From NCBI GenBank assembly GCA_021325635.1, contig JAJPGV010000016.1, positions 62,001 through 126,000 on the forward strand: a DNA stretch of 64,000 nt, in the 5' to 3' direction. The translations under genes and the position numbers were made by a program. Source of the DNA: Chloroflexota bacterium (lineage in GTDB: Bacteria > Chloroflexota > JAJPGV01). Shown piece after piece: positions 1-64,000 of the stretch. Below the pieces are notes generated by a model. The model made no database searches. It saw only the letters and a list, made by a program, of their open reading frames with translations, and was not told the origin of the DNA. Position 1 is the stretch's first letter. Each line of letters begins with the position of its first letter.

Positions 1-976
1 CTTCCCACACCCCGAGCACGCTGCCGGACGGCGTGGAAAGGCCAGTCGACATCGGCGGCTTGAGCGGCGGCGCACCATGCAGCAGCGGGTCAGTTCGGTA
101 ATACACTGCCTGCACCCTGATGACCGGAGCCATCTTCTCCCCCCCGGCGTAGTAGCCGGTGTACTCACCGAACGGGCCTTCCATGCGCCGCTCGGAATCC
201 GGCGGCGGGACTTCCCCCTCCAGCAGCAGCTCGGTATTGGCGGGCACCGGCAGCCCGGTCCGCGGGCCGCGCAGCACTTCGAGCGGCTCGCCTTTGAGGA
301 AGCCGGCGAACTCGTACTCAGGAGTCCCCCAGGGCACGTTGTTGGTCGAGGCGGCGAACAGATACGGATCCGTCCCGATGGCCACGGCCACAGGGCAGCT
401 CTTTCCCTCGGCCCACCACTTAGCCATGTGCAGGTGCCCATGGTGATAGGGCGCGATGTCCACTCCGGTCGTCTGCGCGTCATGCAGCATGCAGCGGTAC
501 GTGCCCACGTTGACCCACGGCTCGCCCGGCTCCCCGGTGATGACGCTGCAGCCCGTCCCAAGGTAGGGGCCACCGTCCTTCTCATGCCAGATCGGCGTGG
601 GGAACCTGGTCAGGTCCACGGACCCTCCCTCCATCACGTTCTCCAATACCGGGCCCGAGGAGACTTGGACCGGCGCCAGCGGCTGGTAGGAGCGCATCTT
701 GTCGCGCCACAGCTTGACCATCTCGAACGCGGTGCTGCGCTCCGGAAAGCCCAGGGCGGCGGCCGTTCGCACGGTGGTGCCGTAGGGCGCGGCCGCGATG
801 CGGAAGCCGCTGGGATAGCCGGCGATGGCGTCGAACAGCAGCATCGGGCCGCGGCGCTCGCACATCAGCTCCGTTAACGTGCCGATCTCCAGGTCGCAGT
901 GCGCGCCCTCGATCAGCTTGACCGCGCCGCGCCGATCCATCTCAGCTACGAAACTTCGAAAGTCCTTCCAGATCAT
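1..976 (-). CDS. UbiD-family decarboxylase, cut at the left edge
   Basis: Family role: prenylated-FMN-dependent reversible decarboxylation of aromatic or unsaturated acids in the cytosol. The ATG at 976-974 opens a frame that runs off the left edge after 325 codons, so the C-terminal part is missing. The N-terminus (MIWKDFRSFVAEMDRRG, then LIEGAHCDLEIGTLTELM) matches the roughly 480-residue UbiD subgroup also seen at 35802, 57078 and 63571. The NVGTYR motif carries the catalytic-type Arg (R161; R173 in Aspergillus Fdc1), and EGPFGE supplies the pair equivalent to Fdc1 E277/E282, so it should be active. It is transcribed away from the solute-binding protein at 1152, with a 175-bp divergent region between them. 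The substrate is unknown. Confidence 0.93.
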   Translation of the reverse strand, partial: MIWKDFRSFVAEMDRRGAVKLIEGAHCDLEIGTLTELMCERRGPMLLFDAIAGYPSGFRIAAAPYGTTVRTAAALGFPERSTAFEMVKLWRDKMRSYQPLAPVQVSSGPVLENVMEGGSVDLTRFPTPIWHEKDGGPYLGTGCSVITGEPGEPWVNVGTYRCMLHDAQTTGVDIAPYHHGHLHMAKWWAEGKSCPVAVAIGTDPYLFAASTNNVPWGTPEYEFAGFLKGEPLEVLRGPRTGLPVPANTELLLEGEVPPPDSERRMEGPFGEYTGYYAGGEKMAPVIRVQAVYYRTDPLLHGAPPLKPPMSTGLSTPSGSVLGVWE

Positions 977-1049
977 GCCCTCTCGCCTTACTCGACGCCG
1001 GCTGCCGGGCGGCCGGCGCCAGCGGTGTCCTGTGCTGGCCCGCATGATA

Positions 1050-1069
1050 CGGCAAAGTCTGCTTTGCCG
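1050..1069. promoter_or_regulatory. Inverted repeat in a divergent promoter region
   Basis: CGGCAAAG-TCTG-CTTTGCCG has two perfect 8-bp arms around a 4-bp centre. It lies between the divergent starts of the UbiD gene (976) and the solute-binding protein (1152). A TATAGT hexamer follows at 1095-1100, but no good -35 sits at normal spacing. It could be an operator or a small hairpin; function is inferred from position only. Confidence 0.4.
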
Positions 1070-1151
1070 AGCGATGCCCTCATCCAGGGTGAGCTATAGT
1101 GGTCCATCACACCCGGCCTGCTCCAGGAACCGGGGCGGAAGGAAGTGCGGC

Positions 1152-2300
1152 ATGCGTTTACGACAGGCCATGAAGGCGCCTCCGGCGCGCGGCTCCTGGG
1201 CGCTGCTGGCCAGCCTGCTGCTGGCGAGCTGCGCCTCGGAAGCCCCGGCCGCCGCGCCCGGCGGATCGGCCACCGCGTCTTCACCTCAGCAGGCCAGCTC
1301 GGAGGTTCAACGGCTCTTAGCCGCCGCCACCGCCGCGCATGAGACCGAGCTCGACGTGTCCTGGGGCGCTACGTTCGGAGCGGCGGCCGGCATCAAGCAG
1401 TTCGAAGAGCTGTTCAACCGGATGTATGGCCTCAGCGTGAAGATCAACTACACGCCGGGACCGTCCATGACCGACATGGCCGGTAAGGTCACCCAGGAAG
1501 TGAACGCCGGACAGCACAGCTCCACCGACGTCCTGCTGGGCACCGAGTCCCACTATGCAGCGCTCGTCGATCGAAATGTCATGGAGGAGTACGACTACAC
1601 CAAGCTGTCCTCACGGATCACGCCCGAGATCGTGGCTCCGCGCAACATCGGGGTCGAGGTTGGCGGCATCGTGGGCGGCATCGCCTACAACACCAGCCTG
1701 GTCAAGGCAGCCGACGTCCCACGCAAGCTCGAGGACGTCCTGGAACCCAAGTGGAAGGGCAAGATTGCCTCGAATCCCGACGCCGCGCTATTCGATCGGG
1801 TCTCGGCCCGTTCGGAGTGGGGCACGGACAAGATGATGGACTTTGTCACCAAGCTGTCCGCCAACGTTGGCGGACTGGTTCGCTGCGACGATAACCAGAG
1901 CGTGTTCAGCGGGCAGTACTTGATGACCGTGCTCAACTGCGGCAGCTACCAGGTACGGCGCGACCAGGCTAAGGGCGCGCCAATCGCGCACACGATTCCG
2001 CCCGACACGGCGACAGTGGGTTTCTTCCACCTGGGCGTGCCACGTACTGCCTCTCACCCCAACCTGGCCAAGCTGTTCATCAACATGATGCTGAGCGAGA
2101 GCGGCCAGCATCAGATGTACGCCCTGGAATACACCGACCACTACGCGCTGCCGGGATCGCAGTCGGTGAAGGAGATCGACGAGCTTCGAGCCAAGGGCGG
2201 AGAGCCGCTGCAGGTCAACGCGGCGTTCATCCTCGCCCATCCGGCGTTGAAGGACGTCGGCCGCCAATTTGCCGAGGTCTTGCGCAAAGGGCGGACATAG
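1152..2300 (+). CDS. ABC transporter solute-binding lipoprotein
   Basis: Extracellular family-1 type solute-binding protein, 382 residues, probably tethered outside the membrane. The frame is open from 825, but ATG 1152 has GGAAGG just upstream and begins a signal peptide ending in the lipobox LLASC (Cys27), so I start there. An Ala/Ser-rich linker follows, then the domain beginning ELDVSWGATFGAAAGIKQF. The family signature PKWKGKIASNP (about residues 199-209) sits where the other binding proteins here have DPKWKGKI. It is the most divergent of the eight binding proteins. It heads a run of three (1152, 2353, 3663) with no permease beside them. The ligand is unknown; a small organic acid is a guess from context. 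Confidence 0.88.
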   Translation: MRLRQAMKAPPARGSWALLASLLLASCASEAPAAAPGGSATASSPQQASSEVQRLLAAATAAHETELDVSWGATFGAAAGIKQFEELFNRMYGLSVKINYTPGPSMTDMAGKVTQEVNAGQHSSTDVLLGTESHYAALVDRNVMEEYDYTKLSSRITPEIVAPRNIGVEVGGIVGGIAYNTSLVKAADVPRKLEDVLEPKWKGKIASNPDAALFDRVSARSEWGTDKMMDFVTKLSANVGGLVRCDDNQSVFSGQYLMTVLNCGSYQVRRDQAKGAPIAHTIPPDTATVGFFHLGVPRTASHPNLAKLFINMMLSESGQHQMYALEYTDHYALPGSQSVKEIDELRAKGGEPLQVNAAFILAHPALKDVGRQFAEVLRKGRT

Positions 2301-2352
2301 CCCATGATCGGGAACGCCTTGCTCACAGCACACACGTGGGGGAAGAACGACA

Positions 2353-3666
2353 GTGACCACACACCCTAGAACCGAGGTCGGCGCCGGCGAAGCATTGCAC
2401 GTCCGCCGCAAGACAACGCGTTTCGGGCCCAGCGCGCTGATCCTCGCGGCCTTGCTGGCGGCCTGCGGTGGCGGCAGCGCCGGCTCCGCGACAATCGCTC
2501 CCTCAGCTCCCGCCGCTTCCGGCGCCGCGGCGGCCCAGCCGGCCAGCGCCTCATCTTCGCCCGCCACCCAAGCGATCGCGAGCAGCAAACCAGCCGCGGC
2601 CCCAACGTCGGGCGGCGCCGCCAGCGCCGCGGCGGGCAGTGACTGGCAGGCCACGTGGGACCGTACGCTGGCTGCTGCCAAGCAGGAGGGCAAGGTTGCC
2701 GTTGAGGTCAACCCACCTATCGACGTCTACCGGCCCCTGTATGACGCCTTCCAGAAGAAGTACGGCATCACGGTCGATCTGATCGCCTTCTCCGGATCGG
2801 CCGATCTCGTCCCGCGCCTCAAGGCCGAGCGCGACGCCGGCCAATACAACTGGGACGTCATCGTCCACGCGCCGATTACGCTCTTTGCCGGGGCCAAGCC
2901 CCTGGGCGCCCTGGACCCCCTCAGACCGGCGCTCATCCTGCCAGAGGCGCTGGATGACAGCAAGTGGTTCAAGGGCTTCGAAGCCGGCTGGTACGACAGT
3001 GGAAAGTCGCTGGCCTACAGCTTCGTCGGCTACCTGTTCTTCAACACGTACGTCAACCGCCAGGTGGTGAGCCCGGCCCAATTCAGCAAGATCGATCAGC
3101 TGTGGGACCCACAATGGAAAGGCAAGATCGCCATCCAGGATCCGCGCGTACCATCGGCGGGCTCGGCGGGGACGGCGACGTGGCTGGCGGCCAAGGGCGA
3201 AGACAAGCTGCGCGCGTTCTTCCGCGATCAACAGCCCGTCCTCACGCAGGATAAGCGGCAGCTCGCCGAATGGGTCGTTCGCGGCCAGTATCCCATCGGA
3301 GTGGGCCTGTCCGAGTCCCAGATGAGCCAGTTCAAGAGCAGCGGCCTGCCGGTGGACAGTGTCCAGGCGATCGATGATGGCGATCGGGCGGCGGCCGACT
3401 ACAGCTCGGGCTCCGGCGCTGTTGGCCTGTTCAACCGCGCGCCGCATCCGAACGCCGCGCGCGTGCTGATCAACTGGCTCCTGACGGCCGAGGCGCAAAA
3501 GATCTACTCCGAGCTCAGCGGTTTCAACAGCCGGCGGCTGGACGTTCCGGTCGTCAGCGCCAGCCAGCGGGCCGATCCCGCCAAGGACTACATCAACGTC
3601 GAGAACGAAGATGGTGCTGCAACGTATCAACGAGCCATCGCCATCGGCAAGGAGCTGCTGAAGTGA
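2353..3666 (+). CDS. ABC transporter solute-binding lipoprotein
   Basis: GTG start at 2353 behind GGGGGAAG; 437 residues. A basic N-terminus and hydrophobic segment end in the lipobox LLAAC (Cys38), followed by a roughly 55-residue Ala/Ser/Pro linker that would hold the domain off the membrane. The mature part carries the AfuA/FbpA-type landmarks AAKQEGKVAVEVNPP and LWDPQWKGKIAIQDP near the hinge, and HPNAARVLINWLL near the end. It is clearly a tandem paralogue of the next gene: PPxDVYRPLYDAFQ, LGALDPLRPAL and KLRxFxRDQQPVxTQDKRQ are shared almost word for word. The last four bases overlap the next gene (GTGA), suggesting coupled translation. Confidence 0.92.
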   Translation: MTTHPRTEVGAGEALHVRRKTTRFGPSALILAALLAACGGGSAGSATIAPSAPAASGAAAAQPASASSSPATQAIASSKPAAAPTSGGAASAAAGSDWQATWDRTLAAAKQEGKVAVEVNPPIDVYRPLYDAFQKKYGITVDLIAFSGSADLVPRLKAERDAGQYNWDVIVHAPITLFAGAKPLGALDPLRPALILPEALDDSKWFKGFEAGWYDSGKSLAYSFVGYLFFNTYVNRQVVSPAQFSKIDQLWDPQWKGKIAIQDPRVPSAGSAGTATWLAAKGEDKLRAFFRDQQPVLTQDKRQLAEWVVRGQYPIGVGLSESQMSQFKSSGLPVDSVQAIDDGDRAAADYSSGSGAVGLFNRAPHPNAARVLINWLLTAEAQKIYSELSGFNSRRLDVPVVSASQRADPAKDYINVENEDGAATYQRAIAIGKELLK

Positions 3667-4829
3667 TCGACCGGCGCATGCTCTTGGCCGCCGCGGCGGC
3701 GATCTGGACCGTCTCTGCCTGCGGACAGGCTGCTCCCAACGCCTCCACCGCGGTCAGCGCCGCAGCCAAGCCAAGCGTCTCCAGCTCAGCGGCTCCTCAG
3801 TCACCGCCAAGCGCCGACTGGAATAGCCTGGTCGCCGCGGCCAAGCAAGAGGGCAAGCTCTCAGTCGTCATCAACCCCCCGGCCGACGTTTACCGGCCGC
3901 TGTACGACGCCTTCCAGCGCACATTCGGCATCCAAGTGGAGCAGCTGGCGACGGGAGGCCGGCCGGATTTCTCCGCACGGATCGGCAGCGAGCGCGCCGC
4001 GGGGCAATACCTGTGGGACGCCGTGGTGCACAGCCCGGGCACGCTCTTCGACGCCGCTAAACCCATCGGCGCGCTCGATCCGCTTCGGCCAGCGCTGGTC
4101 CTGCCCGAAGTGCTGGACAATGCCAGCTGGCGCGGTGGCTTCGACGCGGGCTGGTATGACCTGGACAAGAGCCTGGCCTACAGCTTCGTGGGATACATCT
4201 ACTGGACCGCCTACGTGAACCGCCAGGTGATCCCCGAATCGCAGCTCAGCACGATGGATCAGCTCTGGGACCCCAAGTGGAAGGGCAAGATCGCCATCCA
4301 GGATCCCCGCGCGTCGGGGGCAGGCTCGTCGGCGATGGCCGTCTGGCTGGCTGCCAAGGGCGAGGACAAGCTGCGGCAGTTCCTGCGTGACCAGCAGCCG
4401 GTGCCCACCCAGGACAAGCGCCAGCTGGCCGAATGGATCGTCCGCGGTCAGTACCCCATCGTCCTGGGTCTATCCGAAGCGCAGATGTCGCAATTCGAGC
4501 AGCAGGGGCTGAGCATCACACAGGTCCAGCCGCTGGTGGACAAGGACCGTGCCGCCGCCGGGCTCAGCGCAGGTTCGGGAGCGCTGGGTATCTTCAACCG
4601 CCCTGCCCATCCAAACGCCGCCAAGCTGTTCGTCAACTGGCTGCTCACCCACGACGCACAGGCGCTGTACGCCAAGCAATCCGGCTTCAACGTGCGCCGC
4701 ACGGACGTGCCGGCGGTCAGCGAGCGCCAGGTCCCCGAGAACGGTCGAGACTACGTCAACGTCGAGATCGAGCAGTCCTCAGCCACATTCAAGAAGGCGA
4801 TCGACCTCAGCAAAGAGCTGCTGAAGTAA
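3663..4829 (+). CDS. ABC transporter solute-binding lipoprotein, tandem paralogue
   Basis: 388 residues. The GTG start overlaps the stop of the preceding gene by four bases; the alternative is ATG 3678. A very short signal peptide (MIDRRMLLAAAAAIWTVSAC) gives a lipobox with Cys20. The linker is shorter than in its neighbour. The mature sequence follows the neighbour along its whole length (VINPPADVYRPLYDAFQ, WDPKWKGKIAIQDPRA, RDQQPVPTQDKRQLAEW, HPNAAKLFVNWLLTHDA), so the pair arose by tandem duplication. Retention of both after clear sequence divergence suggests two ligands or two affinities (inference). There is no transporter gene nearby; the only permease and ATPase are at 7890-10714 on the other strand. 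Confidence 0.92.
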   Translation: MIDRRMLLAAAAAIWTVSACGQAAPNASTAVSAAAKPSVSSSAAPQSPPSADWNSLVAAAKQEGKLSVVINPPADVYRPLYDAFQRTFGIQVEQLATGGRPDFSARIGSERAAGQYLWDAVVHSPGTLFDAAKPIGALDPLRPALVLPEVLDNASWRGGFDAGWYDLDKSLAYSFVGYIYWTAYVNRQVIPESQLSTMDQLWDPKWKGKIAIQDPRASGAGSSAMAVWLAAKGEDKLRQFLRDQQPVPTQDKRQLAEWIVRGQYPIVLGLSEAQMSQFEQQGLSITQVQPLVDKDRAAAGLSAGSGALGIFNRPAHPNAAKLFVNWLLTHDAQALYAKQSGFNVRRTDVPAVSERQVPENGRDYVNVEIEQSSATFKKAIDLSKELLK

Positions 4830-4918
4830 TCACCCTCGGGCCCGGGCTGCCTGCAAATTTCGCCGCCTTTGTCTGCACGTACATAGGTTGTTTACTCCTG
4901 CTGACTTAGTGTGCAGGC

Positions 4919-5869
4919 ATGAAGGTCCTCATCGTCGACGACAGCCGTTCCACGCTGCTGGCCGTCGAGCGAGCAGTGGCTGGCTTCGGGCACCAGTGCA
5001 TGACCGCTCCGGGCGGGACAGAAGCCTGGCGCCTATTCAACGAGCATCAATTCGACGCCGTCGTCAGCGACTGGCTCATGCCCGGCGTCGACGGGCTGGA
5101 GCTGTGCCGCCGAATCCGCCGCCTGCGGGGCCGCTCCTATACGTACTTCATCCTGCTCACAGCGGTGACCGATAAGAACCAGCTGCTGGTGGCCTTCAAC
5201 GCCGGGATCGACGACTATCTCACCAAGCCATTCAATGAGATCGATCTCCGGGCGCGCTTGATCAACGGCAAGCGCATACGCGGCCTGTATGCCCAGCTGG
5301 AGCAGCAGAAGGTGGAGCTGGAGCGGCTGAATCGCATGCTGGCCGAGGAGGCGAGGACGGATCCGCTCACTCGCATCGGCAACCGCCGAAGATTGCGTGA
5401 AGACCTGGAGATCATTCACGCGCGGGCCAAGCGCTATGGCCGCACCTATTCCCTGGCGATGTGTGACATCGACTGGTTCAAGCAATTCAACGACCTGTAC
5501 GGCCATCCGGCAGGTGACAGCGCTCTGCAGCTCATCGCCAAGACAATTGTCGAGCGCAGCCGCGAGGGTGACGGCGTCTATCGATACGGCGGTGAGGAGA
5601 TCGTCCTCGTCCTGCCGGAGCAGACACTCGAGGGCGCAGCCGCGGCGATGGAGCGAATTCGGGCCGCGGTCGAGGCCCTGGCCATCCCGCACTCGAGCGG
5701 CCCGGCGGGCGTGCTGACCATCAGCGTGGGAGTGGCCCAAATGCAGGCCGATCCGGCGACGGCCGAGGCACCACTGGCCGAAGCTGACGAAGCGATGTAC
5801 ACTGCCAAGGCTACGGGCCGGAATCGGGTCTGCGCCTTTCGCGTCAAAGCGCAAGCCGTCCCAGCCTAG
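4919..5869 (+). CDS. Response regulator with GGDEF diguanylate cyclase domain
   Basis: 316 residues, two domains. The receiver domain (about 1-118) has the acidic pair D7/D8, phospho-acceptor D51 in VVSDWLMPGVDG, T81 and K103 (LTKPF). A short coiled-coil-like linker (LYAQLEQQKVELERLNRM) leads to a GGDEF domain (about 142-310) with DPLTRIGNRR. The signature is GGEEI (224-228) rather than GGDEF or GGEEF; the key Gly and acidic residues are present. REGD (215-218) lies five residues before it, matching the RxxD product-inhibition site. Expected role: phosphorylation-controlled synthesis of c-di-GMP (PleD/WspR-like, without a second receiver). No histidine kinase is visible in the window. It sits alone between transport and cupin genes, 89 bp after the previous stop. 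Confidence 0.93.
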   Translation: MKVLIVDDSRSTLLAVERAVAGFGHQCMTAPGGTEAWRLFNEHQFDAVVSDWLMPGVDGLELCRRIRRLRGRSYTYFILLTAVTDKNQLLVAFNAGIDDYLTKPFNEIDLRARLINGKRIRGLYAQLEQQKVELERLNRMLAEEARTDPLTRIGNRRRLREDLEIIHARAKRYGRTYSLAMCDIDWFKQFNDLYGHPAGDSALQLIAKTIVERSREGDGVYRYGGEEIVLVLPEQTLEGAAAAMERIRAAVEALAIPHSSGPAGVLTISVGVAQMQADPATAEAPLAEADEAMYTAKATGRNRVCAFRVKAQAVPA

Positions 5870-5899
5870 AGCGCATCATCACTCCGCTGGGAGCACGAC

Positions 5900-7069
5900 T
5901 TGGCTGACGACGTCCGACCAACCATCGCCACGGCGGCCACCGTGGCCGCCCGAGGCCCCAAGGTCAACACCTTTCCTTACGACGACTTCATGGCTCGCGA
6001 AGGCGTGCCTGTCCATAAGGCGCCGATCGGCATCGAAGACGTCACCAAGCTTCCACGCGCACCTTGGGCCCGGCTCAACGGCAAGGGCGCGTTCATCGAG
6101 CTGGAGGGCACGTTCCAATCGGAGCGCGGCCTGTACGTGGCAGAGATCCCGGGCAGCGGTGCCCTGGAGCCCGAGAGACATCTGTACGAGGAAGAGCTGT
6201 TCATCCTGGAAGGCTGGGGGACGGCGCAAGTCTGGCAGGGCAACGGCGAGAAGCTCACCTTCGAGTGGGGCCCAGGCAGCGTGTTCGCGCTGCCGCCAAA
6301 TACCCACCACCGTCTGCTCAACGGCGGCCGCGAACCGGTCATCTTCATGGGGGTAACGACCGCGCCGCGCCTGGTCAACGCGGCCGACGATCTCGACTTC
6401 GTCTTCGACTGCGACTACCAGTTCGTCGATCTTTATGCCCAGAACAGCAACTATTTCCTGCTGGCGGACACCCGAACCACCGAGAACTCTTACCGCTCGG
6501 TGACGCTCCACACGAATTTCATCCCGGATGCGCGCAAGCTGCTGCTGGATGAGGCCGAGCGCAAAGTTGCCGGCGGTCAGATCACGGGCTATCGCATGGG
6601 CAAGCGATTCCCCCACGGCCACGTGTCACAGTGGCCGGCCGGCCGCTACCACAAGGCCCACTACCATGGTCCGGGAGCGATCCTGCTGGGATTGGATGGC
6701 GAAGGTTACGTCCTGGCCTGGGATTCGAAGCTCGGCGCTCGACCGTACGCCAGCGGCCGCGGCGAGCAGGTCCACGTGGTGCAGTGGACCAAGAACAGCA
6801 TCTACTGCCCGCCGGATGGCTACTTCCACCAGCACTTCAACAGCGGCGACACACCCGCCAGGCACATCGCCGTGTATGGGGAGTGGCTGCCTCTGGGAGT
6901 GCACAATATGGCGGCCGAGGACGCCTACCGCGGCCTGCTGAGCTTCCGAGAGGGTGGGACCCTTATCGACTACGAAGATGAGGACCCTCAGGTTCGCAAG
7001 GACTTCGAGCAAACCCTGGCGCGCAAAGGCATCACCTGCAGCATGCCGCCCATCGCTTACCGGGATTAG
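5900..7069 (+). CDS. Double-cupin protein (family A)
   Basis: 389 residues from a TTG start at 5900 with GGGAG about 7 bases upstream; no ATG lies near the conserved N-terminus. Two cupin folds are visible. The first (about 70-160) contains LEPERHLYEEELFILEGWG and ends PPNTHHRLLNGG. The second (about 245-330) contains KAHYHGPGAILLGLDGEGY and DGYFHQHFNSGD, a His-rich set suitable for a mononuclear metal. C-terminal GGTLIDYEDEDPQVRKDFE is a family tail shared with the proteins at 28613 and 37238. This family occurs four times in the window (5900, 20233, 28613, 37238), three times inside UbiD-containing runs. Activity is unknown: a metal-dependent dioxygenase, isomerase or decarboxylase would all fit a cupin. 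Confidence 0.85.
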   Translation: MADDVRPTIATAATVAARGPKVNTFPYDDFMAREGVPVHKAPIGIEDVTKLPRAPWARLNGKGAFIELEGTFQSERGLYVAEIPGSGALEPERHLYEEELFILEGWGTAQVWQGNGEKLTFEWGPGSVFALPPNTHHRLLNGGREPVIFMGVTTAPRLVNAADDLDFVFDCDYQFVDLYAQNSNYFLLADTRTTENSYRSVTLHTNFIPDARKLLLDEAERKVAGGQITGYRMGKRFPHGHVSQWPAGRYHKAHYHGPGAILLGLDGEGYVLAWDSKLGARPYASGRGEQVHVVQWTKNSIYCPPDGYFHQHFNSGDTPARHIAVYGEWLPLGVHNMAAEDAYRGLLSFREGGTLIDYEDEDPQVRKDFEQTLARKGITCSMPPIAYRD

Positions 7070-7217
7070 GGAGCGCCCAACCTTGCAGTGCGGGGGCTCG
7101 TCCGCCCTCAGCTGAATCGCCCTCGTCCGAGGCTAACGGACACGGACGGGCGCAAGAAGCCTGCGCTGCACCGAATGCGCCTCCCCGGCGCACGTGCAGG
7201 CTCGCTACGCGGGCGGC

Positions 7218-7655
7218 TTAGCGCTCGAAGACCTTGCGGCCGAACTCCATGACGCGATCGACGCGGATGAGCACGCCCAGGCCGCGATTGTCGGGGTCCT
7301 TGGCCAGCTCGGGGGGCACGGTGCGCCGGCGGATCTCATCGCGAACGTCGCCACTTTCGAGCACCTGCGCCTCGCCGAAGAATCGAACCATGGCGGTGCC
7401 GGCGGCGCGATTGTAGTAGCACACGGCCACACTGGGATTCTGCCGCAGGTTCTCCAGGTGAGTACCGTGGGCGCGTTCCAGGTAAGCCAGATGTTCCGCG
7501 TCGAAGACCATCATGCTGCCTTTGAGGCCGATGTCCACGTTTCCGTCCAGATCTGACGTTGCCACCGTGCAGGGCGTCGCCTGGGCCAGCGCAGAATCAA
7601 TCTGCTCGCTGTAACGATGGAGATCTAGCGCCGCAATCGATGCAGTCTCAGCCAA
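7218..7655 (-). CDS. Pyridoxamine-5'-phosphate-oxidase-like split-barrel protein
   Basis: 145 residues, FMN-binding split-barrel (PNPOx-like) family: small flavin- or F420-binding oxidoreductases, often of unknown substrate. I start at TTG 7655, preceded by GAGAGGACAAGAG; the longer frame to 7778 has no better start and a low-complexity beginning. Landmarks are ATPCTVATSDLDGNVDIGLKG (strand 1-2), HLENLRQNPSVAVCYYNRA and MVRFFGEAQVLESG, the usual order for this fold. A cofactor-specific motif is not obvious. It follows the permease gene on the same strand after 234 bp and a hairpin, so it is probably a separate unit. Confidence 0.82.
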   Translation of the reverse strand: MAETASIAALDLHRYSEQIDSALAQATPCTVATSDLDGNVDIGLKGSMMVFDAEHLAYLERAHGTHLENLRQNPSVAVCYYNRAAGTAMVRFFGEAQVLESGDVRDEIRRRTVPPELAKDPDNRGLGVLIRVDRVMEFGRKVFER

Positions 7656-7705
7656 CTCTTGTCCTCTCGTTCGTCGTGATACTGGGCGGCGAGCTACGAG
7701 GAAAC

Positions 7706-7732
7706 GGGCCCCGACAGCCGACAGCGGGGCCC
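7706..7732 (-). terminator. Hairpin between permease and split-barrel gene
   Basis: GGGCCCC and GGGGCCC form a perfect 7-bp stem around a 13-base loop. Read on the minus strand it is followed by GTTTCCTC. It sits downstream of the permease stop (7890) and upstream of the next gene (7655), fitting a transcription terminator, though without a long T tract. Confidence 0.4.
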
Positions 7733-7889
7733 ATCCTCGCCAGAACCCGAGGACAGAGGGAGTCGGCCCTGTCCCCACGTTGCCAACTGAGCTCCTGTAA
7801 GCCGCTCCTCAAAGCATGAGGCAGCGGCGAGAGGTCTCACCAGCCCGCCCATACTACCATGGCCGGCGATTCTCCGTGAGGTTACGTTC

Positions 7890-9626
7890 TTAGGAGCTGA
7901 CCCCTTTGAGGCCGAAGCCGCGGCCCACCAGCGCCACCACGGTCGTGACCGCGGCAATCAGCACCGCCGTCACCGCCGCGGCCTCGCGCAGGCCCTCGAA
8001 GACGTAGTCCAGGGTCAACAGCGCGATCGTCCGAGTGTCGGACGTAGCCAGCAGGATGATGGTCGAGGTGGCGTTCGCGGCAAACAGGAAGCGCAGCGTC
8101 GCCACCACGACGAGCGTCGGCGCCAGCAGCGGCAGAACGATCCGAAAGTAGGTACCCAGCGCCGTGGCGCCGGACATCCGGGAGGCCTCCTCGAGCTCTC
8201 GCCCCAGGTTCAATAGCGCGCCCTTGAAGATCTGCGTCGAAAGCGTAACCCCACCCATGATCGTGGCCAGGGCCAGCAGCACGATCGATCCGTAGAGCGG
8301 GCTGAAGATCGGCACGCCCAGGAACATCCACAAGAGTCCCAAACCAGCCAGGACTCCAGGGATGACGCTGGGCACCCACACAATGCCATCCAGCACGGCC
8401 CGCCCGCGCAGGCCTCTCGCTCTGACGATGATGTACGCCACCAGCGAGAACACCAGGGTGGAGAAGATGGCGGCGATGGTCGCCAGGAACAGCGTGTTCA
8501 GCGACGAGCGCACGAAGCCCGAATCGCCCAGCACCCGCTGCCAATTCCTCAACGTCCAGGGTTGCGGCAGGCTGAAGAACCCGAAGCGAGTCATCAGACT
8601 GGCAGCCACCGAGGAGAACAGCGGCACTGCCACCAGAGCCAGCACCATGAGAATCATCGCCGAGAACACGACCCAGCGCCAGGGACCCAGGTCCAGGCGA
8701 GCTGCTTTGATCCGGCCGGTGATGGTGGTGTAATCGCGCCGGGTGGTGAGCCAGCGCTGCACAGGCACGGCGATCAGCAGCAGCACCAGGGTCACGCTTC
8801 CCAACGCCGTCGCCTGGGCCAGCTGGGGCGGCTCCTGCCGGGCGAGGTCCACGATCCTGGTCGAGAATACGTAGAAGCCAATCGGCGTGCCAAGGAGCAG
8901 CTCGATTTCGAACGACTCGAACAGCCTGACGATGCCGAGGATGAAGACGATGATCAACGACGGCGTCATCATCCTCACGGTGATGCGCATCAGTGTTGAC
9001 CAGGTAGTGCCGCCGCACATGCGGCTCGCTTCCTCGAGCGTCGCGTCCATGTTCCGGAAAGGACCCGTCAGCAGCATCACTTTGGTCGAAATCGCGTGCG
9101 ACATGAGGTGGACCCAGATGATGCCGGAAACGGAGAAGATGTTGAACGGCGCATGGGCCAGACCGAGGTACTTCACGAACCACTGATTGAAGAGCCCCAC
9201 CTGCGGATCCAGGAGCAGCATCCAGCCCAGCGTCACGGACAGCGCGGGCAGGAAGAAGGACAGCCAGAACATGAACTCGAGCCCGCGGGCCCAGGGGATA
9301 TTGGTCCTGGCCAAGAGCCAGGCGATCAGGACGCCCACCGGGAAGGAGATGACCTGATACCAGAAGGCCACCGTGAGCGAGTTCCACAGCGCCTGCAGCA
9401 GGCCGGGACTCTGCCAGGCTTTGATCCACGAGTCAATGCTGTACACCGCCGGCTGGCCGATACGAGCTGTGTTGAAGCTGTTCAGCAAGATCAGCAGCAG
9501 CGGGTACAGCAGATAGAAGCCCAGGATGCCCAGCAGCGCGAACAGCCCGAGCTGAGCCCAGCTCAGACGAAATGGCGGACGGATACGAAGCGCCTGCGCC
9601 GAGACGGGGCGCGCTAGTTGAGCCAT
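7890..9626 (-). CDS. ABC transporter permease, fused two-domain type (FbpB-like)
   Basis: 578 residues, an inner-membrane protein with two binding-protein-dependent permease domains in one chain, as in iron(III)-type (FbpB/AfuB) importers. The start is ATG 9626 (GGAGAG upstream), overlapping the ATPase gene by 13 bases; a longer frame to 9683 is unlikely. The first long hydrophobic segment begins LFALLGILGFYLLYPLLLIL. Each half has its cytoplasmic EAA loop: EEASRMCGGTTWSTLMRI in the first and EEASRMSGATALGTYFRI in the second, which contact the ATPase. About 12 membrane segments are expected. It is the only permease in the window although eight solute-binding proteins are present. Confidence 0.95.
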   Translation of the reverse strand: MAQLARPVSAQALRIRPPFRLSWAQLGLFALLGILGFYLLYPLLLILLNSFNTARIGQPAVYSIDSWIKAWQSPGLLQALWNSLTVAFWYQVISFPVGVLIAWLLARTNIPWARGLEFMFWLSFFLPALSVTLGWMLLLDPQVGLFNQWFVKYLGLAHAPFNIFSVSGIIWVHLMSHAISTKVMLLTGPFRNMDATLEEASRMCGGTTWSTLMRITVRMMTPSLIIVFILGIVRLFESFEIELLLGTPIGFYVFSTRIVDLARQEPPQLAQATALGSVTLVLLLIAVPVQRWLTTRRDYTTITGRIKAARLDLGPWRWVVFSAMILMVLALVAVPLFSSVAASLMTRFGFFSLPQPWTLRNWQRVLGDSGFVRSSLNTLFLATIAAIFSTLVFSLVAYIIVRARGLRGRAVLDGIVWVPSVIPGVLAGLGLLWMFLGVPIFSPLYGSIVLLALATIMGGVTLSTQIFKGALLNLGRELEEASRMSGATALGTYFRIVLPLLAPTLVVVATLRFLFAANATSTIILLATSDTRTIALLTLDYVFEGLREAAAVTAVLIAAVTTVVALVGRGFGLKGVSS

Positions 9627-10714
9627 GCCGTCAACGAGCTCTCCGGGAACTCCAGGTAAATCGTCTGGCCGGCAGAGTAGCACTCACCAGGCGGGAAGGG
9701 AACGACGCGTTCAACGCTTCCGACCTGCACGGTGCACTCGTAATGGTCGCCCATGAAGATGGCCTTGCGAACCATAGAGGGGATGACGTTTGCCGCCGAG
9801 GGGACATCCGGCCAGGCCTTGAGCCGCTCGGGCCGGATGACGACGGTCACCTTGCTGCCGGGCGCGACCGGTCCATCCACGGGCAGGTGCTCCGGAGTGT
9901 TGGGCAGACACAGGAGGTGGCTTTCCGCCCCGTCGACTCGCACCTCGGCATGTCCGTTCTGCAGCCCGCTGAGGGTCCCTGCAAGGCTCACGGTCCTGCC
10001 CAGGAAGCTTTGGGCGAACGGCGTGGCCGGACGCTCGTAGACCTCTTGGGGAGTGCCCACCTGCTGCAGCAGGCCGTGATTCATGATGGCGATGCGGTCC
10101 GATAAACTCAACGCCTCCGCCTGGTCATGGGTCACGTAGATCATCGTTACGTCGATCCTCGACTGCAGCTCCTTGAGCTCGCGGCGCATTTCTTCGCGCA
10201 GCAGCGCGTCCAGGTTGCTCAGCGGCTCGTCGAGCAGCAGCACCTGCGGAGAGAACACGAGAGCACGGGCCAGCGCCACCCGCTGCTGCTGGCCACCGCT
10301 CAGGTGCGGCGCCTGGCGATCCTGGTAGCCATCGAGCCCAACCAGCTGGAGGGCGTCGCGCACCTTCTTGCCAATCTCGCTGCGTGGAACACGCCGCAGC
10401 TTGAGGGGATAAGCAACGTTCTCGGCAACCGTCATGTGCGGCCACAGGGCGTAGGATTGGAAGACCATCCCCATCTCCCGCCGCTCGGGCGGGACGTACG
10501 TACCGGCGGCAACTGACACCAGGCAGCGGTCACCGAGGAAGATCGAGCCACCGTCCGGCTTTTCCAGGCCACCAATGCAGCGCAGCGTGGTGGTCTTGCC
10601 ACAGCCGCTTGGACCGAGCAGCGTGAAGAACTCCCCGTCGGCGATTTCCAGATTGAGATCGGCCACGGCCCGCGTGCCCGTAAACCCCTTTTGCAGGCCT
10701 TCGACTCTAAGCAT
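9614..10714 (-). CDS. ABC transporter ATP-binding protein (FbpC/PotA-like)
   Basis: 366 residues. It powers import through the adjacent permease. Walker A GPSGCGKTT (34-42), Q-loop Q86, signature LSGGQQQR (138-145), Walker B VLLLDE (158-163), D-loop SNLD and switch His196 are all intact. The C-terminal third (from about 235) is a TOBE-type regulatory domain (GTLSGLQNGHAEVRVDG, VTVVIRPERLKAW), as in polyamine and iron(III) importers. It precedes and overlaps the permease, so the two are co-translated. A sigma-70-like promoter lies upstream at 10743-10771, so the pair can be transcribed without the upstream M24 gene. Confidence 0.96.
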   Translation of the reverse strand: MLRVEGLQKGFTGTRAVADLNLEIADGEFFTLLGPSGCGKTTTLRCIGGLEKPDGGSIFLGDRCLVSVAAGTYVPPERREMGMVFQSYALWPHMTVAENVAYPLKLRRVPRSEIGKKVRDALQLVGLDGYQDRQAPHLSGGQQQRVALARALVFSPQVLLLDEPLSNLDALLREEMRRELKELQSRIDVTMIYVTHDQAEALSLSDRIAIMNHGLLQQVGTPQEVYERPATPFAQSFLGRTVSLAGTLSGLQNGHAEVRVDGAESHLLCLPNTPEHLPVDGPVAPGSKVTVVIRPERLKAWPDVPSAANVIPSMVRKAIFMGDHYECTVQVGSVERVVPFPPGECYSAGQTIYLEFPESSLTAWLN

Positions 10715-10742
10715 TACTCATCCTAGCCCTGAGCACCTGGCA

Positions 10743-10771
10743 ACATTATCCTCGTTCGGTACGTGTGTCAA
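10743..10771 (-). promoter_or_regulatory. Sigma-70-like promoter for the ATPase-permease pair
   Basis: Minus strand: a perfect TTGACA (10771-10766) is followed by either TAATGT at 17-bp spacing or GATAAT at 15-bp spacing. The ATPase ATG is at 10714, giving a short leader. The perfect -35 makes it credible, but the -10 choice is ambiguous. Confidence 0.5.
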
Positions 10772-10883
10772 TGACGATGAGCTACGTGTGACATACCGGC
10801 CCGTGAGCGGGAAGTTTCCAGCTCACCGGTCGGTAGGCGCAGGCAGTCCCGGACGGTCGCCCGGCGCTGCCAGCTCCAGCCCG

Positions 10884-12047
10884 CTACGCTGCCAGCCGCT
10901 CGTCGACAGGGATGCTCAGGCCCAACCGCTCCGGCGGGCCGTCACGAACGACGATCATCTCCTCTAATTTCACGGCCTGCCTTCCGCCCACTTCGCCGAA
11001 GTAGCACTCGATGGCAATCACCTGATTAGCGTTCAACCTTCCCCCACGCTCGATTCGGTGCTTGTTGACCTTGATACCCTGCGGCGTCATGCCGATGTCG
11101 TGGCCAACGTGATAGTTCTCCTGCTGAACGCGGTACTTCTCGGGTACTGGCGGCACTTCGGCCAGCACTTCGGCCACCGACCGGCCGGCTCGAAACGCGT
11201 CTGCCGAGCCCAGCAGGTAGCCATACGCCTGCCGATAGAGATCACGCTGCTCGGTTGTCGGACGTTCGCCCACGAAGAAGGTTCGGGAGGAATCGCCTCT
11301 GAGCCCGCAGGGCCCGCGTCCGTGAAGATCGATTCCCACGAACTCGCCCTCCTGCAGCGCTCGCTGGGTAGGCCAGCGACGCCATGGGTTCATGTTCTCG
11401 CCGGCGCACACGTTCAGCTGGGCCACGTCTTCCCCTCCGGCCTCGTACCAGGCGGTGCCGACCACCGACGCCAGCTCGTTCTCAGTAACGCCGGGACGGA
11501 TGGCGTCCCGAAACGCTTTGACCGAGTGCGCGTACTGCTGCCCGATGACGCGGTACACCTCGATCTCATCCTGGGTCTTCACCGACCGCGCGGTGTTGAT
11601 CGTGAGCATGCCATCAACCAGATGGATGCCGCCCTTTATCAGCGCGATGAAGGCGCCGGGACGGCCGAGCTTGTCCACGCCGAGCCGCTCGCCGGCCACG
11701 CCGTAATCGGCCATCAACTGTCGAATCGAATCGGCCAGCGTGGCCGAGCCCTCTTCCTCTTCCTCATCGGAGCCAGCATGGTACTCGAACAGCGGGGGAC
11801 GGAGGTTGCCGTAGCGCAGGGAGACGTAGCCCATGTCGCGCGGCCGCACGAAGGCGATGGCTTCCCCCTGAGGGGGAATGAAGACGGCTCCGCCGGGCAC
11901 GCGCAGGTTCAGCACGTAGCGGATGTTGATGGTGTCATCCAGGTAGAGAGCGGCGATGTCCCTTCGCTTCATCTCGCTCTGCAGCTTCTCGAGCCGCTCC
12001 CGCTGCAGCCTCTTCTCGTCCCAGGTCTCCGCTATCGCAGCTGGCAA
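10884..12047 (-). CDS. M24-family metalloenzyme (creatinase/prolidase fold)
   Basis: 387 residues from a TTG start (GAGGAGAGAG upstream). The N-terminal creatinase-type domain (about 1-155) precedes the pita-bread catalytic domain. All five metal ligands are identifiable: D240 and D252 (GIDLHG, GDSSRTF), H316 (VGHDIG), E347 (IECYFGE) and E362 or E363 (KLEE). The two Asp are 12 apart, one more than the usual 11, in all three M24 proteins here. A family block NVCAGENMNPWRRWPT (213-228) is shared with the protein at 38395. It could be an Xaa-Pro peptidase, but the fold also serves creatinase, ectoine hydrolase and DddP lyase. Two paralogues sit beside UbiD genes, so a small-molecule substrate is likely (inference). 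Confidence 0.9.
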   Translation of the reverse strand: MPAAIAETWDEKRLQRERLEKLQSEMKRRDIAALYLDDTINIRYVLNLRVPGGAVFIPPQGEAIAFVRPRDMGYVSLRYGNLRPPLFEYHAGSDEEEEEGSATLADSIRQLMADYGVAGERLGVDKLGRPGAFIALIKGGIHLVDGMLTINTARSVKTQDEIEVYRVIGQQYAHSVKAFRDAIRPGVTENELASVVGTAWYEAGGEDVAQLNVCAGENMNPWRRWPTQRALQEGEFVGIDLHGRGPCGLRGDSSRTFFVGERPTTEQRDLYRQAYGYLLGSADAFRAGRSVAEVLAEVPPVPEKYRVQQENYHVGHDIGMTPQGIKVNKHRIERGGRLNANQVIAIECYFGEVGGRQAVKLEEMIVVRDGPPERLGLSIPVDERLAA

Positions 12048-12130
12048 TGCTCTCTCCTCAAGCCATTTTTAGGGCGCCATAGTATAGAACGGAACCAAGC
12101 TGACTTCGGATGCTCGGCCCGGCGTTCTGC

Positions 12131-13165
12131 TCAGTCGCGAACGCACTCGATGTCGATGACGCGCGGCACGTTCGGACCGAGCTTGGCCCACGAATCGCCA
12201 CCGTCGCGGCTGCCGACAAGGTCACCGTTGCTCAAGGCGGCGTAGACGCTCTCGGGCTGCGATTCGTCGATGGCCAGGCTCACCGCCATGTGCTGGCTGA
12301 ATTCGGCCAGGCCATTCTGCAGCCCGGTCCACGTGTGGCCGCCGTCCTCGCTGCGGATGACCAGCCCCTCAGCTCCGGACGGTCTTTTCCACAGTCGCTC
12401 GTAGCCTTTGGCCAGCGCCGAGTACACAATGTTGGGCTGCTTGGGGTTGAGCACCAGCGGAATGGAATACTCCTGGTCGAACGAGGTCGCCATCGGCAAC
12501 CATGAATCTCCGCCGTCCTCGCTGCGGTACAGCGCCTTGCCCGGGGAGCGCCCCAAGCGGCAGTCATGGCCGCCGGTGGCGATCAGCACTGTATTCGTCT
12601 TCGTGGGATCGAGGGCGATGGTGTGCACGTCGGAATCCAGCTTCTGGTCGAGCAGCCGCCAGGTGGCGCCTCTGTCCGTGCTCTTGAGCATGTAACCTAC
12701 CTGCAGCGCCACGTAGATGGTATTGGGATCGCCCGGATCGACGGTAATGTCGCGAACGTGCGGCTCGACGGTGGGCATCACGTAGGTGACCGAAGAGACC
12801 CACGGATGATCCCAAATGGAATCGAGCCGCTCCCAGGACTCACCCATGTCTTCACTCACGAAGACGTCGATTGGCTCGCAGCCGGCATACAGCCGCTGAG
12901 GATTGTGCGGGTCGCGGGTAATGCACTGCACCTTCCCCGGGCCTCGCCTGCCATAGCACGGCTTGCGCCAGTGCTCACCACCATCTTCACTCACCCATAC
13001 GCCGTCGCCGCGTGTACCGGCGACCACGCTGGCCGGATTGGAGGCGCTCACGCCCACTTCCATGACCGGCCAGCCCTTGAAGCTGTGCTCCGCTTCCCAC
13101 GAGCCGGCCGACTCCTTCAGCTTCACGACTCCGTCTTCCGTGCCCAGATACAGCGTTGCAGCCAT
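12131..13165 (-). CDS. BNR/Asp-box beta-propeller protein
   Basis: 344 residues, with GGGAGG before the ATG. At least six Asp-box motifs recur: SEDGGEHW, SEDMGESW, STDRGATW, SEDGGDSW, SEDGGHTW and SRDGGDSW, spaced as expected for a six- or seven-bladed propeller of the sialidase/HCF136/VPS10-like superfamily. No signal peptide or membrane segment is visible, so it is probably cytosolic. There are no obvious sialidase Arg-triad or catalytic Tyr/Glu motifs, so I do not call it a glycosidase. It lies between a solute-binding protein and an M24 enzyme in the same direction. Function is unknown; a binding or lactonase-like role is possible. Confidence 0.82.
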   Translation of the reverse strand: MAATLYLGTEDGVVKLKESAGSWEAEHSFKGWPVMEVGVSASNPASVVAGTRGDGVWVSEDGGEHWRKPCYGRRGPGKVQCITRDPHNPQRLYAGCEPIDVFVSEDMGESWERLDSIWDHPWVSSVTYVMPTVEPHVRDITVDPGDPNTIYVALQVGYMLKSTDRGATWRLLDQKLDSDVHTIALDPTKTNTVLIATGGHDCRLGRSPGKALYRSEDGGDSWLPMATSFDQEYSIPLVLNPKQPNIVYSALAKGYERLWKRPSGAEGLVIRSEDGGHTWTGLQNGLAEFSQHMAVSLAIDESQPESVYAALSNGDLVGSRDGGDSWAKLGPNVPRVIDIECVRD

Positions 13166-13325
13166 GCTCTTTACCTCCCGCTGAATGATGCTTCCGATCC
13201 AGACGCGACTCCGGACACCAGACCGCCAGCGTCACGCAAGGGCCCATCATAGCACCGGACCCGATCAGCGCTGGGGACGCGGATTCGGCTCGACGAGCGC
13301 TCGTCGTCGCCCCTAACCCCAGCGA

Positions 13326-13347
13326 ATTGGTTTCCGGGGAAACCAAT
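13326..13347. terminator. Perfect hairpin downstream of a solute-binding protein
   Basis: ATTGGTTTCC-GG-GGAAACCAAT has 10-bp perfect arms and lies 20 bases past the stop of the minus-strand solute-binding gene (13368). The core GGTTTCC/GGAAACC occurs again at 55910-55927 in another 3' region, so it may be a recurring terminator type in this genome. There is no T tract. Confidence 0.6.
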
Positions 13348-13367
13348 CAAGCGGATGTGCAGCGAAT

Positions 13368-14630
13368 CTACTTGGGCTGTTTCTCGAGCGCCTTGTTGAT
13401 GACGTCGCTGATGACGGTGCCCGAAAGCTTGGCGTAGTCCTCGGTCGCCGCGTTGACGTACTTCACCCCGCTCTTGGACACGTAGAACTTGGGGACGCCG
13501 TCCTTGGGCACGTCGGTTCGGAGCGAGTTGTCGTTGATGGTCTTCTGCCAGTTGGTTTGGCCGTCCTTCGAAAGGAGCCAGTTGGCGAACACCTTGGCCG
13601 CGTTCGGATGCGGGCCGCGATCGACGACGCTGATGGTCCCCCCGGCCGGTCCAATCGGCGAGCCCTCCTTGAACTGCTCCGCCGGCACGACGCCAATCGG
13701 CAGGCCCTGATTGATGGCCGCCGTGACGTCACCCGAAAGCATGAACAGGCCGAGCGGGAACCGGCCCTGAGCCAGCCAATCGATCAGCTGACGCAGGTCT
13801 GTGCTCAAAGTCAAATTGGTATCGCCAAACAGCTGCCCCAGAAAATCAGGGCCGAGATCCTGGTTTCGATACATGAACCGGGCCGGGACGGCGCCGGTGC
13901 CGGGCCTCCTGATGTCGTTGGAGGCCATCTTGCCCTTCCACTTGGGGTCCAGGAGATCCCGGTAGGACTTGAACTGCGACGGATCGACCATGGTGGTGTT
14001 GTACAGCACCGGCGACTGGACGTTGCCCACGAAAGCCAGCGTCGTGTACGGTTCGGCGCTGTCGAGCCACCACAGCCGGTTGTCCAGCCAGTTGGCGGCA
14101 TCGACCACTTCGGGCAGCTGCAGCAGGGGTTGCAGTGGAACGAGGGCGTTGACAGGCTTCAAGGGAATGATCGCGCTTGCCCCGAAGCCCGGCAGGACGT
14201 CGGCCAGGAACTTGTTCGCGCCCCGCTCAGCCTGTAAGCGGGCCAGCAGGTCGCCCGGAGGCGCAATGGTCAGATTGACCTTGATGCCGGGATAGGCCTT
14301 CTCAAAGGGATCCCCCATAGCCTCTCGGTTGGGCTGCCCTGCGCCCGCGTACACATTCACTTCGCCTTCGCGCCGTGCGGCCTCAACGATCTGCGCCCAG
14401 TCCGAGGTCGCCGGCGCCGAGCCGCTTGCTGGAGCCGATGCGCCGGCGGGCGACGGCTTCGCGCTCGCAGCCACGGATCCGCCGTTGGAAGGGACAGGGC
14501 CGGCTGTCGACGGGGCGGGTTGCGCCGCGCCGCTGCAGGCTGCCAGCAATACCGCGTAGCCGCTCGCCCCCAACAGTGACAAGAACTGTCTCCGAGTCCG
14601 GAGGCTGGAGCCAAACGGAACCTTGGCCAT
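13368..14630 (-). CDS. ABC transporter solute-binding lipoprotein, Tat-type signal
   Basis: 420 residues, AGGAG eight bases before the ATG. The signal peptide has a twin-arginine motif (TRRQFL, 12-17) and a lipobox LLAAC (Cys32), suggesting export in folded form by Tat followed by lipidation. After an Ala/Pro/Ser linker comes IVEAARREGEVNVYAGAGQ, then LLDPKWKGKMASNDIRRPG and HPNAAKVFANWLLSKDGQ, typical of this AfuA-like clade. Of the eight binding proteins it is the one on the same strand upstream of the ATPase and permease (separated by two genes), so it is the best candidate partner. A strong promoter sits at 14661-14689. Confidence 0.92.
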   Translation of the reverse strand: MAKVPFGSSLRTRRQFLSLLGASGYAVLLAACSGAAQPAPSTAGPVPSNGGSVAASAKPSPAGASAPASGSAPATSDWAQIVEAARREGEVNVYAGAGQPNREAMGDPFEKAYPGIKVNLTIAPPGDLLARLQAERGANKFLADVLPGFGASAIIPLKPVNALVPLQPLLQLPEVVDAANWLDNRLWWLDSAEPYTTLAFVGNVQSPVLYNTTMVDPSQFKSYRDLLDPKWKGKMASNDIRRPGTGAVPARFMYRNQDLGPDFLGQLFGDTNLTLSTDLRQLIDWLAQGRFPLGLFMLSGDVTAAINQGLPIGVVPAEQFKEGSPIGPAGGTISVVDRGPHPNAAKVFANWLLSKDGQTNWQKTINDNSLRTDVPKDGVPKFYVSKSGVKYVNAATEDYAKLSGTVISDVINKALEKQPK

Positions 14631-14660
14631 GGCAAACCACTCCTTGGCTGAAGTGCTCCG

Positions 14661-14689
14661 ACGATAGTGAACCGGCCTGTATCTGTCAA
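14661..14689 (-). promoter_or_regulatory. Sigma-70-like promoter for the 13368 solute-binding gene
   Basis: Minus strand: perfect TTGACA (14689-14684), 17-bp spacer, TATCGT (14666-14661; four of six consensus bases). It is placed about 30 bases before the ATG at 14630, leaving room for the AGGAG ribosome site. Among the best-matching promoters seen in the window. Confidence 0.6.
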
Positions 14690-14823
14690 ATACAAGGTGG
14701 GCAGTGACGCGCAGCCGACATGTACAATCCGCGGATATGGCGCCGCGGCCGGGGGATATTTCTCACGCTGACGGACGGGCTGGGCGCTCCCAATGCCCAC
14801 TAATCGGAAAGAGCGACGTTCAG

Positions 14824-16440
14824 ATGTACTACCGCGACCTTCGTGAGTTCCTCTCAGTCCTGGAGCAGCGCGGCAAGGTCTACCGCTTCAAGGAGCCGGT
14901 CGACAAGGACAGCGAGATCGGCCCGCTCCTGCGGGTTCAGCTGCGCGGGCTTCCCGCCGCCGACCGCAAGGTGCTGGTCTTCGAGAACGTTCGCAACGCA
15001 GCCGGTGGCAGCTACGACATGCAGGTTGTGGCCGGCATCTATGGGGCGTCGGAGGAGATCGTGGCGCTGGGCATGGGCTGCGAATCGCCCGAAGAGATCC
15101 TGGAGAAGTGGCACCAGGCGCTGGAGCACCAGATAGCTCCCACGATGGTGGACGGCGGACCAGTGCATGAAGAGGTCCACGTGGGCGACGAGCTGGAGAC
15201 GTGCGGCCTGGATGCGATCCCGGCCATCGTGGAAGAAGTCGGCTACAGCCAGGTCATTCGCACCGGCGTCCCGATGATCACCCGCGACCCCGAGACCGGC
15301 ATTACGAACGTAGGCACCTACAACGGCTTCTTTCGCGACCGCAGCCGCATCTGCGCGGGCATCGGTCCGGGCCAGGATGCCATGAAGTACCACTGGCAAA
15401 CCGCCCGGCGTCGCGGCGAAGAGCTGCCGGTCGCTATCGTCGTGGGCGCCACGCCCAACCTGATCCTGGTCGGGTCAGCCGACATGCCCTACGGCGTAGA
15501 TGAGCTGTCGGTTGCCGGCGGTATCGCCGGGGAGCCGCTGCAGATGGTCCGCTGCAAGACGGTTCCGCTGGAGGTCCCGGCCACCGCCGAGCTGGTCATC
15601 GAGGGCTTCCTGTCCACCGAGCTGTTGGAGCCACGGCTCGCTTTCGGGGAATATCCCGGCCTCATGCAGGCGGAGAACAACACCCGGCCGGTGATGCGCG
15701 TGACAGCCATCACCCATCGCCGGAAGGCGCTGTTTACGCCGGTGCTGGTTGGGTTCCCACCAAGTGACTCCAATACGATCTCGTCCTCCTGCAATGCCGG
15801 ACTGCTGTATCACCAGCTGCGCTATGAATGCCGGCTGCCTGTCGACAGCATCTACTTTCCCGATCCCAGCCCGGCCACCTTCGGCATCATTCGTTTGCAG
15901 AAGGGAGCGACTCGCAACGTTTGGCAGGTGCTGTACGCCACCGCTGCGCTGACCGACTCCAGCAAGTACCTCGTGGCCATCGACTACGACGTGGACCCGC
16001 GGGAGCTCGATTTGCTGGTCTGGGCGCTCACCTGGCGGGTGCGGCCGGAGAGTGACGTAGTCGTCATGAAGGGACGCCACCCAGGACTGGACCCTTCGTT
16101 CGGCGCCACCGGATCGTCGCGCGGGCGCATGGACCAGAGCGGCCTCCGGGACTACTATCGAGTGCTGATCGACGCCACCATGAGCGGGCCGTATCCGCCG
16201 GTGGCCCTTCCCAAGAAGGAGTACATGGAGCACGCGATCGACCTTTGGAAGCGAGAGCCGGGCCTGCCCGAGCCCAAGCTCAAGGAGCCCTGGCACGGCT
16301 ATTCCCTCGGCTACTGGAGCGATGAAGACCAGCGCCTGGCTGACCTGCTGGCAGCCGGGGACTACCGCGCCGTTGGACGCGTCGCGGAGCAGCTGCAGCG
16401 CGCCGTCGAACAGGTCCGGGCGGCAGGGTCGCCCGAGTAG
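14824..16440 (+). CDS. UbiD-family protein, 540-residue subgroup with altered active site
   Basis: 538 residues from ATG 14824 (GGAAAGAG upstream); the frame is open to 14704 but conservation begins at MYYRDLREFL. Overall UbiD architecture is retained (KDSEIGPLLRVQL, ITRDPETGITNVGTYN, VPATAELVIEG, FTPVLVGFPPSDSN). Three active-site positions differ from Fdc1. The catalytic Arg (R173) is N167. The E277-type position in the EGPFGE loop is replaced by EPRLAFGE, keeping only the last Glu (E276). The metal-binding Glu in the G-x-P-x-E motif is Q240, a change found in no other copy here. It may be non-decarboxylating or a binding or scaffold paralogue (inference). It begins the 15-kb plus-strand operon. 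Confidence 0.9.
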   Translation: MYYRDLREFLSVLEQRGKVYRFKEPVDKDSEIGPLLRVQLRGLPAADRKVLVFENVRNAAGGSYDMQVVAGIYGASEEIVALGMGCESPEEILEKWHQALEHQIAPTMVDGGPVHEEVHVGDELETCGLDAIPAIVEEVGYSQVIRTGVPMITRDPETGITNVGTYNGFFRDRSRICAGIGPGQDAMKYHWQTARRRGEELPVAIVVGATPNLILVGSADMPYGVDELSVAGGIAGEPLQMVRCKTVPLEVPATAELVIEGFLSTELLEPRLAFGEYPGLMQAENNTRPVMRVTAITHRRKALFTPVLVGFPPSDSNTISSSCNAGLLYHQLRYECRLPVDSIYFPDPSPATFGIIRLQKGATRNVWQVLYATAALTDSSKYLVAIDYDVDPRELDLLVWALTWRVRPESDVVVMKGRHPGLDPSFGATGSSRGRMDQSGLRDYYRVLIDATMSGPYPPVALPKKEYMEHAIDLWKREPGLPEPKLKEPWHGYSLGYWSDEDQRLADLLAAGDYRAVGRVAEQLQRAVEQVRAAGSPE

Positions 16441-16532
16441 CTGACCGCCTCCGAGTTTGATGCAGTCCAACGGAGGATTCGAGGTCAAGTGTGGTACTCT
16501 AGCCGCCTAGTTCGAGCAAACGGGGAGCGACC

Positions 16533-17729
16533 ATGTCATCGTCGGGAGCAATGAACAGGCGGTCCTTCTTGAGCGCCCTCTCGCTGACCTGCGCGGCCGT
16601 GCTGTGCGGCTGCGGCGCGAGCCCTGCCCCGCCGTCAACAGCGAATGCCTCGGCTGGCGCGAGCGCGGCGGGCAGTGCCCAGGCGCAGGGCAGCGGGAGC
16701 GCCTGGCAGCAAATGGTGGACGCCGCCAAACGGGAAGGCACGGTCAACCTCTATGGTGGTAACGCCCGCGATAACCAGGCCATGATCCCACTGTTCGAAA
16801 AGGCGTTTCCCAGCATCAAGGTGGCAGGTACATTCGCGCCCGGCGGCGACCTCGTGACCAGGATCGTCGCCGAGCGTACCGCGGGCAAGTACCTGGCGGA
16901 CGTGCTGATCGGGCCCGGCGCGAGCGCGATCGTTCCGCTCAAGCCGATCGGTGGACTCCGGCCGATGGCCGACCTGCTCATCGGGCCCGACATGGTCGAT
17001 CCGTCCAAGTGGTTCGACGGCCACCTGTGGTGGCTCGACGCCAAGGAGCCCTACACCACGCTCGCCTATCAGGGAACCGTCCAGGAATCGGTCTACTACA
17101 ACACCAAGATGGTCGATCCCAAGCAGTTCACTTCCTATAAAGAGCTCCTGGATCCGAAGTGGAACGGCAAGATCGTGGCCACCGACGTGCGCAAGCCGGG
17201 AGCCGGAGCCGTGCCAACCCGCTTCATGTACAAGCATCCCGACCTGGGCCCGGACTTCTTACGCAACCTGTTTGGCAGCACCAACATCACCTTGAGCAGC
17301 AATCAGGGCCAGATGATCGACTGGGTGGCGCAGGGCCGCTACCTGTTGGGCATGTTCCCCAACCCACCCGAAGTGCTCCACGCAGCGGAGCAGGGCTTGC
17401 CGGTAGCCATGATGCCCGGAGACCAGTTCAAAGAAGGTGCGCCCATCGGCCCAGGCGGCGGCGCGGTAAGCCTGGTGGATAAGGGCCCCCATCCAAACGC
17501 GGCCGCCGTTTTCGTCAACTGGCTGCTCTCAAGGGAGGGGCAGACGTTCTGGCAGGAGCAGGTGCAGCAGAATTCGCTCAGGATCGACATCCCCAAAGAA
17601 GGCTTTCCTACGTCGAATATTCCCAAACCGGGCGTCAAGTACGTCAATGCCGCCACGGAAGATTACGCCCAGCTGTCCGGGACCGTGATCACCGACCTGG
17701 TGACCAACGCGATCGATAAGAAACAGTAA
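16533..17729 (+). CDS. ABC transporter solute-binding lipoprotein, first of a triplet
   Basis: 398 residues, GGGGAG before the ATG. A Tat-like signal (NRRSFL, 8-13) and lipobox VLCGC (Cys27) are followed by a short Ser/Ala/Gly linker. The mature domain starts QMVDAAKREGTVNLYGGNA. It carries VYYNTKMVDPKQF, LLDPKWNGKIVATDVRKPG and MYKHPDLGPDFLRNLFG, and closes with YVNAATEDYAQLSGTVI. The same sentence-like order recurs in the next two genes and at 34587. It sits 92 bp after a UbiD stop, in the same operon, so its ligand may be the acid handled by the UbiD enzymes (inference). Confidence 0.93.
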   Translation: MSSSGAMNRRSFLSALSLTCAAVLCGCGASPAPPSTANASAGASAAGSAQAQGSGSAWQQMVDAAKREGTVNLYGGNARDNQAMIPLFEKAFPSIKVAGTFAPGGDLVTRIVAERTAGKYLADVLIGPGASAIVPLKPIGGLRPMADLLIGPDMVDPSKWFDGHLWWLDAKEPYTTLAYQGTVQESVYYNTKMVDPKQFTSYKELLDPKWNGKIVATDVRKPGAGAVPTRFMYKHPDLGPDFLRNLFGSTNITLSSNQGQMIDWVAQGRYLLGMFPNPPEVLHAAEQGLPVAMMPGDQFKEGAPIGPGGGAVSLVDKGPHPNAAAVFVNWLLSREGQTFWQEQVQQNSLRIDIPKEGFPTSNIPKPGVKYVNAATEDYAQLSGTVITDLVTNAIDKKQ

Positions 17730-17779
17730 GGCCGGTCCAACATCCACGACCTGAGCTTCGACAGCAGAGGAGACGAGCA

Positions 17780-19039
17780 GTGAACACCCAAGAACCAGCG
17801 CCTGCCTTACCGCGCTTGACCCGACGCCAGCTTCTGGGATCCTTGGCTCTTGCCGGCTCGGCCGCCATCTTAGCTGCGTGCGGAAGCGCTGCCCCGGCAG
17901 CGCCAAGCGGCAGCCAGCAGGCAGCCTCGCCCAGCACTGGGCAGGCGCCCGCCTCTGCCAAGCCGAGCGTCGGCGGCGCGGCTCCTGCATCAGCGGCAGC
18001 CAGCGCAGGCGGGGATTGGGCGCAGGTCCTGGATGCCGCCAAGAAGGAGGGCGTCGTGAACCTGTACGGCGGCCTCGGCCAGGATAACCGCGATGCTATG
18101 ACGGGCCCCTTCGAAAAGGCCTTCCCTGGCATCAAGATCAACGGTACGTGGGGTCCCGGCGCCTCGCTGGTCAGCCGTGTGTCCGCCGAGCGCCAGGCCG
18201 ACAAGTACCTGGCCGACGTCCTGATTGGACCGGGCGCCAGCGGCATCTTTCCCCTGAAGCCAATAGGCGCGCTGCTGCCGCTCGACCCGGCGCTGCTGCT
18301 GCCCGAGGTGACGGACACCTCGTTGTGGCTGGGCCATCATCTGTGGTACGTCGACTCCACCCAGCCCAACACCACACTGGGCTTCGTGGCCAACGTCCAG
18401 TCGCTTATCACCTACAACACCAAGCTGATAGAGCCCACCCAGTTCAAATCCCACTGGGATCTCCTGGATCCTAAATGGAAGGGCAAGATCGCGGCCACCG
18501 ACGTGCGCAAGCCTGGTGCCGGCGCCGTCGGGACCCGGTTCATCTACAAACACCCCGACCTGGGTCCGCAGTTCCTGGAGCGGCTGTTCGGCGAGATGAA
18601 CCTCGCCCTCAGCAATGACACCCGGCAAATGGTCGACTGGGTGGTCCAGGGCCGCTACCCCATCTCCATCTTCCAGAATCCACCCGACGTGATGGACGCG
18701 ATGGCCCAGAACCTGCCCATCGCCATGCTGCCGGGAGACGCGCTCAAAGAAGGAGCGCCCGTTGGCCCGGGTGGTGGCACGGTGAACCTGATGGAGCGCG
18801 GCCCCAATCCCAACGCCGGGAAGGTGTTCGTCAACTGGCTGCTCTCAAAGGACGGCCAGATCTCATGGCAGCAGCACGTCCGCGACAACTCCGCCCGGAC
18901 CGATATTCCGAAGGACGGAGTGCCGACGCTGTTCTTACCAAAGGCTGGCGTTGATTATGTCAATGGCGCGACTGAAGATTACGCCAAGCTCTCCGGTACC
19001 GTCATCAAGGACGTCCTGGATAAGGCGCTTGCCAAATAG
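17780..19039 (+). CDS. ABC transporter solute-binding lipoprotein, second of a triplet
   Basis: 419 residues from GTG 17780 behind AGAGGAGA. The twin-arginine segment LTRRQLLGS (13-21) and lipobox ILAAC (Cys34) lead into the longest linker of the triplet, about 45 residues of Ser/Ala/Pro. The domain matches the previous protein (VLDAAKKEGVVNLYGGLGQ, GKIAATDVRKPGAGAVGT, YKHPDLGPQFLERLFGEMN). It differs near the ligand-side loop: LWYVDSTQPNTTLGF here, LWWLDAKEPYTTLAY in its neighbours. The stop TAG abuts the next ATG directly, so translation is almost certainly coupled. Confidence 0.93.
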   Translation: MNTQEPAPALPRLTRRQLLGSLALAGSAAILAACGSAAPAAPSGSQQAASPSTGQAPASAKPSVGGAAPASAAASAGGDWAQVLDAAKKEGVVNLYGGLGQDNRDAMTGPFEKAFPGIKINGTWGPGASLVSRVSAERQADKYLADVLIGPGASGIFPLKPIGALLPLDPALLLPEVTDTSLWLGHHLWYVDSTQPNTTLGFVANVQSLITYNTKLIEPTQFKSHWDLLDPKWKGKIAATDVRKPGAGAVGTRFIYKHPDLGPQFLERLFGEMNLALSNDTRQMVDWVVQGRYPISIFQNPPDVMDAMAQNLPIAMLPGDALKEGAPVGPGGGTVNLMERGPNPNAGKVFVNWLLSKDGQISWQQHVRDNSARTDIPKDGVPTLFLPKAGVDYVNGATEDYAKLSGTVIKDVLDKALAK

Positions 19040-20236
19040 ATGACCGGACACCTCGATCGCCGACGATTCCTGCTGCTGGCCGCGGGCAGCGTCTCCGCCC
19101 TTCTGGCCGCCTGTGGTTCTCCGAGCGCCAACTCCCTGCCCGCCGCCTCATCTGCAAGCGCCGGCCGAACGACCTCGACCGGCGCCTCACCGCAACAGGC
19201 CGCCGGCTGGGATCAAATCGTGGCCGAGGCCAAGCGCGAGGGAACGGTCAACGTGTACGGCGCCGGTTCACAGAACAAGGAGGCGCTGGCCGACCCCTTC
19301 GAGAGGGCATACCCCGGCATTAAGGTCAATCTCACGCTGGCTCCCCCGGCCGACGTCCTGTCACGCATTACCAGCGAGCGAACGGCGGAGAAGTACATCG
19401 GCGACGTGCTAACCAGCCTCGGCGCCAGCGCCATCGTGCCGCTCAAGCCCATTGGCGCCCTGGTTCCGCTCGAGCAGGCCTTGATCCTGCCCGAGGTCAC
19501 CGACCTGAGCGTGTGGTTGAACAGGAAGCTGTGGTGGTTGGACGAGGCCGAGCCGCACACTACGCTGGCCTACGTGGGCGACGTGAACGCCCCGGCCATG
19601 TACAACACCAAGCTGATCGATCCCAAGCAATTCACGTCCTACCTCGACCTGCTCGATCCCAAGTGGAAGGGCAAGATGTCCGCGACCGACGTGCGCCGCC
19701 CAGGCGGAGGAGCAGTCATCACCCGCTTCTGGTACACGCAGCCCGGGCTCGGTCCGCAATTCATGGAGCGGCTCTTCCGAGACATGAGCCTGACGCTGAG
19801 CTCCGACCCACGCCAGATGATCGATTGGGTTGCCCAGGGTCGCTATCCCATCGGACTGATGCCCAACTACGCGGACGTGTTCCCGGCCGTGCAGCAGGGC
19901 TTGCCACTGGGGCTGCTGTCCTCGGAATCATTCAAAGAGGGTGTGCCGATCGGGCCAAGCGGCGGGACGGTCAGCTTGCTGGACAAGGGACCGCATCCCA
20001 ACGCCGCCAGAGTCTTCCTGAACTGGCTGCTGTCGAAAGACGGCCAGCTCTCATGGCAGAAGAACAAGGGGGACAACTCGCTGAGAACCGATATCTCCAA
20101 GGAAGGCGTGCCGCCATCCTACCTGCCGGATCCCAAGAGCACATACGTCAACGCCGGGACGGAAGGGTACGCCAAGCTGTCCAGCACCGTCATCCCGGAC
20201 GTTGTCAACAAGGCGCTGCAGGAGGCCAAGCCATAA
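19040..20236 (+). CDS. ABC transporter solute-binding lipoprotein, third of a triplet
   Basis: 398 residues. The ATG begins at the base after the previous stop (0-bp gap). The signal is compact: DRRRFLLLAAGSVSALLAAC (6-25), with the lipidated Cys at 25 and a twin-arginine-like RRRF. The linker is about 30 residues. The mature domain keeps IVAEAKREGTVNVYGAGSQ, LLDPKWKGKMSATDVRRPG and HPNAARVFLNWLLSKDGQ. It lacks the YKHPDLGP block of the two upstream paralogues (WYTQPGLGPQFMERLF instead). The GGAGG near its 3' end (about 20221) serves as the ribosome site of the following cupin gene, whose start overlaps this stop. Confidence 0.93.
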   Translation: MTGHLDRRRFLLLAAGSVSALLAACGSPSANSLPAASSASAGRTTSTGASPQQAAGWDQIVAEAKREGTVNVYGAGSQNKEALADPFERAYPGIKVNLTLAPPADVLSRITSERTAEKYIGDVLTSLGASAIVPLKPIGALVPLEQALILPEVTDLSVWLNRKLWWLDEAEPHTTLAYVGDVNAPAMYNTKLIDPKQFTSYLDLLDPKWKGKMSATDVRRPGGGAVITRFWYTQPGLGPQFMERLFRDMSLTLSSDPRQMIDWVAQGRYPIGLMPNYADVFPAVQQGLPLGLLSSESFKEGVPIGPSGGTVSLLDKGPHPNAARVFLNWLLSKDGQLSWQKNKGDNSLRTDISKEGVPPSYLPDPKSTYVNAGTEGYAKLSSTVIPDVVNKALQEAKP

Positions 20237-21381
20237 CACCAACACCCAGCGCTCGGTCCGACAGCAGCATCCCCACCGATCCATACGGCCGCTGGCTCAC
20301 CGCCCAGGGCATTCCCGTTCACCAGGGACTCCACGTCGCGGATCTGCGCACCGCGGAGGTCGGATGGTGGGCGACGCGCGGCTGCAGCGGCGCGCTCCTC
20401 CAGCTCATGGGCCAGGAAAGCGTGACCCAGGCGTGCATCAGCGAGATCGCGCCCGGCCAGGCATCCCCGCCCTTTCACATGGCCCTGGATGAGGCGTTCT
20501 TCGTGCTGGACGGGCATGGCGTCGCCAGTGTGTGGGGCAGCGATGAGTCCCGCAAGATCAGCTTCGAATGGCAGCGGCACAGCCTGTTCCTGATTCCCGG
20601 CAACTACACCTATCGTCTCTACAACGCGCACGGCTCCGAGCCCCTACGGCTGCTGCACTTCAACTACCTGCCGCTGGCCATGAAGCTGATTCCCTTCGCG
20701 GACACGTTCTTCAGCAGCACGGCGGTGGACAGCGAGCGGATGTCGGCACTGAACGGCCAGGGCGCGTTTGCCGCCGCTCGTCCACTCACGGCGGAAGACA
20801 GGGCCTCGAATCGGGTGCAGTCCAGCGACGGCTGGGGCGGCAACGTCTGGATCGGCAACCTCTTTCCCGATCTCGACGCCTGGCAGAACCTGCAGGCGGT
20901 GGCGCACCGCGGCGCGACGCAGTCGGTAGCCATGGTGTTTCCCGGCTCGCCCCTGTCCAGCCACATGTCGGTCTTCGAGCCGGGAACCTACAAGAAGGCG
21001 CATCGCCACGCTGCGGGTGTGGTCATTGTGGTCATCTCCGGTGAGGGCTACTCGCTCATGTGGCGCGAAGGCGAAGCCAAGAACGTCATTCCCTGGCGAG
21101 CCGGCTCCGCGTTCTCGCCTCCGAATCGCTGGTTCCACCAGCATTTCAACGTCGGCGCAGAGCCAGCCCGCTACCTGGCCCTGCACGTGCCGCGAGGGAT
21201 GAGCGGCTACAGCCAACGGCCCGAGTATCTCGATCGGGATCAGATCGAGCTGACCGCCGAGGACCCCTGGGTTCGAGAGACGTTCGAGAGCGAGCTGGCG
21301 AAGCGCAGCCTGCGCTCGCTGATGCCGCAGGAAGCGTACGTCGACAAGCATTTCGATTGGAGCAAGCGCAAGAAGGCGTGA
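20233..21381 (+). CDS. Double-cupin protein (family A), apparent ATA start
   Basis: 382 residues if read from ATA at 20233, which overlaps the TAA stop of the preceding gene by three bases and has GGAGG eight bases upstream. In this frame there is no ATG, GTG or TTG close to the conserved N-terminus (DPYGRWLTAQGIPVHQGL, aligning with TSYEKWMQQEAVPIVRGHG of the 28613 protein). The next upstream starts lie far inside the solute-binding gene. Two cupin domains are present: PPFHMALDEAFFVLDGHG in the first, KKAHRHAAGVVIVVISGEGY and NRWFHQHFNVGAEPARY in the second. C-terminal ELTAEDPWVRETFESEL matches the family tail. Metal-dependent chemistry is expected; the reaction is unknown. Confidence 0.82.
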   Translation: MTPTPSARSDSSIPTDPYGRWLTAQGIPVHQGLHVADLRTAEVGWWATRGCSGALLQLMGQESVTQACISEIAPGQASPPFHMALDEAFFVLDGHGVASVWGSDESRKISFEWQRHSLFLIPGNYTYRLYNAHGSEPLRLLHFNYLPLAMKLIPFADTFFSSTAVDSERMSALNGQGAFAAARPLTAEDRASNRVQSSDGWGGNVWIGNLFPDLDAWQNLQAVAHRGATQSVAMVFPGSPLSSHMSVFEPGTYKKAHRHAAGVVIVVISGEGYSLMWREGEAKNVIPWRAGSAFSPPNRWFHQHFNVGAEPARYLALHVPRGMSGYSQRPEYLDRDQIELTAEDPWVRETFESELAKRSLRSLMPQEAYVDKHFDWSKRKKA

Positions 21382-21415
21382 TCGCCCAACGCGAAGCAAC
21401 TGGAGTGAAGCAGCC

Positions 21416-22339
21416 ATGAAGCCTATTCGCGGCATGTTCCTGCCGCTGCCCACGGTGTTCAAGCACGACGGCAGTCCCGATGAGGCCGTTATGCGGGACA
21501 TGGTGAATCACTACGTGGATGCCGGCGTGGACGCCCTGTTCGTGACCGGCTCGTTCGGCCAGGGCCCGGCCATGAATGCCGACGAGCGCCGACGCGTGGC
21601 GGAGGTCGTGCTGGAGGAGAACCGCCACCGTGTGCCGGCCATCGTTCACATCGGCACAGCCGACCCCTACTCGACCATCGAGCTCGGGCGCCACGCGCTC
21701 GAGCACGGCGCGGAGGGCGTCGGCATCGTGGGGCCGTACTATTACTCCGATCACAGCCAGGCCGAAATCAAGGACTATTTCCGGCTCATCGGCCGAGAGC
21801 TGACCTGTCCCATCCTTGTCTATAACAACGCCGGCTACTCCGGCTATCCGATCGGGCCTGAGCTGATGAAGCAGCTGGTCGCCGATTCACCCCAGATCTT
21901 CGGCTCGAAGGTGGCGGACTCGAATCTCGACGCGGCGCTGCAGTACCACTATCTGCTCGGCCCCGAGTTCGGCCTGTACATCGGCGCCAGCACCCTAGTC
22001 CCTGGCGTGCTGGCCGGACTCTCCGGAACGATCAGCCCGCCACTGTCGCTGTGCCCCAAGCTCGGCGTCGAGACGGTCAAAGCCGCCGAGCAGGGAAACC
22101 TGGACCGGGCACTGCGCCTGCAGCTGGAGGTCGTGGAGTTCCATGCCCGGATCACCGGCTTCTGGCGGCGGTTTGGCTATGGGCTGTTCAGCGCCGCGCT
22201 GCGCGAGGTTGGCTTCGCCGTGCAGAAGTACCCACGCTGGCCAACGCCGGAGGTCGATGAGCAGAGCATCGAGCTGCTGCGGGCCTGCCTACGAAGGGCG
22301 CAGCAGGCCCTGAGCACCGGCGAGCCGCAGCTCGTTTGA
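21416..22339 (+). CDS. DapA/NAL-family class I aldolase (dihydrodipicolinate synthase-like)
   Basis: 307 residues, TIM-barrel Schiff-base aldolase or lyase family acting on pyruvate-type keto acids. GGAGTGAAG precedes the ATG. Landmarks: FVTGSFGQGPAMNADERRRV (about 42-61) at the position of the usual GTTGE motif, catalytic-type Tyr136 in LVYNNAGYSG, and Schiff-base Lys165 in IFGSKVADSN. Members in catabolic clusters include trans-o-hydroxybenzylidenepyruvate hydratase-aldolase and 4-hydroxy-2-oxo-acid lyases, so a role in processing a ring-cleavage product is plausible; lysine biosynthesis is unlikely from context. The end overlaps the next UbiD gene at TGATG. Confidence 0.9.
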   Translation: MKPIRGMFLPLPTVFKHDGSPDEAVMRDMVNHYVDAGVDALFVTGSFGQGPAMNADERRRVAEVVLEENRHRVPAIVHIGTADPYSTIELGRHALEHGAEGVGIVGPYYYSDHSQAEIKDYFRLIGRELTCPILVYNNAGYSGYPIGPELMKQLVADSPQIFGSKVADSNLDAALQYHYLLGPEFGLYIGASTLVPGVLAGLSGTISPPLSLCPKLGVETVKAAEQGNLDRALRLQLEVVEFHARITGFWRRFGYGLFSAALREVGFAVQKYPRWPTPEVDEQSIELLRACLRRAQQALSTGEPQLV

Positions 22340-23958
22340 TGCCCGAACAGAGGTATCCTCGGGATCTTCGACAGCTGCTCGACCTTCTCGACAGTCACGG
22401 CAAGCTGTATCGCTTCACCGAAGCCATCGACAAAGACAGCGAGCTGGTGCCGCTGCTGCGGGTGCAGCTGCGCGGGCTGCACGGTCCGGAGCGCAAGGTC
22501 CTGCTGTTCGAGGACGTGCGCGGGGCGAACGGCCAGCGCTTCGACATGCGGGTGGCCGCGGGGGTGTACGGCCTGTCGGAAGAGATTTTCGCGCTCGGGA
22601 TGAACTGCGCTACGCCGCAGGACATGCTGGAGCGCTGGCACCAGGCCCTCGAGGCGCCCATTGCGCCGGTGGTCGTAGACGGCGGTCCCGTGCAGGAGGA
22701 GGTGCACACCGGCGACGATCTTCTGAGTCGGGGGCTGGACGAGATTCCGGCGCCCTGCGAAGAGGTTGGTTTCAGCCAGATGATCCGCACCGGCGTGCCG
22801 ATGATCACGCGCGATCCGGAGACAGGGATCTCCAATGTCGGGACCTATAACGGCTTCTTCCACGATCGCGCCCGTATGGTCGCCGGCATCTACCCACCGC
22901 AAGACGCCATGCGCTACCACTGGCAGACCGCTCGGCGCCGGGGCGAGGACCTGCCGGTGGCCATCGTGGTGGGTGCCATGCCCAATCTGATCGCCGTCGG
23001 CTCGGCGCGCATCCCCTATGGCCTCGAAGAGCTGGCGGTGGCCGGGGGCATCGCCGGCGAGCCCCTGGAGATGGTGCGCTGCAAGACCGTGCCGCTCGAA
23101 GTGCCCGCGCGCGCCGAGCTGGTGATCGAGGGCATGCTGTCCACAACGACCATGGAGCCCAAGCTGGCCTTTGGCGAGTATCCCGGCTACATGCACATGG
23201 AGCGCAGCAACTCGCCGGTGCTGCGCGTGACTGCCATCACCCATCGCCAGGACGCGATCTTCACCCCGGTGCTGGTAGGCTTCCCGCCCAGTGACAGCAA
23301 CACCATTGCCTCGTTCGTCGCGGCCGCGATGCTCTATCACAACCTGCGACACGCCTGCCGGCTGCCCGTCGAAGAGGTCTTCATCTCCGACATGACGGGC
23401 GGACCATTCTGCGTGATCCGGCTCGAGCGCGGCGCCACCCGAAACGTGTGGCAGGTGCTGCAGGCGGCCGCAGGCCTGTCCGCGACAACCAAGTGGATCA
23501 TCGCCGTCGATTACGACGTCAACCCCCGCGACCCCGACCTGCTCATCTGGGCGCTCACCTGGCGGGTGCGACCCGAAAGCGACGTCGTGGTCATGCGCGG
23601 CCGGCAGGTCGGGCTGGATCCGTCGTTCGGGGCGACCGGGTCATCCCACGGGAAGATGGAGCCAGGCTTGCCGAGCGAGTATTTCCGGGTGATGGTGGAC
23701 GCGACCATGTCCGGCGCCTATCCACCCGTGGCGCTGCCCAAGCGCGAGTATATGGAGCGTGCGCTGGAGCTCTGGAAGCGGCAGCCCGGGCTGCCGGAGC
23801 CGGCGCTTCGCCCACCATGGCACGGCTACACCCTCGGCTATTGGAGCGAGGAGGACCAACGCCTGGCGGACCTCATTGCCGCCGGCGACTACAAGGCCGT
23901 CGGTCGGGCGGCGGCGCAGATGCAGGTGACAACCGAAACGGTACTGAACAAGGAGTAG
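22339..23958 (+). CDS. UbiD-family protein, 540-residue subgroup with altered active site
   Basis: 539 residues. I use ATG 22339, overlapping the aldolase stop by one base; TTG 22336 is the alternative. The sequence begins with FTEAIDKDSELVPLLRVQL near residue 26. The catalytic Arg position is N171 (NVGTYN), and the second Glu motif reads MEPKLAFGE with Lys275 at the Fdc1-E277 position and Glu280 at the E282 position. The metal-site Glu244 (GEPLEM) is intact, unlike the 14824 paralogue. C-terminal GYWSEEDQRLADLIAAGDYKAVG is a tail typical of this subgroup. An M24 gene follows after six bases. Confidence 0.92.
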   Translation: MPEQRYPRDLRQLLDLLDSHGKLYRFTEAIDKDSELVPLLRVQLRGLHGPERKVLLFEDVRGANGQRFDMRVAAGVYGLSEEIFALGMNCATPQDMLERWHQALEAPIAPVVVDGGPVQEEVHTGDDLLSRGLDEIPAPCEEVGFSQMIRTGVPMITRDPETGISNVGTYNGFFHDRARMVAGIYPPQDAMRYHWQTARRRGEDLPVAIVVGAMPNLIAVGSARIPYGLEELAVAGGIAGEPLEMVRCKTVPLEVPARAELVIEGMLSTTTMEPKLAFGEYPGYMHMERSNSPVLRVTAITHRQDAIFTPVLVGFPPSDSNTIASFVAAAMLYHNLRHACRLPVEEVFISDMTGGPFCVIRLERGATRNVWQVLQAAAGLSATTKWIIAVDYDVNPRDPDLLIWALTWRVRPESDVVVMRGRQVGLDPSFGATGSSHGKMEPGLPSEYFRVMVDATMSGAYPPVALPKREYMERALELWKRQPGLPEPALRPPWHGYTLGYWSEEDQRLADLIAAGDYKAVGRAAAQMQVTTETVLNKE

Positions 23959-23964
23959 ACCGAG

Positions 23965-25134
23965 ATGAACCAGCAGCCCCAACTCATGGACATCACCTGG
24001 AATGAGGAGCGATTGAAGCGCGACCGGCTGGCCCGTCTACGCGCCGAGATGCGATCGCGGAACGTTGGCGCGCTGCTGTTGACCAGCTGGGTCAGTGGCC
24101 GCTACGCGCTCAACGTGCGTGTGCCCTCCGGCGAAGCCTTCGTTCCGGTGGAGGGCGACCCGATCTACTTCGTGCGGCCCATGGACGCCGGGTACGTCGA
24201 GCTCGCCAACATCAAGACGGACAAGTACATCTACGAGCACAACCCGTCCGATCCCGAAGGCGAGAAGAAGGCCAAGCGCTGGGCCGACAGCGTGGCGGAC
24301 CTTATGGCGCAGTACGGAGTGGCCGAACAGGCGCTGGGCGTCGACACCATGGAGCCGGAGGGCACGCTTGCGCTGGCGAACCGCGGGCTCAAGCTGATGA
24401 ATGCGCGAACCGTCCTGCAGCGGGCGGCGGCTATCAAGACACAGGACGAAGTGCTCATCTACTGGGAGATGGGTAAGCTCTACGACCGCATCATGAGCAA
24501 GTTTCGCGACGACATCGCCCCCGGGATCAGCGAGCGTGAGATGATCAGCCGAGTGTACTCGAACGTAGTGAGCATGGGCGGTGAGGGCCTGCTGCAGATT
24601 AACGTCTGCGCCGGCGAGGACACCTGGCCATGGAGGCGCTGGCCAACCAACAAGCGTTTCGAGGACGGGGACCTCGTGGGCATGGATCTGCATGTCTATG
24701 GCCCGGGAGGCTACATCTACGACTCGTCGCGGACGTACCTCTGCGGCAGCAAAGCAAACGCCAAGCAGAAGGAGCTGTACCGCATTGCCCACGACTACAA
24801 CAACGCCTGCATCGAGCTCCTGAAGCCAGGCATGGCGATTCCCGAATGGGTCGAGCGGCTTCCGCAGGTCTCGGACAAGCACCGCGAGGCGGCCTACACC
24901 TTCCACATCATCCATTCGACCGGCCTCACCCCCGGCGAGTACCCGAACGTGGTCAAGCAGCGCAAGCCGGTGGAGGACACGTTCAAGGAAAACCAGGTGC
25001 TGGTGCTGGACTGCTACTTCGGCGAGGAGGGATACGACCAGGCGGTGAAGCTCGAAGAGCAGGTCGTCATCACCAAGACCGGCGCGGTCAAGATGGCCAA
25101 CATGCCGTACGACGAGCGCCTGCTGGCTGCATGA
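23965..25134 (+). CDS. M24-family metalloenzyme with one substituted metal ligand
   Basis: 389 residues; AAGGAG overlaps the UbiD stop just before the ATG. The creatinase-type N-domain precedes a catalytic domain with D241 and D253 (GMDLHVYG, YDSSRTY), H317 or H314 (FHIIHSTG) and E364/E365 (KLEE). The fourth ligand, Glu in the paralogues (IECYFGE, VECYFGE), is Asp349 here (LDCYFGE). The block NVCAGEDTWPWRRWPT is also altered from the NMNPWRRW seen in the other two. These changes suggest a different substrate or metal. It lies between two UbiD genes and overlaps the downstream one by four bases (ATGA), pointing to stoichiometric expression with them. Confidence 0.9.
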   Translation: MNQQPQLMDITWNEERLKRDRLARLRAEMRSRNVGALLLTSWVSGRYALNVRVPSGEAFVPVEGDPIYFVRPMDAGYVELANIKTDKYIYEHNPSDPEGEKKAKRWADSVADLMAQYGVAEQALGVDTMEPEGTLALANRGLKLMNARTVLQRAAAIKTQDEVLIYWEMGKLYDRIMSKFRDDIAPGISEREMISRVYSNVVSMGGEGLLQINVCAGEDTWPWRRWPTNKRFEDGDLVGMDLHVYGPGGYIYDSSRTYLCGSKANAKQKELYRIAHDYNNACIELLKPGMAIPEWVERLPQVSDKHREAAYTFHIIHSTGLTPGEYPNVVKQRKPVEDTFKENQVLVLDCYFGEEGYDQAVKLEEQVVITKTGAVKMANMPYDERLLAA

Positions 25135-26777
25135 GCACGGTTCAAGAAGCGCCGGCCGCCCGCAGCTCGACCGCGTACTACGCCGACCTCCGCGCCTTCA
25201 TCGCCGAGCTGGAGCGGCGCGGCAAGCTCTATCGCTTCACGGACCCCATCAATAAGGATTCCGAGCTGGTGCCGCTGCTGCGGGTGCAGCTGCGCGGCGT
25301 GGCCGAGGCAGAGCGCCGCGTGCTGCTGTTCGACGACGTTCGCGGCGCCTCCGGGAGCCGCTTCGACATGCGGGTCGCCGCCGGCGTCTACGGCCTGTCC
25401 GAGGAGATCCTGCACCTGGGCATCAGGTGCGGCTCGCCAGCCGAAGCGCTCGAGAAGTGGCACGAAGCGCTGGAGCACCCGATCGATCCGGTGATCGTGG
25501 ACTCGGGACCGGTCCACGAGGAAGTGCACACCGGCGACGACCTGTTGAGCATGGGCCTGGATGAGATACCGGCGCCGGGCGAGGAAGTTGGCTACAGCCA
25601 GATGATCCGCACGGGCACGCCGATGATCACTCGCGACCCGGAGACCGGCATCCGCAACGTGGGCGCCTACAACGCCTTCTTCCGCGATCGTGACCGTATT
25701 GTGGCCGGCATCGCGCCCGCCAACCATGCGATGATGCATCACTGGCCGGCCGCCAAGCGCCGGGGCGAGGATCTGCCCGTCGCGATCGTGGTCGGCTGCA
25801 CCCCCAACGTCATGCTGGTGGCTTCCACCGGTATTCCCTATGGCATCGACGAGCTGGCCGTCGCCGGCGGCCTCGCCGGGCACCCGCTGGAGCTGGTGCG
25901 CTGCAAGACCGTGCCGCTCGAGGTGCCGGCCAATGCTGAGCTGGTCATCGAGGGCCTGCTGTCCACCAAGCTGCTGGAGCCTCGTCTGGCCTTTGGCGAG
26001 TACCCCGGCCACATGAACGTGGAGCGCAACCAGGTGCCCGTGATGAAGGTGACCGCCATCACCCACCGCAAGGATGCGATCTTCACCCCGGTGCTGGTCG
26101 GGTTCCCGCCGAGCGACTCCAACGTCATCTCGGCCTTCGCTGAAGCCGCCACGGCTTACCACTATCTGCGCTATAAGTGCCGCCTGCCAATCGAGGACAT
26201 CTACTTCCCCGAGCCAAGCCCGGCCACCTTCGGCATCGTCCGGCTGCAGAAGGGCGCCAACCGCAGCGTGTGGCAGGTGCTGCAGGCCTCCGCGGCCCTG
26301 GCGTTCGCCGCGAAGTACCTCGTGGCGGTGGATTACGACATCGACCCGCGCGACCCCGAGATGCTGATCTGGGCGCTCACCTGGCGGGTGCGGCCGGAAA
26401 GCGACATTGTCGTTACCCGCGGCCGCCGGCCGGGGCTGGATCCGTCGTTCGGCCCCACCGGATCCTCCAAGGGACGGATGGACGCCGGCGGGCCCAGCAA
26501 CTACTTCCGAGTGCTCATCGACGCGACCATGAGCGGCGCCTACCCTCCGGTGGCGCTGCCTAAGAAGGAGTACATGGAGCGAGCGCTGGAGATCTGGAAC
26601 CGGCAGCCGGGGCTTCCGACGCCTCATCTGCGCGAGCCGTGGCATGGCTACACGCTGGGCTACTGGAGCGAAGAGGATCAACGGCTCGCCGACCTGATCG
26701 TCAACGGAGACTACAAAGCCGTGGGCCGCGTGGCCGAGCAGATGCAAGTCTCGGCCGACCAGGTGGCCGGGCACTAA
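25131..26777 (+). CDS. UbiD-family protein, 540-residue subgroup with altered active site
   Basis: 548 residues from ATG 25131, overlapping the M24 stop (ATGA). A short extra N-terminal stretch (MSTVQEAPAARSS) precedes YYADLRAFIAELERRGKLYR. The catalytic Arg is N181 (NVGAYN), the Glu loop is LEPRLAFGE (R285, E290), and the metal-type Glu254 sits in GHPLEL. It closely resembles the 22339 protein (KDSELVPLLRVQLRG, FDMRVAAGVYGLSEEI), so the two flank the M24 gene as a diverged duplicate pair. Expected to act in the cytosol with prenylated FMN, if the cofactor is bound at all. Confidence 0.92.
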   Translation: MSTVQEAPAARSSTAYYADLRAFIAELERRGKLYRFTDPINKDSELVPLLRVQLRGVAEAERRVLLFDDVRGASGSRFDMRVAAGVYGLSEEILHLGIRCGSPAEALEKWHEALEHPIDPVIVDSGPVHEEVHTGDDLLSMGLDEIPAPGEEVGYSQMIRTGTPMITRDPETGIRNVGAYNAFFRDRDRIVAGIAPANHAMMHHWPAAKRRGEDLPVAIVVGCTPNVMLVASTGIPYGIDELAVAGGLAGHPLELVRCKTVPLEVPANAELVIEGLLSTKLLEPRLAFGEYPGHMNVERNQVPVMKVTAITHRKDAIFTPVLVGFPPSDSNVISAFAEAATAYHYLRYKCRLPIEDIYFPEPSPATFGIVRLQKGANRSVWQVLQASAALAFAAKYLVAVDYDIDPRDPEMLIWALTWRVRPESDIVVTRGRRPGLDPSFGPTGSSKGRMDAGGPSNYFRVLIDATMSGAYPPVALPKKEYMERALEIWNRQPGLPTPHLREPWHGYTLGYWSEEDQRLADLIVNGDYKAVGRVAEQMQVSADQVAGH

Positions 26778-26796
26778 CCATTCAGGAGCACGAAGC

Positions 26797-27537
26797 ATGG
26801 ACGTTACGGAGATTCGCGTTCCGCGCGAGGGCGGACAAAGCGGGGGCGGCATTCTGGCCCTGCCGCACGGCGGCGGACCGTTTCCCGGGGTGATCGTCAT
26901 CGGCACCATCAGTGGGCTGGACAAGTTCGCGGCCTACGCCGTAGGGCGGCTCGCCGACGACGGATTCGCGGCGCTGAGCGTGGATTTCTTCGACCATCCA
27001 GGCGTGCCCAGCGACCCCCATCAGCGCTTCGGTGGCCAGCCCGATCAGGAAGTCATGAGCGACCTCGATGCCGGCCTGCGGCTGCTCGAAAACCATCCAC
27101 AGGTTCACGGCGAGCCGATCTTCACCTGGGGCTATTGTCTGGGCGGCCGCTTCGCGCTGCTGTGGCCAACCTACCAGCCGCGTCTGGCAGGCGCGGTGTC
27201 CTTTCATGGCTTTCCCACAAACGACACCACCAATCCGAACATGCCCACGCAGCCGATCGACCGTCTCGACCGCCTCACGGCGCCCATCCGGGCGTTCTTC
27301 GGCGAGGCCGACATGGCGGTGCCACTGACCGAAGTCGAGCGCTTCCGGAAGGCCATCACAGCCCACGGCAAGGAGCAGCTCGTCCAGACCCACGTCTACC
27401 CCGGCGCCAAGCACATGTGGACCAATCCGTACGGCGAGCGGTACGACGCTGAAGCCGCGGAGGACTGCTGGCGACGAGGCGTGGAGTTCATGCGAGCCCA
27501 AGCAAGCGCGGCGCGCGGAGCAACCACAAGCGGATGA
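26797..27537 (+). CDS. Dienelactone hydrolase family protein
   Basis: 246 residues, alpha/beta hydrolase of the DLH type, which opens enol-lactones made from halogenated or oxidised catechols. The triad is complete: Cys114 in GYCLGG, Asp172 in FFGEADMAVP and His206 in PGAKHMW. FFDHPGVPSDPH replaces the cap-side loop of classical DLH. The ATG follows CAGGAG at good distance. It is 19 bp after a UbiD gene and overlaps the amidohydrolase by four bases (ATGA). The family also contains carboxymethylenebutenolidase-like enzymes with unknown esters as substrates, so the exact reaction is open. Confidence 0.92.
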   Translation: MDVTEIRVPREGGQSGGGILALPHGGGPFPGVIVIGTISGLDKFAAYAVGRLADDGFAALSVDFFDHPGVPSDPHQRFGGQPDQEVMSDLDAGLRLLENHPQVHGEPIFTWGYCLGGRFALLWPTYQPRLAGAVSFHGFPTNDTTNPNMPTQPIDRLDRLTAPIRAFFGEADMAVPLTEVERFRKAITAHGKEQLVQTHVYPGAKHMWTNPYGERYDAEAAEDCWRRGVEFMRAQASAARGATTSG

Positions 27538-28571
27538 GCGGCGATGGCAATCTGCCAGCCGCCTCCGGTCTCATAGACTGCCACACGCACTACATGCCGG
27601 CTGGTCTCGGAGATCAGCTTCGGGAACGGCTGGCCGGGCAATTCCCGCTGCAGCGCATGGTCATGGCCCGCCCGGCCTGGCGTGACCTGGCGGTCCACGA
27701 GGAGCTGATGGATCGGGCGAACGTCGAGCTGGCGGTGATCATCGGCATGTCGGCCCTGGTCGAAGGACTGCGAGCGCTGGGCGGCTCGCTGAACGAGAGC
27801 ATCGAAGCATACAATCGCGCCCTGTCCGCCGAGCTGGCCGGCAGCCGCCGCTTCGTCGCCGCGGCGCTGGTCGATCCCTTTGGCGGGAAGGAGGCGATCG
27901 CGCAGCTCGATCGCTCTTTGTCGCTGAGCCACGTGGTGGCGGTGAGCCTGCTCGCCAGCTACGACGGCGTGGCGCTGGACGACCCGATCTTCGAGCCGGT
28001 GTTCGACGTGGCCAGGCACCACGATGTGCCGGTGATGGTGCACCCCAGCTCGGTCGCCAAAAGCTGGGTCGAGACGCTGCGGCTGGAGCGTCACTTCCTG
28101 CAGAGCGGTTTCGGGTTCTTCCTGGACGACAGCCTGTGCATCTTCCGGATGATCGTCAACGGTACGTTCGATAAGTACCCCGACGTGCGCTTCATGTTCT
28201 GCCAGCTTGGCGGCGTGGCGCCGTTCTGCTGTGGCCGCTGGGAGACGCATCGCGACAATGCCCGCACCCTGAACCGAGACCTGGGGACGGCGATCCCAGC
28301 CTTCTTCGAGCTGCCGCTTGGGCACTACCTTTCGCGCATCTGGCTGGACATGCACACCCAGGACCGCCACGCCTTGGAGCTGGTGATTGCCGAAACCGGA
28401 GACAAGGGCATTGTGCTGGGGGGCGACCATCCCTGGACCTCGTTCGAGCGAGGCATTCCCTACAGCGTGGCTGAGCTCACCGCCCTGGACCGGCCCGCTG
28501 AGACCAAGCGCAACATCGAGCGAAACAATGCTTTAGACTTGCTCGGCGAACGGGTCCGGAGCCTTCTTTGA
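27534..28571 (+). CDS. Amidohydrolase (ACMSD/2-pyrone dicarboxylate-type)
   Basis: 345 residues, TIM-barrel amidohydrolase of the ACMSD-like group: metal-dependent decarboxylases and hydrolases of aromatic-derived acids. HTH metal motif at H17/H19 (LIDCHTHYMP), a mid-chain His in PVMVHPSS and the C-terminal catalytic Asp in LGGDHPWTSFERG. ATG overlaps the upstream stop (ATGA). Placed between a dienelactone hydrolase and a double cupin, it probably handles an intermediate of the same pathway. Alternatives are gamma-resorcylate or 5-carboxyvanillate decarboxylase-like activity, which belong to the same fold. Confidence 0.9.
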   Translation: MSGDGNLPAASGLIDCHTHYMPAGLGDQLRERLAGQFPLQRMVMARPAWRDLAVHEELMDRANVELAVIIGMSALVEGLRALGGSLNESIEAYNRALSAELAGSRRFVAAALVDPFGGKEAIAQLDRSLSLSHVVAVSLLASYDGVALDDPIFEPVFDVARHHDVPVMVHPSSVAKSWVETLRLERHFLQSGFGFFLDDSLCIFRMIVNGTFDKYPDVRFMFCQLGGVAPFCCGRWETHRDNARTLNRDLGTAIPAFFELPLGHYLSRIWLDMHTQDRHALELVIAETGDKGIVLGGDHPWTSFERGIPYSVAELTALDRPAETKRNIERNNALDLLGERVRSLL

Positions 28572-28612
28572 GCAGCCGGCTAGCCCCAGCGAAGGACTGA
28601 GAGGAACGAAAC

Positions 28613-29725
28613 ATGGCGCAAGAGACGAGCTACGAGAAGTGGATGCAGCAGGAGGCCGTGCCCATCGTTCGCGGCCACGGCGTGCGGGACGTAGTCAATA
28701 TGGAGCTGGGCGATTGGTCGCGCATCGGCGGCCGCGGCGCGTACATCCAGCTCGAGGGCATGGAAGGCCTGACCGGTATGTACGTGTCGGAGGTGGCCCC
28801 CGGCGGCCAGCTCCTGCCCGAGAAGCACGTGTACGACGAGCTGGTCTATGTGCTATCCGGCAGCGGCACCACCGAGGTTTGGACTGACGAAGAGCACAAG
28901 ACGTTCTTCGAGTGGCAGGCCGGATCGTTGTTCGCTCCGCCACTGAACACCTGGCACCGGATCCTCAATGGCTCGGGCACGAAGCCGGCGCGATTCCTGG
29001 CGGTGACCACGGCACCGCTGATCGTCGACATGTTCCACAGCACGAGCTTCGTCTACAACTGCGACTACGTCTTCAGGGACCGCTTCGACGGCCGGCCCGA
29101 CTACTTCAGCGTGGGGGAGCGGCGCGCCAAGACCAGCAGCTGGGGCCAGACGTGGGTGTGGGAGACGAACTTCATCCCGGACGTGCCGGGCACGTCGCTC
29201 GATCCGTCTTCAGAGTTCGGCCGCGGCAACACCGCCACCATGTATGAGATGTCCGACAACATCCTGGCCGGGCACCTGGCGCAATGGCCGGTAGGCAAGT
29301 ATCGCAACGCGCATCATCACGGCGGCGGCGCGATCCTGTTCATCGTCCGCTCCCAGGGCTACACGCTGATGTGGCCGCAAGAGCTGGGGACGCGGCCATT
29401 CGAGAGCGGCGCCGGCGACCAGGTGGTTCGAGTGGACTGGAACGTCGGCACGGTGATGAGCCCGCCCGGAGGCTGGTTCCATCAGCATTTCAACACCGGC
29501 CCCGAGCCCGCGCGCCAGCTGGCGCTGCGTTACGGCAGCCAGAAGTACGGCGTGCAGTTCCACGACACTCAGTCCCGTGAGGGCGTGGGCCTCAGCGTGG
29601 AGAAGGGCGGCACGCTGATCAAGTACGCCGACGAGGACCCCAACGTCATGCGCATGTACCTCGAAGCGCTTGCCACGACAGACGTGAAGTGCGACATGGA
29701 CGAGGCCGCGCCCGTAGCATCCTGA
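28613..29725 (+). CDS. Double-cupin protein (family A)
   Basis: 370 residues, GAGAGGAACGAA before the ATG. Family landmarks: YEKWMQQEAVPIVRGHGV (N-terminus), GRGAYIQLEGMEGLTGMYV, first cupin PEKHVYDELVYVLSGSG ending PPLNTWHRILNGSG, second cupin NAHHHGGGAILFIVRSQGY and GGWFHQHFNTGPEPARQLA. The tail GGTLIKYADEDPNVMRMY is shared with the 5900 and 37238 proteins. It is closest to the 37238 copy. It is the last gene of the 15-kb plus-strand run and is followed by a hairpin terminator. Confidence 0.86.
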   Translation: MAQETSYEKWMQQEAVPIVRGHGVRDVVNMELGDWSRIGGRGAYIQLEGMEGLTGMYVSEVAPGGQLLPEKHVYDELVYVLSGSGTTEVWTDEEHKTFFEWQAGSLFAPPLNTWHRILNGSGTKPARFLAVTTAPLIVDMFHSTSFVYNCDYVFRDRFDGRPDYFSVGERRAKTSSWGQTWVWETNFIPDVPGTSLDPSSEFGRGNTATMYEMSDNILAGHLAQWPVGKYRNAHHHGGGAILFIVRSQGYTLMWPQELGTRPFESGAGDQVVRVDWNVGTVMSPPGGWFHQHFNTGPEPARQLALRYGSQKYGVQFHDTQSREGVGLSVEKGGTLIKYADEDPNVMRMYLEALATTDVKCDMDEAAPVAS

Positions 29726-29744
29726 CGTTCGCACTTCGGGCCCG

Positions 29745-29795
29745 GCTGCCCCTGACCACGGCTGCGCGAGCGCGGCCGGCCCGGGCAGGGGCAGC
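29745..29795. terminator. Hairpin between convergent genes
   Basis: GCTGCCCCTG (29745-29754) and CAGGGGCAGC (29786-29795) are perfect 10-bp arms around a GC-rich loop that can itself fold (CTGCGC/GCG). It lies between the stops of the cupin (plus, 29725) and Rieske alpha (minus, 29805) genes, suited to stopping transcription from both sides. No T tract. Confidence 0.5.
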
Positions 29796-29804
29796 GACCT
29801 GCGC

Positions 29805-31058
29805 TCAGGTGGAGCTGACGGCGTCCCAGGTGGGGGCGTTCATGAGCTGCGCCCAGCGCTCGTAGAAGCCGCGAATGTGCGCCTCGCTCGGAGCCCGGTG
29901 CACCTTGCCGGGATAGTCCTCCGGCAGCGGCTCATGGCCAACCCGCATCTGGTAGTTGAGGGGATAACGGCGCGCCACAACGCCGCGGGCTGAAGCGGTG
30001 CACTGACTCCAGTTCTGCTCGTCGTCCACCTCCACGAAGCCGGCCGGGCCCATGTCCTGGACGAAGCTGCGGCGAATGAAATCTTTGACCTCTTGGGGCG
30101 CAGCCTTATCGACCAGGCACCACGTCCAGGCCTCGACCTTGTCCGGCCCCCTGGGGTGCCACACACGAATCAGGCGGTCGATGTTGAGGAAGGAAAACGA
30201 CGGGAAAATCGCTCCGTTGATCGGATCGACGCCGTCCGCCCGACGCTGGCCCAATCGTGCCACGACCTCGGAATAGATGGACTCGTAGTACTCCTTCAGC
30301 TGCGGGAACTCCGATTGGTTAATGCCCTTCAGCCACAGCGCCACGCCGTGGCCGTTGCCGAGCTCGATGGAGCGGTTGTCGAACCGCGCCACGCCGCCAA
30401 TCTGCAGCTTGAAGGCGGCAGCGTGCGTGGTGAACAGGTGATAGGCGTCGCCGATGAAGTTGTCCAGCGCGAACTTCCAGTTGGCCGAGACCAGCCATTT
30501 CTGGACGCCAATCACCTCCGAGCCGCCCTCCCGGCGGTCTACGACGCAATCGAGATACCAGGCGGCATTGCCCAGGTACTCGAGCAGGGTCGGCGCCGAC
30601 GGATCGAAGGTCCCAAAGATGAGGCCTTTGTAGCTTTCGACCTTGGCTACAGGAATGAGCCCCCACTGGTCCTTGTCCAGCTCTTCCAGGTAGGCCTCTT
30701 TCCACAGCGGGACCCCGATGAGCTTGCCGTCGTTGGAATAGGTCCAGCCGTGGTAAGAGCAGGTGAACGCCTCGGCGCTGCCGCTGTCGGCGCGGCATAC
30801 CCGCATGCCGCGGTGGCGGCAGGTATTCAGGAAGGCGTTCACCTTGCCCTGAGCGTCCCGCACGACCAGCACGGGATCTTCACCCATGTAGGTGCAGAAG
30901 AAATCCCCCGGGTTAGGAATCTGGCTCTCGTGGGCCAGGAACAGCCAGCAGCGAGCAAAGATCTGGTTGAGCTCCTGCTCGTAGATTTCGGGCTCGACGA
31001 AGATTCGACGGCTGATCAGGCCGCGCTTGAGATCGACCAGGCTGCTTACGTCAATCAC
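29805..31058 (-). CDS. Aromatic ring-hydroxylating dioxygenase, alpha (Rieske) subunit
   Basis: 417 residues from GTG 31058 (AGGAG upstream). Rieske cluster ligands C80-x-H82 and C100-x2-H103 ([15 protein letters not shown]). The catalytic domain has D204, H207 and H212 in [10 protein letters not shown], the spacing of naphthalene dioxygenase D205/H208/H213. It would insert dioxygen into an aromatic ring using electrons from a ferredoxin/reductase. The matching small subunit is at 33928 on the opposite strand, separated by two unrelated genes. No dedicated ferredoxin or reductase is visible in the window, so electrons must come from elsewhere. Confidence 0.94.
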
Positions 31059-31144
31059 GATTCACGGTTCTCCTACGCGCGGCTGGGTCGACGGCATGGC
31101 AGCGGGCGACCCTCCACCGGCGGCTAAGCTGTCGCAATTTTACC

Positions 31145-31174
31145 GGGCGGCGGGCCGAAACAGGCCCGGCGCCC
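31145..31174 (-). terminator. Hairpin downstream of the bicupin gene
   Basis: GGGCGGCGGGCC, loop GAAACA, GGCCCGGCGCCC: a 12-bp stem with one mismatch, 13 bases past the stop of the minus-strand bicupin gene (31187) and upstream of the Rieske alpha start (31058). Strong stem but no T tract. Confidence 0.5.
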
Positions 31175-31186
31175 CCGCTTTCCGGC

Positions 31187-32227
31187 CTATGCCAGCTTGG
31201 GGAACGCCGGCACGGCTACGGGTGTGCCGCGTCCTTGCCCGATGCTGAAGTAGACCAGCGGGGAGCTTCCGCTGTTCTCCGTACGATGGCTGGTCTTAGC
31301 CGGCACGAAGATGATGTCGCCCCGCTCGACCTCGTAGCTCTCGTCGCCGACGGTCTCCCGGCCACGGCCTTCGAGGAAGTACTTCATCTCCTCGCCGTGG
31401 CTGTGACGGCTCGTGGCCGCACCGGGCGGCACGTCTACGAAGAAGGTCACGAAGTTGTAAGCGGGGAAGCCCAGCTCGGGATAGATGCCCTTGGCGACGC
31501 GGCAGCCGTTGCTCTGATCCAGCCCCATCTCGCTGGCCAGATCGGACCACTCCAGCTCACTCTTGCGCATCAGGTGCCGCTGAGCGGAGCGCCGGCTCTC
31601 CATCTCCCGCTCCAGCTCGCCCAGCTCCTGCAGGAGATGGTGCCGCACCCGGCTCAGCTCCACGCCCAACATCGAGGCAAAGCGACCTTCACGCAGCTCG
31701 GCGTTCAGGCGCTGCTCCTCGTCCGCCTTCCGAAGGTCAGAGCGGGTTTGGAACACGGGTTGGCGAAACATCGGCGCCCCCGCTCCGGCATGCGCCGCGG
31801 CCAGGAACGAGACCGGCTCGGAGTAGACGTTCTGCGTGCCGTGCCAGACGTGAGCAGGCACCAGAATGACGTCACCGGCTTCGACCTCGTACTCGCGGTC
31901 ACCGATGATCTCCTTGGCGCGACCCTTCAAGTAGAACTTCACCGCTTCGCCATGGATGTGATACGCGCCGTCCGACTCACCGGGGGGAAGCTCGACCGCG
32001 AAGACGTGGATGTTGTACATGTTGAAGCCAAGCTCAGCCGCCACCAGGTTGGCGCTGCGGTGCTCGGAGCTGCGGCGCTTCAGCCAGTTCCACTCGTCCT
32101 GCTTGAGGAGATGCCGGTCGCGCAGTCGATGTTCGGCCAGGACGTCCTGGATACGGCTGAAGCTGTTCATGAATTCGTTGTAACGGCGCCCCAATGCCCA
32201 GTGGTCGAGCTCGGCGTACGCGCTCAT
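31187..32227 (-). CDS. Bicupin protein, second type (family B)
   Basis: 346 residues from ATG 32227 with AGGAG at correct spacing; the longer frame to 32311 lacks a site. Two similar cupins flank a Glu/Arg-rich helical middle: HIHGEAVKFYLKGRA then ILVPAHVWHGTQN, and HSHGEEMKYFLEGRG then IFVPAKTSHRTEN. The internal resemblance (Y-E-V-E-x-GD-I/V-I-x-VPA) shows an old duplication within the protein. The central segment (about 160-235, with RRSAQRHLMRKSELEW) repeats part of the N-terminal region (RDRHLLKQDEWNWLKRRSS), so the whole unit, not just the cupin, is duplicated. Unlike family A it lacks the FHQHFN block. Function unknown. Confidence 0.82.
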   Translation of the reverse strand: MSAYAELDHWALGRRYNEFMNSFSRIQDVLAEHRLRDRHLLKQDEWNWLKRRSSEHRSANLVAAELGFNMYNIHVFAVELPPGESDGAYHIHGEAVKFYLKGRAKEIIGDREYEVEAGDVILVPAHVWHGTQNVYSEPVSFLAAAHAGAGAPMFRQPVFQTRSDLRKADEEQRLNAELREGRFASMLGVELSRVRHHLLQELGELEREMESRRSAQRHLMRKSELEWSDLASEMGLDQSNGCRVAKGIYPELGFPAYNFVTFFVDVPPGAATSRHSHGEEMKYFLEGRGRETVGDESYEVERGDIIFVPAKTSHRTENSGSSPLVYFSIGQGRGTPVAVPAFPKLA

Positions 32228-32608
32228 GGAAGCACTCCTGACTGCTGATTTGCACCCGTCTTCAGCCGGCCACCAGGGCGCTTGACACGCGCCCACCCGG
32301 CCACCTGACACACGAAGTATTGATAGGGTACAATGCGCGCACGTCGCGACCGCTCAAGGGCGATTCTGGCCGTTTGGGAGGCCCATACGACAGAACGTGC
32401 GCATGGGTAACGCTGCCACCGCCCGAGAGATCGGTCATTTGACGCAAGCAGAATCATGGGATTTTGCGGCGGGCTGATGGCGCGTCGGGAGGCCCGAAAA
32501 TCCGTCTCGGTAGGAGGGGGCACGATACGGAGGATCGTTGATGTGAGCGCTGCATAGTCGACCGCAACAGTTCATCCCGCATTCAAGTTAAGACAACAGG
32601 AGTGACAC
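32228..32608. other. Longest gene-free stretch: divergent leader region
   Basis: 381 bp between the bicupin (minus) and cupredoxin-like gene (plus). It holds a plausible plus-strand promoter (32305-32334), leaving about 265 bases of leader. The leader contains GGGAGGCCC twice (about 32375 and 32490) and a small hairpin ACGAT-ACGGAGG-ATCGT at about 32522-32538. I could not match it to a riboswitch class, and no credible small ORF is present. Confidence 0.45.
32305..32334 (+). promoter_or_regulatory. Sigma-70-like promoter for the cupredoxin-like gene
   Basis: CTGACA (32305-32310), 18-bp spacer, TACAAT (32329-32334). Five of six consensus bases in each box. It is the best plus-strand promoter in the gap and would give a long leader to GTG 32609. 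Confidence 0.5.
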
Positions 32609-33736
32609 GTGTTTCGAGCCAATTTGCGCGGTCTCGCCGTCATGGGCGCGCTGGCGCTGAGCACTGCGATGCTCTCGGCGCCGCAAGCGGGCTTCGCGGC
32701 TGCTGATTCATCCGCCACGGCGTCCGCGGATTCATCCACCGCCGCAGCCTCCGCCGACACAGCGACCGCGACAGCCACTCCGGTAGCGTCCGCGGCCCCC
32801 AAGGCAGCGGCCACCAAGCCGGTGCCCGGTAGGATTACCGTCCACATCACCGATGCCGGCTTTGACAAGAAGAGCTACGGCCCGGTGCTCAACAGCACCA
32901 GCGAATCGTCCTTCCGCTCGTCAATTACCTTCGTCAACGATGGCACCGTGGTCCATAACGCCATCGCCGTGCCCGGCCAGTATGCGCCGTGGGAGTTCAC
33001 CTGCTTCCCGGTGTGCACGCGCCTGATCGGGAAGGGCAACAAGGCAAGCACGTCGTTCGACATCGGAGGCATAGGGCCAGGGGAAAGCGTCTCCGGAAAC
33101 TTCCTGCTGGGCACGGCGAACATCTCCTTCACGTCGGCAACGGATTGCCTGTACGGCAACAACAACCCCGCGTTCGACTGCACCCCATCGGTAATTCAGA
33201 TGAAGTCGCAGAACTTCAAGGACGCCGGCTATACGCAGACCACGACCCAGCAGGGGACAGTCCTGCTGCCGCCCGGCAGCCCTGACTGCGTGCGCCAGAT
33301 CATCCCCAACGACGGCGGTCCGGCGGTGTGCTTCGGAACCGTCCGGGTGCCTGGTCGGACCATGGGCAGCCGAAGCAATCCAATTGACCAGGACATCACC
33401 GTCACCATCGACGACATCACCGGCTTCGATCCCGGCGAGGTGTACTTGAAGGCAGGCCACTGGATTACCTGGATCAACAAGGGATCGCGGGTTCAAACCG
33501 TCACCTTCTCCGGAGACGGCTCGAACGCCCGAAACGGTTACGAGCCGCTGGTTTCGCCCGGCCTTGCTCCCGGCCAAACCTGGACCTACCTGAATTGCCA
33601 TGTGGACGTCATCGACGGCTGCTCGACGGTCAGCTACGCCTCGACCAACGAGCTCTATCGCATCAAGCCCACGGATGGCATCATCGACGCGAGCCCGAAG
33701 TGGGCCTTCTTCGGTGTCATCAACACGGTGAAGTAA
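32609..33736 (+). CDS. Secreted cupredoxin-like protein
   Basis: 375 residues from GTG 32609 (AGGAG). A Sec signal peptide (NLRGLAVMGALALSTAML, cleavage near GFAAADS) is followed by about 45 residues of Ala/Ser/Thr/Asp repeats, like a wall-spanning linker. Two related beta domains follow, about 75-215 and 225-375. The second has the plastocyanin-like strand order EVYLKAGHWITWINKGSRVQTVTFSGDG then LAPGQTWTYLNCHVD. The first copper His expected in the HTVT-type motif is Gln here, and the C-terminal Cys/His/Met cluster is not canonical, so copper binding is doubtful. Several Cys (CFPVC, CLYGNN, CTPS) could form disulfides. Followed by a strong terminator. Confidence 0.75.
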   Translation: MFRANLRGLAVMGALALSTAMLSAPQAGFAAADSSATASADSSTAAASADTATATATPVASAAPKAAATKPVPGRITVHITDAGFDKKSYGPVLNSTSESSFRSSITFVNDGTVVHNAIAVPGQYAPWEFTCFPVCTRLIGKGNKASTSFDIGGIGPGESVSGNFLLGTANISFTSATDCLYGNNNPAFDCTPSVIQMKSQNFKDAGYTQTTTQQGTVLLPPGSPDCVRQIIPNDGGPAVCFGTVRVPGRTMGSRSNPIDQDITVTIDDITGFDPGEVYLKAGHWITWINKGSRVQTVTFSGDGSNARNGYEPLVSPGLAPGQTWTYLNCHVDVIDGCSTVSYASTNELYRIKPTDGIIDASPKWAFFGVINTVK

Positions 33737-33768
33737 GCGCCGGAGGACCACTCGGCACTGCAGGGGAA

Positions 33769-33800
33769 AAGGGCCGCACAGGCAAACCTGTGCGGCCCTT
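33769..33800 (+). terminator. Strong terminator hairpin
   Basis: AAGGGCCGCACAGG, loop CAAA, CCTGTGCGGCCCTT: 14-bp perfect stem with a 4-base loop, 32 bases after the cupredoxin-like stop. Flanked by AA on the left and TTCC on the right. Confidence 0.8.
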
Positions 33801-33927
33801 CCACTGAATTCGGATGATCCGATGAGCACCCGGTGGCTCAGCTGGAGCGAATGCTGGTTCGGATACGATCAATAGGCGCCACGCTCGTGGCTGAGTCGAT
33901 ATCGGAAAAGGGGAGCGCATTCCATAC

Positions 33928-34467
33928 ATGACAACTGACGTCCTGCGTGAGGTAGAACAACTCCTGTATCGCGAGGCTCGACTGCTGGACGAGCAGCGGT
34001 TTCGAGAATGGCTCGACCTCTTCACCGATGACGTCCGCTACTGGCTGCCGGTGACCAGCACGCGGTATACGAGCGTCAGCAAGGCCATTACCAGGGCCGA
34101 GAATGCCTCGAGCGCCACGCTGGAGGCGACCGCCGACAGCGGCATCGCCATCTACGACGAGACCAAGGTGTCGTTGAGCAACCGCATCGCGCGACTCGAA
34201 ACAGGCCTGGCCTGGGCGGAAGATCCACCCTCCCGCACTTCCCGTATCGTCACCAATGTTGAGGTCGAGGAGCAGGCTGCCGACCGAGCAACGGCCTATT
34301 CCAAGTTCATCACACATCGCATGCGGCTGCACAACGACGAAGACTTCTACATTGGCCGACGGGAAGACGAAGTTCGTAAGGTCGACGGCCAATGGAGGAT
34401 CTGCAGCCGCAAGATCATGCTCGATCAGTCGCTGGTCACTGCCCGCAACCTGAGCATCCTGCTGTAG
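33928..34467 (+). CDS. Aromatic ring-hydroxylating dioxygenase, beta (small) subunit
   Basis: 179 residues, SnoaL/NTF2-like fold; the structural partner that completes the alpha3beta3 oxygenase. Typical pattern: EVEQLLYREARLLDEQRFREWLDLFTDDVRYWLP at the start, then SRIVTNVEVEE and RREDEVRKVDGQWRICSRKIMLDQS. The AAAGGGGAG ribosome site lies 10-13 bases before ATG 33928. Its presumed alpha partner is at 29805-31058 on the opposite strand, an unusual split, since these are normally adjacent. The next gene downstream is a solute-binding protein. Confidence 0.92.
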   Translation: MTTDVLREVEQLLYREARLLDEQRFREWLDLFTDDVRYWLPVTSTRYTSVSKAITRAENASSATLEATADSGIAIYDETKVSLSNRIARLETGLAWAEDPPSRTSRIVTNVEVEEQAADRATAYSKFITHRMRLHNDEDFYIGRREDEVRKVDGQWRICSRKIMLDQSLVTARNLSILL

Positions 34468-34586
34468 TGTCACGCTGGTTCCGGCGCTGGGGCAGCCCGC
34501 ACCACAAGAGCCTGAAATCTTCTCAGCTCATTTTGGTACAACATGCAGCGAGGCCGGCAGGGCGCCAGGCCACATGGAGGATGACA

Positions 34587-35777
34587 ATGGACAGCAGTCC
34601 ACGGCCGATCGGCCTTTCTCGTAAGGACTTTCTCAAGGCCGTCGCAGCAGTCAGCTTGGGTTCGGTGCTGGCCGCTTGCGGCGGCGCCGCCTCGGGCGGC
34701 TCCGTGGGGCCAAGCGGCTCAGGAGCCGGCAGCGCGCAGGCCGGACCCCAGGGCTGGGACGACATCGTCAAGGCCGCTCGAGCCGAAGGCTCCGTCAACG
34801 TCTACGGCGGACAGGGCGAAGAGAAGCGCCTGGCGCTCATCGATCCATTCCAGAAGGCGTATCCCGGCATCAAGATCAGCGGCACCTTTGCTCCAGGCAG
34901 GGACCTAACCGTCCGCATAGCGTCCGAGCGGCAGGCCGGCAAGAACATCGCCGACGTGCTCATGGGTCCTGGCGCCAGCGCCATCTTTCCCTTGAAGCCG
35001 ATTGGCGCGCTGGCCCCCCTCGCTCCGGCCCTGATGCTGCCCGAGGTCACCGATACGTCGCTGTGGCTCAACAATCACCTTGGCTGGTTGGACGCGTCAG
35101 AGCCCTACACCACGCTAGCCTTTGTGGCCAACGTGCAGTCCCAGGTCGCCTACAACACCAAGATGGTCGATCCCAAGGAGATCACCTCCTATAAAGACCT
35201 TCTCAACCCCAAGTGGAAAGGCAAGATCGTCTCTACGGACGTTCGCAAAGCCGGCGCAGGCGCCGTTGGCACACGGTTCATCTATAAGAACCCGGCGCTC
35301 GGTCCGGACTACCTGCAGCACCTCTTCGCGGATATGCAGCCCACGCTGAGCAACGACAATCGCCAGATGACCGACTGGATCGCCCAGGGGCGGTATCCCA
35401 TAGGCCTATTCCAGAATCCGCCCGACGTGCTGCGCACTATCGAGGAAGGGCTGCCGGTTGCCATGCTGCCGGGCGAGCTCAAGGAGGGCGGCACAGTTGG
35501 GCCCAGCGCCGGGACGGTAAGCATCGTCGACAAAGCGCCTCATCCGAACGCCGCCAAGGTCTTCGTGAACTGGCTGCTGTCCAAGGATGGCCAGCTCGCC
35601 TGGCAGAAATACGTCAAGGACAACTCCGCCCGCACGGACATCTCCAAGGATGGAGTCCCGAGCCTGTTCCTGCCCAGGCCCAACTTCACCTACACCAACG
35701 CGGCGACGGAAGACTACGCCAAGCTGTCGGACACGGTGATTCCCGAGCTGATCACGAAGGCCGTCGGCTCGAACTGA
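34587..35777 (+). CDS. ABC transporter solute-binding lipoprotein
   Basis: 396 residues. ATG 34587 is chosen because GGAGG lies six bases before it; ATG 34581 touches the GGAGG. Signal LSRKDFLKAVAAVSLGSVL with an RK (twin-arginine-like) pair and lipobox LAAC (Cys31). The linker is short. The mature domain is very close to the triplet at 16533-20236 (IVKAARAEGSVNVYGGQGE, LLNPKWKGKIVSTDVRKAG, YTNAATEDYAKLSDTVI), so it is a dispersed copy of that clade. It follows the dioxygenase beta gene and converges on the UbiD gene at 35802. Confidence 0.93.
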   Translation: MDSSPRPIGLSRKDFLKAVAAVSLGSVLAACGGAASGGSVGPSGSGAGSAQAGPQGWDDIVKAARAEGSVNVYGGQGEEKRLALIDPFQKAYPGIKISGTFAPGRDLTVRIASERQAGKNIADVLMGPGASAIFPLKPIGALAPLAPALMLPEVTDTSLWLNNHLGWLDASEPYTTLAFVANVQSQVAYNTKMVDPKEITSYKDLLNPKWKGKIVSTDVRKAGAGAVGTRFIYKNPALGPDYLQHLFADMQPTLSNDNRQMTDWIAQGRYPIGLFQNPPDVLRTIEEGLPVAMLPGELKEGGTVGPSAGTVSIVDKAPHPNAAKVFVNWLLSKDGQLAWQKYVKDNSARTDISKDGVPSLFLPRPNFTYTNAATEDYAKLSDTVIPELITKAVGSN

Positions 35778-35801
35778 GCGTCCCGCGCCGGACGCCTGGG
35801 T

Positions 35802-37238
35802 TCAGCCGCCGAACAGCGCTCCCCACCTGTCGCGCACCTTCTCCTTGAGCTCGGGGCTGGTGCCGACCACCTTGGGGAAGCGGTCACGCCAGTGGAATGG
35901 CCGGGTAGCGTCGATGATCATGCGCGAGTGCGTGTAGTCGCGTGTCTCGCGCTGCTCCGGCGTGAGGCGCGGATCGAGCGGCTGGCTCCAGCAATCCCGC
36001 ACGACGTCGGCCGAGCGCGCCGGGTCGCTGCGGGTCCAGATAGCCCATAGCACCTCGTCTTCATTGTGGACGTCGATGTCTTCATCCACCACCACGACGT
36101 AGCGGCAGAACTGCCCGGCCTGCCGGGTGTGCCCCGCCACCATAGCCGCCTGTTTAGCGTGCCCAGCGTAGCGCTGCTTGATGCTCACCACCAGCACGCC
36201 AAGGCACGAGCCCGGCAGATGCGCTACGGCCTTCACGTCCGGTACGCCGGCGGCCTCCAGGGCGTCGAGAATGACGGCCTGCCGGATGGTGTTCTGGACG
36301 TAGTAGTACTCTCCCGGCGGGCGCATGGGCGACGACCCGAGCACGATAGGCTGGTTGCGATGGTACAGGGCCTCCACTTGGATGTAGGTCTCGTCACGAA
36401 CAGCACTGGCGTAGTAGCCCGTGTATTCCCCAAACGGCCCTTCCGACAGCACCTTCCCGGGCTCCACGTACCCCTCGATGGCAATTTCTGCGTCGGCCGG
36501 GATCGGTAAGCCTGTGACCGGGCCCGAAATGACCTCGACCGGCTCCCCTCGGACGGCGCCCGCCCACTCGTACTCATTCAGCCCGAGCGGCAGCGGCAAC
36601 GAGGCGGCCACGAACAGCTGCGGGTGGGCGCCGAACACAGCCACCACCGGCATGCGCTCGCCACGCTCGTGGTACTTGTCGCGATGCAGACGGCCGTGCT
36701 GTCCGGGAGCAATGTACAGGCCGACCTTGTCGCGATCCTGGATCATCATGCGGTAGGTGCCCACGTTCACCTGGCCGCTGTCCGGGTCGCGGGTCACGAC
36801 CATGCTGGCGGTACCGAGGTAGCGGCCGCCATCCCCTTCGTGCCAGATCGCCGCCGGAAAGCGAGTCAGGTTGATGTCATCTCCATGAGCCACGTTTTCG
36901 AGCACGGGGCCCTCGGTCAGCGTGTGTGCGGGCAGCGGACGCAGCCCTTTGACGCGCCGGCGCCATTCCTGCTCGACCTGGGCGTAAGGTACCCCGAGCG
37001 GCATGTTCAGGACCATCGCCGACCGCTCGAGCGTGGCCAGCGAATTGGTAACCAGTCGCCAGCCGGGCTGGCAATCCTTGATGCGATCGAACAGCAGGCA
37101 CGGCCGTGATTCGGACTGCAGGCAGAACATCTCGGTAAGGGCGCCGATTTCCAGGTTCCAATCGGCGCCCTCGATGATCTTCAGCTGGCCCAGTTCGTCG
37201 ACCTGGCGCAGCCAGTCACGCAGGTCGGGCGAGCTCAT
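35802..37238 (-). CDS. UbiD-family decarboxylase, 480-residue subgroup, intact active site
   Basis: 478 residues. All Fdc1-type catalytic positions can be placed: N158 and R163 in NVGTYR, a His in GQHGRLHRDKY, the metal-type E235 in GEPVEV, and E266/E271 in EGPFGEYTGYY. It should therefore form prenylated-FMN adducts and (de)carboxylate an aromatic or alpha,beta-unsaturated acid. Start ATG overlaps the cupin stop by one base (TGATG), so it is the last member of the 14-kb minus-strand run. Closest in-window relatives are 57078, 63571 and the left-edge gene. Confidence 0.95.
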   Translation of the reverse strand: MSSPDLRDWLRQVDELGQLKIIEGADWNLEIGALTEMFCLQSESRPCLLFDRIKDCQPGWRLVTNSLATLERSAMVLNMPLGVPYAQVEQEWRRRVKGLRPLPAHTLTEGPVLENVAHGDDINLTRFPAAIWHEGDGGRYLGTASMVVTRDPDSGQVNVGTYRMMIQDRDKVGLYIAPGQHGRLHRDKYHERGERMPVVAVFGAHPQLFVAASLPLPLGLNEYEWAGAVRGEPVEVISGPVTGLPIPADAEIAIEGYVEPGKVLSEGPFGEYTGYYASAVRDETYIQVEALYHRNQPIVLGSSPMRPPGEYYYVQNTIRQAVILDALEAAGVPDVKAVAHLPGSCLGVLVVSIKQRYAGHAKQAAMVAGHTRQAGQFCRYVVVVDEDIDVHNEDEVLWAIWTRSDPARSADVVRDCWSQPLDPRLTPEQRETRDYTHSRMIIDATRPFHWRDRFPKVVGTSPELKEKVRDRWGALFGG

Positions 37239-38365
37239 CAGACAGTCGCTGCGGCAGGCAGCTCGGGCATCGAATACTCGACGCCTTCCGCAACCAGATC
37301 GGCACGGAATTGCCGGCGAATCTCCGGGTCCTCGTCTTCGTACTCGATCATGGAGCCACCCTTCTTGATGTCGAGCAGACTGCCCTTGCCGGACTGCATG
37401 TTCCAGAACTGCAGCCCGTAGTTGTGGCTGCCGTAACGGATGGCGAGGTTCCTCGCCGGCTCAGGGCCGGTGTTGAAGTGCTGATGGAACCAGCCGGTCG
37501 CCGGGCTGAAAACGCTGCCGGGGCGCCAGTCCACACGTACCACCTGGTCGCCATGTCCGCTGGCGTAAGGCTGCGTGCCCAGCTCGCGGGGCCACATCAG
37601 CGAGTAGCCCTTGGAACGGACGATCAGCAGGATGGCGCCTCCACCGTGGTAGTGGCCCTTGTGATAGCGGCCCATGGGCCATTCCGTCATGTGGCCAACG
37701 AGGACGTTGCCGGACATCTCGAAGTTCGTGGCGAACAACCCCGACGCCTTGGTTTCCGACTTGTCCAGGTTCGCTCCGGTGACGTCGGGGATGAAATTCG
37801 TCTCCCAGACCGACACTGATCCCCAGCTGGTCGTCTGCCGGCGGCGTTCGCCAACGTCGAAGTACTTGGCCCGTGCGTCGTAGCGGTCGGTGAACTGGTC
37901 CTTGGCGTTGAACACGAAGTCCATGTTGTGGAACACATCCACGATGAGCGGAGCCGTGGTAAAGCCGATATAGCGAACCGGCTCGCTGCCAGAGGTATTG
38001 ATGAGCCGGTGAGAGGTGTTCAGTGGCGGCGCGAAAAGACTTCCGGCCTGCCATTCGAAGAAGATCTTGGACCCCTCGTCGTCACCGTTCCACACTTCGG
38101 TGACGCCGCGGCCCGACAGCACGTAGACGATCTCTTCGTACAGGTGTCGCTCAGGGTGCAGCGCTCCGCCGGCCGGGATCTCGCCGACGTACATGCCGGT
38201 GAGGCCCTCCATGCCCTCCAGCTGGACGTAGGCCCCACGGCCTCCCGTCCGCTCCCAGGGTGCGAGATCGAGCCCCATGACGTCGGTGATGCCGTGCCCG
38301 CGGGTGATCGGCAAACGCTCGTCTTCACGGATCCAGCGTTCGTAGGTCGATTCAAGGTTGCCCAT
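37238..38365 (-). CDS. Double-cupin protein (family A)
   Basis: 375 residues. N-terminal YERWIREDERLPITRGHGI, then GGRGAYVQLEGMEGLTGMYV, first cupin LHPERHLYEEIVYVLSGRG and PPLNTSHRLINTSG, second cupin KGHYHGGGAILLIVRSKGY and TGWFHQHFNTGPEPARNLA. The tail GGSMIEYEDEDPEIRRQF is close to that of the 5900 and 28613 copies. Preceded by an M24 gene (29 bp) and overlapping a UbiD gene. The constant pairing with UbiD and M24 genes argues for a shared pathway step, such as oxidation or isomerisation of the decarboxylation product (inference). Confidence 0.87.
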   Translation of the reverse strand: MGNLESTYERWIREDERLPITRGHGITDVMGLDLAPWERTGGRGAYVQLEGMEGLTGMYVGEIPAGGALHPERHLYEEIVYVLSGRGVTEVWNGDDEGSKIFFEWQAGSLFAPPLNTSHRLINTSGSEPVRYIGFTTAPLIVDVFHNMDFVFNAKDQFTDRYDARAKYFDVGERRRQTTSWGSVSVWETNFIPDVTGANLDKSETKASGLFATNFEMSGNVLVGHMTEWPMGRYHKGHYHGGGAILLIVRSKGYSLMWPRELGTQPYASGHGDQVVRVDWRPGSVFSPATGWFHQHFNTGPEPARNLAIRYGSHNYGLQFWNMQSGKGSLLDIKKGGSMIEYEDEDPEIRRQFRADLVAEGVEYSMPELPAAATV

Positions 38366-38394
38366 TCAGCCTGTCTCCAAACCTCCGTGCTTGC

Positions 38395-39561
38395 CTAGCC
38401 GATGAACCGTTCGTCGAACGGCATGCTCGGAGCCAGGATCTCCGGCTTGGCCCCTTCCTTCACCACGATGTTCTCCTCCAGCTTGACCGCCAGCGGGCTG
38501 TTCTCCTCCCCGAAGTAGCACTCCACGGCCAGAACCGTGTTGGGCTGCAGCACGCCCTCCAGCATCTTCTTGCGCCGGTCCAGCTGCGGGTAGCCGGAGT
38601 AGTGCAGGCCCACGCCGTGGATGATGTTGTAGTTGTACAGGTGCTTCTGATACTTCTCCGGAACCTGGGGCACGGCCTGGTCCACTTCGGCGAAGGTCTT
38701 GCCACCGACCATGACGTCGATGGTCTGCATGAGGTAGTCGTAGGCACGGCGGTACAGGTCACGCTGCTCGCTGGTCGGCCGCTCGCCCACGAAGTAGGTC
38801 CTGGAAGCATCGCCCCGCAGGCCGCAGCCGCCGCGCCCATGCAGGTCGATGCCGACGAACTCATTGTCGTTGACCGCCCGCTGGGTGGGCCAGCGGCGCC
38901 AGGGATTCATATTCTCGCCGGCGCAGACGTTGAGCTGGGCGATGTCCTCGCCGCCGGCCTCGTACCAGGCCATGACCACCGTGGCCGCCAGCTCATTCTC
39001 GCTGACGCCGGGCTTCAACGCGTTCTTGAAAGCGGTCATGGTGTGGGCGTACTGCCGGCCGATGGTCCGGTAGATCTCGACCTCGTCGTCGGTCTTGACG
39101 GCGCGCGCCTGCTCGACTACGGGCAGGGCGTTGCCAATCTTCACGCCCGCGTTCTGCAGCGCGAACACTGAGGCGATGTCGAGCTGATCGACGCCCAGCA
39201 CCTCGCCACTGACGCCATGCTCGGCCATCAGGTCGAGGATGTGCTGGGCGAACTCGTTGACCTTGTTCTCGGAGTTGCGCGACCAGCTATCGGCAGGCGT
39301 GTACTTGGTCAGCCGCGAGTTGGGATACTTGAGCTTCACGTAGCCCAGGTCGCGAGGACGGATCAAGCCCACAGCCGGGCCCTCCACCGGCACGAAGACA
39401 GAGCCGCCCGGAACGTGCTGGTTGATGACGTAACGGGTGTTATGGCCGTCGTGCATGTACAGCGCCCCCAGGCCGCGCTGCTTCATCAGCTCCTGCAGCC
39501 GCGCCAGACGATCGCGAATGAGGCGATCGTTGTCCCAGGTCTCTTCAATCTTGATGGGCAT
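38395..39561 (-). CDS. M24-family metalloenzyme (creatinase/prolidase fold)
   Basis: 388 residues from ATG 39561 with GGAGG six bases upstream; the open frame to 39654 is not used. Ligands D239, D251 (GIDLHGRG, GDASRTY), H315 (NIIHGVG), E347 (VECYFGE) and E362/E363 are all present. It is much closer to the 10884 protein (shared NVCAGENMNPWRRWPTQRA and GIDLHGRG-CGLRGD) than to the 23965 one. It is 22 bp downstream of a UbiD gene and 29 bp upstream of a cupin. Peptidase activity is possible, but context favours hydrolysis of a small C-N bonded compound. Confidence 0.91.
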   Translation of the reverse strand: MPIKIEETWDNDRLIRDRLARLQELMKQRGLGALYMHDGHNTRYVINQHVPGGSVFVPVEGPAVGLIRPRDLGYVKLKYPNSRLTKYTPADSWSRNSENKVNEFAQHILDLMAEHGVSGEVLGVDQLDIASVFALQNAGVKIGNALPVVEQARAVKTDDEVEIYRTIGRQYAHTMTAFKNALKPGVSENELAATVVMAWYEAGGEDIAQLNVCAGENMNPWRRWPTQRAVNDNEFVGIDLHGRGGCGLRGDASRTYFVGERPTSEQRDLYRRAYDYLMQTIDVMVGGKTFAEVDQAVPQVPEKYQKHLYNYNIIHGVGLHYSGYPQLDRRKKMLEGVLQPNTVLAVECYFGEENSPLAVKLEENIVVKEGAKPEILAPSMPFDERFIG

Positions 39562-39583
39562 GCCGAACCTCCTAGTTAATCGT

Positions 39584-41206
39584 TCATTCGGATCGGGACG
39601 CGCTGCCGGCGACGTCCTCAACCTTGACCTGCATCTGCTCCGCCACCTTGCCAACGGCCTTGTAGTCGCCCTGCCTGATCAGGTCTGCCAGCCGCTGGTC
39701 CTCCTGGCTCCAGTAACCCAGCTCGTAGCCGTACCAGGGCGCCCGCAGCTTGGGCTCAGGGAGACCGGGCTGACGCTTCCAGATCTCCAGGGCCCGCTCC
39801 ATGTACTCCTTCTTGGGCAGGGCTACCGGCGGATAGGCGCCGCTCATGGTGGCGTCGATGAACACGCGATAGTAGTCGCGCAGACCGCTCTGGTCCATGC
39901 GCCCACGGGAAGAGCCGGTGGAACCGAACGATGGATCGAGTCCCGGATGCCGGCCCTTCATGACGACGATGTCGCTTTCGGGCCGCACGCGCCAGGTCAG
40001 CGCCCACACCAGCATCTCGAGGTCACGGGGGTTGATGTCGTAATCGACCGCGATGACGTACTTCACGCTGGGTGAGTAGCCGGCGGTCGCGTGCAGGACC
40101 TGCCACACGTTCCTGGAGCTGCCCTTGGCCAGCCGAATCACTCTGAAGGCGCCACCGGTCATCTCGGAGACGTACACCTCCTCGACCGGCAGCCGGCATT
40201 CGTAACGGAGGTGATGGTACATAAGCCCGGCGTTGGCCGACGACGATATCAGGTTGGAGTCGCTCGGCGGGAAGCCGACCAGCACTGGCGTGAACAGCGC
40301 CTTGTGCCGGTGGGTGATGGCCGTGACGCGCATGATCGGCCGCATATTGTTCTCGGCCTGCATGAAGCCGGGATATTCGCCGAAGACCATTCGCGGTTCG
40401 AGGGTCTTGGTCGAGAGATAGCCTTCAATCACCAGCTCGGCGTGGGCCGGCACCTCCAGCGGCACGGTCTTGCAGCGCACCATCTCCATCGGCTCGCCGG
40501 CCATCCCTCCAGCGACGCTCAGCTCGTCCACCTCGTACGGCATGTCGGCCGAGCCGACCAGGATCAGGTTCGGCGTGGCGCCAACGACGATCGCCACCGG
40601 CAGGTCTTCGCCACGCCGTCGAGCCGTCTCCCAGTGAAAGCGCATGGCATCCTGCCCGGGACCGATGCCCGCGCAGATGCGGGCGCGATCGCGAAAGAAG
40701 CCGTTGTAGGTGCCCACGTTGGTCAGCCCGGTTTCCGGATCGCGGGTAATCATCGGCACGCCGGTGCGGATGACCTGGCTGTAGCCCACCTCTTCCACGA
40801 TCGCCGGGATCGCATCCAGGCCGCAGCTGTCCAGCTCCTCCCCAATGTGGACCTCCTCGTGGACGGGACCGCTGCTCACGATGATCGGGGGAATAGGCCG
40901 TTCCAGGCCCTGGTGCCAGCGCTCCGGCATCTCCTCCACGCTGTTGCAGCCCATGCCCAGCGCGACGACCTCCTCGGTCAAGCCGTAGATCCCGGCCAGC
41001 ACCGACATGTCGAAACGCTCGCCATTGTGTCCGCGGACGTCCTCGAACAGCAGCACCTTGCGGTCGTCCGGCTGCACTCCTCGGAGCTGCACCCGCAGCA
41101 GCGGACCCAGCTCCGTGTCCTTGTCGACGGGCCCCGAGAAGCGGTGGACCTTGCCTCGCCGTTCGAGCTCCGCCAAGAATTCCCGTAGGTCGCGGTAGTA
41201 GCTCAT
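39584..41206 (-). CDS. UbiD-family protein, 540-residue subgroup with altered active site
   Basis: 540 residues from ATG 41206 (GGATGGAGG upstream); the frame runs back to 41770 inside the HyuB-like gene, but that part is not conserved. Closest to the 14824 protein (YYRDLREFLxxLExRGKV, EEVGYSQVIRTGVPMITRD). Catalytic Arg replaced by N168 (NVGTYN), Glu loop LEPRMVFGE (R272, E277), metal-type E241 (GEPMEM) retained. The conserved C-terminal half includes FTPVLVGFPPSDSN and LDPSFGSTGSSRGRMDQSG. It follows the HyuA/HyuB-like genes by ten bases, so expression is linked. Confidence 0.92.
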   Translation of the reverse strand: MSYYRDLREFLAELERRGKVHRFSGPVDKDTELGPLLRVQLRGVQPDDRKVLLFEDVRGHNGERFDMSVLAGIYGLTEEVVALGMGCNSVEEMPERWHQGLERPIPPIIVSSGPVHEEVHIGEELDSCGLDAIPAIVEEVGYSQVIRTGVPMITRDPETGLTNVGTYNGFFRDRARICAGIGPGQDAMRFHWETARRRGEDLPVAIVVGATPNLILVGSADMPYEVDELSVAGGMAGEPMEMVRCKTVPLEVPAHAELVIEGYLSTKTLEPRMVFGEYPGFMQAENNMRPIMRVTAITHRHKALFTPVLVGFPPSDSNLISSSANAGLMYHHLRYECRLPVEEVYVSEMTGGAFRVIRLAKGSSRNVWQVLHATAGYSPSVKYVIAVDYDINPRDLEMLVWALTWRVRPESDIVVMKGRHPGLDPSFGSTGSSRGRMDQSGLRDYYRVFIDATMSGAYPPVALPKKEYMERALEIWKRQPGLPEPKLRAPWYGYELGYWSQEDQRLADLIRQGDYKAVGKVAEQMQVKVEDVAGSASRSE

Positions 41207-41216
41207 GCCTCCATCC

Positions 41217-43430
41217 TCATTCCTGAACTTTGAGCTCGATCTCCCACAGCGGCGGGCAGTCGCGCGTGAGTATCTCGACCGACAGCAATAAGCCGCAGCC
41301 GGGGCAAGCATACTGCCTGGCTTCGAGATCCTGATGCAGGGTGATGTGCGGGCCGAGGTCCTCGGCCTGCACAACCGTGCGCGCCGCGTAATGCTTCCAA
41401 TTCTCATTGGCCGGGGCCAGCGCAGACTGGCAGCGCTCGCACCGCACGAGATGGGTGCCATCGACTCGGACCAGCTCCAGCCCTTCGCCAAGCCGGTACA
41501 GCGACGTCGCCGGCCCGCTCGGAGCCGCCCAGGTTCGCTCGCGCGGCCAGGCCTTACGCCGAGCGCGGATAGCGTCGCGCTGCTGCTTGGTCGCCTGCTC
41601 GTCGAGCTTACCCGCAGCCGCCAGCACCACGCCGTAGACCTCACGGGCCATGGCAGGGCTGACCACCCCAGTTCGGACGTCGTCTTCGACCAGCCCTGCT
41701 TCGCGCTCGAGCGGGTCGCCCCAGCCGCCACCCGGCTGTGGACACATCTCATACACGTCGCCGGCACCATAGGTAAGCCGTCCGGGCTGAGCGCTCAATG
41801 GCTGGGGCTCGCCCTGCAGCTCGCGGATGTCGTGCGGCAGCCGAGCCGAGGCGAACCACTCAGCGAGGTTGGTGTTGCGCATGAGCAGGCGCTGGTTGCA
41901 CGAGCCCGGATAGCCGCCGTACTGCCCCAGGGCGTTCGGCATCTGGAAACCGTGCCCACCGGGAATGATGGTGATGCGGTCGGTGTCGTGAACCGCCTGC
42001 GCCGTCTTCGCGCTCTGGCCGCCGTGCTGCCGGCCGGGTCCGCCCGTGTCCGGCAGGAAGTAGCGATACAGGTACAGCAGCGGCATAGCGCCTTCGATGC
42101 GCTCAATGTTGGGCAGGTTCTGCTGGGATCCGCAATGCGCACCGGCAGCGGGCAGCCCATCGCGATGTCCGTATGCTCCCCCGCCCATGAAGCCCATGTC
42201 CAGCAGCGGGCCGCCGAACAGCTCGCCGTGTTGATCGATACCGGCCACACGGAAGATGTCTGGCGCTGACGGCGGGTTGGCCTGCGCCTCGTTAGCCAGC
42301 GACGGCGAGCAGGCCACCAGCTTGGACAGCGCCTCCACCACCACTGCCTCGGCCAGCCAGATCACGCCAACCGCTCCCAGGCTGACCGGGGCCGGCCACG
42401 CTGCGTTTACCACGGTCCGCGGCTTGGTCACGACCTTGAGCGGGCGCAGCACCCCCGCGTTCCAGGGCAAATCGTAGGCCAGGATGGGGAAGATGGCGGA
42501 GTAGATCCCGCCCTTCAATCCGGATTCGGTGCAGTTGATGAACCGCTCGGACTGCGGTGCGCTGTCTGAGAAGTCGAACGTAATCTCGTCGCCCTGCTTG
42601 GTCATGGTGAGGGAAATCTTGTAGAGGCGGTTTTCGCGGCCGTCGTGGTCCTTGTAATTCACAGCTCGGATGACGCCGTCGGGCAGCTCGCGCAGCCGGC
42701 GGCGCATCTTGCTCTCGGAGAACTCGATCAAGCCTCCCATGGCCGCGCAAACGGTGTCCACGCCATAACGGCCAATTAGCGTCAGGATGCTCTGCTTGGC
42801 CACGTTGTTGGCGGAAATGACGGCCTTGAAGTCGAGCGACATGTTCCACGGCAGCCGCGACATGCCGGTGATCATGTTCCACACGTCGTTGCGCGGGCGC
42901 CCGCCGTCGATCAGCTTCACCGGCGGGATCAGGATGCCCTCCTGGCGGATGTCCGTCGCCTCGGGGCAAACGCTGCTCACCTCCATGCCGCCGACGTCGA
43001 GATGATGCGAGCAGCCGCCAGACCAGCCTACCAGCCTGCCCTCATGGTAGATGGGGGCCAGAATACCGATGTCCGGCGCGTGCAGGGCACCCTTGTGCGG
43101 ACTGTTGACGATGAACTGATCGTCCTCGTGGATGCCAGGATCCTCGGAGCAGTCGGCGATGATGTTGCGCGCCATCTCCGAAAGCGAAGCAGCCATGAGC
43201 TGGTTCCAGCGGCCCATGGTCACCAGCTCGCCGTTGGGCATGAACAGGGCGGTGTTGAAGTCCGAAGCGTCGGTCACCATCGGCGATCCGCTGACCGCCT
43301 TGACCGTCAGGGACATCTCGTCGGTGATGGCCAGCAGGCGATGACGGATGACCTCAAAGGTCACCGGGTCAAGCGCCGGCCGGTCCGCTGCCGCCCGGTC
43401 CCGGTCGGCCTGCTCGATCTGCACGCTCAT
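41217..43430 (-). CDS. HyuB-like subunit fused to an acetone-carboxylase-gamma-type domain
   Basis: 737 residues. Residues about 20-600 are hydantoinase B/acetophenone carboxylase-type (DPVTFEVIRHRLLAITDEM, NSPHKGALHAPDIGILAPI, PGGGWGDPLEREAG). The last about 80 residues form a separate zinc-ribbon-like module with Cys pairs C664/C667 (CERC) and C709/C712 (CPGC), ending PPLWEIELKVQE; ENWKHYAAR and RQYACPGCGLLLSVE resemble the small gamma subunit of acetone and acetophenone carboxylases. So two normally separate subunits appear fused. With HyuA next door (four-base overlap) the pair could be an ATP-dependent carboxylase of a ketone or enol, or a hydantoinase/oxoprolinase. The gamma module favours carboxylase. 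Confidence 0.9.
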   Translation of the reverse strand: MSVQIEQADRDRAAADRPALDPVTFEVIRHRLLAITDEMSLTVKAVSGSPMVTDASDFNTALFMPNGELVTMGRWNQLMAASLSEMARNIIADCSEDPGIHEDDQFIVNSPHKGALHAPDIGILAPIYHEGRLVGWSGGCSHHLDVGGMEVSSVCPEATDIRQEGILIPPVKLIDGGRPRNDVWNMITGMSRLPWNMSLDFKAVISANNVAKQSILTLIGRYGVDTVCAAMGGLIEFSESKMRRRLRELPDGVIRAVNYKDHDGRENRLYKISLTMTKQGDEITFDFSDSAPQSERFINCTESGLKGGIYSAIFPILAYDLPWNAGVLRPLKVVTKPRTVVNAAWPAPVSLGAVGVIWLAEAVVVEALSKLVACSPSLANEAQANPPSAPDIFRVAGIDQHGELFGGPLLDMGFMGGGAYGHRDGLPAAGAHCGSQQNLPNIERIEGAMPLLYLYRYFLPDTGGPGRQHGGQSAKTAQAVHDTDRITIIPGGHGFQMPNALGQYGGYPGSCNQRLLMRNTNLAEWFASARLPHDIRELQGEPQPLSAQPGRLTYGAGDVYEMCPQPGGGWGDPLEREAGLVEDDVRTGVVSPAMAREVYGVVLAAAGKLDEQATKQQRDAIRARRKAWPRERTWAAPSGPATSLYRLGEGLELVRVDGTHLVRCERCQSALAPANENWKHYAARTVVQAEDLGPHITLHQDLEARQYACPGCGLLLSVEILTRDCPPLWEIELKVQE

Positions 43431-45529
43431 TCCTCGCTCCTGCCGGTGATCACGGTGTTGAGGTACTGGTCGATCGAGACCGACTGCTCCGGGCCGACGA
43501 CAATGGTCGTGCCCGGGTGCTCGATGATTGCCGGACCGGCCAGCCGCGATCCGGCAGCCAGCTGGTCTCCGCGATAGACGCTCACCTCACGCACGTCGTT
43601 GCGCTCGATGGCGACCCGCCGCGTGCCCAGCAGCGCGCTTCCGGAGCCGGTCCCATTCAGCGCCGCCGGCTTCACCTCGGGCCGATCGATCGGCGCCGTG
43701 GCCTCAACCCGGAAGGTCGTAACTTCAATCCCCGCCGCGCGTAGTCCTGTGCCCTGCCCGTACAGCTCCTCGTACTTGCGCTCGAAGCGGACGATGGTGT
43801 CGTCGATCTCGCGCGACCCGAGCACGCCGGAGGGTACTTCGACCGACACCTCATTGACCTGCCGGCGATAGCGCAGGCTGAGAAAGCGGCGAATATGCTG
43901 GGTACCGGGGCCGCGCAGCGAGGCCATGGCCTCGCGCTCCAGCTCGGCGAAGTTGGCCGTGATGCGTTCTATGGGCAGCGCTTCGCCCGAGGGCATGACG
44001 CCCGCCGGGGTGCGCATGAGATCGGTAAGCGAGCAGGAGTAATGGCGGTCGGAGGTGATGGCGCCATAGGCCGACCAGCCGGTGGCCGCGAAGGGCACGA
44101 TGATGGACCGCACGCCGAGATCGGCGACAAAGCGGTGGCAATGCGTAGGGCCGGCGCCGCCGTAGGCGAACAGCACGAACTCGCGCGGGTCGTAGCCCTG
44201 CTGGATGGTCACGTTGCGCAGCAGATCGGCCATCTGATGATCCGCGATCTCACGAATGCCGGCCGCGGCTTCCATCACCGTCATCCCCAGCGGCTCGGCC
44301 ACCCGGCGCTCGATGGCTTCATGAGCGTATTGGCGATCCAGCCGCATGCGGCCGCCAAGGAAGAACTCGGGATCGATGAAGCCCAGAACGACGTCGGCAT
44401 CCGTTACCGTCGGCTCCGTGCCGCCGCGGCCATAGCAGGCCGGGCCTGGATCGGCCCCGGCGCTGTGCGGCCCCACGAACAGGTAGCCATCGTCCACGCG
44501 GGCAATGCTGCCTCCCCCCGCGCCGATGGCCTTGACGGCGATCACCGGCTGGACGAGGTGATAACGAGCCAGCTCCGTCACGGTCGTCACCAGTGGCTGG
44601 CCGTCGACGATCAGGCCTACGTCGAAACTCGTGCCGCCCATGTCCGTGGTGATCACGTTCTTCAGGCCCAGCGTCCTGGCCAGCCCAACCGAAGCCAGCA
44701 CTCCGCCGGCCGGCCCGCTGTTCAGCAGCGTGACCGGCCGTTCGCCGGCTTCCTGCGCCAGCACGACACCGCCGCCTGAATCCATGATCGAGAAGGTGCC
44801 GTCAAAGCCGCTGTCCACCAGGCGCTGTTCGAGATTCTTCACGTAGTCTCGAATCGTCGGCCCGAGGTACGAGTTAATGGCCGTCGTCGCGGTGCGCTCG
44901 TATTCGCCCAGCACCGCCACCAGCTCGTGCGAGAGGCTGAAAAAGAGATCGCCCGCCTCCTCCCGGATCACCTCTTCGGCGAGCCGTTCGTGGGCGGGGT
45001 TCACGAAGGACCACAGGAAGCACACCGCTAACGACTCCACGCCCTGAGCCACCAGGTCGCGGATCGCCGTTCGCAGCTCCTCGACCTGCAAGGGCACGAT
45101 GACCTGGCCCTTGTAGTCGATGCGCTCGGTCACTTCCCTGATGAGCTGCTTGGGAATGATCGGCGCCGGGTTGGTGCGGATGCTGTAGTGGGTGAACTCA
45201 TCCCCCATCCCGGCCCACGAGCCCATCGTCCGCTGAATCAGCAACGTATCGCCGAAGCCCTTGGTGGTAATCAGGCCGGTACGAACCCCCTTACGCTCGA
45301 TCAGGGCGTTCGTAGCGGTGGTCGTCCCGTGCGAAAACAGCTTGATTTGGCGGATGAACGCTTCCGCTTCCAGGCCGTAGGCCGCTGCCGCGACCTTCAA
45401 CACTTCGAGCACGCCGAGGCTGCGATCCTGCGGTGTCGTCGGCGCTTTGAACACCCTCCGATTGCCGCTCTCCTCGAGCACGACGGCGTCCGTGAAGGTC
45501 CCGCCAATATCGGTCCCCACATAAAACAT
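43427..45529 (-). CDS. HyuA-like subunit (hydantoinase A/acetone carboxylase beta type)
   Basis: 700 residues. The actin-like ATPase fold starts with GTDIGGTFTDAVVLEE and includes KLFSHGTTTATNALIERKG, TTDMGGTSFDVGLI and GGAGPTHCHRFVADLG, the hallmarks of hydantoinase A/oxoprolinase N-terminal and central domains. It activates the substrate by phosphorylation, while the B-type subunit completes hydrolysis or carboxylation. Its stop overlaps the B subunit start by four bases (ATGA). Length is normal for HyuA-type proteins. It lies nine bp after a redoxin gene. Confidence 0.94.
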   Translation of the reverse strand: MFYVGTDIGGTFTDAVVLEESGNRRVFKAPTTPQDRSLGVLEVLKVAAAAYGLEAEAFIRQIKLFSHGTTTATNALIERKGVRTGLITTKGFGDTLLIQRTMGSWAGMGDEFTHYSIRTNPAPIIPKQLIREVTERIDYKGQVIVPLQVEELRTAIRDLVAQGVESLAVCFLWSFVNPAHERLAEEVIREEAGDLFFSLSHELVAVLGEYERTATTAINSYLGPTIRDYVKNLEQRLVDSGFDGTFSIMDSGGGVVLAQEAGERPVTLLNSGPAGGVLASVGLARTLGLKNVITTDMGGTSFDVGLIVDGQPLVTTVTELARYHLVQPVIAVKAIGAGGGSIARVDDGYLFVGPHSAGADPGPACYGRGGTEPTVTDADVVLGFIDPEFFLGGRMRLDRQYAHEAIERRVAEPLGMTVMEAAAGIREIADHQMADLLRNVTIQQGYDPREFVLFAYGGAGPTHCHRFVADLGVRSIIVPFAATGWSAYGAITSDRHYSCSLTDLMRTPAGVMPSGEALPIERITANFAELEREAMASLRGPGTQHIRRFLSLRYRRQVNEVSVEVPSGVLGSREIDDTIVRFERKYEELYGQGTGLRAAGIEVTTFRVEATAPIDRPEVKPAALNGTGSGSALLGTRRVAIERNDVREVSVYRGDQLAAGSRLAGPAIIEHPGTTIVVGPEQSVSIDQYLNTVITGRSEE

Positions 45530-45538
45530 GGCCCCTAA

Positions 45539-46288
45539 CTATACTCCCGCCCTGTTGCTCTTTGGCTGTCCCGGACCCGGTCCCACGGCTGGATCGAAAC
45601 CCAGCGCCTGCACCAGGTCGGCCCGCGCTTTGGGTCCCGATCGAGCCAGCACGCGGTCATAAGGCGGATCGCTCCAGAAGCTCAACAGCGACTCCGCGTA
45701 TGCCTGCCGCGGCTGCTTCCCGGTGGCTTCGAGCTGGTCGCAGTCGATGAGCTGCCGCAGCACGGCTCGGAGCTGGTCCGGCAGCAGCCACGACGCCTTG
45801 TAGGCGATCCGCCCTGACTTAGCCACCACGTAGACCGGGTTTGGCATGAGACCGTAAGCATGGTGGGCTTCACCGTCAAGCGTGTCCACCAGGACTGGGA
45901 ACTGCAGGCCTTCCAGCCGCTGCAGATCCCGCGCGTGAGCCAGCTTCTGCTCCATTGAGCGCAGCGGACCATAGTGCTCGCCGGGATGCGCCTCTCTCGT
46001 GTACAGCAGCAGCACCTGCACGTCGGTTCCAGCGAGCTCGACGTGGATCTCGTTCAACCGCGGGACGTCGAAGGCCGTCGTCGGACCGGTGATGCAACCC
46101 AGCTCGAAAGCGACGTGCTTCTTCCCGCGAAAGTCGGACAGGCGCACCGGCTGGCCGGACAGGTCGAAGGCCGTGAAGTCCGGAGCCTCCATGCCTGCGT
46201 GCAGCTTGGGCTGAAAATCCGGATTCCCGGACTCGGCCCAGCGCAGCCCTTCGCCGGTAAACGACTCGCGGTTGTACGGCGCCGTCAT
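45539..46288 (-). CDS. Redoxin/deiodinase-like thioredoxin-fold protein
   Basis: 249 residues. Thioredoxin-fold core EAPDFTAFDLSGQPVRLSDFRGKK (about 35-57) is typical of AhpC/TSA proteins, and YTREAHPGEHYGPL (96-109) resembles the EAH motif of iodothyronine-deiodinase-like bacterial proteins. At the active-site loop it reads FELGCITGPTT. Cys65 is present, but the position usually holding the reactive Cys/Sec in deiodinase-like proteins appears to be Gly68. No CxxC is seen. The ATG overlaps the UbiD stop upstream (ATGA). An in-operon redox or binding role is inferred; the catalytic type is uncertain. Confidence 0.8.
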   Translation of the reverse strand: MTAPYNRESFTGEGLRWAESGNPDFQPKLHAGMEAPDFTAFDLSGQPVRLSDFRGKKHVAFELGCITGPTTAFDVPRLNEIHVELAGTDVQVLLLYTREAHPGEHYGPLRSMEQKLAHARDLQRLEGLQFPVLVDTLDGEAHHAYGLMPNPVYVVAKSGRIAYKASWLLPDQLRAVLRQLIDCDQLEATGKQPRQAYAESLLSFWSDPPYDRVLARSGPKARADLVQALGFDPAVGPGPGQPKSNRAGV

Positions 46289-47706
46289 TCCAACCCGTAT
46301 TCATGCCAGCGCTCGCGCACCTGGCGCAGCATGGCCTCGTCAGGCCGGACGGCCGCCGGCCAGTCAAAGCCCTTGTATTGGGTGGTGGCGTCGATGCCGA
46401 TCTTCGACGAGCGATTGTTGATGACGCTCGGCCGCAGCGCGGGCTCGATCGACGGGTCGAGGCTCGACCCGCGATGATAGCTATCCGCCATGACGATGTC
46501 GCGGTGCGGCTGCACCCGTGTGGACAGCGCCCAATCCACCTGCTCCCAATCGAACACGTCGATGTCCGCATCGACCACGATGATCCATTTGAAGCCGTAG
46601 TTCGTGGCCAGGGCGGCGTCGATGACCTGCCGCGTGTGTCCGCTGTAGTACTGGCGCTCCAGAGAGATGACGGCAATGAAGGACCGGCCGCGGAACCACA
46701 CGTCCTTGATACCCGGCACGCCCATTTTGATCAGGTTCGCCTTGAAGGCGGCCGACACGCCAACGGACACCAGCACGTCGCTTTCGTTGGGGGCGGGCCC
46801 TTCCAGCGTGCCCTGCATGATCGGCCGATCGCGATGGGTGATCGCGGACAGCTGCACCGTCGTTCGCTTCGCCCGCTCTCCGCCGTAGTAGCCCGTGTAT
46901 TCGCCGAAGGGCCCCTCCTCGCACCAGTCGCCCGGGTCCGGCGATATCCAGCCCTCGAAAACGATCTCGGCGGCGGCCGGCACACGCAGGTCGACGGTCT
47001 TGGCCTGCACCAGCTCCATGGGAGCACCGCGCAGCGCGCCGGCAAGGGCCAGCTCGTCTTCTCCGTAATTCAGCGGCATCACCGCCGAGGCCAGCACCGC
47101 CTGATCGACGCCGAAGCAGGTCGCTACAGGCATCGGCTTGCCTCTGGCCTGGTATTTCTGGAAGACGACCGAGCCGTGCCGGCCCAGCAGGATCCCGGTC
47201 TTATCTTTGCCCACCACCTGCTCGCGGTAGAGCGCGGCATTGCGCAGGCCGGTGTCGGGATCCTCGGTGATCACCACTCCCAGAGTGCCGATGAAGCGGC
47301 CGCCGTCGAGCGGATGCCAGAAGGGGCTGGGGAAGCGGCCCAGGTCGATGTCCCCACCCTGCAGCACGTGCTCCTGACACGGCGCACGGTCGACCGTGAC
47401 CGGAGGCAGGGGATGTTGGTACGCGTGCAGCACATGCGCCTGGAGGCCGGACGGATCGCTCGGCGCATTGATGGCCATGGCGTACCGCTCCATCGATCCA
47501 AGGGCCCCGCACAGCAGCGGGAAGTCGGCGTCCTTCACCCGTTCGAACAGGACCGCCGGTCCACGTCGCTGGTGGACTTCGTGCATGACGGTCCCGATTT
47601 CGAGGTCCCAGTCGACCTGCTTGGCCACACGCTTCAACTGGCCTCGCGTTTCCAGGCTATCCAGAAAGCTCCGAAGATCCGCGAACACGCTTGCCTCCTT
47701 CGTCAT
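46285..47706 (-). CDS. UbiD-family decarboxylase, intact active site, divergent member
   Basis: 473 residues. Catalytic positions: N156 and R161 in NAALYR, metal-type E231 in GAPMEL, and E264/E269 in EEGPFGEYTGYY. It differs from the other intact copies in the first motif (NAALYR rather than NVGTYR), the MHEVHQRRGPAVLFERVK N-terminal block and RSSKIGIDATTQYKG near the end, features closer to classical UbiD and phenylphosphate-carboxylase-like proteins. It follows the molybdenum hydroxylase gene by 42 bp and is translationally coupled to the redoxin gene. Confidence 0.95.
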   Translation of the reverse strand: MTKEASVFADLRSFLDSLETRGQLKRVAKQVDWDLEIGTVMHEVHQRRGPAVLFERVKDADFPLLCGALGSMERYAMAINAPSDPSGLQAHVLHAYQHPLPPVTVDRAPCQEHVLQGGDIDLGRFPSPFWHPLDGGRFIGTLGVVITEDPDTGLRNAALYREQVVGKDKTGILLGRHGSVVFQKYQARGKPMPVATCFGVDQAVLASAVMPLNYGEDELALAGALRGAPMELVQAKTVDLRVPAAAEIVFEGWISPDPGDWCEEGPFGEYTGYYGGERAKRTTVQLSAITHRDRPIMQGTLEGPAPNESDVLVSVGVSAAFKANLIKMGVPGIKDVWFRGRSFIAVISLERQYYSGHTRQVIDAALATNYGFKWIIVVDADIDVFDWEQVDWALSTRVQPHRDIVMADSYHRGSSLDPSIEPALRPSVINNRSSKIGIDATTQYKGFDWPAAVRPDEAMLRQVRERWHEYGLE

Positions 47707-47748
47707 CGCTGGCCGCGGTCGAAGAGCCTGACCGGGCCAATCATTCGG

Positions 47749-50088
47749 CTACGGTCCGGCGCCCCGCCGAGACGCTGTCTGGATGGCCAACCACACCTTC
47801 GATGGGGTGAACGGCATGTCGAGCTCGGTCACTCCGAGGGGGGCCAGGGCATCCAGGACGGCGTTGGCAATGGCCGCGGGCGCCGCTATCGTACCAGCCT
47901 CGCCCACACCTTTGGCTCCTAAGGGGTTGAGGGGTGAAACCGTCACGGTGTGGCCCAGCAGCGGCTGCGGGACGTCGGCAGCCGTGGGCAGGGCATAGTC
48001 CACCAGTGAGCCCGAGAGCAGCTGGCCGCTCTCGTCGTAGGCCACCTCTTCGAACAGCGCCTGGCCGATGCCCTGGGCGATGCCGCCCTGGATCTGACCC
48101 TGAACCAGCAGCGGATTGATAACGTTGCCGCAGTCGTCCACGGCTACATAGCGCAGCAAGCGCACCTTGCCGGTTTCGGTGTCGACCTCGACCGCGCAGA
48201 CGTGTGTCCCAAAGGGGTAGGTCTCGCGCTCCATCGCAAATTCCTCGCTGAACGCCAGCGGGTGGCCGGCGGCCCCGGCAGCGCGATGGTGGCAAGATCG
48301 AGCGACCTCGACGAACGAGATTCCCCGCGCGGCGTCGCCGACTACGTGAAACCGGCCTTCGGCCAACCGGACGTCATCTTGGCGGGCCTCCAACAGCTCC
48401 GCCGCCCGGGCGCGCATCGCCGTTCGTACCCGCGTGCAGGCCAGCACGGCGGCAGACCCTCCCAACATGGCCGAACGCGAGCCGAAGGTCCCTATCCCAT
48501 CGGCCACAGGGTCGGTGTCGCCGCACACCACGTCCACCTGCTCCATGGGCACCTGGAGCTCGTCGGCCACAATCTGCGCAAAGGTGGTCTCGTGCCCCTG
48601 GCCGTGCGGGGAAGAGCCGCTCAGCAGCGTCACCCGCCCCGCGGCGTCCACGCGCACCTCGGCGAATTCCTCAAGCATGGCTCCGGCAGGTTCGACAAAG
48701 CTGGCGATGCCGATGCCGAGATAGCGACCCTGCTCCCGGGCATCACGCTGCTCCAGCCGCAAGCCGTCGTAGTCCGCCAACCGAAGCGCACGCTCGAACG
48801 CTGCCGCGTAGTCTCCACTGTCATAGGTGGCGCCGGTGACCGTGCGGTAGGGAAACGCCTCCGCCGGTATGAAGTTGCGGCGCCGGATCTCGGCGGGATC
48901 GAGGCCCAGCGCGCGAGCAGCGACGTCCATGGCCCGCTCGATGAGAAAGGCCGCCTCGGGACGCCCCGCGCCCCGGTAGGGGCCGATCGGCGCGCGATTG
49001 GTGAACATGGCAGTCACGCGGCTGCTGGCGTGCGGCACCATATAGGGACCGGGGCACATGACGGCGATGTTGCGCGGCGGCCCGGCGGCGATGGGATGGA
49101 GGAACGCTCCCATGTCGGACAGCACGTCGACGTCCAGAGCCCGGATGCGGCCGTCATTGCCGAGCCCCAACGTCACCTGGGCCAGGTGGCCCCGACCCTG
49201 GCTCATCGTCTGCAGGCTCTCGCTCCGCGTTTCGACCCAGCTCACTGCGCAGCGCTCGGTCCAGGCGAGGTAGGCCACAACCGCCTCCTCGGGACAGATC
49301 GTGCCCTTGGCGCCGAACCCGCCACCAACGTCCGGCGCGATCACCCGAATCCTGTCCGCCGGAAGGCCCAACATGCCTGCCAGCGCCCGGCGATCGTAGT
49401 GCGGCATCTGAGTCGAAAGCCGGACCACGAGGCGACCACTGGCCGCTTCATAGCGCGCCAGGATCGAGCGCGGTTCCAAGGGCACGGCGGCCAATCTCGA
49501 CTGCACGATGCGCAGATCGACGCGGCGCTCCGCTTCGGCCAGGCGCGCGCCGACGTCATCCGACCCGCGCTGAATCACGAACGCCATGTTGCTGTCGAGC
49601 TGCGGGTGGACCAATGCCTCGACGTCTTCGAGCGCCTCCCAGGAATGATCGACCACGGGCAGGGGCTCGTAGTCGACGACGATAACGTTCGCCGCGTCGC
49701 ACGCCTGGTAAGGGTCGTCGGCGAGCACGGCAGCGACCGGCTCGCCAACGTATCGCACCGCGTCCCGGGCCAGGATCGGCCGCTGAGGAACCCGGGCGCC
49801 TTCGGGCACGAACATCATCGGCGGCGACCCAAGCGCAGCAAGGTCCGCCGCGGCCAGGACTCGAACGACGCCGCGCGCCGAGGCGGCCAGACTCGCGTCG
49901 AGGGCCACAACCCGAGCGTGAGCGTAGGGGCTGCGGACGAACGCCAGGTGCAGCGCCTTGCCTGGACGAGCGTCGGCCGTGTAGCTGCCGTGGCCCGTGA
50001 TGAAGCGCAGGTCCTCCCGCCGCTTGACACCTTGGCCGGTATACCTCTGGTTACCGGAACCACCCATTTGCCGGGCGTCAGCATTCAC
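47749..50088 (-). CDS. Xanthine dehydrogenase-family molybdopterin-binding large subunit
   Basis: 779 residues from GTG 50088 (ATG 50067 is possible; neither has a clear ribosome site). Hydroxylates N-heterocycles, aldehydes or similar using molybdopterin and water. N-terminal KRREDLRFITGHGSYTADAR begins the a/b hammerhead; GGGFGAKGTICPEEAVVAYLA binds the cofactor; GPYRGAGRPEAAFLIERA lacks the CO-dehydrogenase AYRCSFR loop, so it is not CoxL. The active-site Glu is about E730 in GVGEAGT. The FAD (medium) and 2Fe-2S (small) subunits normally encoded beside it are absent from this window. It is first in the minus-strand run. Confidence 0.95.
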   Translation of the reverse strand: MNADARQMGGSGNQRYTGQGVKRREDLRFITGHGSYTADARPGKALHLAFVRSPYAHARVVALDASLAASARGVVRVLAAADLAALGSPPMMFVPEGARVPQRPILARDAVRYVGEPVAAVLADDPYQACDAANVIVVDYEPLPVVDHSWEALEDVEALVHPQLDSNMAFVIQRGSDDVGARLAEAERRVDLRIVQSRLAAVPLEPRSILARYEAASGRLVVRLSTQMPHYDRRALAGMLGLPADRIRVIAPDVGGGFGAKGTICPEEAVVAYLAWTERCAVSWVETRSESLQTMSQGRGHLAQVTLGLGNDGRIRALDVDVLSDMGAFLHPIAAGPPRNIAVMCPGPYMVPHASSRVTAMFTNRAPIGPYRGAGRPEAAFLIERAMDVAARALGLDPAEIRRRNFIPAEAFPYRTVTGATYDSGDYAAAFERALRLADYDGLRLEQRDAREQGRYLGIGIASFVEPAGAMLEEFAEVRVDAAGRVTLLSGSSPHGQGHETTFAQIVADELQVPMEQVDVVCGDTDPVADGIGTFGSRSAMLGGSAAVLACTRVRTAMRARAAELLEARQDDVRLAEGRFHVVGDAARGISFVEVARSCHHRAAGAAGHPLAFSEEFAMERETYPFGTHVCAVEVDTETGKVRLLRYVAVDDCGNVINPLLVQGQIQGGIAQGIGQALFEEVAYDESGQLLSGSLVDYALPTAADVPQPLLGHTVTVSPLNPLGAKGVGEAGTIAAPAAIANAVLDALAPLGVTELDMPFTPSKVWLAIQTASRRGAGP

Positions 50089-50244
50089 CGGCGGAATAGT
50101 AGTACAGCGTCCTCACGCAGGAGCGTCACGAGCGCGCAGCGCCGGCCGCCAGATCAGTTCATGACTTTGATAGGATCGTGCCAAGCGATCGGGCCATCAC
50201 GGCGAGGACAAGCTCGGTGCCGTCGCGCTCGAATGGGAGACGGA

Positions 50245-51408
50245 ATGGAACAGATTGACGATATGGCATTTGCCAAAACCGGGCCGGGGACCATTGGCGG
50301 ACGATACTTGCGGCGCTTCTGGCAGCCGGTCTACCGAGGCAGCGATCTGGCGTCGGGGCAGGCGGTGCCGATCGCCATCATGGGAGAGCGGTTCACCCTG
50401 TACAGAGGTGAGACCGGGACGCCGCATGTGATTGGCTTCCGCTGCGCTCACCGTGGCACCCAGCTCTCTACCGGGTGGGTCGAAGGCGACGATCTTCGCT
50501 GCCTGTACCACGGTTGGAAGTATGACCGCAGCGGGCAGTGCATCGAGCAGCCGGGTGAGGACGCGGCCTTCGCGGCCAAGGTGCGGATCGCAAGCTATCC
50601 GGCGCGGGAGTACCTCGGGCTCATCTTCGTCTACTTCGGTGGTGGAGAGCCGCCTGAGCTGCCGCGATACCACGAGTTCGAGCAGCCGGGCGTGCTGGAC
50701 GTGTATCCGCCCGAGGTCTGGCCGTGCAACTTCTTCAACCGCATCGACAACGCGTCGGACGCCGCTCACCTGAGCTTCGCTCATCGCGAGTCGCGCGAGG
50801 CCATCAATAACGTTCGCCTGCTGCCCGAGGTCAGCGCGGAGGAAACGGACTACGGCGTCGTCACCTACATGACGCCACCCGGCAAGCCGACGCTGTCGCT
50901 GCACTTCCACATGCCGAACATCAACATGTTCTTCCAGGCAGAGGCCAAGCTCCGAGACCCCTCGAGCGACGACGGATACGTGGGCCGGCTGCTGTTCCGG
51001 GTACCGATCGACGACGACAGCTGCGTCAGCTTCCCTATCGACCACGTGCCGATCACCGGCTCAGCGGGCGAGGCCTACCTGGCGCGGCGCCGCAAGGTCG
51101 AAGAAGAGCAGCGCAACCCCGAGCGCGATCCGGTGACGCTGGCCGAGTCCGTACTGGCCAGCCAGCTGCGTCTGGCGGACATCAAGAACGGCGATCCCGC
51201 CAACCTCAAGACGCTCACCAGCGTCGAGGACTACGTGGCCCAGGTGGCGCAGGGGTCGCCATTCGACCGGCAGGAGCGCATGGGGCGCATGGACGTGGGC
51301 GTGATCCTCATTCGCAAGATCTGGCTGCGCGAGCTGCGTGCCCTGGCTGAGGGCGCTCCGCTCAAGGACTGGATCCACTCGACGCTCAACGAGGCGCTGC
51401 CGGTCTAA
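50245..51408 (+). CDS. Rieske non-heme iron oxygenase, single-component type
   Basis: 387 residues from ATG 50245 (GGGAGACGGA upstream). The frame stays open for 2 kb before it, but that is antisense to the molybdenum hydroxylase. Rieske ligands C67-x-H69 and C86-x2-H89 (CAHRGTQL, CLYHGW). Iron site D172, H175 and H180 in SDAAHLSFAH. FFNRIDNASDAAHLSF is typical of the phthalate 4,5-dioxygenase/vanillate O-demethylase group, which needs no beta subunit. Expected reaction: demethylation or dihydroxylation of an aromatic acid with a separate reductase, none of which is visible here. Followed by a strong bidirectional terminator. Confidence 0.93.
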   Translation: MEQIDDMAFAKTGPGTIGGRYLRRFWQPVYRGSDLASGQAVPIAIMGERFTLYRGETGTPHVIGFRCAHRGTQLSTGWVEGDDLRCLYHGWKYDRSGQCIEQPGEDAAFAAKVRIASYPAREYLGLIFVYFGGGEPPELPRYHEFEQPGVLDVYPPEVWPCNFFNRIDNASDAAHLSFAHRESREAINNVRLLPEVSAEETDYGVVTYMTPPGKPTLSLHFHMPNINMFFQAEAKLRDPSSDDGYVGRLLFRVPIDDDSCVSFPIDHVPITGSAGEAYLARRRKVEEEQRNPERDPVTLAESVLASQLRLADIKNGDPANLKTLTSVEDYVAQVAQGSPFDRQERMGRMDVGVILIRKIWLRELRALAEGAPLKDWIHSTLNEALPV

Positions 51409-51426
51409 TCACACAGTCTGGGGAGC

Positions 51427-51465
51427 AAAGAGGCGGGCCGCACACGTGGTGCGACCCGCCTCTTT
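51427..51465. terminator. Bidirectional terminator hairpin
   Basis: AAAGAGGCGGGCCGCAC, loop ACGTG, GTGCGACCCGCCTCTTT: 17-bp stem with one mismatch, with an A run on the left and TTT on the right, so it works in both directions. It lies between convergent stops at 51408 (Rieske oxygenase) and 51494 (gentisate-type dioxygenase). Confidence 0.85.
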
Positions 51466-51493
51466 CGCATGGGCGCTCAGCGCTCGGCAGCGC

Positions 51494-52600
51494 CTACTGG
51501 CGAGCTTCTTCCTGGTACAGGTCGAACGGCTCCAGCAGGGGCTGATCGCACATAGTGAACAGAATGGCGTCCTCGCCGCGGTTGGCGCCGTGCGAATGCC
51601 ACGTCCATATCGGCAGACAGAAGACGTCTCCCGCCTCCCACTCGATGCGATGCCCGCCCACCTCGCTCCAGCCGCTGCCCTTGAACACGCGATAGATGGC
51701 CCGTGCAGTGTGGCGATGGGTCTGGGTCGACTGCCCGGCCGGAATGAGCTGCATGCGGCACGACATCGTAGGCAGGGTAGGTCCGCCGCTTACGGGATTG
51801 ACGTACTCCAGGATCACCCCGTCGTAAGGGTCGACGTTCTCCGCGGCATCGCGCTGCCGAATGAGCTCCGGATAGACCTCGGACCAGGGGTAAATGACGG
51901 GCAGAGCCCGCTCGGCGATGCGTTTCATGGGCCGCACGAAGCCGTTGCCCAAACGCCGGCGCGTATGTCCCTCGGCGTGAGCTTGCGGGAAGTAGCCGTC
52001 GCGGTAGGGCTGCCAGAAGTCGGCGTGCAGGTAGTTCAGCACGAAAGGCGAGTCCAGCCCGTCCATCCAGATCACCGGCTCATTGCCGTCGTTGCCGTGC
52101 TCGTGCCAGGTCCAGCGAGGCGTGAGAATGAGGTCCCCCGGCTCCATGTGGAACTTCTCACCCTCGACCGCCGTGTACGCTCCGCGGCCTTCGATGATGA
52201 AGCGAATCGCGGCCGGATCGTGCCGGTGGCAGGGCGCCGTCTCGCCTGGCTTTATGTACTGCACGCCGCAGGCCATCGTCGTGCAGGTGGCGCCTGCCGG
52301 GTTGCCCGTCGGGTACATGACCAGGTTACGGCGCTCGACGCCACCGCGAGCCTGCTCCGGGCGCTGGAACAAATCAGAGTCTATGCCGATGCTGCCCGAC
52401 TCCAGCAGCAGCGGATAGTAGTCGCGCCAGCGCCACATGTACGGCGGCTCGTCCAGCAGCCCATTCTTGACCACCTTGGAGTACTCCCCGTACATCTCCC
52501 ACAGGCCAATCATCTGCAGGGCATGGAGCCGTTCGTAGAAGTCCGACGCCACGCTGCTCTTAGGGGTGACCGGTTCGGCGGCTGCCGCGTTCGTTGCCAA
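51494..52600 (-). CDS. Gentisate 1,2-dioxygenase-like bicupin
   Basis: 368 residues from TTG 52600 (GGGAAGGAAG before it). Two cupins with the family's iron motifs: CHRHDPAAIRFIIEGRGAYT followed by LTPRWTWHEHGN, and THRHTARAIYRVFKGSG followed by LPIWTWHSHG. In gentisate and 1-hydroxy-2-naphthoate dioxygenases the first HRH plus the later His bind Fe(II) for ring cleavage between the carboxyl and hydroxyl carbons, giving maleylpyruvate. Both cupins keep His here. Divergent from a second copy at 52717 across a 116-bp region with two palindromes. FAH-family hydrolases at 59655 and 62499 could act on the downstream product. Confidence 0.9.
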   Translation of the reverse strand: MATNAAAAEPVTPKSSVASDFYERLHALQMIGLWEMYGEYSKVVKNGLLDEPPYMWRWRDYYPLLLESGSIGIDSDLFQRPEQARGGVERRNLVMYPTGNPAGATCTTMACGVQYIKPGETAPCHRHDPAAIRFIIEGRGAYTAVEGEKFHMEPGDLILTPRWTWHEHGNDGNEPVIWMDGLDSPFVLNYLHADFWQPYRDGYFPQAHAEGHTRRRLGNGFVRPMKRIAERALPVIYPWSEVYPELIRQRDAAENVDPYDGVILEYVNPVSGGPTLPTMSCRMQLIPAGQSTQTHRHTARAIYRVFKGSGWSEVGGHRIEWEAGDVFCLPIWTWHSHGANRGEDAILFTMCDQPLLEPFDLYQEEARQ

Positions 52601-52624
52601 TGCTTCCTTCCCCTGCTGCGCTCA

Positions 52625-52637
52625 GTTCATAATGAAC
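52625..52637. promoter_or_regulatory. Palindromic operator candidate 1
   Basis: GTTCAT-A-ATGAAC, perfect 6-bp arms, 25 bases upstream of the TTG at 52600. Position in the divergent promoter region suggests a regulator site. Confidence 0.45.
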
Positions 52638-52666
52638 GTCGATGAATTGGTCCTAGCCTAGCAGGT

Positions 52667-52680
52667 GCCAAGATCTTGGC
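52667..52680. promoter_or_regulatory. Palindromic operator candidate 2
   Basis: GCCAAGATCTTGGC is a perfect 14-bp palindrome centred 43 bases upstream of the plus-strand start at 52717. Together with the palindrome at 52625 it brackets the probable promoters of both gentisate-type genes. Confidence 0.5.
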
Positions 52681-52716
52681 GCAAGCGCAACTCGGCCGCA
52701 CAGGAAGGGTGATGTG

Positions 52717-53778
52717 ATGGACAACCAAACGCAGCTCGACGCCTTTTATGCCGAGCTGGAGAACGACAGTCTCCAGGGGCTCTGGCGAGTGGTCCGAAAC
52801 ATGATGAGCCGCACACCGAGCTCACCAGCTCGGCCGTTCCATTGGCAGTGGCCTCGGCTGCGGCGCCATCTCGACGCCGCCGCTGAGTTGATCGGTGTGG
52901 CCGACATTGCCAAGGCGGATCGCGTCGCCGACCGCCGCGTGCTGGTGCTGGTGAACCCAGGCCTCAAAGAGCGCAACACCACCACGCCGACCATCGCCGC
53001 CTCGCTGCAGCTGATTCGGCCAGGCGAGGTGGCCCCCGCGCACCGCCACTCGTCCACCGCCATTCGCTTCATGATCGACGGCCATGGCGCCTTCAGCGCC
53101 GTGGACGGCGAGAAGTTCTGCATGGAGCCTGGCGACCTGGTGCTCACGCCCAGCATGGCGTGGCACAACCATGGCAACGAGACCGACCGCCCGGTGGTGT
53201 GGATGGACGGGCTCGACGCACCGCTCATGATGCAGCTCTGCGCCTTCTTCTATGACGACTACCCCAAGGACGAGCACGAGATCGTGCGGAGCCCGGGCTT
53301 CTCGGTGAAGAAGTACGCCGCTGGCGGGCTGCGGCCCATGCCATCAGCCGGCTCGTCCGGCGTCTCTCCCCTATGGCACTACCGCTTCGAGGACGCGTAT
53401 CGAGCGCTCAGCAATTTGGCCCAGGTGGAAGTGGATCCCGTGGAGGGAGCCGCGCTGGACTACGTCAACCCACTGACGGGAGGGCACGCCCTGCCGACCA
53501 TCGGCTGCCGCATCCAGCTGCTCCCGGCCGGCTTCGCCGGAGCCGCCCACCGGCATACCGGCCACGTGATCTATCACGTCGTCAAGGGCGAGGGCTGCAC
53601 CACCATGGGTGAGGAGCGCTTTCCATGGCAGCAGGGCGATTGCTTCGTCCTGCCGCCATGGCTCTGGCACAAGCACGAGAGCGCCGGGCACGGGGAGTCG
53701 ATCCTCTTCTCGATGAGCGACGTCCCCGTGCTGGAGGCCCTCCAGCTCTACAAGGAGGAGCTGCAGCCTCAGCTATAG
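52717..53778 (+). CDS. Gentisate 1,2-dioxygenase-like bicupin, second copy
   Basis: 353 residues; ATG 52717 sits seven bases after GGAAGGG, better than GTG 52714. Cupin 1: AHRHSSTAIRFMIDGHGAFS and LTPSMAWHNHGN; cupin 2: AHRHTGHVIYHVVKGEG and LPPWLWHKHES. Same length and motif order as the 51494 protein, but clearly diverged (FHWQWPRLRRHLDAAAELI in the N-terminal part), so it probably cleaves a different hydroxylated acid. The stop TAG overlaps the convergent amidohydrolase stop in the palindrome CTATAG, so the 3' ends share six bases. Confidence 0.9.
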   Translation: MDNQTQLDAFYAELENDSLQGLWRVVRNMMSRTPSSPARPFHWQWPRLRRHLDAAAELIGVADIAKADRVADRRVLVLVNPGLKERNTTTPTIAASLQLIRPGEVAPAHRHSSTAIRFMIDGHGAFSAVDGEKFCMEPGDLVLTPSMAWHNHGNETDRPVVWMDGLDAPLMMQLCAFFYDDYPKDEHEIVRSPGFSVKKYAAGGLRPMPSAGSSGVSPLWHYRFEDAYRALSNLAQVEVDPVEGAALDYVNPLTGGHALPTIGCRIQLLPAGFAGAAHRHTGHVIYHVVKGEGCTTMGEERFPWQQGDCFVLPPWLWHKHESAGHGESILFSMSDVPVLEALQLYKEELQPQL

Positions 53779-54864
53779 GGTTAGGCGCGGGAAGAGGCGC
53801 CGGGCATTCTCGTGGAAGATCTTCATCTTGTCGGCAACGCTCAGGAACTCCATCCCGTCGATAACCGCGATCAGGTCGTCTGACGGGCGGTTGTTGAACG
53901 GGTTCATGACGCCGCTGCCCGTGCCCGGGACCTCGGTTCCGAACAGCATGTTGTCCGGGCCACGCTGCTTGATCGCCGCCTCGAGGAATACCGGGTCGTA
54001 GGCGCAGGCATCGAAGAACAGGTTGTTGGTCACGTCGAGCTTGGCATCGACGTGCGTGTGGTGCCCGCCGGTGATGCCCACCGATCCGCCGGCGACCTCG
54101 CCGGTCCCCTTGAGCTCTATTCGGGTCCAGGGCACATCCGGTCCGAGCTTCACCGCTGTGCCGTTCTCAATCATGCGGCGCAGCGAGCCGCCGCAGTGGC
54201 AGATGATGATCTTGAGGTCCGGGAAGCGCTGGAAGACGTCGCTGTTTTCGAGCAGCAGGGTGGCCAGCGTCTCCTCGGTGAAGTTGTTGTACTGGTAGCT
54301 GTGGGGAAGAATCTCCACCCGCGGATCGCGGCTGAACGAAGGGTGCACGATCAGCGGCGTGCGCAGCTCCTCGGCCCGCTTGTACAACGGGTACCAGTAG
54401 GCGGCGTTCATGCCCGGCGTCTGCCGGTCCGCGCCGGGATCAGGGTTGATCAATGCGCCGACGAAGCCGAGCTCGTTGACGCAGCGATCCAGCTCAGCCA
54501 CGCAGTTGCTGGTGTTTAACGTGGAGCTCTGCGGCAGCTGGGCCACGCCGCGATAGCGGTCCGGATGCATCCGGCATTGCTGAGCGATCACGTCATTCGT
54601 GGTCTGCGTCCACTTCTCGGAAAGGAAGGGCGCCTCCCAATGCATCATGGCAACCGGCCGCGGCGAGATGAGCTGCACGTCAATGCCGCGCTCGTCAAGG
54701 AGTCTCAGGTGACGGCCCAGGGCCGTCTCCATCTGCTCATCCGTGATCTGCAGGTTGCCCTCGCCCCCACCTCTCAGTGCAATGAGGTTGTAGGCGAAGG
54801 CCCTGAATTGCGGCGGCGTGGACATGTGCCCGTGCACGTCGATGACTTTGGCTCCATTGTACAT
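53773..54864 (-). CDS. Amidohydrolase (ACMSD-like)
   Basis: 363 residues from ATG 54864 with GGAGAG seven bases upstream; an earlier ATG at 54900 lacks a site. The metal motif is HGH (KVIDVHGHMSTP) instead of the HTH of the 27534 paralogue. Further landmarks: PLIVHPSFSRDP, KIIICHCGGSLRRMIENG and a C-terminal LFGTEVPGTGSG, where the catalytic Asp expected in the GSD/GTD-type motif seems to be Glu (GTE). ACMSD-type enzymes decarboxylate or hydrolyse ring-cleavage products and hydroxybenzoates. The GTE variant occurs in some family members, so activity is still likely, but the reaction is open. Confidence 0.88.
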   Translation of the reverse strand: MYNGAKVIDVHGHMSTPPQFRAFAYNLIALRGGGEGNLQITDEQMETALGRHLRLLDERGIDVQLISPRPVAMMHWEAPFLSEKWTQTTNDVIAQQCRMHPDRYRGVAQLPQSSTLNTSNCVAELDRCVNELGFVGALINPDPGADRQTPGMNAAYWYPLYKRAEELRTPLIVHPSFSRDPRVEILPHSYQYNNFTEETLATLLLENSDVFQRFPDLKIIICHCGGSLRRMIENGTAVKLGPDVPWTRIELKGTGEVAGGSVGITGGHHTHVDAKLDVTNNLFFDACAYDPVFLEAAIKQRGPDNMLFGTEVPGTGSGVMNPFNNRPSDDLIAVIDGMEFLSVADKMKIFHENARRLFPRLTL

Positions 54865-55036
54865 CCCGTTTCTCTCCGATCCTGGTTCGTATCCGTTCAC
54901 TCACCTCGAGCTTCAGGACACCAACAGTCATATTCTTACCAGCCAACCATAGTAACTCAGGACGCCCGCGGTGGCCCCGTACCGCACCCTGATAAGCTTG
55001 GGGGCGCTTACGGGCGGTCAAAGGAGGAACTGGAAC

Positions 55037-55873
55037 ATGGCCATCAAAAAGACAGGCTACATCGGGCTGGGCAACATGGGCTTGCCCATCGCCACCAACG
55101 TCATCAAGGCGGGCTACGACCTCATGGCGCACGACTTGCGCGAGGAGCCTGTGCGCCAGCTGGCGGAGCTGGGCGCGAAGCGCGGCCAATCGGCAGCCGA
55201 GGTGGGCGATCACAGCGAGCTGGTGGAGCTGTCGGTCGTGGACGACCAGCAGGTCGAGGACGTGATCGTTGGTGAGAACGGCATCCTGGCGACGGCCAAG
55301 CCCGGCACTATCGTCGCCATCCACAGCACCATCCATCCGCACACGGTCAAGCGCGTGGCCAAGGTGGCGCGCGATCACGACGTGTTCGTGCTGGACGCGC
55401 AGGTCAGCGGCGGACAGTCGGGCGCTGCCGCGGCCAAGCTGTGCTACATGGTGGGTGGAGACCGGGAGGCCTTCGATCGTGCCAGGCCAGTGTTCGAAAC
55501 GTCGGGCACGGACATCTTCTACACCGGCGAGTCCGGCAGCGGCGCGGCCACCAAGCTCGCCCAGCAGGTGATCGTGTGCATCAACCGCATGTCGGCCCAC
55601 GAAGGCATGCGCCTGGCCGAGGCCTACGGGCTCGACGTGAGCGTGGTCCAGCAGGTGGTGCACGTGACCGGGGCACAGAGCCGCGTGGCCGACAACTGGC
55701 TGCAGGAATACAAGAAGCTGCCCACCCGGGACGCAGAAAGCGCTAAGTGGATGGCGCACCTCTTCTGGAAAGGGCTGATCCCGGCGCTGGAGCTCGGCCA
55801 TGAGCTGGGCCTATCGATGCCGGCGACGGCCCTCGTTCAGCAGACCTTTCCCAAAGTGCTGGGCATGGAGTAG
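55037..55873 (+). CDS. 3-hydroxyisobutyrate dehydrogenase-family oxidoreductase
   Basis: 278 residues, AAGGAGGAAC before the ATG. N-terminal Rossmann motif GYIGLGNMGLPIA (7-19) for NAD(P), substrate motif LDAQVSGGQSGA (about 117-128), and catalytic Lys in GSGAATKLAQQ (about 165-175), with Gln where many relatives have Asn after the Lys. Beta-hydroxyacid dehydrogenases of this type reduce tartronate semialdehyde, methylmalonate semialdehyde or similar, and would process a C3-C5 acid from ring cleavage (inference). Standing alone, it converges on the flavoprotein gene at 55945; two hairpins lie between. Confidence 0.93.
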   Translation: MAIKKTGYIGLGNMGLPIATNVIKAGYDLMAHDLREEPVRQLAELGAKRGQSAAEVGDHSELVELSVVDDQQVEDVIVGENGILATAKPGTIVAIHSTIHPHTVKRVAKVARDHDVFVLDAQVSGGQSGAAAAKLCYMVGGDREAFDRARPVFETSGTDIFYTGESGSGAATKLAQQVIVCINRMSAHEGMRLAEAYGLDVSVVQQVVHVTGAQSRVADNWLQEYKKLPTRDAESAKWMAHLFWKGLIPALELGHELGLSMPATALVQQTFPKVLGME

Positions 55874-55896
55874 GCTTGCGGCCGCGGCCGCAAGCC
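55873..55896. terminator. 24-bp perfect GC-rich palindrome after a stop codon
   Basis: Starts on the last base of the TAG at 55871-55873 and is a perfect self-complementary 24-mer: arms GGCTTGCGGCCG and CGGCCGCAAGCC with no loop bases. In RNA the central bases would open to form a hairpin. Likely terminator for the dehydrogenase, or a cruciform. Confidence 0.55.
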
Positions 55897-55909
55897 CTGG
55901 CCAGCGGGC

Positions 55910-55927
55910 TGGTTTCCTGGGAAACCA
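55910..55927. terminator. Second hairpin between convergent genes
   Basis: TGGTTTCC-TG-GGAAACCA, 8-bp perfect arms, with outer GGCT/AGCC that can extend the stem. Same core as the hairpin at 13326-13347. It lies 18 bases past the stop of the minus-strand gene (55945) and serves both directions by position. Confidence 0.55.
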
Positions 55928-55944
55928 ACTAGCCGGTATGGACG

Positions 55945-57081
55945 CTAACGCTCCCGATTAACGTCGTACTCGGCGCCAAGCTCCGCCGCCCCAACCGTGC
56001 TGGCCACGACGTCGATACGGTTGTGAAGCATGTGCAGCTGGCCATCCCGATAGATCCGCTCGAGCGGGTACTTTTCGAAGAAGGCGGTCGAGCCGGCCAG
56101 CTCGGCCCCCGAGTGCATGACCTGAACCAGCGTGTTCTTGGCCATCCACTTCGCCTCGCAGCCCAGCAGCATCGCCTGCTGGGTGTCGATCTTGAAGTGT
56201 CCGGCCGCCTCGTAGAGGAGCAGCCGCGCGGCATCGAGACTGGCCTTGAGCTCGCCCAGGCGAAGTGTCCGGATGGCATCGGCCATCGACCGCTGGCGTA
56301 GGTATCCCACGATCCAGTCGTAAATGCCGCGGGCGGCCCCAATGTAGTTGGAAGCAAAGGCCACGTGGAACTTTCCGAGCCAGTCGGCGTCACGCGGGTC
56401 CTGCGGCTGAACGACCACGTCCTCATCGGGCACGAAACAATCTTCCATATACACTGTCGGGCTTACGCAGGCGCGCATGCCCATGGGCCGCCAGATCGAG
56501 TCGTCGACTCGCACTCCCGGCCAGTTGCGGTTGATCATCAGGCGCAGCCGCACGCGGGGGTTATCGGCTTCGGCTACGTTACCGATGAGGATCCATTCGC
56601 CCATCGAAGCGTTGGTGGCGTAGTTCTTTACGCCATTTACCCGAATCCCACCGGGCACGATTCGTCCAGCCGTGGGTGGGGCATCCTTGGGCTCGCTGCC
56701 CACGCCGGCCAGCAGCGCAGCGTGCTCGACAGTCGGCGCCAGCCAGCGTTTGCGCTGCTCCTCGCTGCCGAAAATCGACATCATCTGTACCACGTGGTTG
56801 TGCACCTGGAAGCAGTGCGCCGTTGAGGGGTTGACCATCGCCAGGTGCTCGATTGCCAGCACGAACGCCAGCGGATCCTCGCCGTCCACGCCGAAGCCCA
56901 GACCACCCAGGCGCTTGTCGAGGTTGGCCAGGAGCAGCCCCTCACGATTGAGGTCGGCGATGTCTTCGAGAGGCGCCTCGTACGCGCGGTCGTAGCGGTC
57001 CGCACGTTCCGCCATGGCTGGAGTGAGATGCCGGATGCACTGGATAAGCTGCTGCTGTGCTTCGGTCAACTGGAAATTCAC
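55945..57081 (-). CDS. Acyl-CoA-dehydrogenase-fold flavoprotein, probable group D monooxygenase
   Basis: 378 residues from GTG 57081, overlapping the UbiD stop (GTGA). The open frame to 57405 is antisense to nothing new and lies inside the UbiD gene. The three-part ACAD layout is visible: helical N-domain (AERADRYDRAYEAPLEDIADLNREG), beta domain (VNGVKNYATNASMGEWILIG), C-terminal helices (ERIYRDGQLHMLHNRID). At the site of the catalytic-type IYEGT motif of true dehydrogenases it has LHNRI with His, as in flavin-dependent hydroxylases such as HsaA and DszC. Such enzymes hydroxylate phenols using reduced FMN from a partner reductase. Context with UbiD and an extradiol dioxygenase supports that reading. 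Confidence 0.82.
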   Translation of the reverse strand: MNFQLTEAQQQLIQCIRHLTPAMAERADRYDRAYEAPLEDIADLNREGLLLANLDKRLGGLGFGVDGEDPLAFVLAIEHLAMVNPSTAHCFQVHNHVVQMMSIFGSEEQRKRWLAPTVEHAALLAGVGSEPKDAPPTAGRIVPGGIRVNGVKNYATNASMGEWILIGNVAEADNPRVRLRLMINRNWPGVRVDDSIWRPMGMRACVSPTVYMEDCFVPDEDVVVQPQDPRDADWLGKFHVAFASNYIGAARGIYDWIVGYLRQRSMADAIRTLRLGELKASLDAARLLLYEAAGHFKIDTQQAMLLGCEAKWMAKNTLVQVMHSGAELAGSTAFFEKYPLERIYRDGQLHMLHNRIDVVASTVGAAELGAEYDVNRER

Positions 57082-58526
57082 GTGAAGAGTTTGTTCCCCC
57101 ACTTCGTTCGAATGCTGGCTAACAGAGCCTCGCTGGGATTGGCAACGCGCGGATATTGCTCGCGCCAGTGGAACGGCCGCGTGGCGTCGATCAGCAGGCG
57201 AGAGTTCGAGAGATCGCGCCGGCCGCGCTTTTCCGGCGGGATTCGTGGATCCAGGCCCGTGCTCCAGCAGTTGCGCACCAGGTCGATGGAGTCGGCCGGC
57301 TCGGACCTCGTCCACAAGGCCCACAGCACCTCGTCCACGTTGTTCACGTCGATGTCGTCGTCCACGACCACCACGTAGCGCCCGAGGTAGGCGCCGGCGC
57401 GGCACTGGGCGGCGATCATACCGGCCTGCCGGGCGTGACCGGCATAGCGCTGTCTGATGGCCACCACCAGCATGCCCAGCCAGGCCGACGGCATGTAGGC
57501 CACTCCCTGAACGTCAGGGACGCCGGCCGACTCCAACGCATCCCACACCAGGGCGCTGCGAATGGTGCTGCGAACGTGGTAGTAGTCCGCCGGCGGGCGC
57601 ATCGGCATCGACCCGAGGATGATCGGGTCGTCGCGGTGATACAGCGCCTCGACCTGGACGTACGCTTCGGGCCGAGTGCCACTGGCGTAGTAGCCGGTGA
57701 ACTCCCCCAGCGGGCCTTCGTCCATCACGCGGTCGGCCTGCACGAAGCCTTCGATGGCGATTTCGGCATGGGCAGGGATGGGCAGCCCCGTCACGGGACC
57801 ACGCACGACCTCGACCGGACCACCTCGAACGGCCCCCACCCACTCGTACTCGTTCATCGATTCGGGCAGGCCCTCGCCCCCGGCCACGAACAGCAGCGGA
57901 TCCATGCCGAACACGGCCACGACCGGCATACGCTCGCCCCGTGCGAAGTACTTGTCGCGATGGATGCGGCCATGATGTCCGGGCGAGATGTATAAGCCGA
58001 TCTTGTCCCGATCGTGAAGCATCATGCGGTACGTGCCAACGTTGACCTGGCCGCTGTCCGGGTCACGGGTGACTACGATGTCGCCAGTCCCGAGGTAGCG
58101 GCCGCCGTCGTGCTCATTCCAGCGCGGCGCCGGGAAGGCCAGCAGGTCCACCTCGGAGCCACGCCGCACGTTCTGGAAAACCGGCCCCTCCGCGCACTCT
58201 CGGACCGGCGCAAGCTGCATCTGGCGGGTCTTTTCGCGCCACGCCTTCACCCGCTCGGTGGGACCGATTGCGGCTGGCATCCCGAGGATCTGGGAGGCCA
58301 GGGCAGTGTGCGTGAAAGCGTTGGTGAGCACGCGCCAACCGGCGGGAAAGCCGGCGAACTCGTCGAACAGCAGGCAGGGAGGGTTGGCCACCTCGCGGCA
58401 GGCCAGGCTGGTCAGGGCGCCAACCTCGAGATCCCAGCTTGCGCCCTGAAACCTCTTCAAGCAGCCCAGGCTGTCGGCCAGCTCGATCCAATCGCGCAGA
58501 TCCGGATGCGGCTTGTCAGCTGACAC
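57078..58526 (-). CDS. UbiD-family decarboxylase, 480-residue subgroup, intact active site
   Basis: 482 residues from GTG 58526, eight bases after the dioxygenase stop, no clear ribosome site, so probably coupled. N162/R167 (NVGTYR), His in GHHGRIHRDKY, E239 in GGPVEV, and E270/E275 in EGPLGEFTGYY (Leu for Phe in the loop). Very close to the 35802 protein over the whole length (DPDSGQVNVGTYRMM, ARGERMPVVAVFG, SMPMRPPADYYHV). Placed between an extradiol dioxygenase and a flavin monooxygenase-like gene, it could decarboxylate a hydroxybenzoate-type acid to a phenol for hydroxylation and ring opening (inference). Confidence 0.95.
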   Translation of the reverse strand: MSADKPHPDLRDWIELADSLGCLKRFQGASWDLEVGALTSLACREVANPPCLLFDEFAGFPAGWRVLTNAFTHTALASQILGMPAAIGPTERVKAWREKTRQMQLAPVRECAEGPVFQNVRRGSEVDLLAFPAPRWNEHDGGRYLGTGDIVVTRDPDSGQVNVGTYRMMLHDRDKIGLYISPGHHGRIHRDKYFARGERMPVVAVFGMDPLLFVAGGEGLPESMNEYEWVGAVRGGPVEVVRGPVTGLPIPAHAEIAIEGFVQADRVMDEGPLGEFTGYYASGTRPEAYVQVEALYHRDDPIILGSMPMRPPADYYHVRSTIRSALVWDALESAGVPDVQGVAYMPSAWLGMLVVAIRQRYAGHARQAGMIAAQCRAGAYLGRYVVVVDDDIDVNNVDEVLWALWTRSEPADSIDLVRNCWSTGLDPRIPPEKRGRRDLSNSRLLIDATRPFHWREQYPRVANPSEALLASIRTKWGNKLFT

Positions 58527-58534
58527 GGCCGCGC

Positions 58535-59428
58535 TCAGCGCCGCATGGGGTTGTTGGCCAAGCCCTCGTGGCCCCAGCCGCCACCCCGGCGATAGTGGAC
58601 ACGCCAGCTCGCTTCGTCGACGATGCGTCCGCCCCAGCCAAGCTCGACGTTGAAGCCGGACGGGTTACCCATGAAAAAGGAAAACATCTGGTCGACTGGA
58701 TGCCTTCCCAGCTCGGCCGCGATGGGCAAGTCCTGCTTCTTGCACAGGTCATGGGCGAAGCCAACGTCGTCGATCGAATTGCATTCCAGCATGAAGTGGT
58801 GAATGCGCTTCGGCAGCGGCGGCGTGGCGGTGAACGCGATCGAATGATGGCGGGCGTTGCAGCGCAGGAACACCATGGTTCGGTCGCCACCCGGCGTGGG
58901 CATGCGCACGTGGTCGGAGACGCGGAAGCCGAGCAGGTCGCGATAGAAGTGCACGCCATCCTCGAGGCTGCGCTCGTAAGCAACCAGGTGACCCATGCCG
59001 AGGTCCCCAGTCTTGAAGCCGGTCATCGGCCGCCCGGGAATGAAGGGCTGGGTGACGATCATCGGGCCGTAGCAGATCTCGGTAGGAATGCCGCTCGGAT
59101 CCTGCAGCTTGATGAGCTCCAGAACCCGCCGAGCAGTGCACTCCTCCTCAGTTCCGGAGCTGACGGCTACGCCATTCCTCTCCAGGTGCTCGCGCAGCGC
59201 ATGCAGGGCGCCGGCGTCCGGCACCTGCCAGCCGATGTACGCCAGGTCGTCGCTCCCGTTCGCATGCAGCACGAAGCGATGATGGTATTCGTCCATGCGC
59301 AGGTAAGAGACGCCCTCGTCGCCTTCGTCCACCACCTGCAGACCGAGCTGCGAAGTGGCAAACCTGTTCCAGGCCGCCACGTCGCTGACGCTCAGGCCGA
59401 GATAGCACAGCTGGGTCACACCCGCCAC
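58535..59428 (-). CDS. Extradiol ring-cleavage dioxygenase, VOC type (BphC/HsaC-like)
   Basis: 297 residues from GTG 59428 (GAGG upstream). Two tandem VOC (beta-alpha-beta-beta-beta) domains, normal for type I extradiol enzymes, which use Fe(II) or Mn(II) to open catechols next to the diol. Metal ligands H147 (LGMGHLV), H211 (RIHHFMLE) and E262 (FNVELGWGG), corresponding to BphC H146/H210/E260. The N-terminal domain has lost its metal site, as usual. First of three minus-strand genes (dioxygenase, UbiD, flavoprotein) and divergent from the FAH-family hydrolase at 59655. Confidence 0.95.
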   Translation of the reverse strand: MAGVTQLCYLGLSVSDVAAWNRFATSQLGLQVVDEGDEGVSYLRMDEYHHRFVLHANGSDDLAYIGWQVPDAGALHALREHLERNGVAVSSGTEEECTARRVLELIKLQDPSGIPTEICYGPMIVTQPFIPGRPMTGFKTGDLGMGHLVAYERSLEDGVHFYRDLLGFRVSDHVRMPTPGGDRTMVFLRCNARHHSIAFTATPPLPKRIHHFMLECNSIDDVGFAHDLCKKQDLPIAAELGRHPVDQMFSFFMGNPSGFNVELGWGGRIVDEASWRVHYRRGGGWGHEGLANNPMRR

Positions 59429-59654
59429 GTTGCTAACCTCGCTTCAAACCGTATTCGGGGAATGGCTCTCCTCCGCGCTCGCCCGCGCCAACGCAGCCCT
59501 CGCAATAGTAAACGATTGGCAGGCGGTGCCCCGCTCGGCCCTACGCCCGGAGACCCCCAGCCGCGGTACGCCAGGGTCTAGAATAGGCAGCGCTCCAACC
59601 GAAACAGTCACGGTGGCGCGACCGCGCATCAACCGAAGAGAGGAACATAGCGTC

Positions 59655-60482
59655 TTGAAGCTCGTACAGTTCAACGACTGGCGGATCGGCGTCCAGGAGA
59701 ATGGCGTCACGTTCGACGTGACCGCTTATGTCAAGGATGCGCAGCAGCTGTGGCCGCCGAGCCGCATGCTGCGCCTGATCGAGGATTTCGACGAGCTGCG
59801 GCCGCGGATCGAGCGCGACCTGCGCGAGGGGCGGGTGCCAGCGGCCGCGGTCGAGCGCTGGCTGCCACCCATCAGCCAGCCCAACAAAGTCATCGGGGCG
59901 CCGGTGAACTACAAGGTGCACCTATCCAAATACCCGGACGCGGAGAAGTACACCACCCGCGCCTCCGGCTTCTTCCTCAAGGCGCCCAGCGCCATCGTCG
60001 GGCCGAACGACGACATCCTGCTGCCCGGCGGGACGGTGAACTACGAAGCCGAGCTGGCGTTCGTCATGGCTCGGGCCGCCCGCGATGTGGCCCAGGCAGA
60101 CGCCATGAGCTACGTCTTCGGCTACACCGGCATGCTGGACCTGACCCGCAAGGGCCCTGAGGGCCGATCCATGCGCAAATCCTTCGACACCTTCGCCCCG
60201 ATGGGTCCATGCATCGTCACGGCGGACGAGATTGCCGACCCGCATAACCTGAACATCCGCATCTGGATCGACGGCCAGCTGCGCTGCGACTACTCGACCA
60301 GTGACATGATCTGCCGTATTCCGGAGCTGATCGAGTACACCTCGTCGATCATGACCCTGCTGCCGGGCGACGTGTATACGTCAGGCAACGGCGGTGACCC
60401 GGACAGGCTGAACCCGGGCGAGACTATCCGCTTCGAGATCGAGGGGGTGGGATCCATGTCCCTCCCGGTGAAGAGCCGCTAG
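59655..60482 (+). CDS. Fumarylacetoacetate hydrolase-family protein
   Basis: 275 residues. TTG 59655 is chosen: GAGAGGAA lies about ten bases upstream, and family similarity starts at LKLVQFNDWRIGVQENG. The FAH C-terminal fold is evident: PNKVIGAPVNYKVHLSK, VNYEAELAFVMAR (metal-type Glu pair), KSFDTFAPMGP, and PGETIRFEIEGVGSM at the end. The usual SARD motif near the third ligand is MLDLTRKG here. Such enzymes cleave or hydrate beta-diketo acids, 2-hydroxy-dienoates or fumarylpyruvate, the products of the dioxygenases around it. Divergently transcribed from the extradiol dioxygenase. Confidence 0.9.
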   Translation: MKLVQFNDWRIGVQENGVTFDVTAYVKDAQQLWPPSRMLRLIEDFDELRPRIERDLREGRVPAAAVERWLPPISQPNKVIGAPVNYKVHLSKYPDAEKYTTRASGFFLKAPSAIVGPNDDILLPGGTVNYEAELAFVMARAARDVAQADAMSYVFGYTGMLDLTRKGPEGRSMRKSFDTFAPMGPCIVTADEIADPHNLNIRIWIDGQLRCDYSTSDMICRIPELIEYTSSIMTLLPGDVYTSGNGGDPDRLNPGETIRFEIEGVGSMSLPVKSR

Positions 60483-60491
60483 AGGTCGGGA

Positions 60492-60779
60492 CTAGGTCTC
60501 GAAGTCGGGATAGCCGAGCGCGGCTACGCTGCCACTGTAGCCCGCGGCCAGCTCGGCTCTATCCCCTGTGCTGGTGGCCATCATGAACCCGAGCAGCAGG
60601 AACGGATGCGCTCCCAGCCTGTAAAGGGTCCGGTGATCGAGCTGGATCAGCGCCGCCCGTTCCTCGTCGGTCAGATCGCGGCCATCGAGGAAGGCGTCGG
60701 GGCCGGCTCTGAACGCGGCCGCCACCTGCTGATCGAGCACCACCTGTCGCATCGTCTTGTCAACCTGGTAGCGGCTCAC
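60492..60779 (-). CDS. LigA-type small subunit of a class III extradiol dioxygenase
   Basis: 95 residues from a GTG overlapping the LigB stop (GTGA). Helical LigA fold: DLTDEERAALIQLDHRTLYRLGAHPFLLLGFM matches the protocatechuate 4,5-dioxygenase alpha chain, which caps the LigB active site. It is on the short side for LigA (usually about 120-140 residues). Convergent with the FAH gene 9 bp away. Confidence 0.88.
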   Translation of the reverse strand: MSRYQVDKTMRQVVLDQQVAAAFRAGPDAFLDGRDLTDEERAALIQLDHRTLYRLGAHPFLLLGFMMATSTGDRAELAAGYSGSVAALGYPDFET

Positions 60780-61633
60780 CGGGCCCCTCCTTCGTGCAGA
60801 TGCCAGGCCATGAGGTTCACCGCGGCGGTCTTCTGCGGAAACAGCAGATTGGTCTCGGACGGCGCCCGGCCGTCGGCCAGGCCGAGGAGCAGCACGTAGT
60901 TCAGGAAGCCGGCCGCTACGTTCCCGGCCTGCAGCAGCCGCTCCCAGGTAGCCTCGCGAACCACTGTCTCGGCCTCACCCGCCGCGATCAGGTCCATCAT
61001 GCGGCGGTCGAACTCCACGTCCGACGAGTAGGTCGGACGTTTCGGCCCGCCGACTTCGACGGCCAGATGACCGCTCGACAGCACCCCCACCCGTTTGTCC
61101 GTCGGCAGCCCTTCGATGACCCGGCGCAGCGCCTTGCCAACGGCGAAGAACCGCTCCGCCGGCGGAACCGGAGGAGCGATGACGTTGGTCCAGATGGGAA
61201 CGATTGGCAGGTCCATCTCGGGCCGGACGAAGCTCAGCGGCACGGTGAAGGCGTGGTCGATGGTGAACTCATCCGAATACGCGAAATCAACGCCCTCCCG
61301 GAAACCTTCCTTCAGCAGCCCCTTGGCCAGGTCCACGTCCACGTCCGTGGCGTATGGCTGCAAGCGGAAGGTGTGGATCTCATGAGCTACCGGCCCCTGG
61401 GCCCGGGCGGCCTTACCAATGGAGAAAGCCGGCATGTTGTCCATGAACCACTGGTTCAGGTGATCGCTGGCCACGACCACCAGGACGTCGGGCTTGGCCT
61501 CGGCCATCTTCTGGCGCATGCGAGCGTAGTCTTTGCCCGCCTGGGCGATGGCCGGGTCGTCGCCGCCCGCGGCGATCATCCCGGGCAGGAAGGGGTTATG
61601 GGTAATGCCGATAATCTCGACCAGCTTCGCCAC
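60776..61633 (-). CDS. LigB-type class III extradiol dioxygenase subunit, atypical metal site
   Basis: 285 residues from GTG 61633 (GGAAGG). H12 (THNPFL) and H58 (SDHLN) match two iron ligands of LigB; H189 (SSGHLAVEV) matches the catalytic His. The third ligand, Glu in a G-x-x-E-x-x-N-W type helix, appears to be Gly in LLQAGNVAAGFLNYVLLLG (residues 233-251). If confirmed, the 2-His-1-carboxylate site is incomplete. Protocatechuate 4,5-cleavage is therefore uncertain. Paired with LigA by a four-base overlap and preceded by a ferritin-like gene by 27 bp. Confidence 0.88.
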   Translation of the reverse strand: MAKLVEIIGITHNPFLPGMIAAGGDDPAIAQAGKDYARMRQKMAEAKPDVLVVVASDHLNQWFMDNMPAFSIGKAARAQGPVAHEIHTFRLQPYATDVDVDLAKGLLKEGFREGVDFAYSDEFTIDHAFTVPLSFVRPEMDLPIVPIWTNVIAPPVPPAERFFAVGKALRRVIEGLPTDKRVGVLSSGHLAVEVGGPKRPTYSSDVEFDRRMMDLIAAGEAETVVREATWERLLQAGNVAAGFLNYVLLLGLADGRAPSETNLLFPQKTAAVNLMAWHLHEGGAR

Positions 61634-61660
61634 GCTGCCGCCTTCCCGCCCGGGCCGACG

Positions 61661-62431
61661 CTAGTACAGGCTCGGAGGGATGTAGCGAGTGACTTCGCCA
61701 GCGGCGATCTGCTTGATCCGCTCGGGGCTCAGCGGATAGCTGAACGACGCGTTGCGCAGGATGAAGTGCTGATGCGCCAGCTCACGGGCATACTGCAGCG
61801 CTTCGGCATACTCCGACGGATTCGCCTCCCGAACCAGCCGGTCGAACACGAAGCGGTTCTTGTTGTAGTGCTCGAGCTCCTGTCGGTAGATCACCTTGAA
61901 GGCTTCCGCCAGCTGGCGCTCCACGGGCCCGCCGTCGATCATCGACCCCGCCGCGGCGAAGGCTGTGCCGCCGCCGGGGGAGAATCCGCCGACTGAGCGC
62001 ACCAGCGGCGTGCTGTTGGCGTACTTGTTGCGCACGGCCTCCAGATCCACCTGCTCCTTCGTCGGTTTGAAGACCAGCGCCGACCGGCGCTGGCCGGTAA
62101 TGCCCTCCAGGATGTCGGCCAGCAGGCGATAGTGCTGGGCCTCGTCGGCCAGCTCGTAGCACTCCGACTCGAACTCGCCCCGTTCGATCTCGACGTCGAG
62201 CTTTTCATACAGCGCGATGACCTTGCGGGCGATTTCCGGGACGACGTGGATCTCCTTGTAAAGCTGCAGTTCCAGCCAGTCGATGAGCTGCTGGCGGTCG
62301 CGCGGCTGGCCGAAGAACGTCTTGACCACCTCGTAGTGTCCGCCCCAGTACTGGTGGAAGACGTTTTCAACGGCGCTCGTGAATTCGGCGGAGCTCATGT
62401 TCGAGGTCTTGTCCGGCGTACTAACGGCCAT
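61661..62431 (-). CDS. Ferritin-like di-iron protein of unknown function
   Basis: 256 residues, TAGGAGA before the ATG. Four-helix pattern with two E/ExxH sets: Glu in YKEIHVVPE with EAQH (ADEAQHYRLL), and Glu in YRQELEHY with ELAH (ARELAHQHFIL). This is a complete ligand set for a di-iron centre as in ferritin-like oxidases. A Gly-rich loop (GGFSPGGGTAFAAAG) separates the halves. No signal peptide. In the same run as FAH, LigB and LigA genes, it may be an oxygenase, an oxidase or an iron supplier for the dioxygenase. I do not recognise a named family. Confidence 0.75.
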   Translation of the reverse strand: MAVSTPDKTSNMSSAEFTSAVENVFHQYWGGHYEVVKTFFGQPRDRQQLIDWLELQLYKEIHVVPEIARKVIALYEKLDVEIERGEFESECYELADEAQHYRLLADILEGITGQRRSALVFKPTKEQVDLEAVRNKYANSTPLVRSVGGFSPGGGTAFAAAGSMIDGGPVERQLAEAFKVIYRQELEHYNKNRFVFDRLVREANPSEYAEALQYARELAHQHFILRNASFSYPLSPERIKQIAAGEVTRYIPPSLY

Positions 62432-62498
62432 GCGCTTGTCTCCTAATAACCAACTTCTAACTCTTTCTATAGGGTATACGGGTGCGGCTTCGCTGTGT

Positions 62499-63431
62499 CT
62501 AGAGATCCTCGGCTACGACCGAGCAGCGAAGCAATCCGATCTTCTCGATCTCGGCTTCGATGACGTCTCCCGGAACGACCGGTCCCGCGCCGGCGGGCGT
62601 GCCGGTGCTGATCATGTCGCCCGGCTGCAGGGTAATCGCTTCCGAGATGAACGACACCACTTCGGCCACCGTGAAGTCGAACTCGTTGGTCGAGCCATCC
62701 TGCCGCGGCTGGCCGTTCACTCGCAGCTTGAGATTGAGGTTGTTGGGATTGCCCACATCCCGCAGGGGCACGATCCAGGGGCCAGTGGGGAAGAAGGTGT
62801 CGAAGCTCTTCCAGCGGGCGTCACCGTCGGCGCCGAGGTGATCGCGGGCACTCATATCGAGGCCGACGGTGTAGCCCGCGATGTAGTCGTCGGCATGGTC
62901 GACGGGAATGTGCCGGCCGGCCTTTCCCAGGACCACCACCAGCTCGACCTCATGCTGCACCTCCTTGGAGATGCGGGGAAACATGAGCTTGCCCTCATGG
63001 CCGATCACCGCCGTGGCCGGCTTGGTGTAGTAATACGGCCGCGCCGGCTTGTCGGTGTTGATCTTCATGCGCTTGGCGACTTCCAAGCGGTGCGAGCGGT
63101 AGTTCCCGCGCAGGATGTAAATGTTCTTCGGGTTGGGCACCACCGGCCCGAGCTTCGTTCCCTCGAGCGGGTACCACGGCACCTGTGTGCGAGGAAACGA
63201 ACGTGCGAAAGCCAGAGCCTTCTCAGCTTCGGCCCGCGCCGCTTCGCCGGCGTCCAGAAAGCGCATCATCTCGGCCGGCAGCTGCAGCTGCGCGCGCTCC
63301 AGCGCAGCATCCAGGAGAACGCCCTCGCTGGCGCTGCGCAGCACCGCCGCCCCCTGGAGATCGAGAAAACCATCGTGCTCCGCCGCCCCAACGCGCAGCC
63401 CGTAGGGCGTTTGAATCGTTGCCAACCGCAT
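62499..63431 (-). CDS. Fumarylacetoacetate hydrolase-family protein
   Basis: 310 residues from ATG 63431 (AAGGACA upstream; the longer frame to 63479 has no site). Canonical FAH domain: NIYILRGNYRSH, VQHEVELVVVLGKAG (metal Glu pair), GYTVGLDMSARDHLG (metal Asp), KSFDTFFPTGPWIVP, and STGTPAGAGPVVPGDVIEAEI. Closer to the classic 2-hydroxyhepta-diene-dioate isomerase and fumarylpyruvate hydrolase type than the 59655 paralogue. First gene of a minus-strand run (FAH, ferritin-like, LigB, LigA), so it likely processes the ring-opened product. Divergent from a UbiD gene at 63571. Confidence 0.93.
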   Translation of the reverse strand: MRLATIQTPYGLRVGAAEHDGFLDLQGAAVLRSASEGVLLDAALERAQLQLPAEMMRFLDAGEAARAEAEKALAFARSFPRTQVPWYPLEGTKLGPVVPNPKNIYILRGNYRSHRLEVAKRMKINTDKPARPYYYTKPATAVIGHEGKLMFPRISKEVQHEVELVVVLGKAGRHIPVDHADDYIAGYTVGLDMSARDHLGADGDARWKSFDTFFPTGPWIVPLRDVGNPNNLNLKLRVNGQPRQDGSTNEFDFTVAEVVSFISEAITLQPGDMISTGTPAGAGPVVPGDVIEAEIEKIGLLRCSVVAEDL

Positions 63432-63570
63432 GTGGGGTACGTGTCCTTTCGGCCGCTCACCATCGCGGCGCGGCCCCATGTTGATAGCGTATGCATGTTA
63501 GCATCCCGCCATCGCGCGCAATCGAGCCGACCGACAGACGAGCACGTCGAGTTAGAGAGGGAACCACACC

Positions 63571-64000
63571 GTGAAAAACCTTCTGGACGCCTCACCATCC
63601 ACGACTTTGATCGACCAGCCCAGCCCTGACTTGAGGCAGTGGCTGCGGGAAGTCGAAGAGCTGGGGCAGCTCCAGGTGATCGACGGGGCCGACTGGCGGC
63701 TGGAGATTGGCGCGCTGGCCGAGATGCTGTGCCTCACGCCGCAGCCGCGCTGTCTGGTGTTCGACAACGTCAAGGACTACCCGGCCGGCTGGCGGGTGGT
63801 GAACAACCCCATTCCCAGTCCGCAGGCGGCGGCCAAGGCGTTGAGCCTCCCTCCGGCCGAAAGCCATCTGGCCCTGGTCAAGGCCTGGCGCGAGCGGTCC
63901 AGAAACCTGCGCCTGCTGCCGGCGGAAGTGGTGGCTGATGGACCGGTCTTTCAGAACAGGATGACCGGAGAGGCCGTGGACCTGATGCGCTTTCCAACTC
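63571..64000 (+). CDS. UbiD-family decarboxylase, cut at the right edge
   Basis: GTG 63571, behind GAGAGGGAA, opens a frame that continues past the window; 143 codons are visible. After a 20-residue extension, PDLRQWLREVEELGQLQVIDG then ADWRLEIGALAEMLC match the start of the 35802 protein almost residue for residue, so it belongs to the 480-residue subgroup. The catalytic motifs lie beyond the edge. Divergent from the FAH/LigAB run with a 139-bp gap between. It is the ninth UbiD homologue in the window. Confidence 0.92.
   Translation, partial: MKNLLDASPSTTLIDQPSPDLRQWLREVEELGQLQVIDGADWRLEIGALAEMLCLTPQPRCLVFDNVKDYPAGWRVVNNPIPSPQAAAKALSLPPAESHLALVKAWRERSRNLRLLPAEVVADGPVFQNRMTGEAVDLMRFPT

Follow-up and report, generated by a model that had tools for sequence, protein, structure and literature searches.

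Four of the eight UbiD genes in the stretch of Chloroflexota DNA analysed here (the window, 64,000 nucleotides) encode proteins with Asn in place of the catalytic Arg173 of Aspergillus niger Fdc1, and all aligned UbiDs with Asn or Ser at this site carry a new Arg at one fixed position, 147 in the numbering of window copy 4 (P0004). Because this new invariant Arg, on a strand predicted to neighbour that of the lost one, is present in all of these enzymes, their active site appears to have been rebuilt and not inactivated, and from the alignments Arg147 is probably a replacement positive charge on that neighbouring strand. Our preferred reading, to which we assign a probability of roughly 55%, is that these proteins are active prFMN enzymes in which the carboxylate-binding Arg has been relocated across a hairpin and the pocket has been reshaped. 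The swapped UbiDs are a variant within the known UbiD family and not a new kind of system.

The arginine swap in UbiD proteins

The window contains four UbiD genes of about 540 residues and four shorter ones, one of the latter being truncated at the window start (Table 1). In our alignment, Asn occupies the Fdc1 Arg173 site in 4/4 long copies (N167, N171, N181 and N168 in copies 1-4), the Fdc1 Glu277 site holds R, K, R and R in the same order, and Glu is found at the Fdc1 Glu282 site in 4/4. The four shorter copies have R, E and E at these sites. This agrees with the first-pass annotation of the DNA, which had read Asn at the Arg position of all four long copies and an intact catalytic network in the shorter ones. 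The same annotation described the first Glu of the network as either shifted or replaced by Arg/Lys. Replacement is what we observe, but the shift is not, since the Glu two residues upstream (P0004 position 270) is an ordinary Glu that is also present in 63/68 long Arg-type proteins.

Table 1. Coordinates of the altered UbiD genes, their key codons and associated genes in the window
Feature	Position	Strand	Remarks
Swapped UbiD copy 1 (P0001, 538 aa)	14824..16440	+	Pfam bits: UbiD 148.8, UbiD_N 40.5, UbiD_C 38.8; N/R/R at P0004 positions 168/147/272
Copy 1 new invariant Arg (Arg146 of P0001; P0004 position 147), codon CGC	15259..15261	+	
Copy 1 Asn167, codon AAC	15322..15324	+	In place of Fdc1 Arg173 (alignment)
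Copy 1 Arg271, codon CGG	15634..15636	+	In place of Fdc1 Glu277 (alignment)
Three tandem solute-binding-protein genes between copies 1 and 2	16533..20236	+	16533-17729 matched in Pfam; all one cluster
Swapped UbiD copy 2 (P0002, 539 aa counted from ATG)	22339..23958	+	Alternative start TTG at 22336
Copy 2 new invariant Arg, codon CGC	22786..22788	+	
Copy 2 Asn (N171, counted from ATG 22339), codon AAC	22849..22851	+	In place of Fdc1 Arg173
Copy 2 Lys, codon AAG	23161..23163	+	In place of Fdc1 Glu277
M24-family hydrolase gene, coupled to copy 3	23965..25134	+	Pfam Peptidase_M24 89.2 bits; sub-cutoff DddP similarity
Swapped UbiD copy 3 (P0003, 548 aa)	25131..26777	+	ATG overlaps stop codon of upstream M24 gene
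Copy 3 new invariant Arg (Arg160), codon CGC	25608..25610	+	
Copy 3 Asn181, codon AAC	25671..25673	+	In place of Fdc1 Arg173
Copy 3 Arg285, codon CGT	25983..25985	+	In place of Fdc1 Glu277
M24-family hydrolase gene beside copy 4	38395..39576	-	Start codon provisional; sub-cutoff DddP similarity 132.5 bits
Swapped UbiD copy 4 (P0004, 540 aa; modelled copy)	39584..41206	-	Pfam bits: UbiD 152.4, UbiD_N 37.8, UbiD_C 50.4
Copy 4 new invariant Arg (Arg147), codon CGC	40766..40768	-	
Copy 4 Asn168, codon AAC	40703..40705	-	In place of Fdc1 Arg173
Copy 4 Arg272, codon CGA	40391..40393	-	In place of Fdc1 Glu277
Copy 4 Glu277 (= Fdc1 Glu282), retained acid	40376..40378	-	Acid in 22/22 swapped proteins
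Shorter UbiD copies	1-1045 (incomplete), 35802-37238, 46285-47706, 57078-58526		Triad R, E, E intact (alignment)

Pairwise, the four long copies differ at 23-31% of residues with dN/dS of ~0.19-0.29, thus indicating that they have been maintained under purifying selection; the alteration of the active site reported in the first pass is both consistent and under selection. The genome (4.64 Mb in 63 contigs) has 35 UbiD genes and one UbiX (score 233 bits, cut-off 108.9 bits). A fifth altered copy is located elsewhere in this genome, on contig C22 (locus L030/L132), and three other 540-class copies (L019, L022 and L025) keep the Arg and both Glu residues. The assignment of the alteration to a ~540-residue subgroup therefore describes the four window copies well but fails as a rule of length. 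The triad is also retained by most 540-class relatives, whether from Chloroflexota, Proteobacteria, Bacillota or other groups, and length was rejected as the cause of its alteration.

The main comparison set, numbered according to P0004, was drawn from the retrieved loci and comprised 146 UbiDs after removal of redundancy. Arg is present at position 147 in 22/22 proteins with Asn or Ser at the Arg173 site, compared to 0/122 proteins with Arg173, in which the position holds Tyr (98), Phe (16), Ala (5) or Thr (3). The two remaining proteins are outliers with Thr at both position 147 and the 173 site. In a separate alignment of long UbiDs, Arg147 occurs in 17/17 altered and 0/26 intact proteins, the latter having Tyr, Phe or Ala. 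The pattern recurs in 22 non-redundant proteins that come from several genomes, which places it far from chance or sequencing error; the latter had already been discounted in the first pass on the four window copies alone. The loss of the catalytic Arg claimed at the same time is correct for the Arg173 site, but with Arg147 in all Asn/Ser173 proteins and in none of the unaltered ones this loss is probably incomplete. A structure with an alternative Arg and Glu filling the same space, together with normal decarboxylase activity, had been named as evidence that would overturn that claim. The alignment comes near to this, in that a new Arg occupies a fixed neighbouring position, and it may overlap in space with the lost side chain.

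Positions 147 and 168 are the only two that separate the groups completely, and only 147 is invariant among the swapped proteins, position 168 being Asn or Ser while Arg147 is fixed. Separation is partial at positions 138, 143, 178, 310 and 506, and the swapped proteins also differ in the pocket region at positions 170, 178 and 180. A Glu at positions 138-139, considered as a candidate acid partner for Arg147, has been gained in most of the main altered clade and is absent in the second clade. Most of the main clade also has one residue deleted between Arg147 and the hairpin turn, yet Arg147 is kept. At position 272 (Fdc1 Glu277), 120/122 intact proteins have Glu and two have Gln, compared to nine different residues (R, D, G, S, H, E, Q, N and K) in the swapped set. 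Such free variation fits the absence of Arg173, which Glu277 is thought to tune in Fdc1 (PMC5818171). The Arg/Lys found at this site in the window was considered as a general substitute Arg and rejected, because other swapped proteins have D, N, G, S, H, Q or E there. Position 277 (Fdc1 Glu282) is acidic throughout the swapped set (E16/D6, n=22).

Cofactor site, fold and related enzymes

The metal/phosphate ligands of prFMN in Fdc1 are Asn168, His191 and Glu233. At the metal-ligand positions of the swapped set, Asn163 and Glu228 (P0004 numbering) are each found in 22/22 proteins. At position 186, the 17 altered proteins of the separate alignment have either His (14) or Asp (3), with Asp in three of the window copies. 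All three Pfam domains (PF01977, PF20695 and PF20696) scored above their gathering scores in P0001 and P0004, the copies scanned (Table 1). Against the NCBI model of the UbiD family decarboxylase (TIGR00148, cut-off 244.85 bits), the four swapped copies fell short with 187.4-202.9 bits, and the intact copies P0005 and P0006 scored 293.7 and 331.9 bits. Homology to phenylphosphate carboxylase alpha/beta and VdcC (NCBIfam) is detectable in all copies, but the swapped ones are far below the curated cut-offs, reaching only 87-113 bits against TIGR02723 and TIGR02724 (phenylphosphate carboxylase alpha and beta; 564.6 and 468.95 bits).

Structure prediction, suggested as a check in the first pass, gave P0004 a UbiD fold (AlphaFold2, pLDDT 92.9, pTM 0.90) that matches Fdc1 with a Foldseek E of 3e-37; the other matches include HmfF, E. 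coli UbiD, HudA, AroY and VdcC, with a top E of ~1e-41. A second-clade copy from contig C22 was modelled with a pLDDT of 92.8. Both models have a strand 146-155, with the new Arg at its start, followed by a strand 162-173 containing position 168, and we infer that these two strands pair. The distance from the new Arg to the turn Asp is 9 residues in P0004 and 10 in the second clade, so that on a regular strand the Arg would lie on opposite faces unless the bulge differs. This difference in spacing is a real weakness of the relocation reading.

HmfF, the 2,5-furandicarboxylate decarboxylase of Pelotomaculum (PDB 6h6v and 6h6x), has the same domains and is the best match both in sequence (phmmer E 3.4e-43) and in fold (Foldseek E 1.3e-41, target TM 0.87). 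Its hairpin aligns without gaps to that of the second swapped clade, where Arg stands opposite HmfF Tyr and Asn opposite the HmfF triad Arg. HmfF thus has Tyr/Arg (approximately residues 130/152 of the deposited chain, by count) where the swapped proteins have Arg/Asn. It also differs from them in its Glu-Gly-Pro-Phe-Gly-Glu loop, and the swapped proteins are ~90 residues longer. Fdc1 (PDB 4za4) shares the UbiD fold, and equivalents of its metal ligands and of Glu282 are found in the swapped proteins; unlike Fdc1, the window copies have Asn for Arg173 and Arg/Lys for Glu277. In Fdc1, loss of Arg173 or Glu277 nearly abolishes activity, with R173A showing very weak activity and slow prFMN maturation (PMC5818171). 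The Fdc1 R173K variant is also inactive (PMC5818171), an observation that counts against the relocated-Arg reading.

The pyrrole-2-carboxylate decarboxylase PA0254/HudA has the same fold and is among the UbiD structures with a conserved E(D)-R-E triad (PMC8988006), but the swapped proteins do not have two of the three triad residues. Asn318 of HudA and His297 of HmfF are specificity residues (PMC7976604). The position that presumably aligns with them (318, placed for HudA via HmfF) is Asn in the four window copies, mostly Asn/Ser in the altered set as a whole and Ser in 61/68 long Arg-type proteins; Asn here is a weak hint at a heteroaromatic substrate. Arg-type UbiDs of similar length (~540 aa), among which we found no characterised member, occur in Chloroflexota, Proteobacteria and other groups (for example L034, L046 and L049) and are 37-42% identical to P0004. 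They share the extended C-terminus with the swapped proteins but keep Arg173 and Glu277, and their residue at position 147 is Tyr, Phe, Ala or Thr. The Glu-Arg-Glu triad has been described as conserved across the UbiD family (PMC8988006; PMC5818171), and searches of an open-access library gave no account of natural UbiDs lacking Arg173 or of another Arg standing in for it.

Origins and gene neighbourhoods

In the best tree, built excluding the hairpin and loop columns, the altered proteins form a 17-member clade (support 98), a 4-member clade (support 94) and one lone row. The 4-member clade nests among Arg-type proteins, and this tree needs three changes. Constraining the swap to one origin made the tree 9.4 log units worse (AU test p = 0.363). 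A single origin is thus compatible with the data and not rejected, with three origins favoured by the best tree. The association could therefore go back to one event only, and shared ancestry instead of a causal link might then account for it. The swap was seen in Chloroflexota and in a desulfobacterial phylum. Matches at the strict threshold, which include Arg-type relatives, were found in 11/400 sampled genomes of the window's phylum and in 3/297 genomes of the phylum containing a Desulfobacterales genome. The window's phylum is Chloroflexota, since a sample taken from the phylum of a named Chloroflexi genome consisted of the same genomes.

Within the window, the surroundings of the altered copies include genes for solute-binding proteins, cupins, M24 hydrolases, a dienelactone-hydrolase-like protein, Amidohydro_2, a DHDPS-family lyase, a Rieske dioxygenase, hydantoinase A/B and a molybdenum hydroxylase. 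The M24 gene beside copy 4 clusters with an M24 gene at 10887. Altered copies in other genomes often have solute-binding proteins next to them, and many occur as duplicates (L123, L126 and L127). This gene content suggests the catabolism of an imported compound. An Arg-type UbiD is found within ~6 kb of the altered copies in only 3/11 other neighbourhoods. This scarcity counts against an intact partner that must be encoded nearby, and the earlier suggestion that the altered proteins act with such a partner is not supported.

Alternative readings and the proposed enzyme

That the swapped proteins bind prFMN but have lost decarboxylation, with Arg147 anchoring another group in a different prFMN reaction on a substrate lacking a carboxylate there, is unlikely in our assessment. 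It would be consistent with the near inactivity of Fdc1 Arg173 and Glu277 variants as decarboxylases (PMC5818171), with the differences around the pocket at positions 170, 178 and 180 and with the unusual mixture of neighbouring genes. The catalytic acid and the metal site are retained, however, and the conservation of an Arg in place of the lost one is more readily understood as preserved carboxylate binding. A role for Arg147 in structure or phosphate binding, independent of the loss of Arg173, with both changes having become fixed jointly in the clade's ancestor, would fit the AU result and the positions that part the groups incompletely (138, 143, 178, 310 and 506). But complete separation is confined to 147 and 168, of which only the former is invariant among the swapped proteins, and the best tree has three origins, making this account quite unlikely.

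The proposal that the swapped proteins are non-catalytic subunits working with an intact paralogue, in the manner of multi-subunit carboxylases, draws on the location of copy 4 only 2.3 kb from intact P0005, on an intact copy adjoining an altered one in L129 and on phenylphosphate carboxylase, whose alpha and beta subunits are both of the UbiD type (NCBIfam models). We regard it as very unlikely: besides the scarcity of Arg-type UbiDs in the other neighbourhoods, pairs often consist of two swapped copies (L123, L126 and L127), and a non-catalytic subunit would not be expected to carry an invariant new Arg. As for decaying pseudo-enzymes or sequencing artefacts, nothing was found in their favour; the open frames are full-length, dN/dS is low (~0.19-0.29) and the pattern is identical in other genomes and phyla, so that this explanation is refuted by conservation and its probability is close to negligible.

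According to the preferred relocated-Arg reading, Arg147 would take over the positive charge for binding of the substrate carboxylate and may also aid maturation of the prFMN cofactor. Relocation of the Arg would open the pocket where Arg173 and Glu277 formerly paired, such that a differently shaped acid, possibly a heteroaromatic one, could be accepted as substrate. The Glu282 equivalent would act as the proton donor in decarboxylation, and the solute-binding proteins, M24 hydrolases, Rieske dioxygenase and hydantoinase-like genes would serve the catabolism of the imported substrate.

More broadly, and only tentatively, we propose a UbiD lineage in at least two phyla that may have abandoned the supposedly essential Arg173-Glu277 pair, carrying out prFMN chemistry through an Arg on the neighbouring strand with novel substrates or a novel reaction; the swap itself may have arisen repeatedly. 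Two of the three network residues are absent from this natural lineage under selection, even though Fdc1 mutants lacking the network are almost dead. If active, these enzymes would reveal which parts of the network are truly required for prFMN maturation and decarboxylation, and would offer a differently shaped pocket for biocatalysis.

UbiD gene numbers

The source Chloroflexota genome carries 35 UbiD genes (all contigs counted), at least 14 of which share one 210-kb contig, versus a single UbiX gene. In contig coordinates of this genome, the window corresponds to C32:62001-126000.

UbiD types with other active-site residues

In two divergent UbiDs (L072 and L055 in the table), His stands where Fdc1 has the metal ligand Asn168, and Gln takes the place of Glu277 (Fdc1 numbering). 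In the alignment of three HmfF-like UbiDs from the source genome, a His falls on the metal ligand Glu233, and the Tyr-Arg pair is replaced by Gln-Arg. A second odd type, also HmfF-like, carries Thr in place of Arg173 and His in place of Glu277, and it lacks Arg147 (P0004 numbering); its L125 member lies two genes away from a swapped UbiD (Asn/Ser at the Arg173 position plus Arg147).

Neighbouring genes

The window's UbiD genes are interspersed with seven solute-binding-protein genes that are related to one another; several of these stand in tandem. Of its three related cupin proteins, the two scanned each matched no named NCBIfam family; relatives of these cupins adjoin swapped UbiDs in loci L125, L126, L127 and L129.

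Coordinates of UbiD variants and window genes
Feature	Location
Divergent UbiD (L072)	source genome C60:35537-36166
Divergent UbiD	L055:12045-13616
HmfF-like UbiD (L028)	C32:138319
HmfF-like UbiD (L070)	C32:44976
HmfF-like UbiD (L071)	C41:3019
Thr/His UbiD	L125:6740-8245
Thr/His UbiD	L128:3636-5105
Cupins, ~370 residues	window 5870-7069, 28601-29725, 37238-38365
Solute-binding-protein genes	window 2308-4829, 13368-14630, 16533-20236, 34380-35777

UbiD numbers in other genomes

A first look found 66 to 136 UbiD-like candidates per genome in G062, G063, G067 and G068 (the genomes of loci L031, L032, L038 and L053); if confirmed, these counts would represent a very large expansion of UbiD paralogues.
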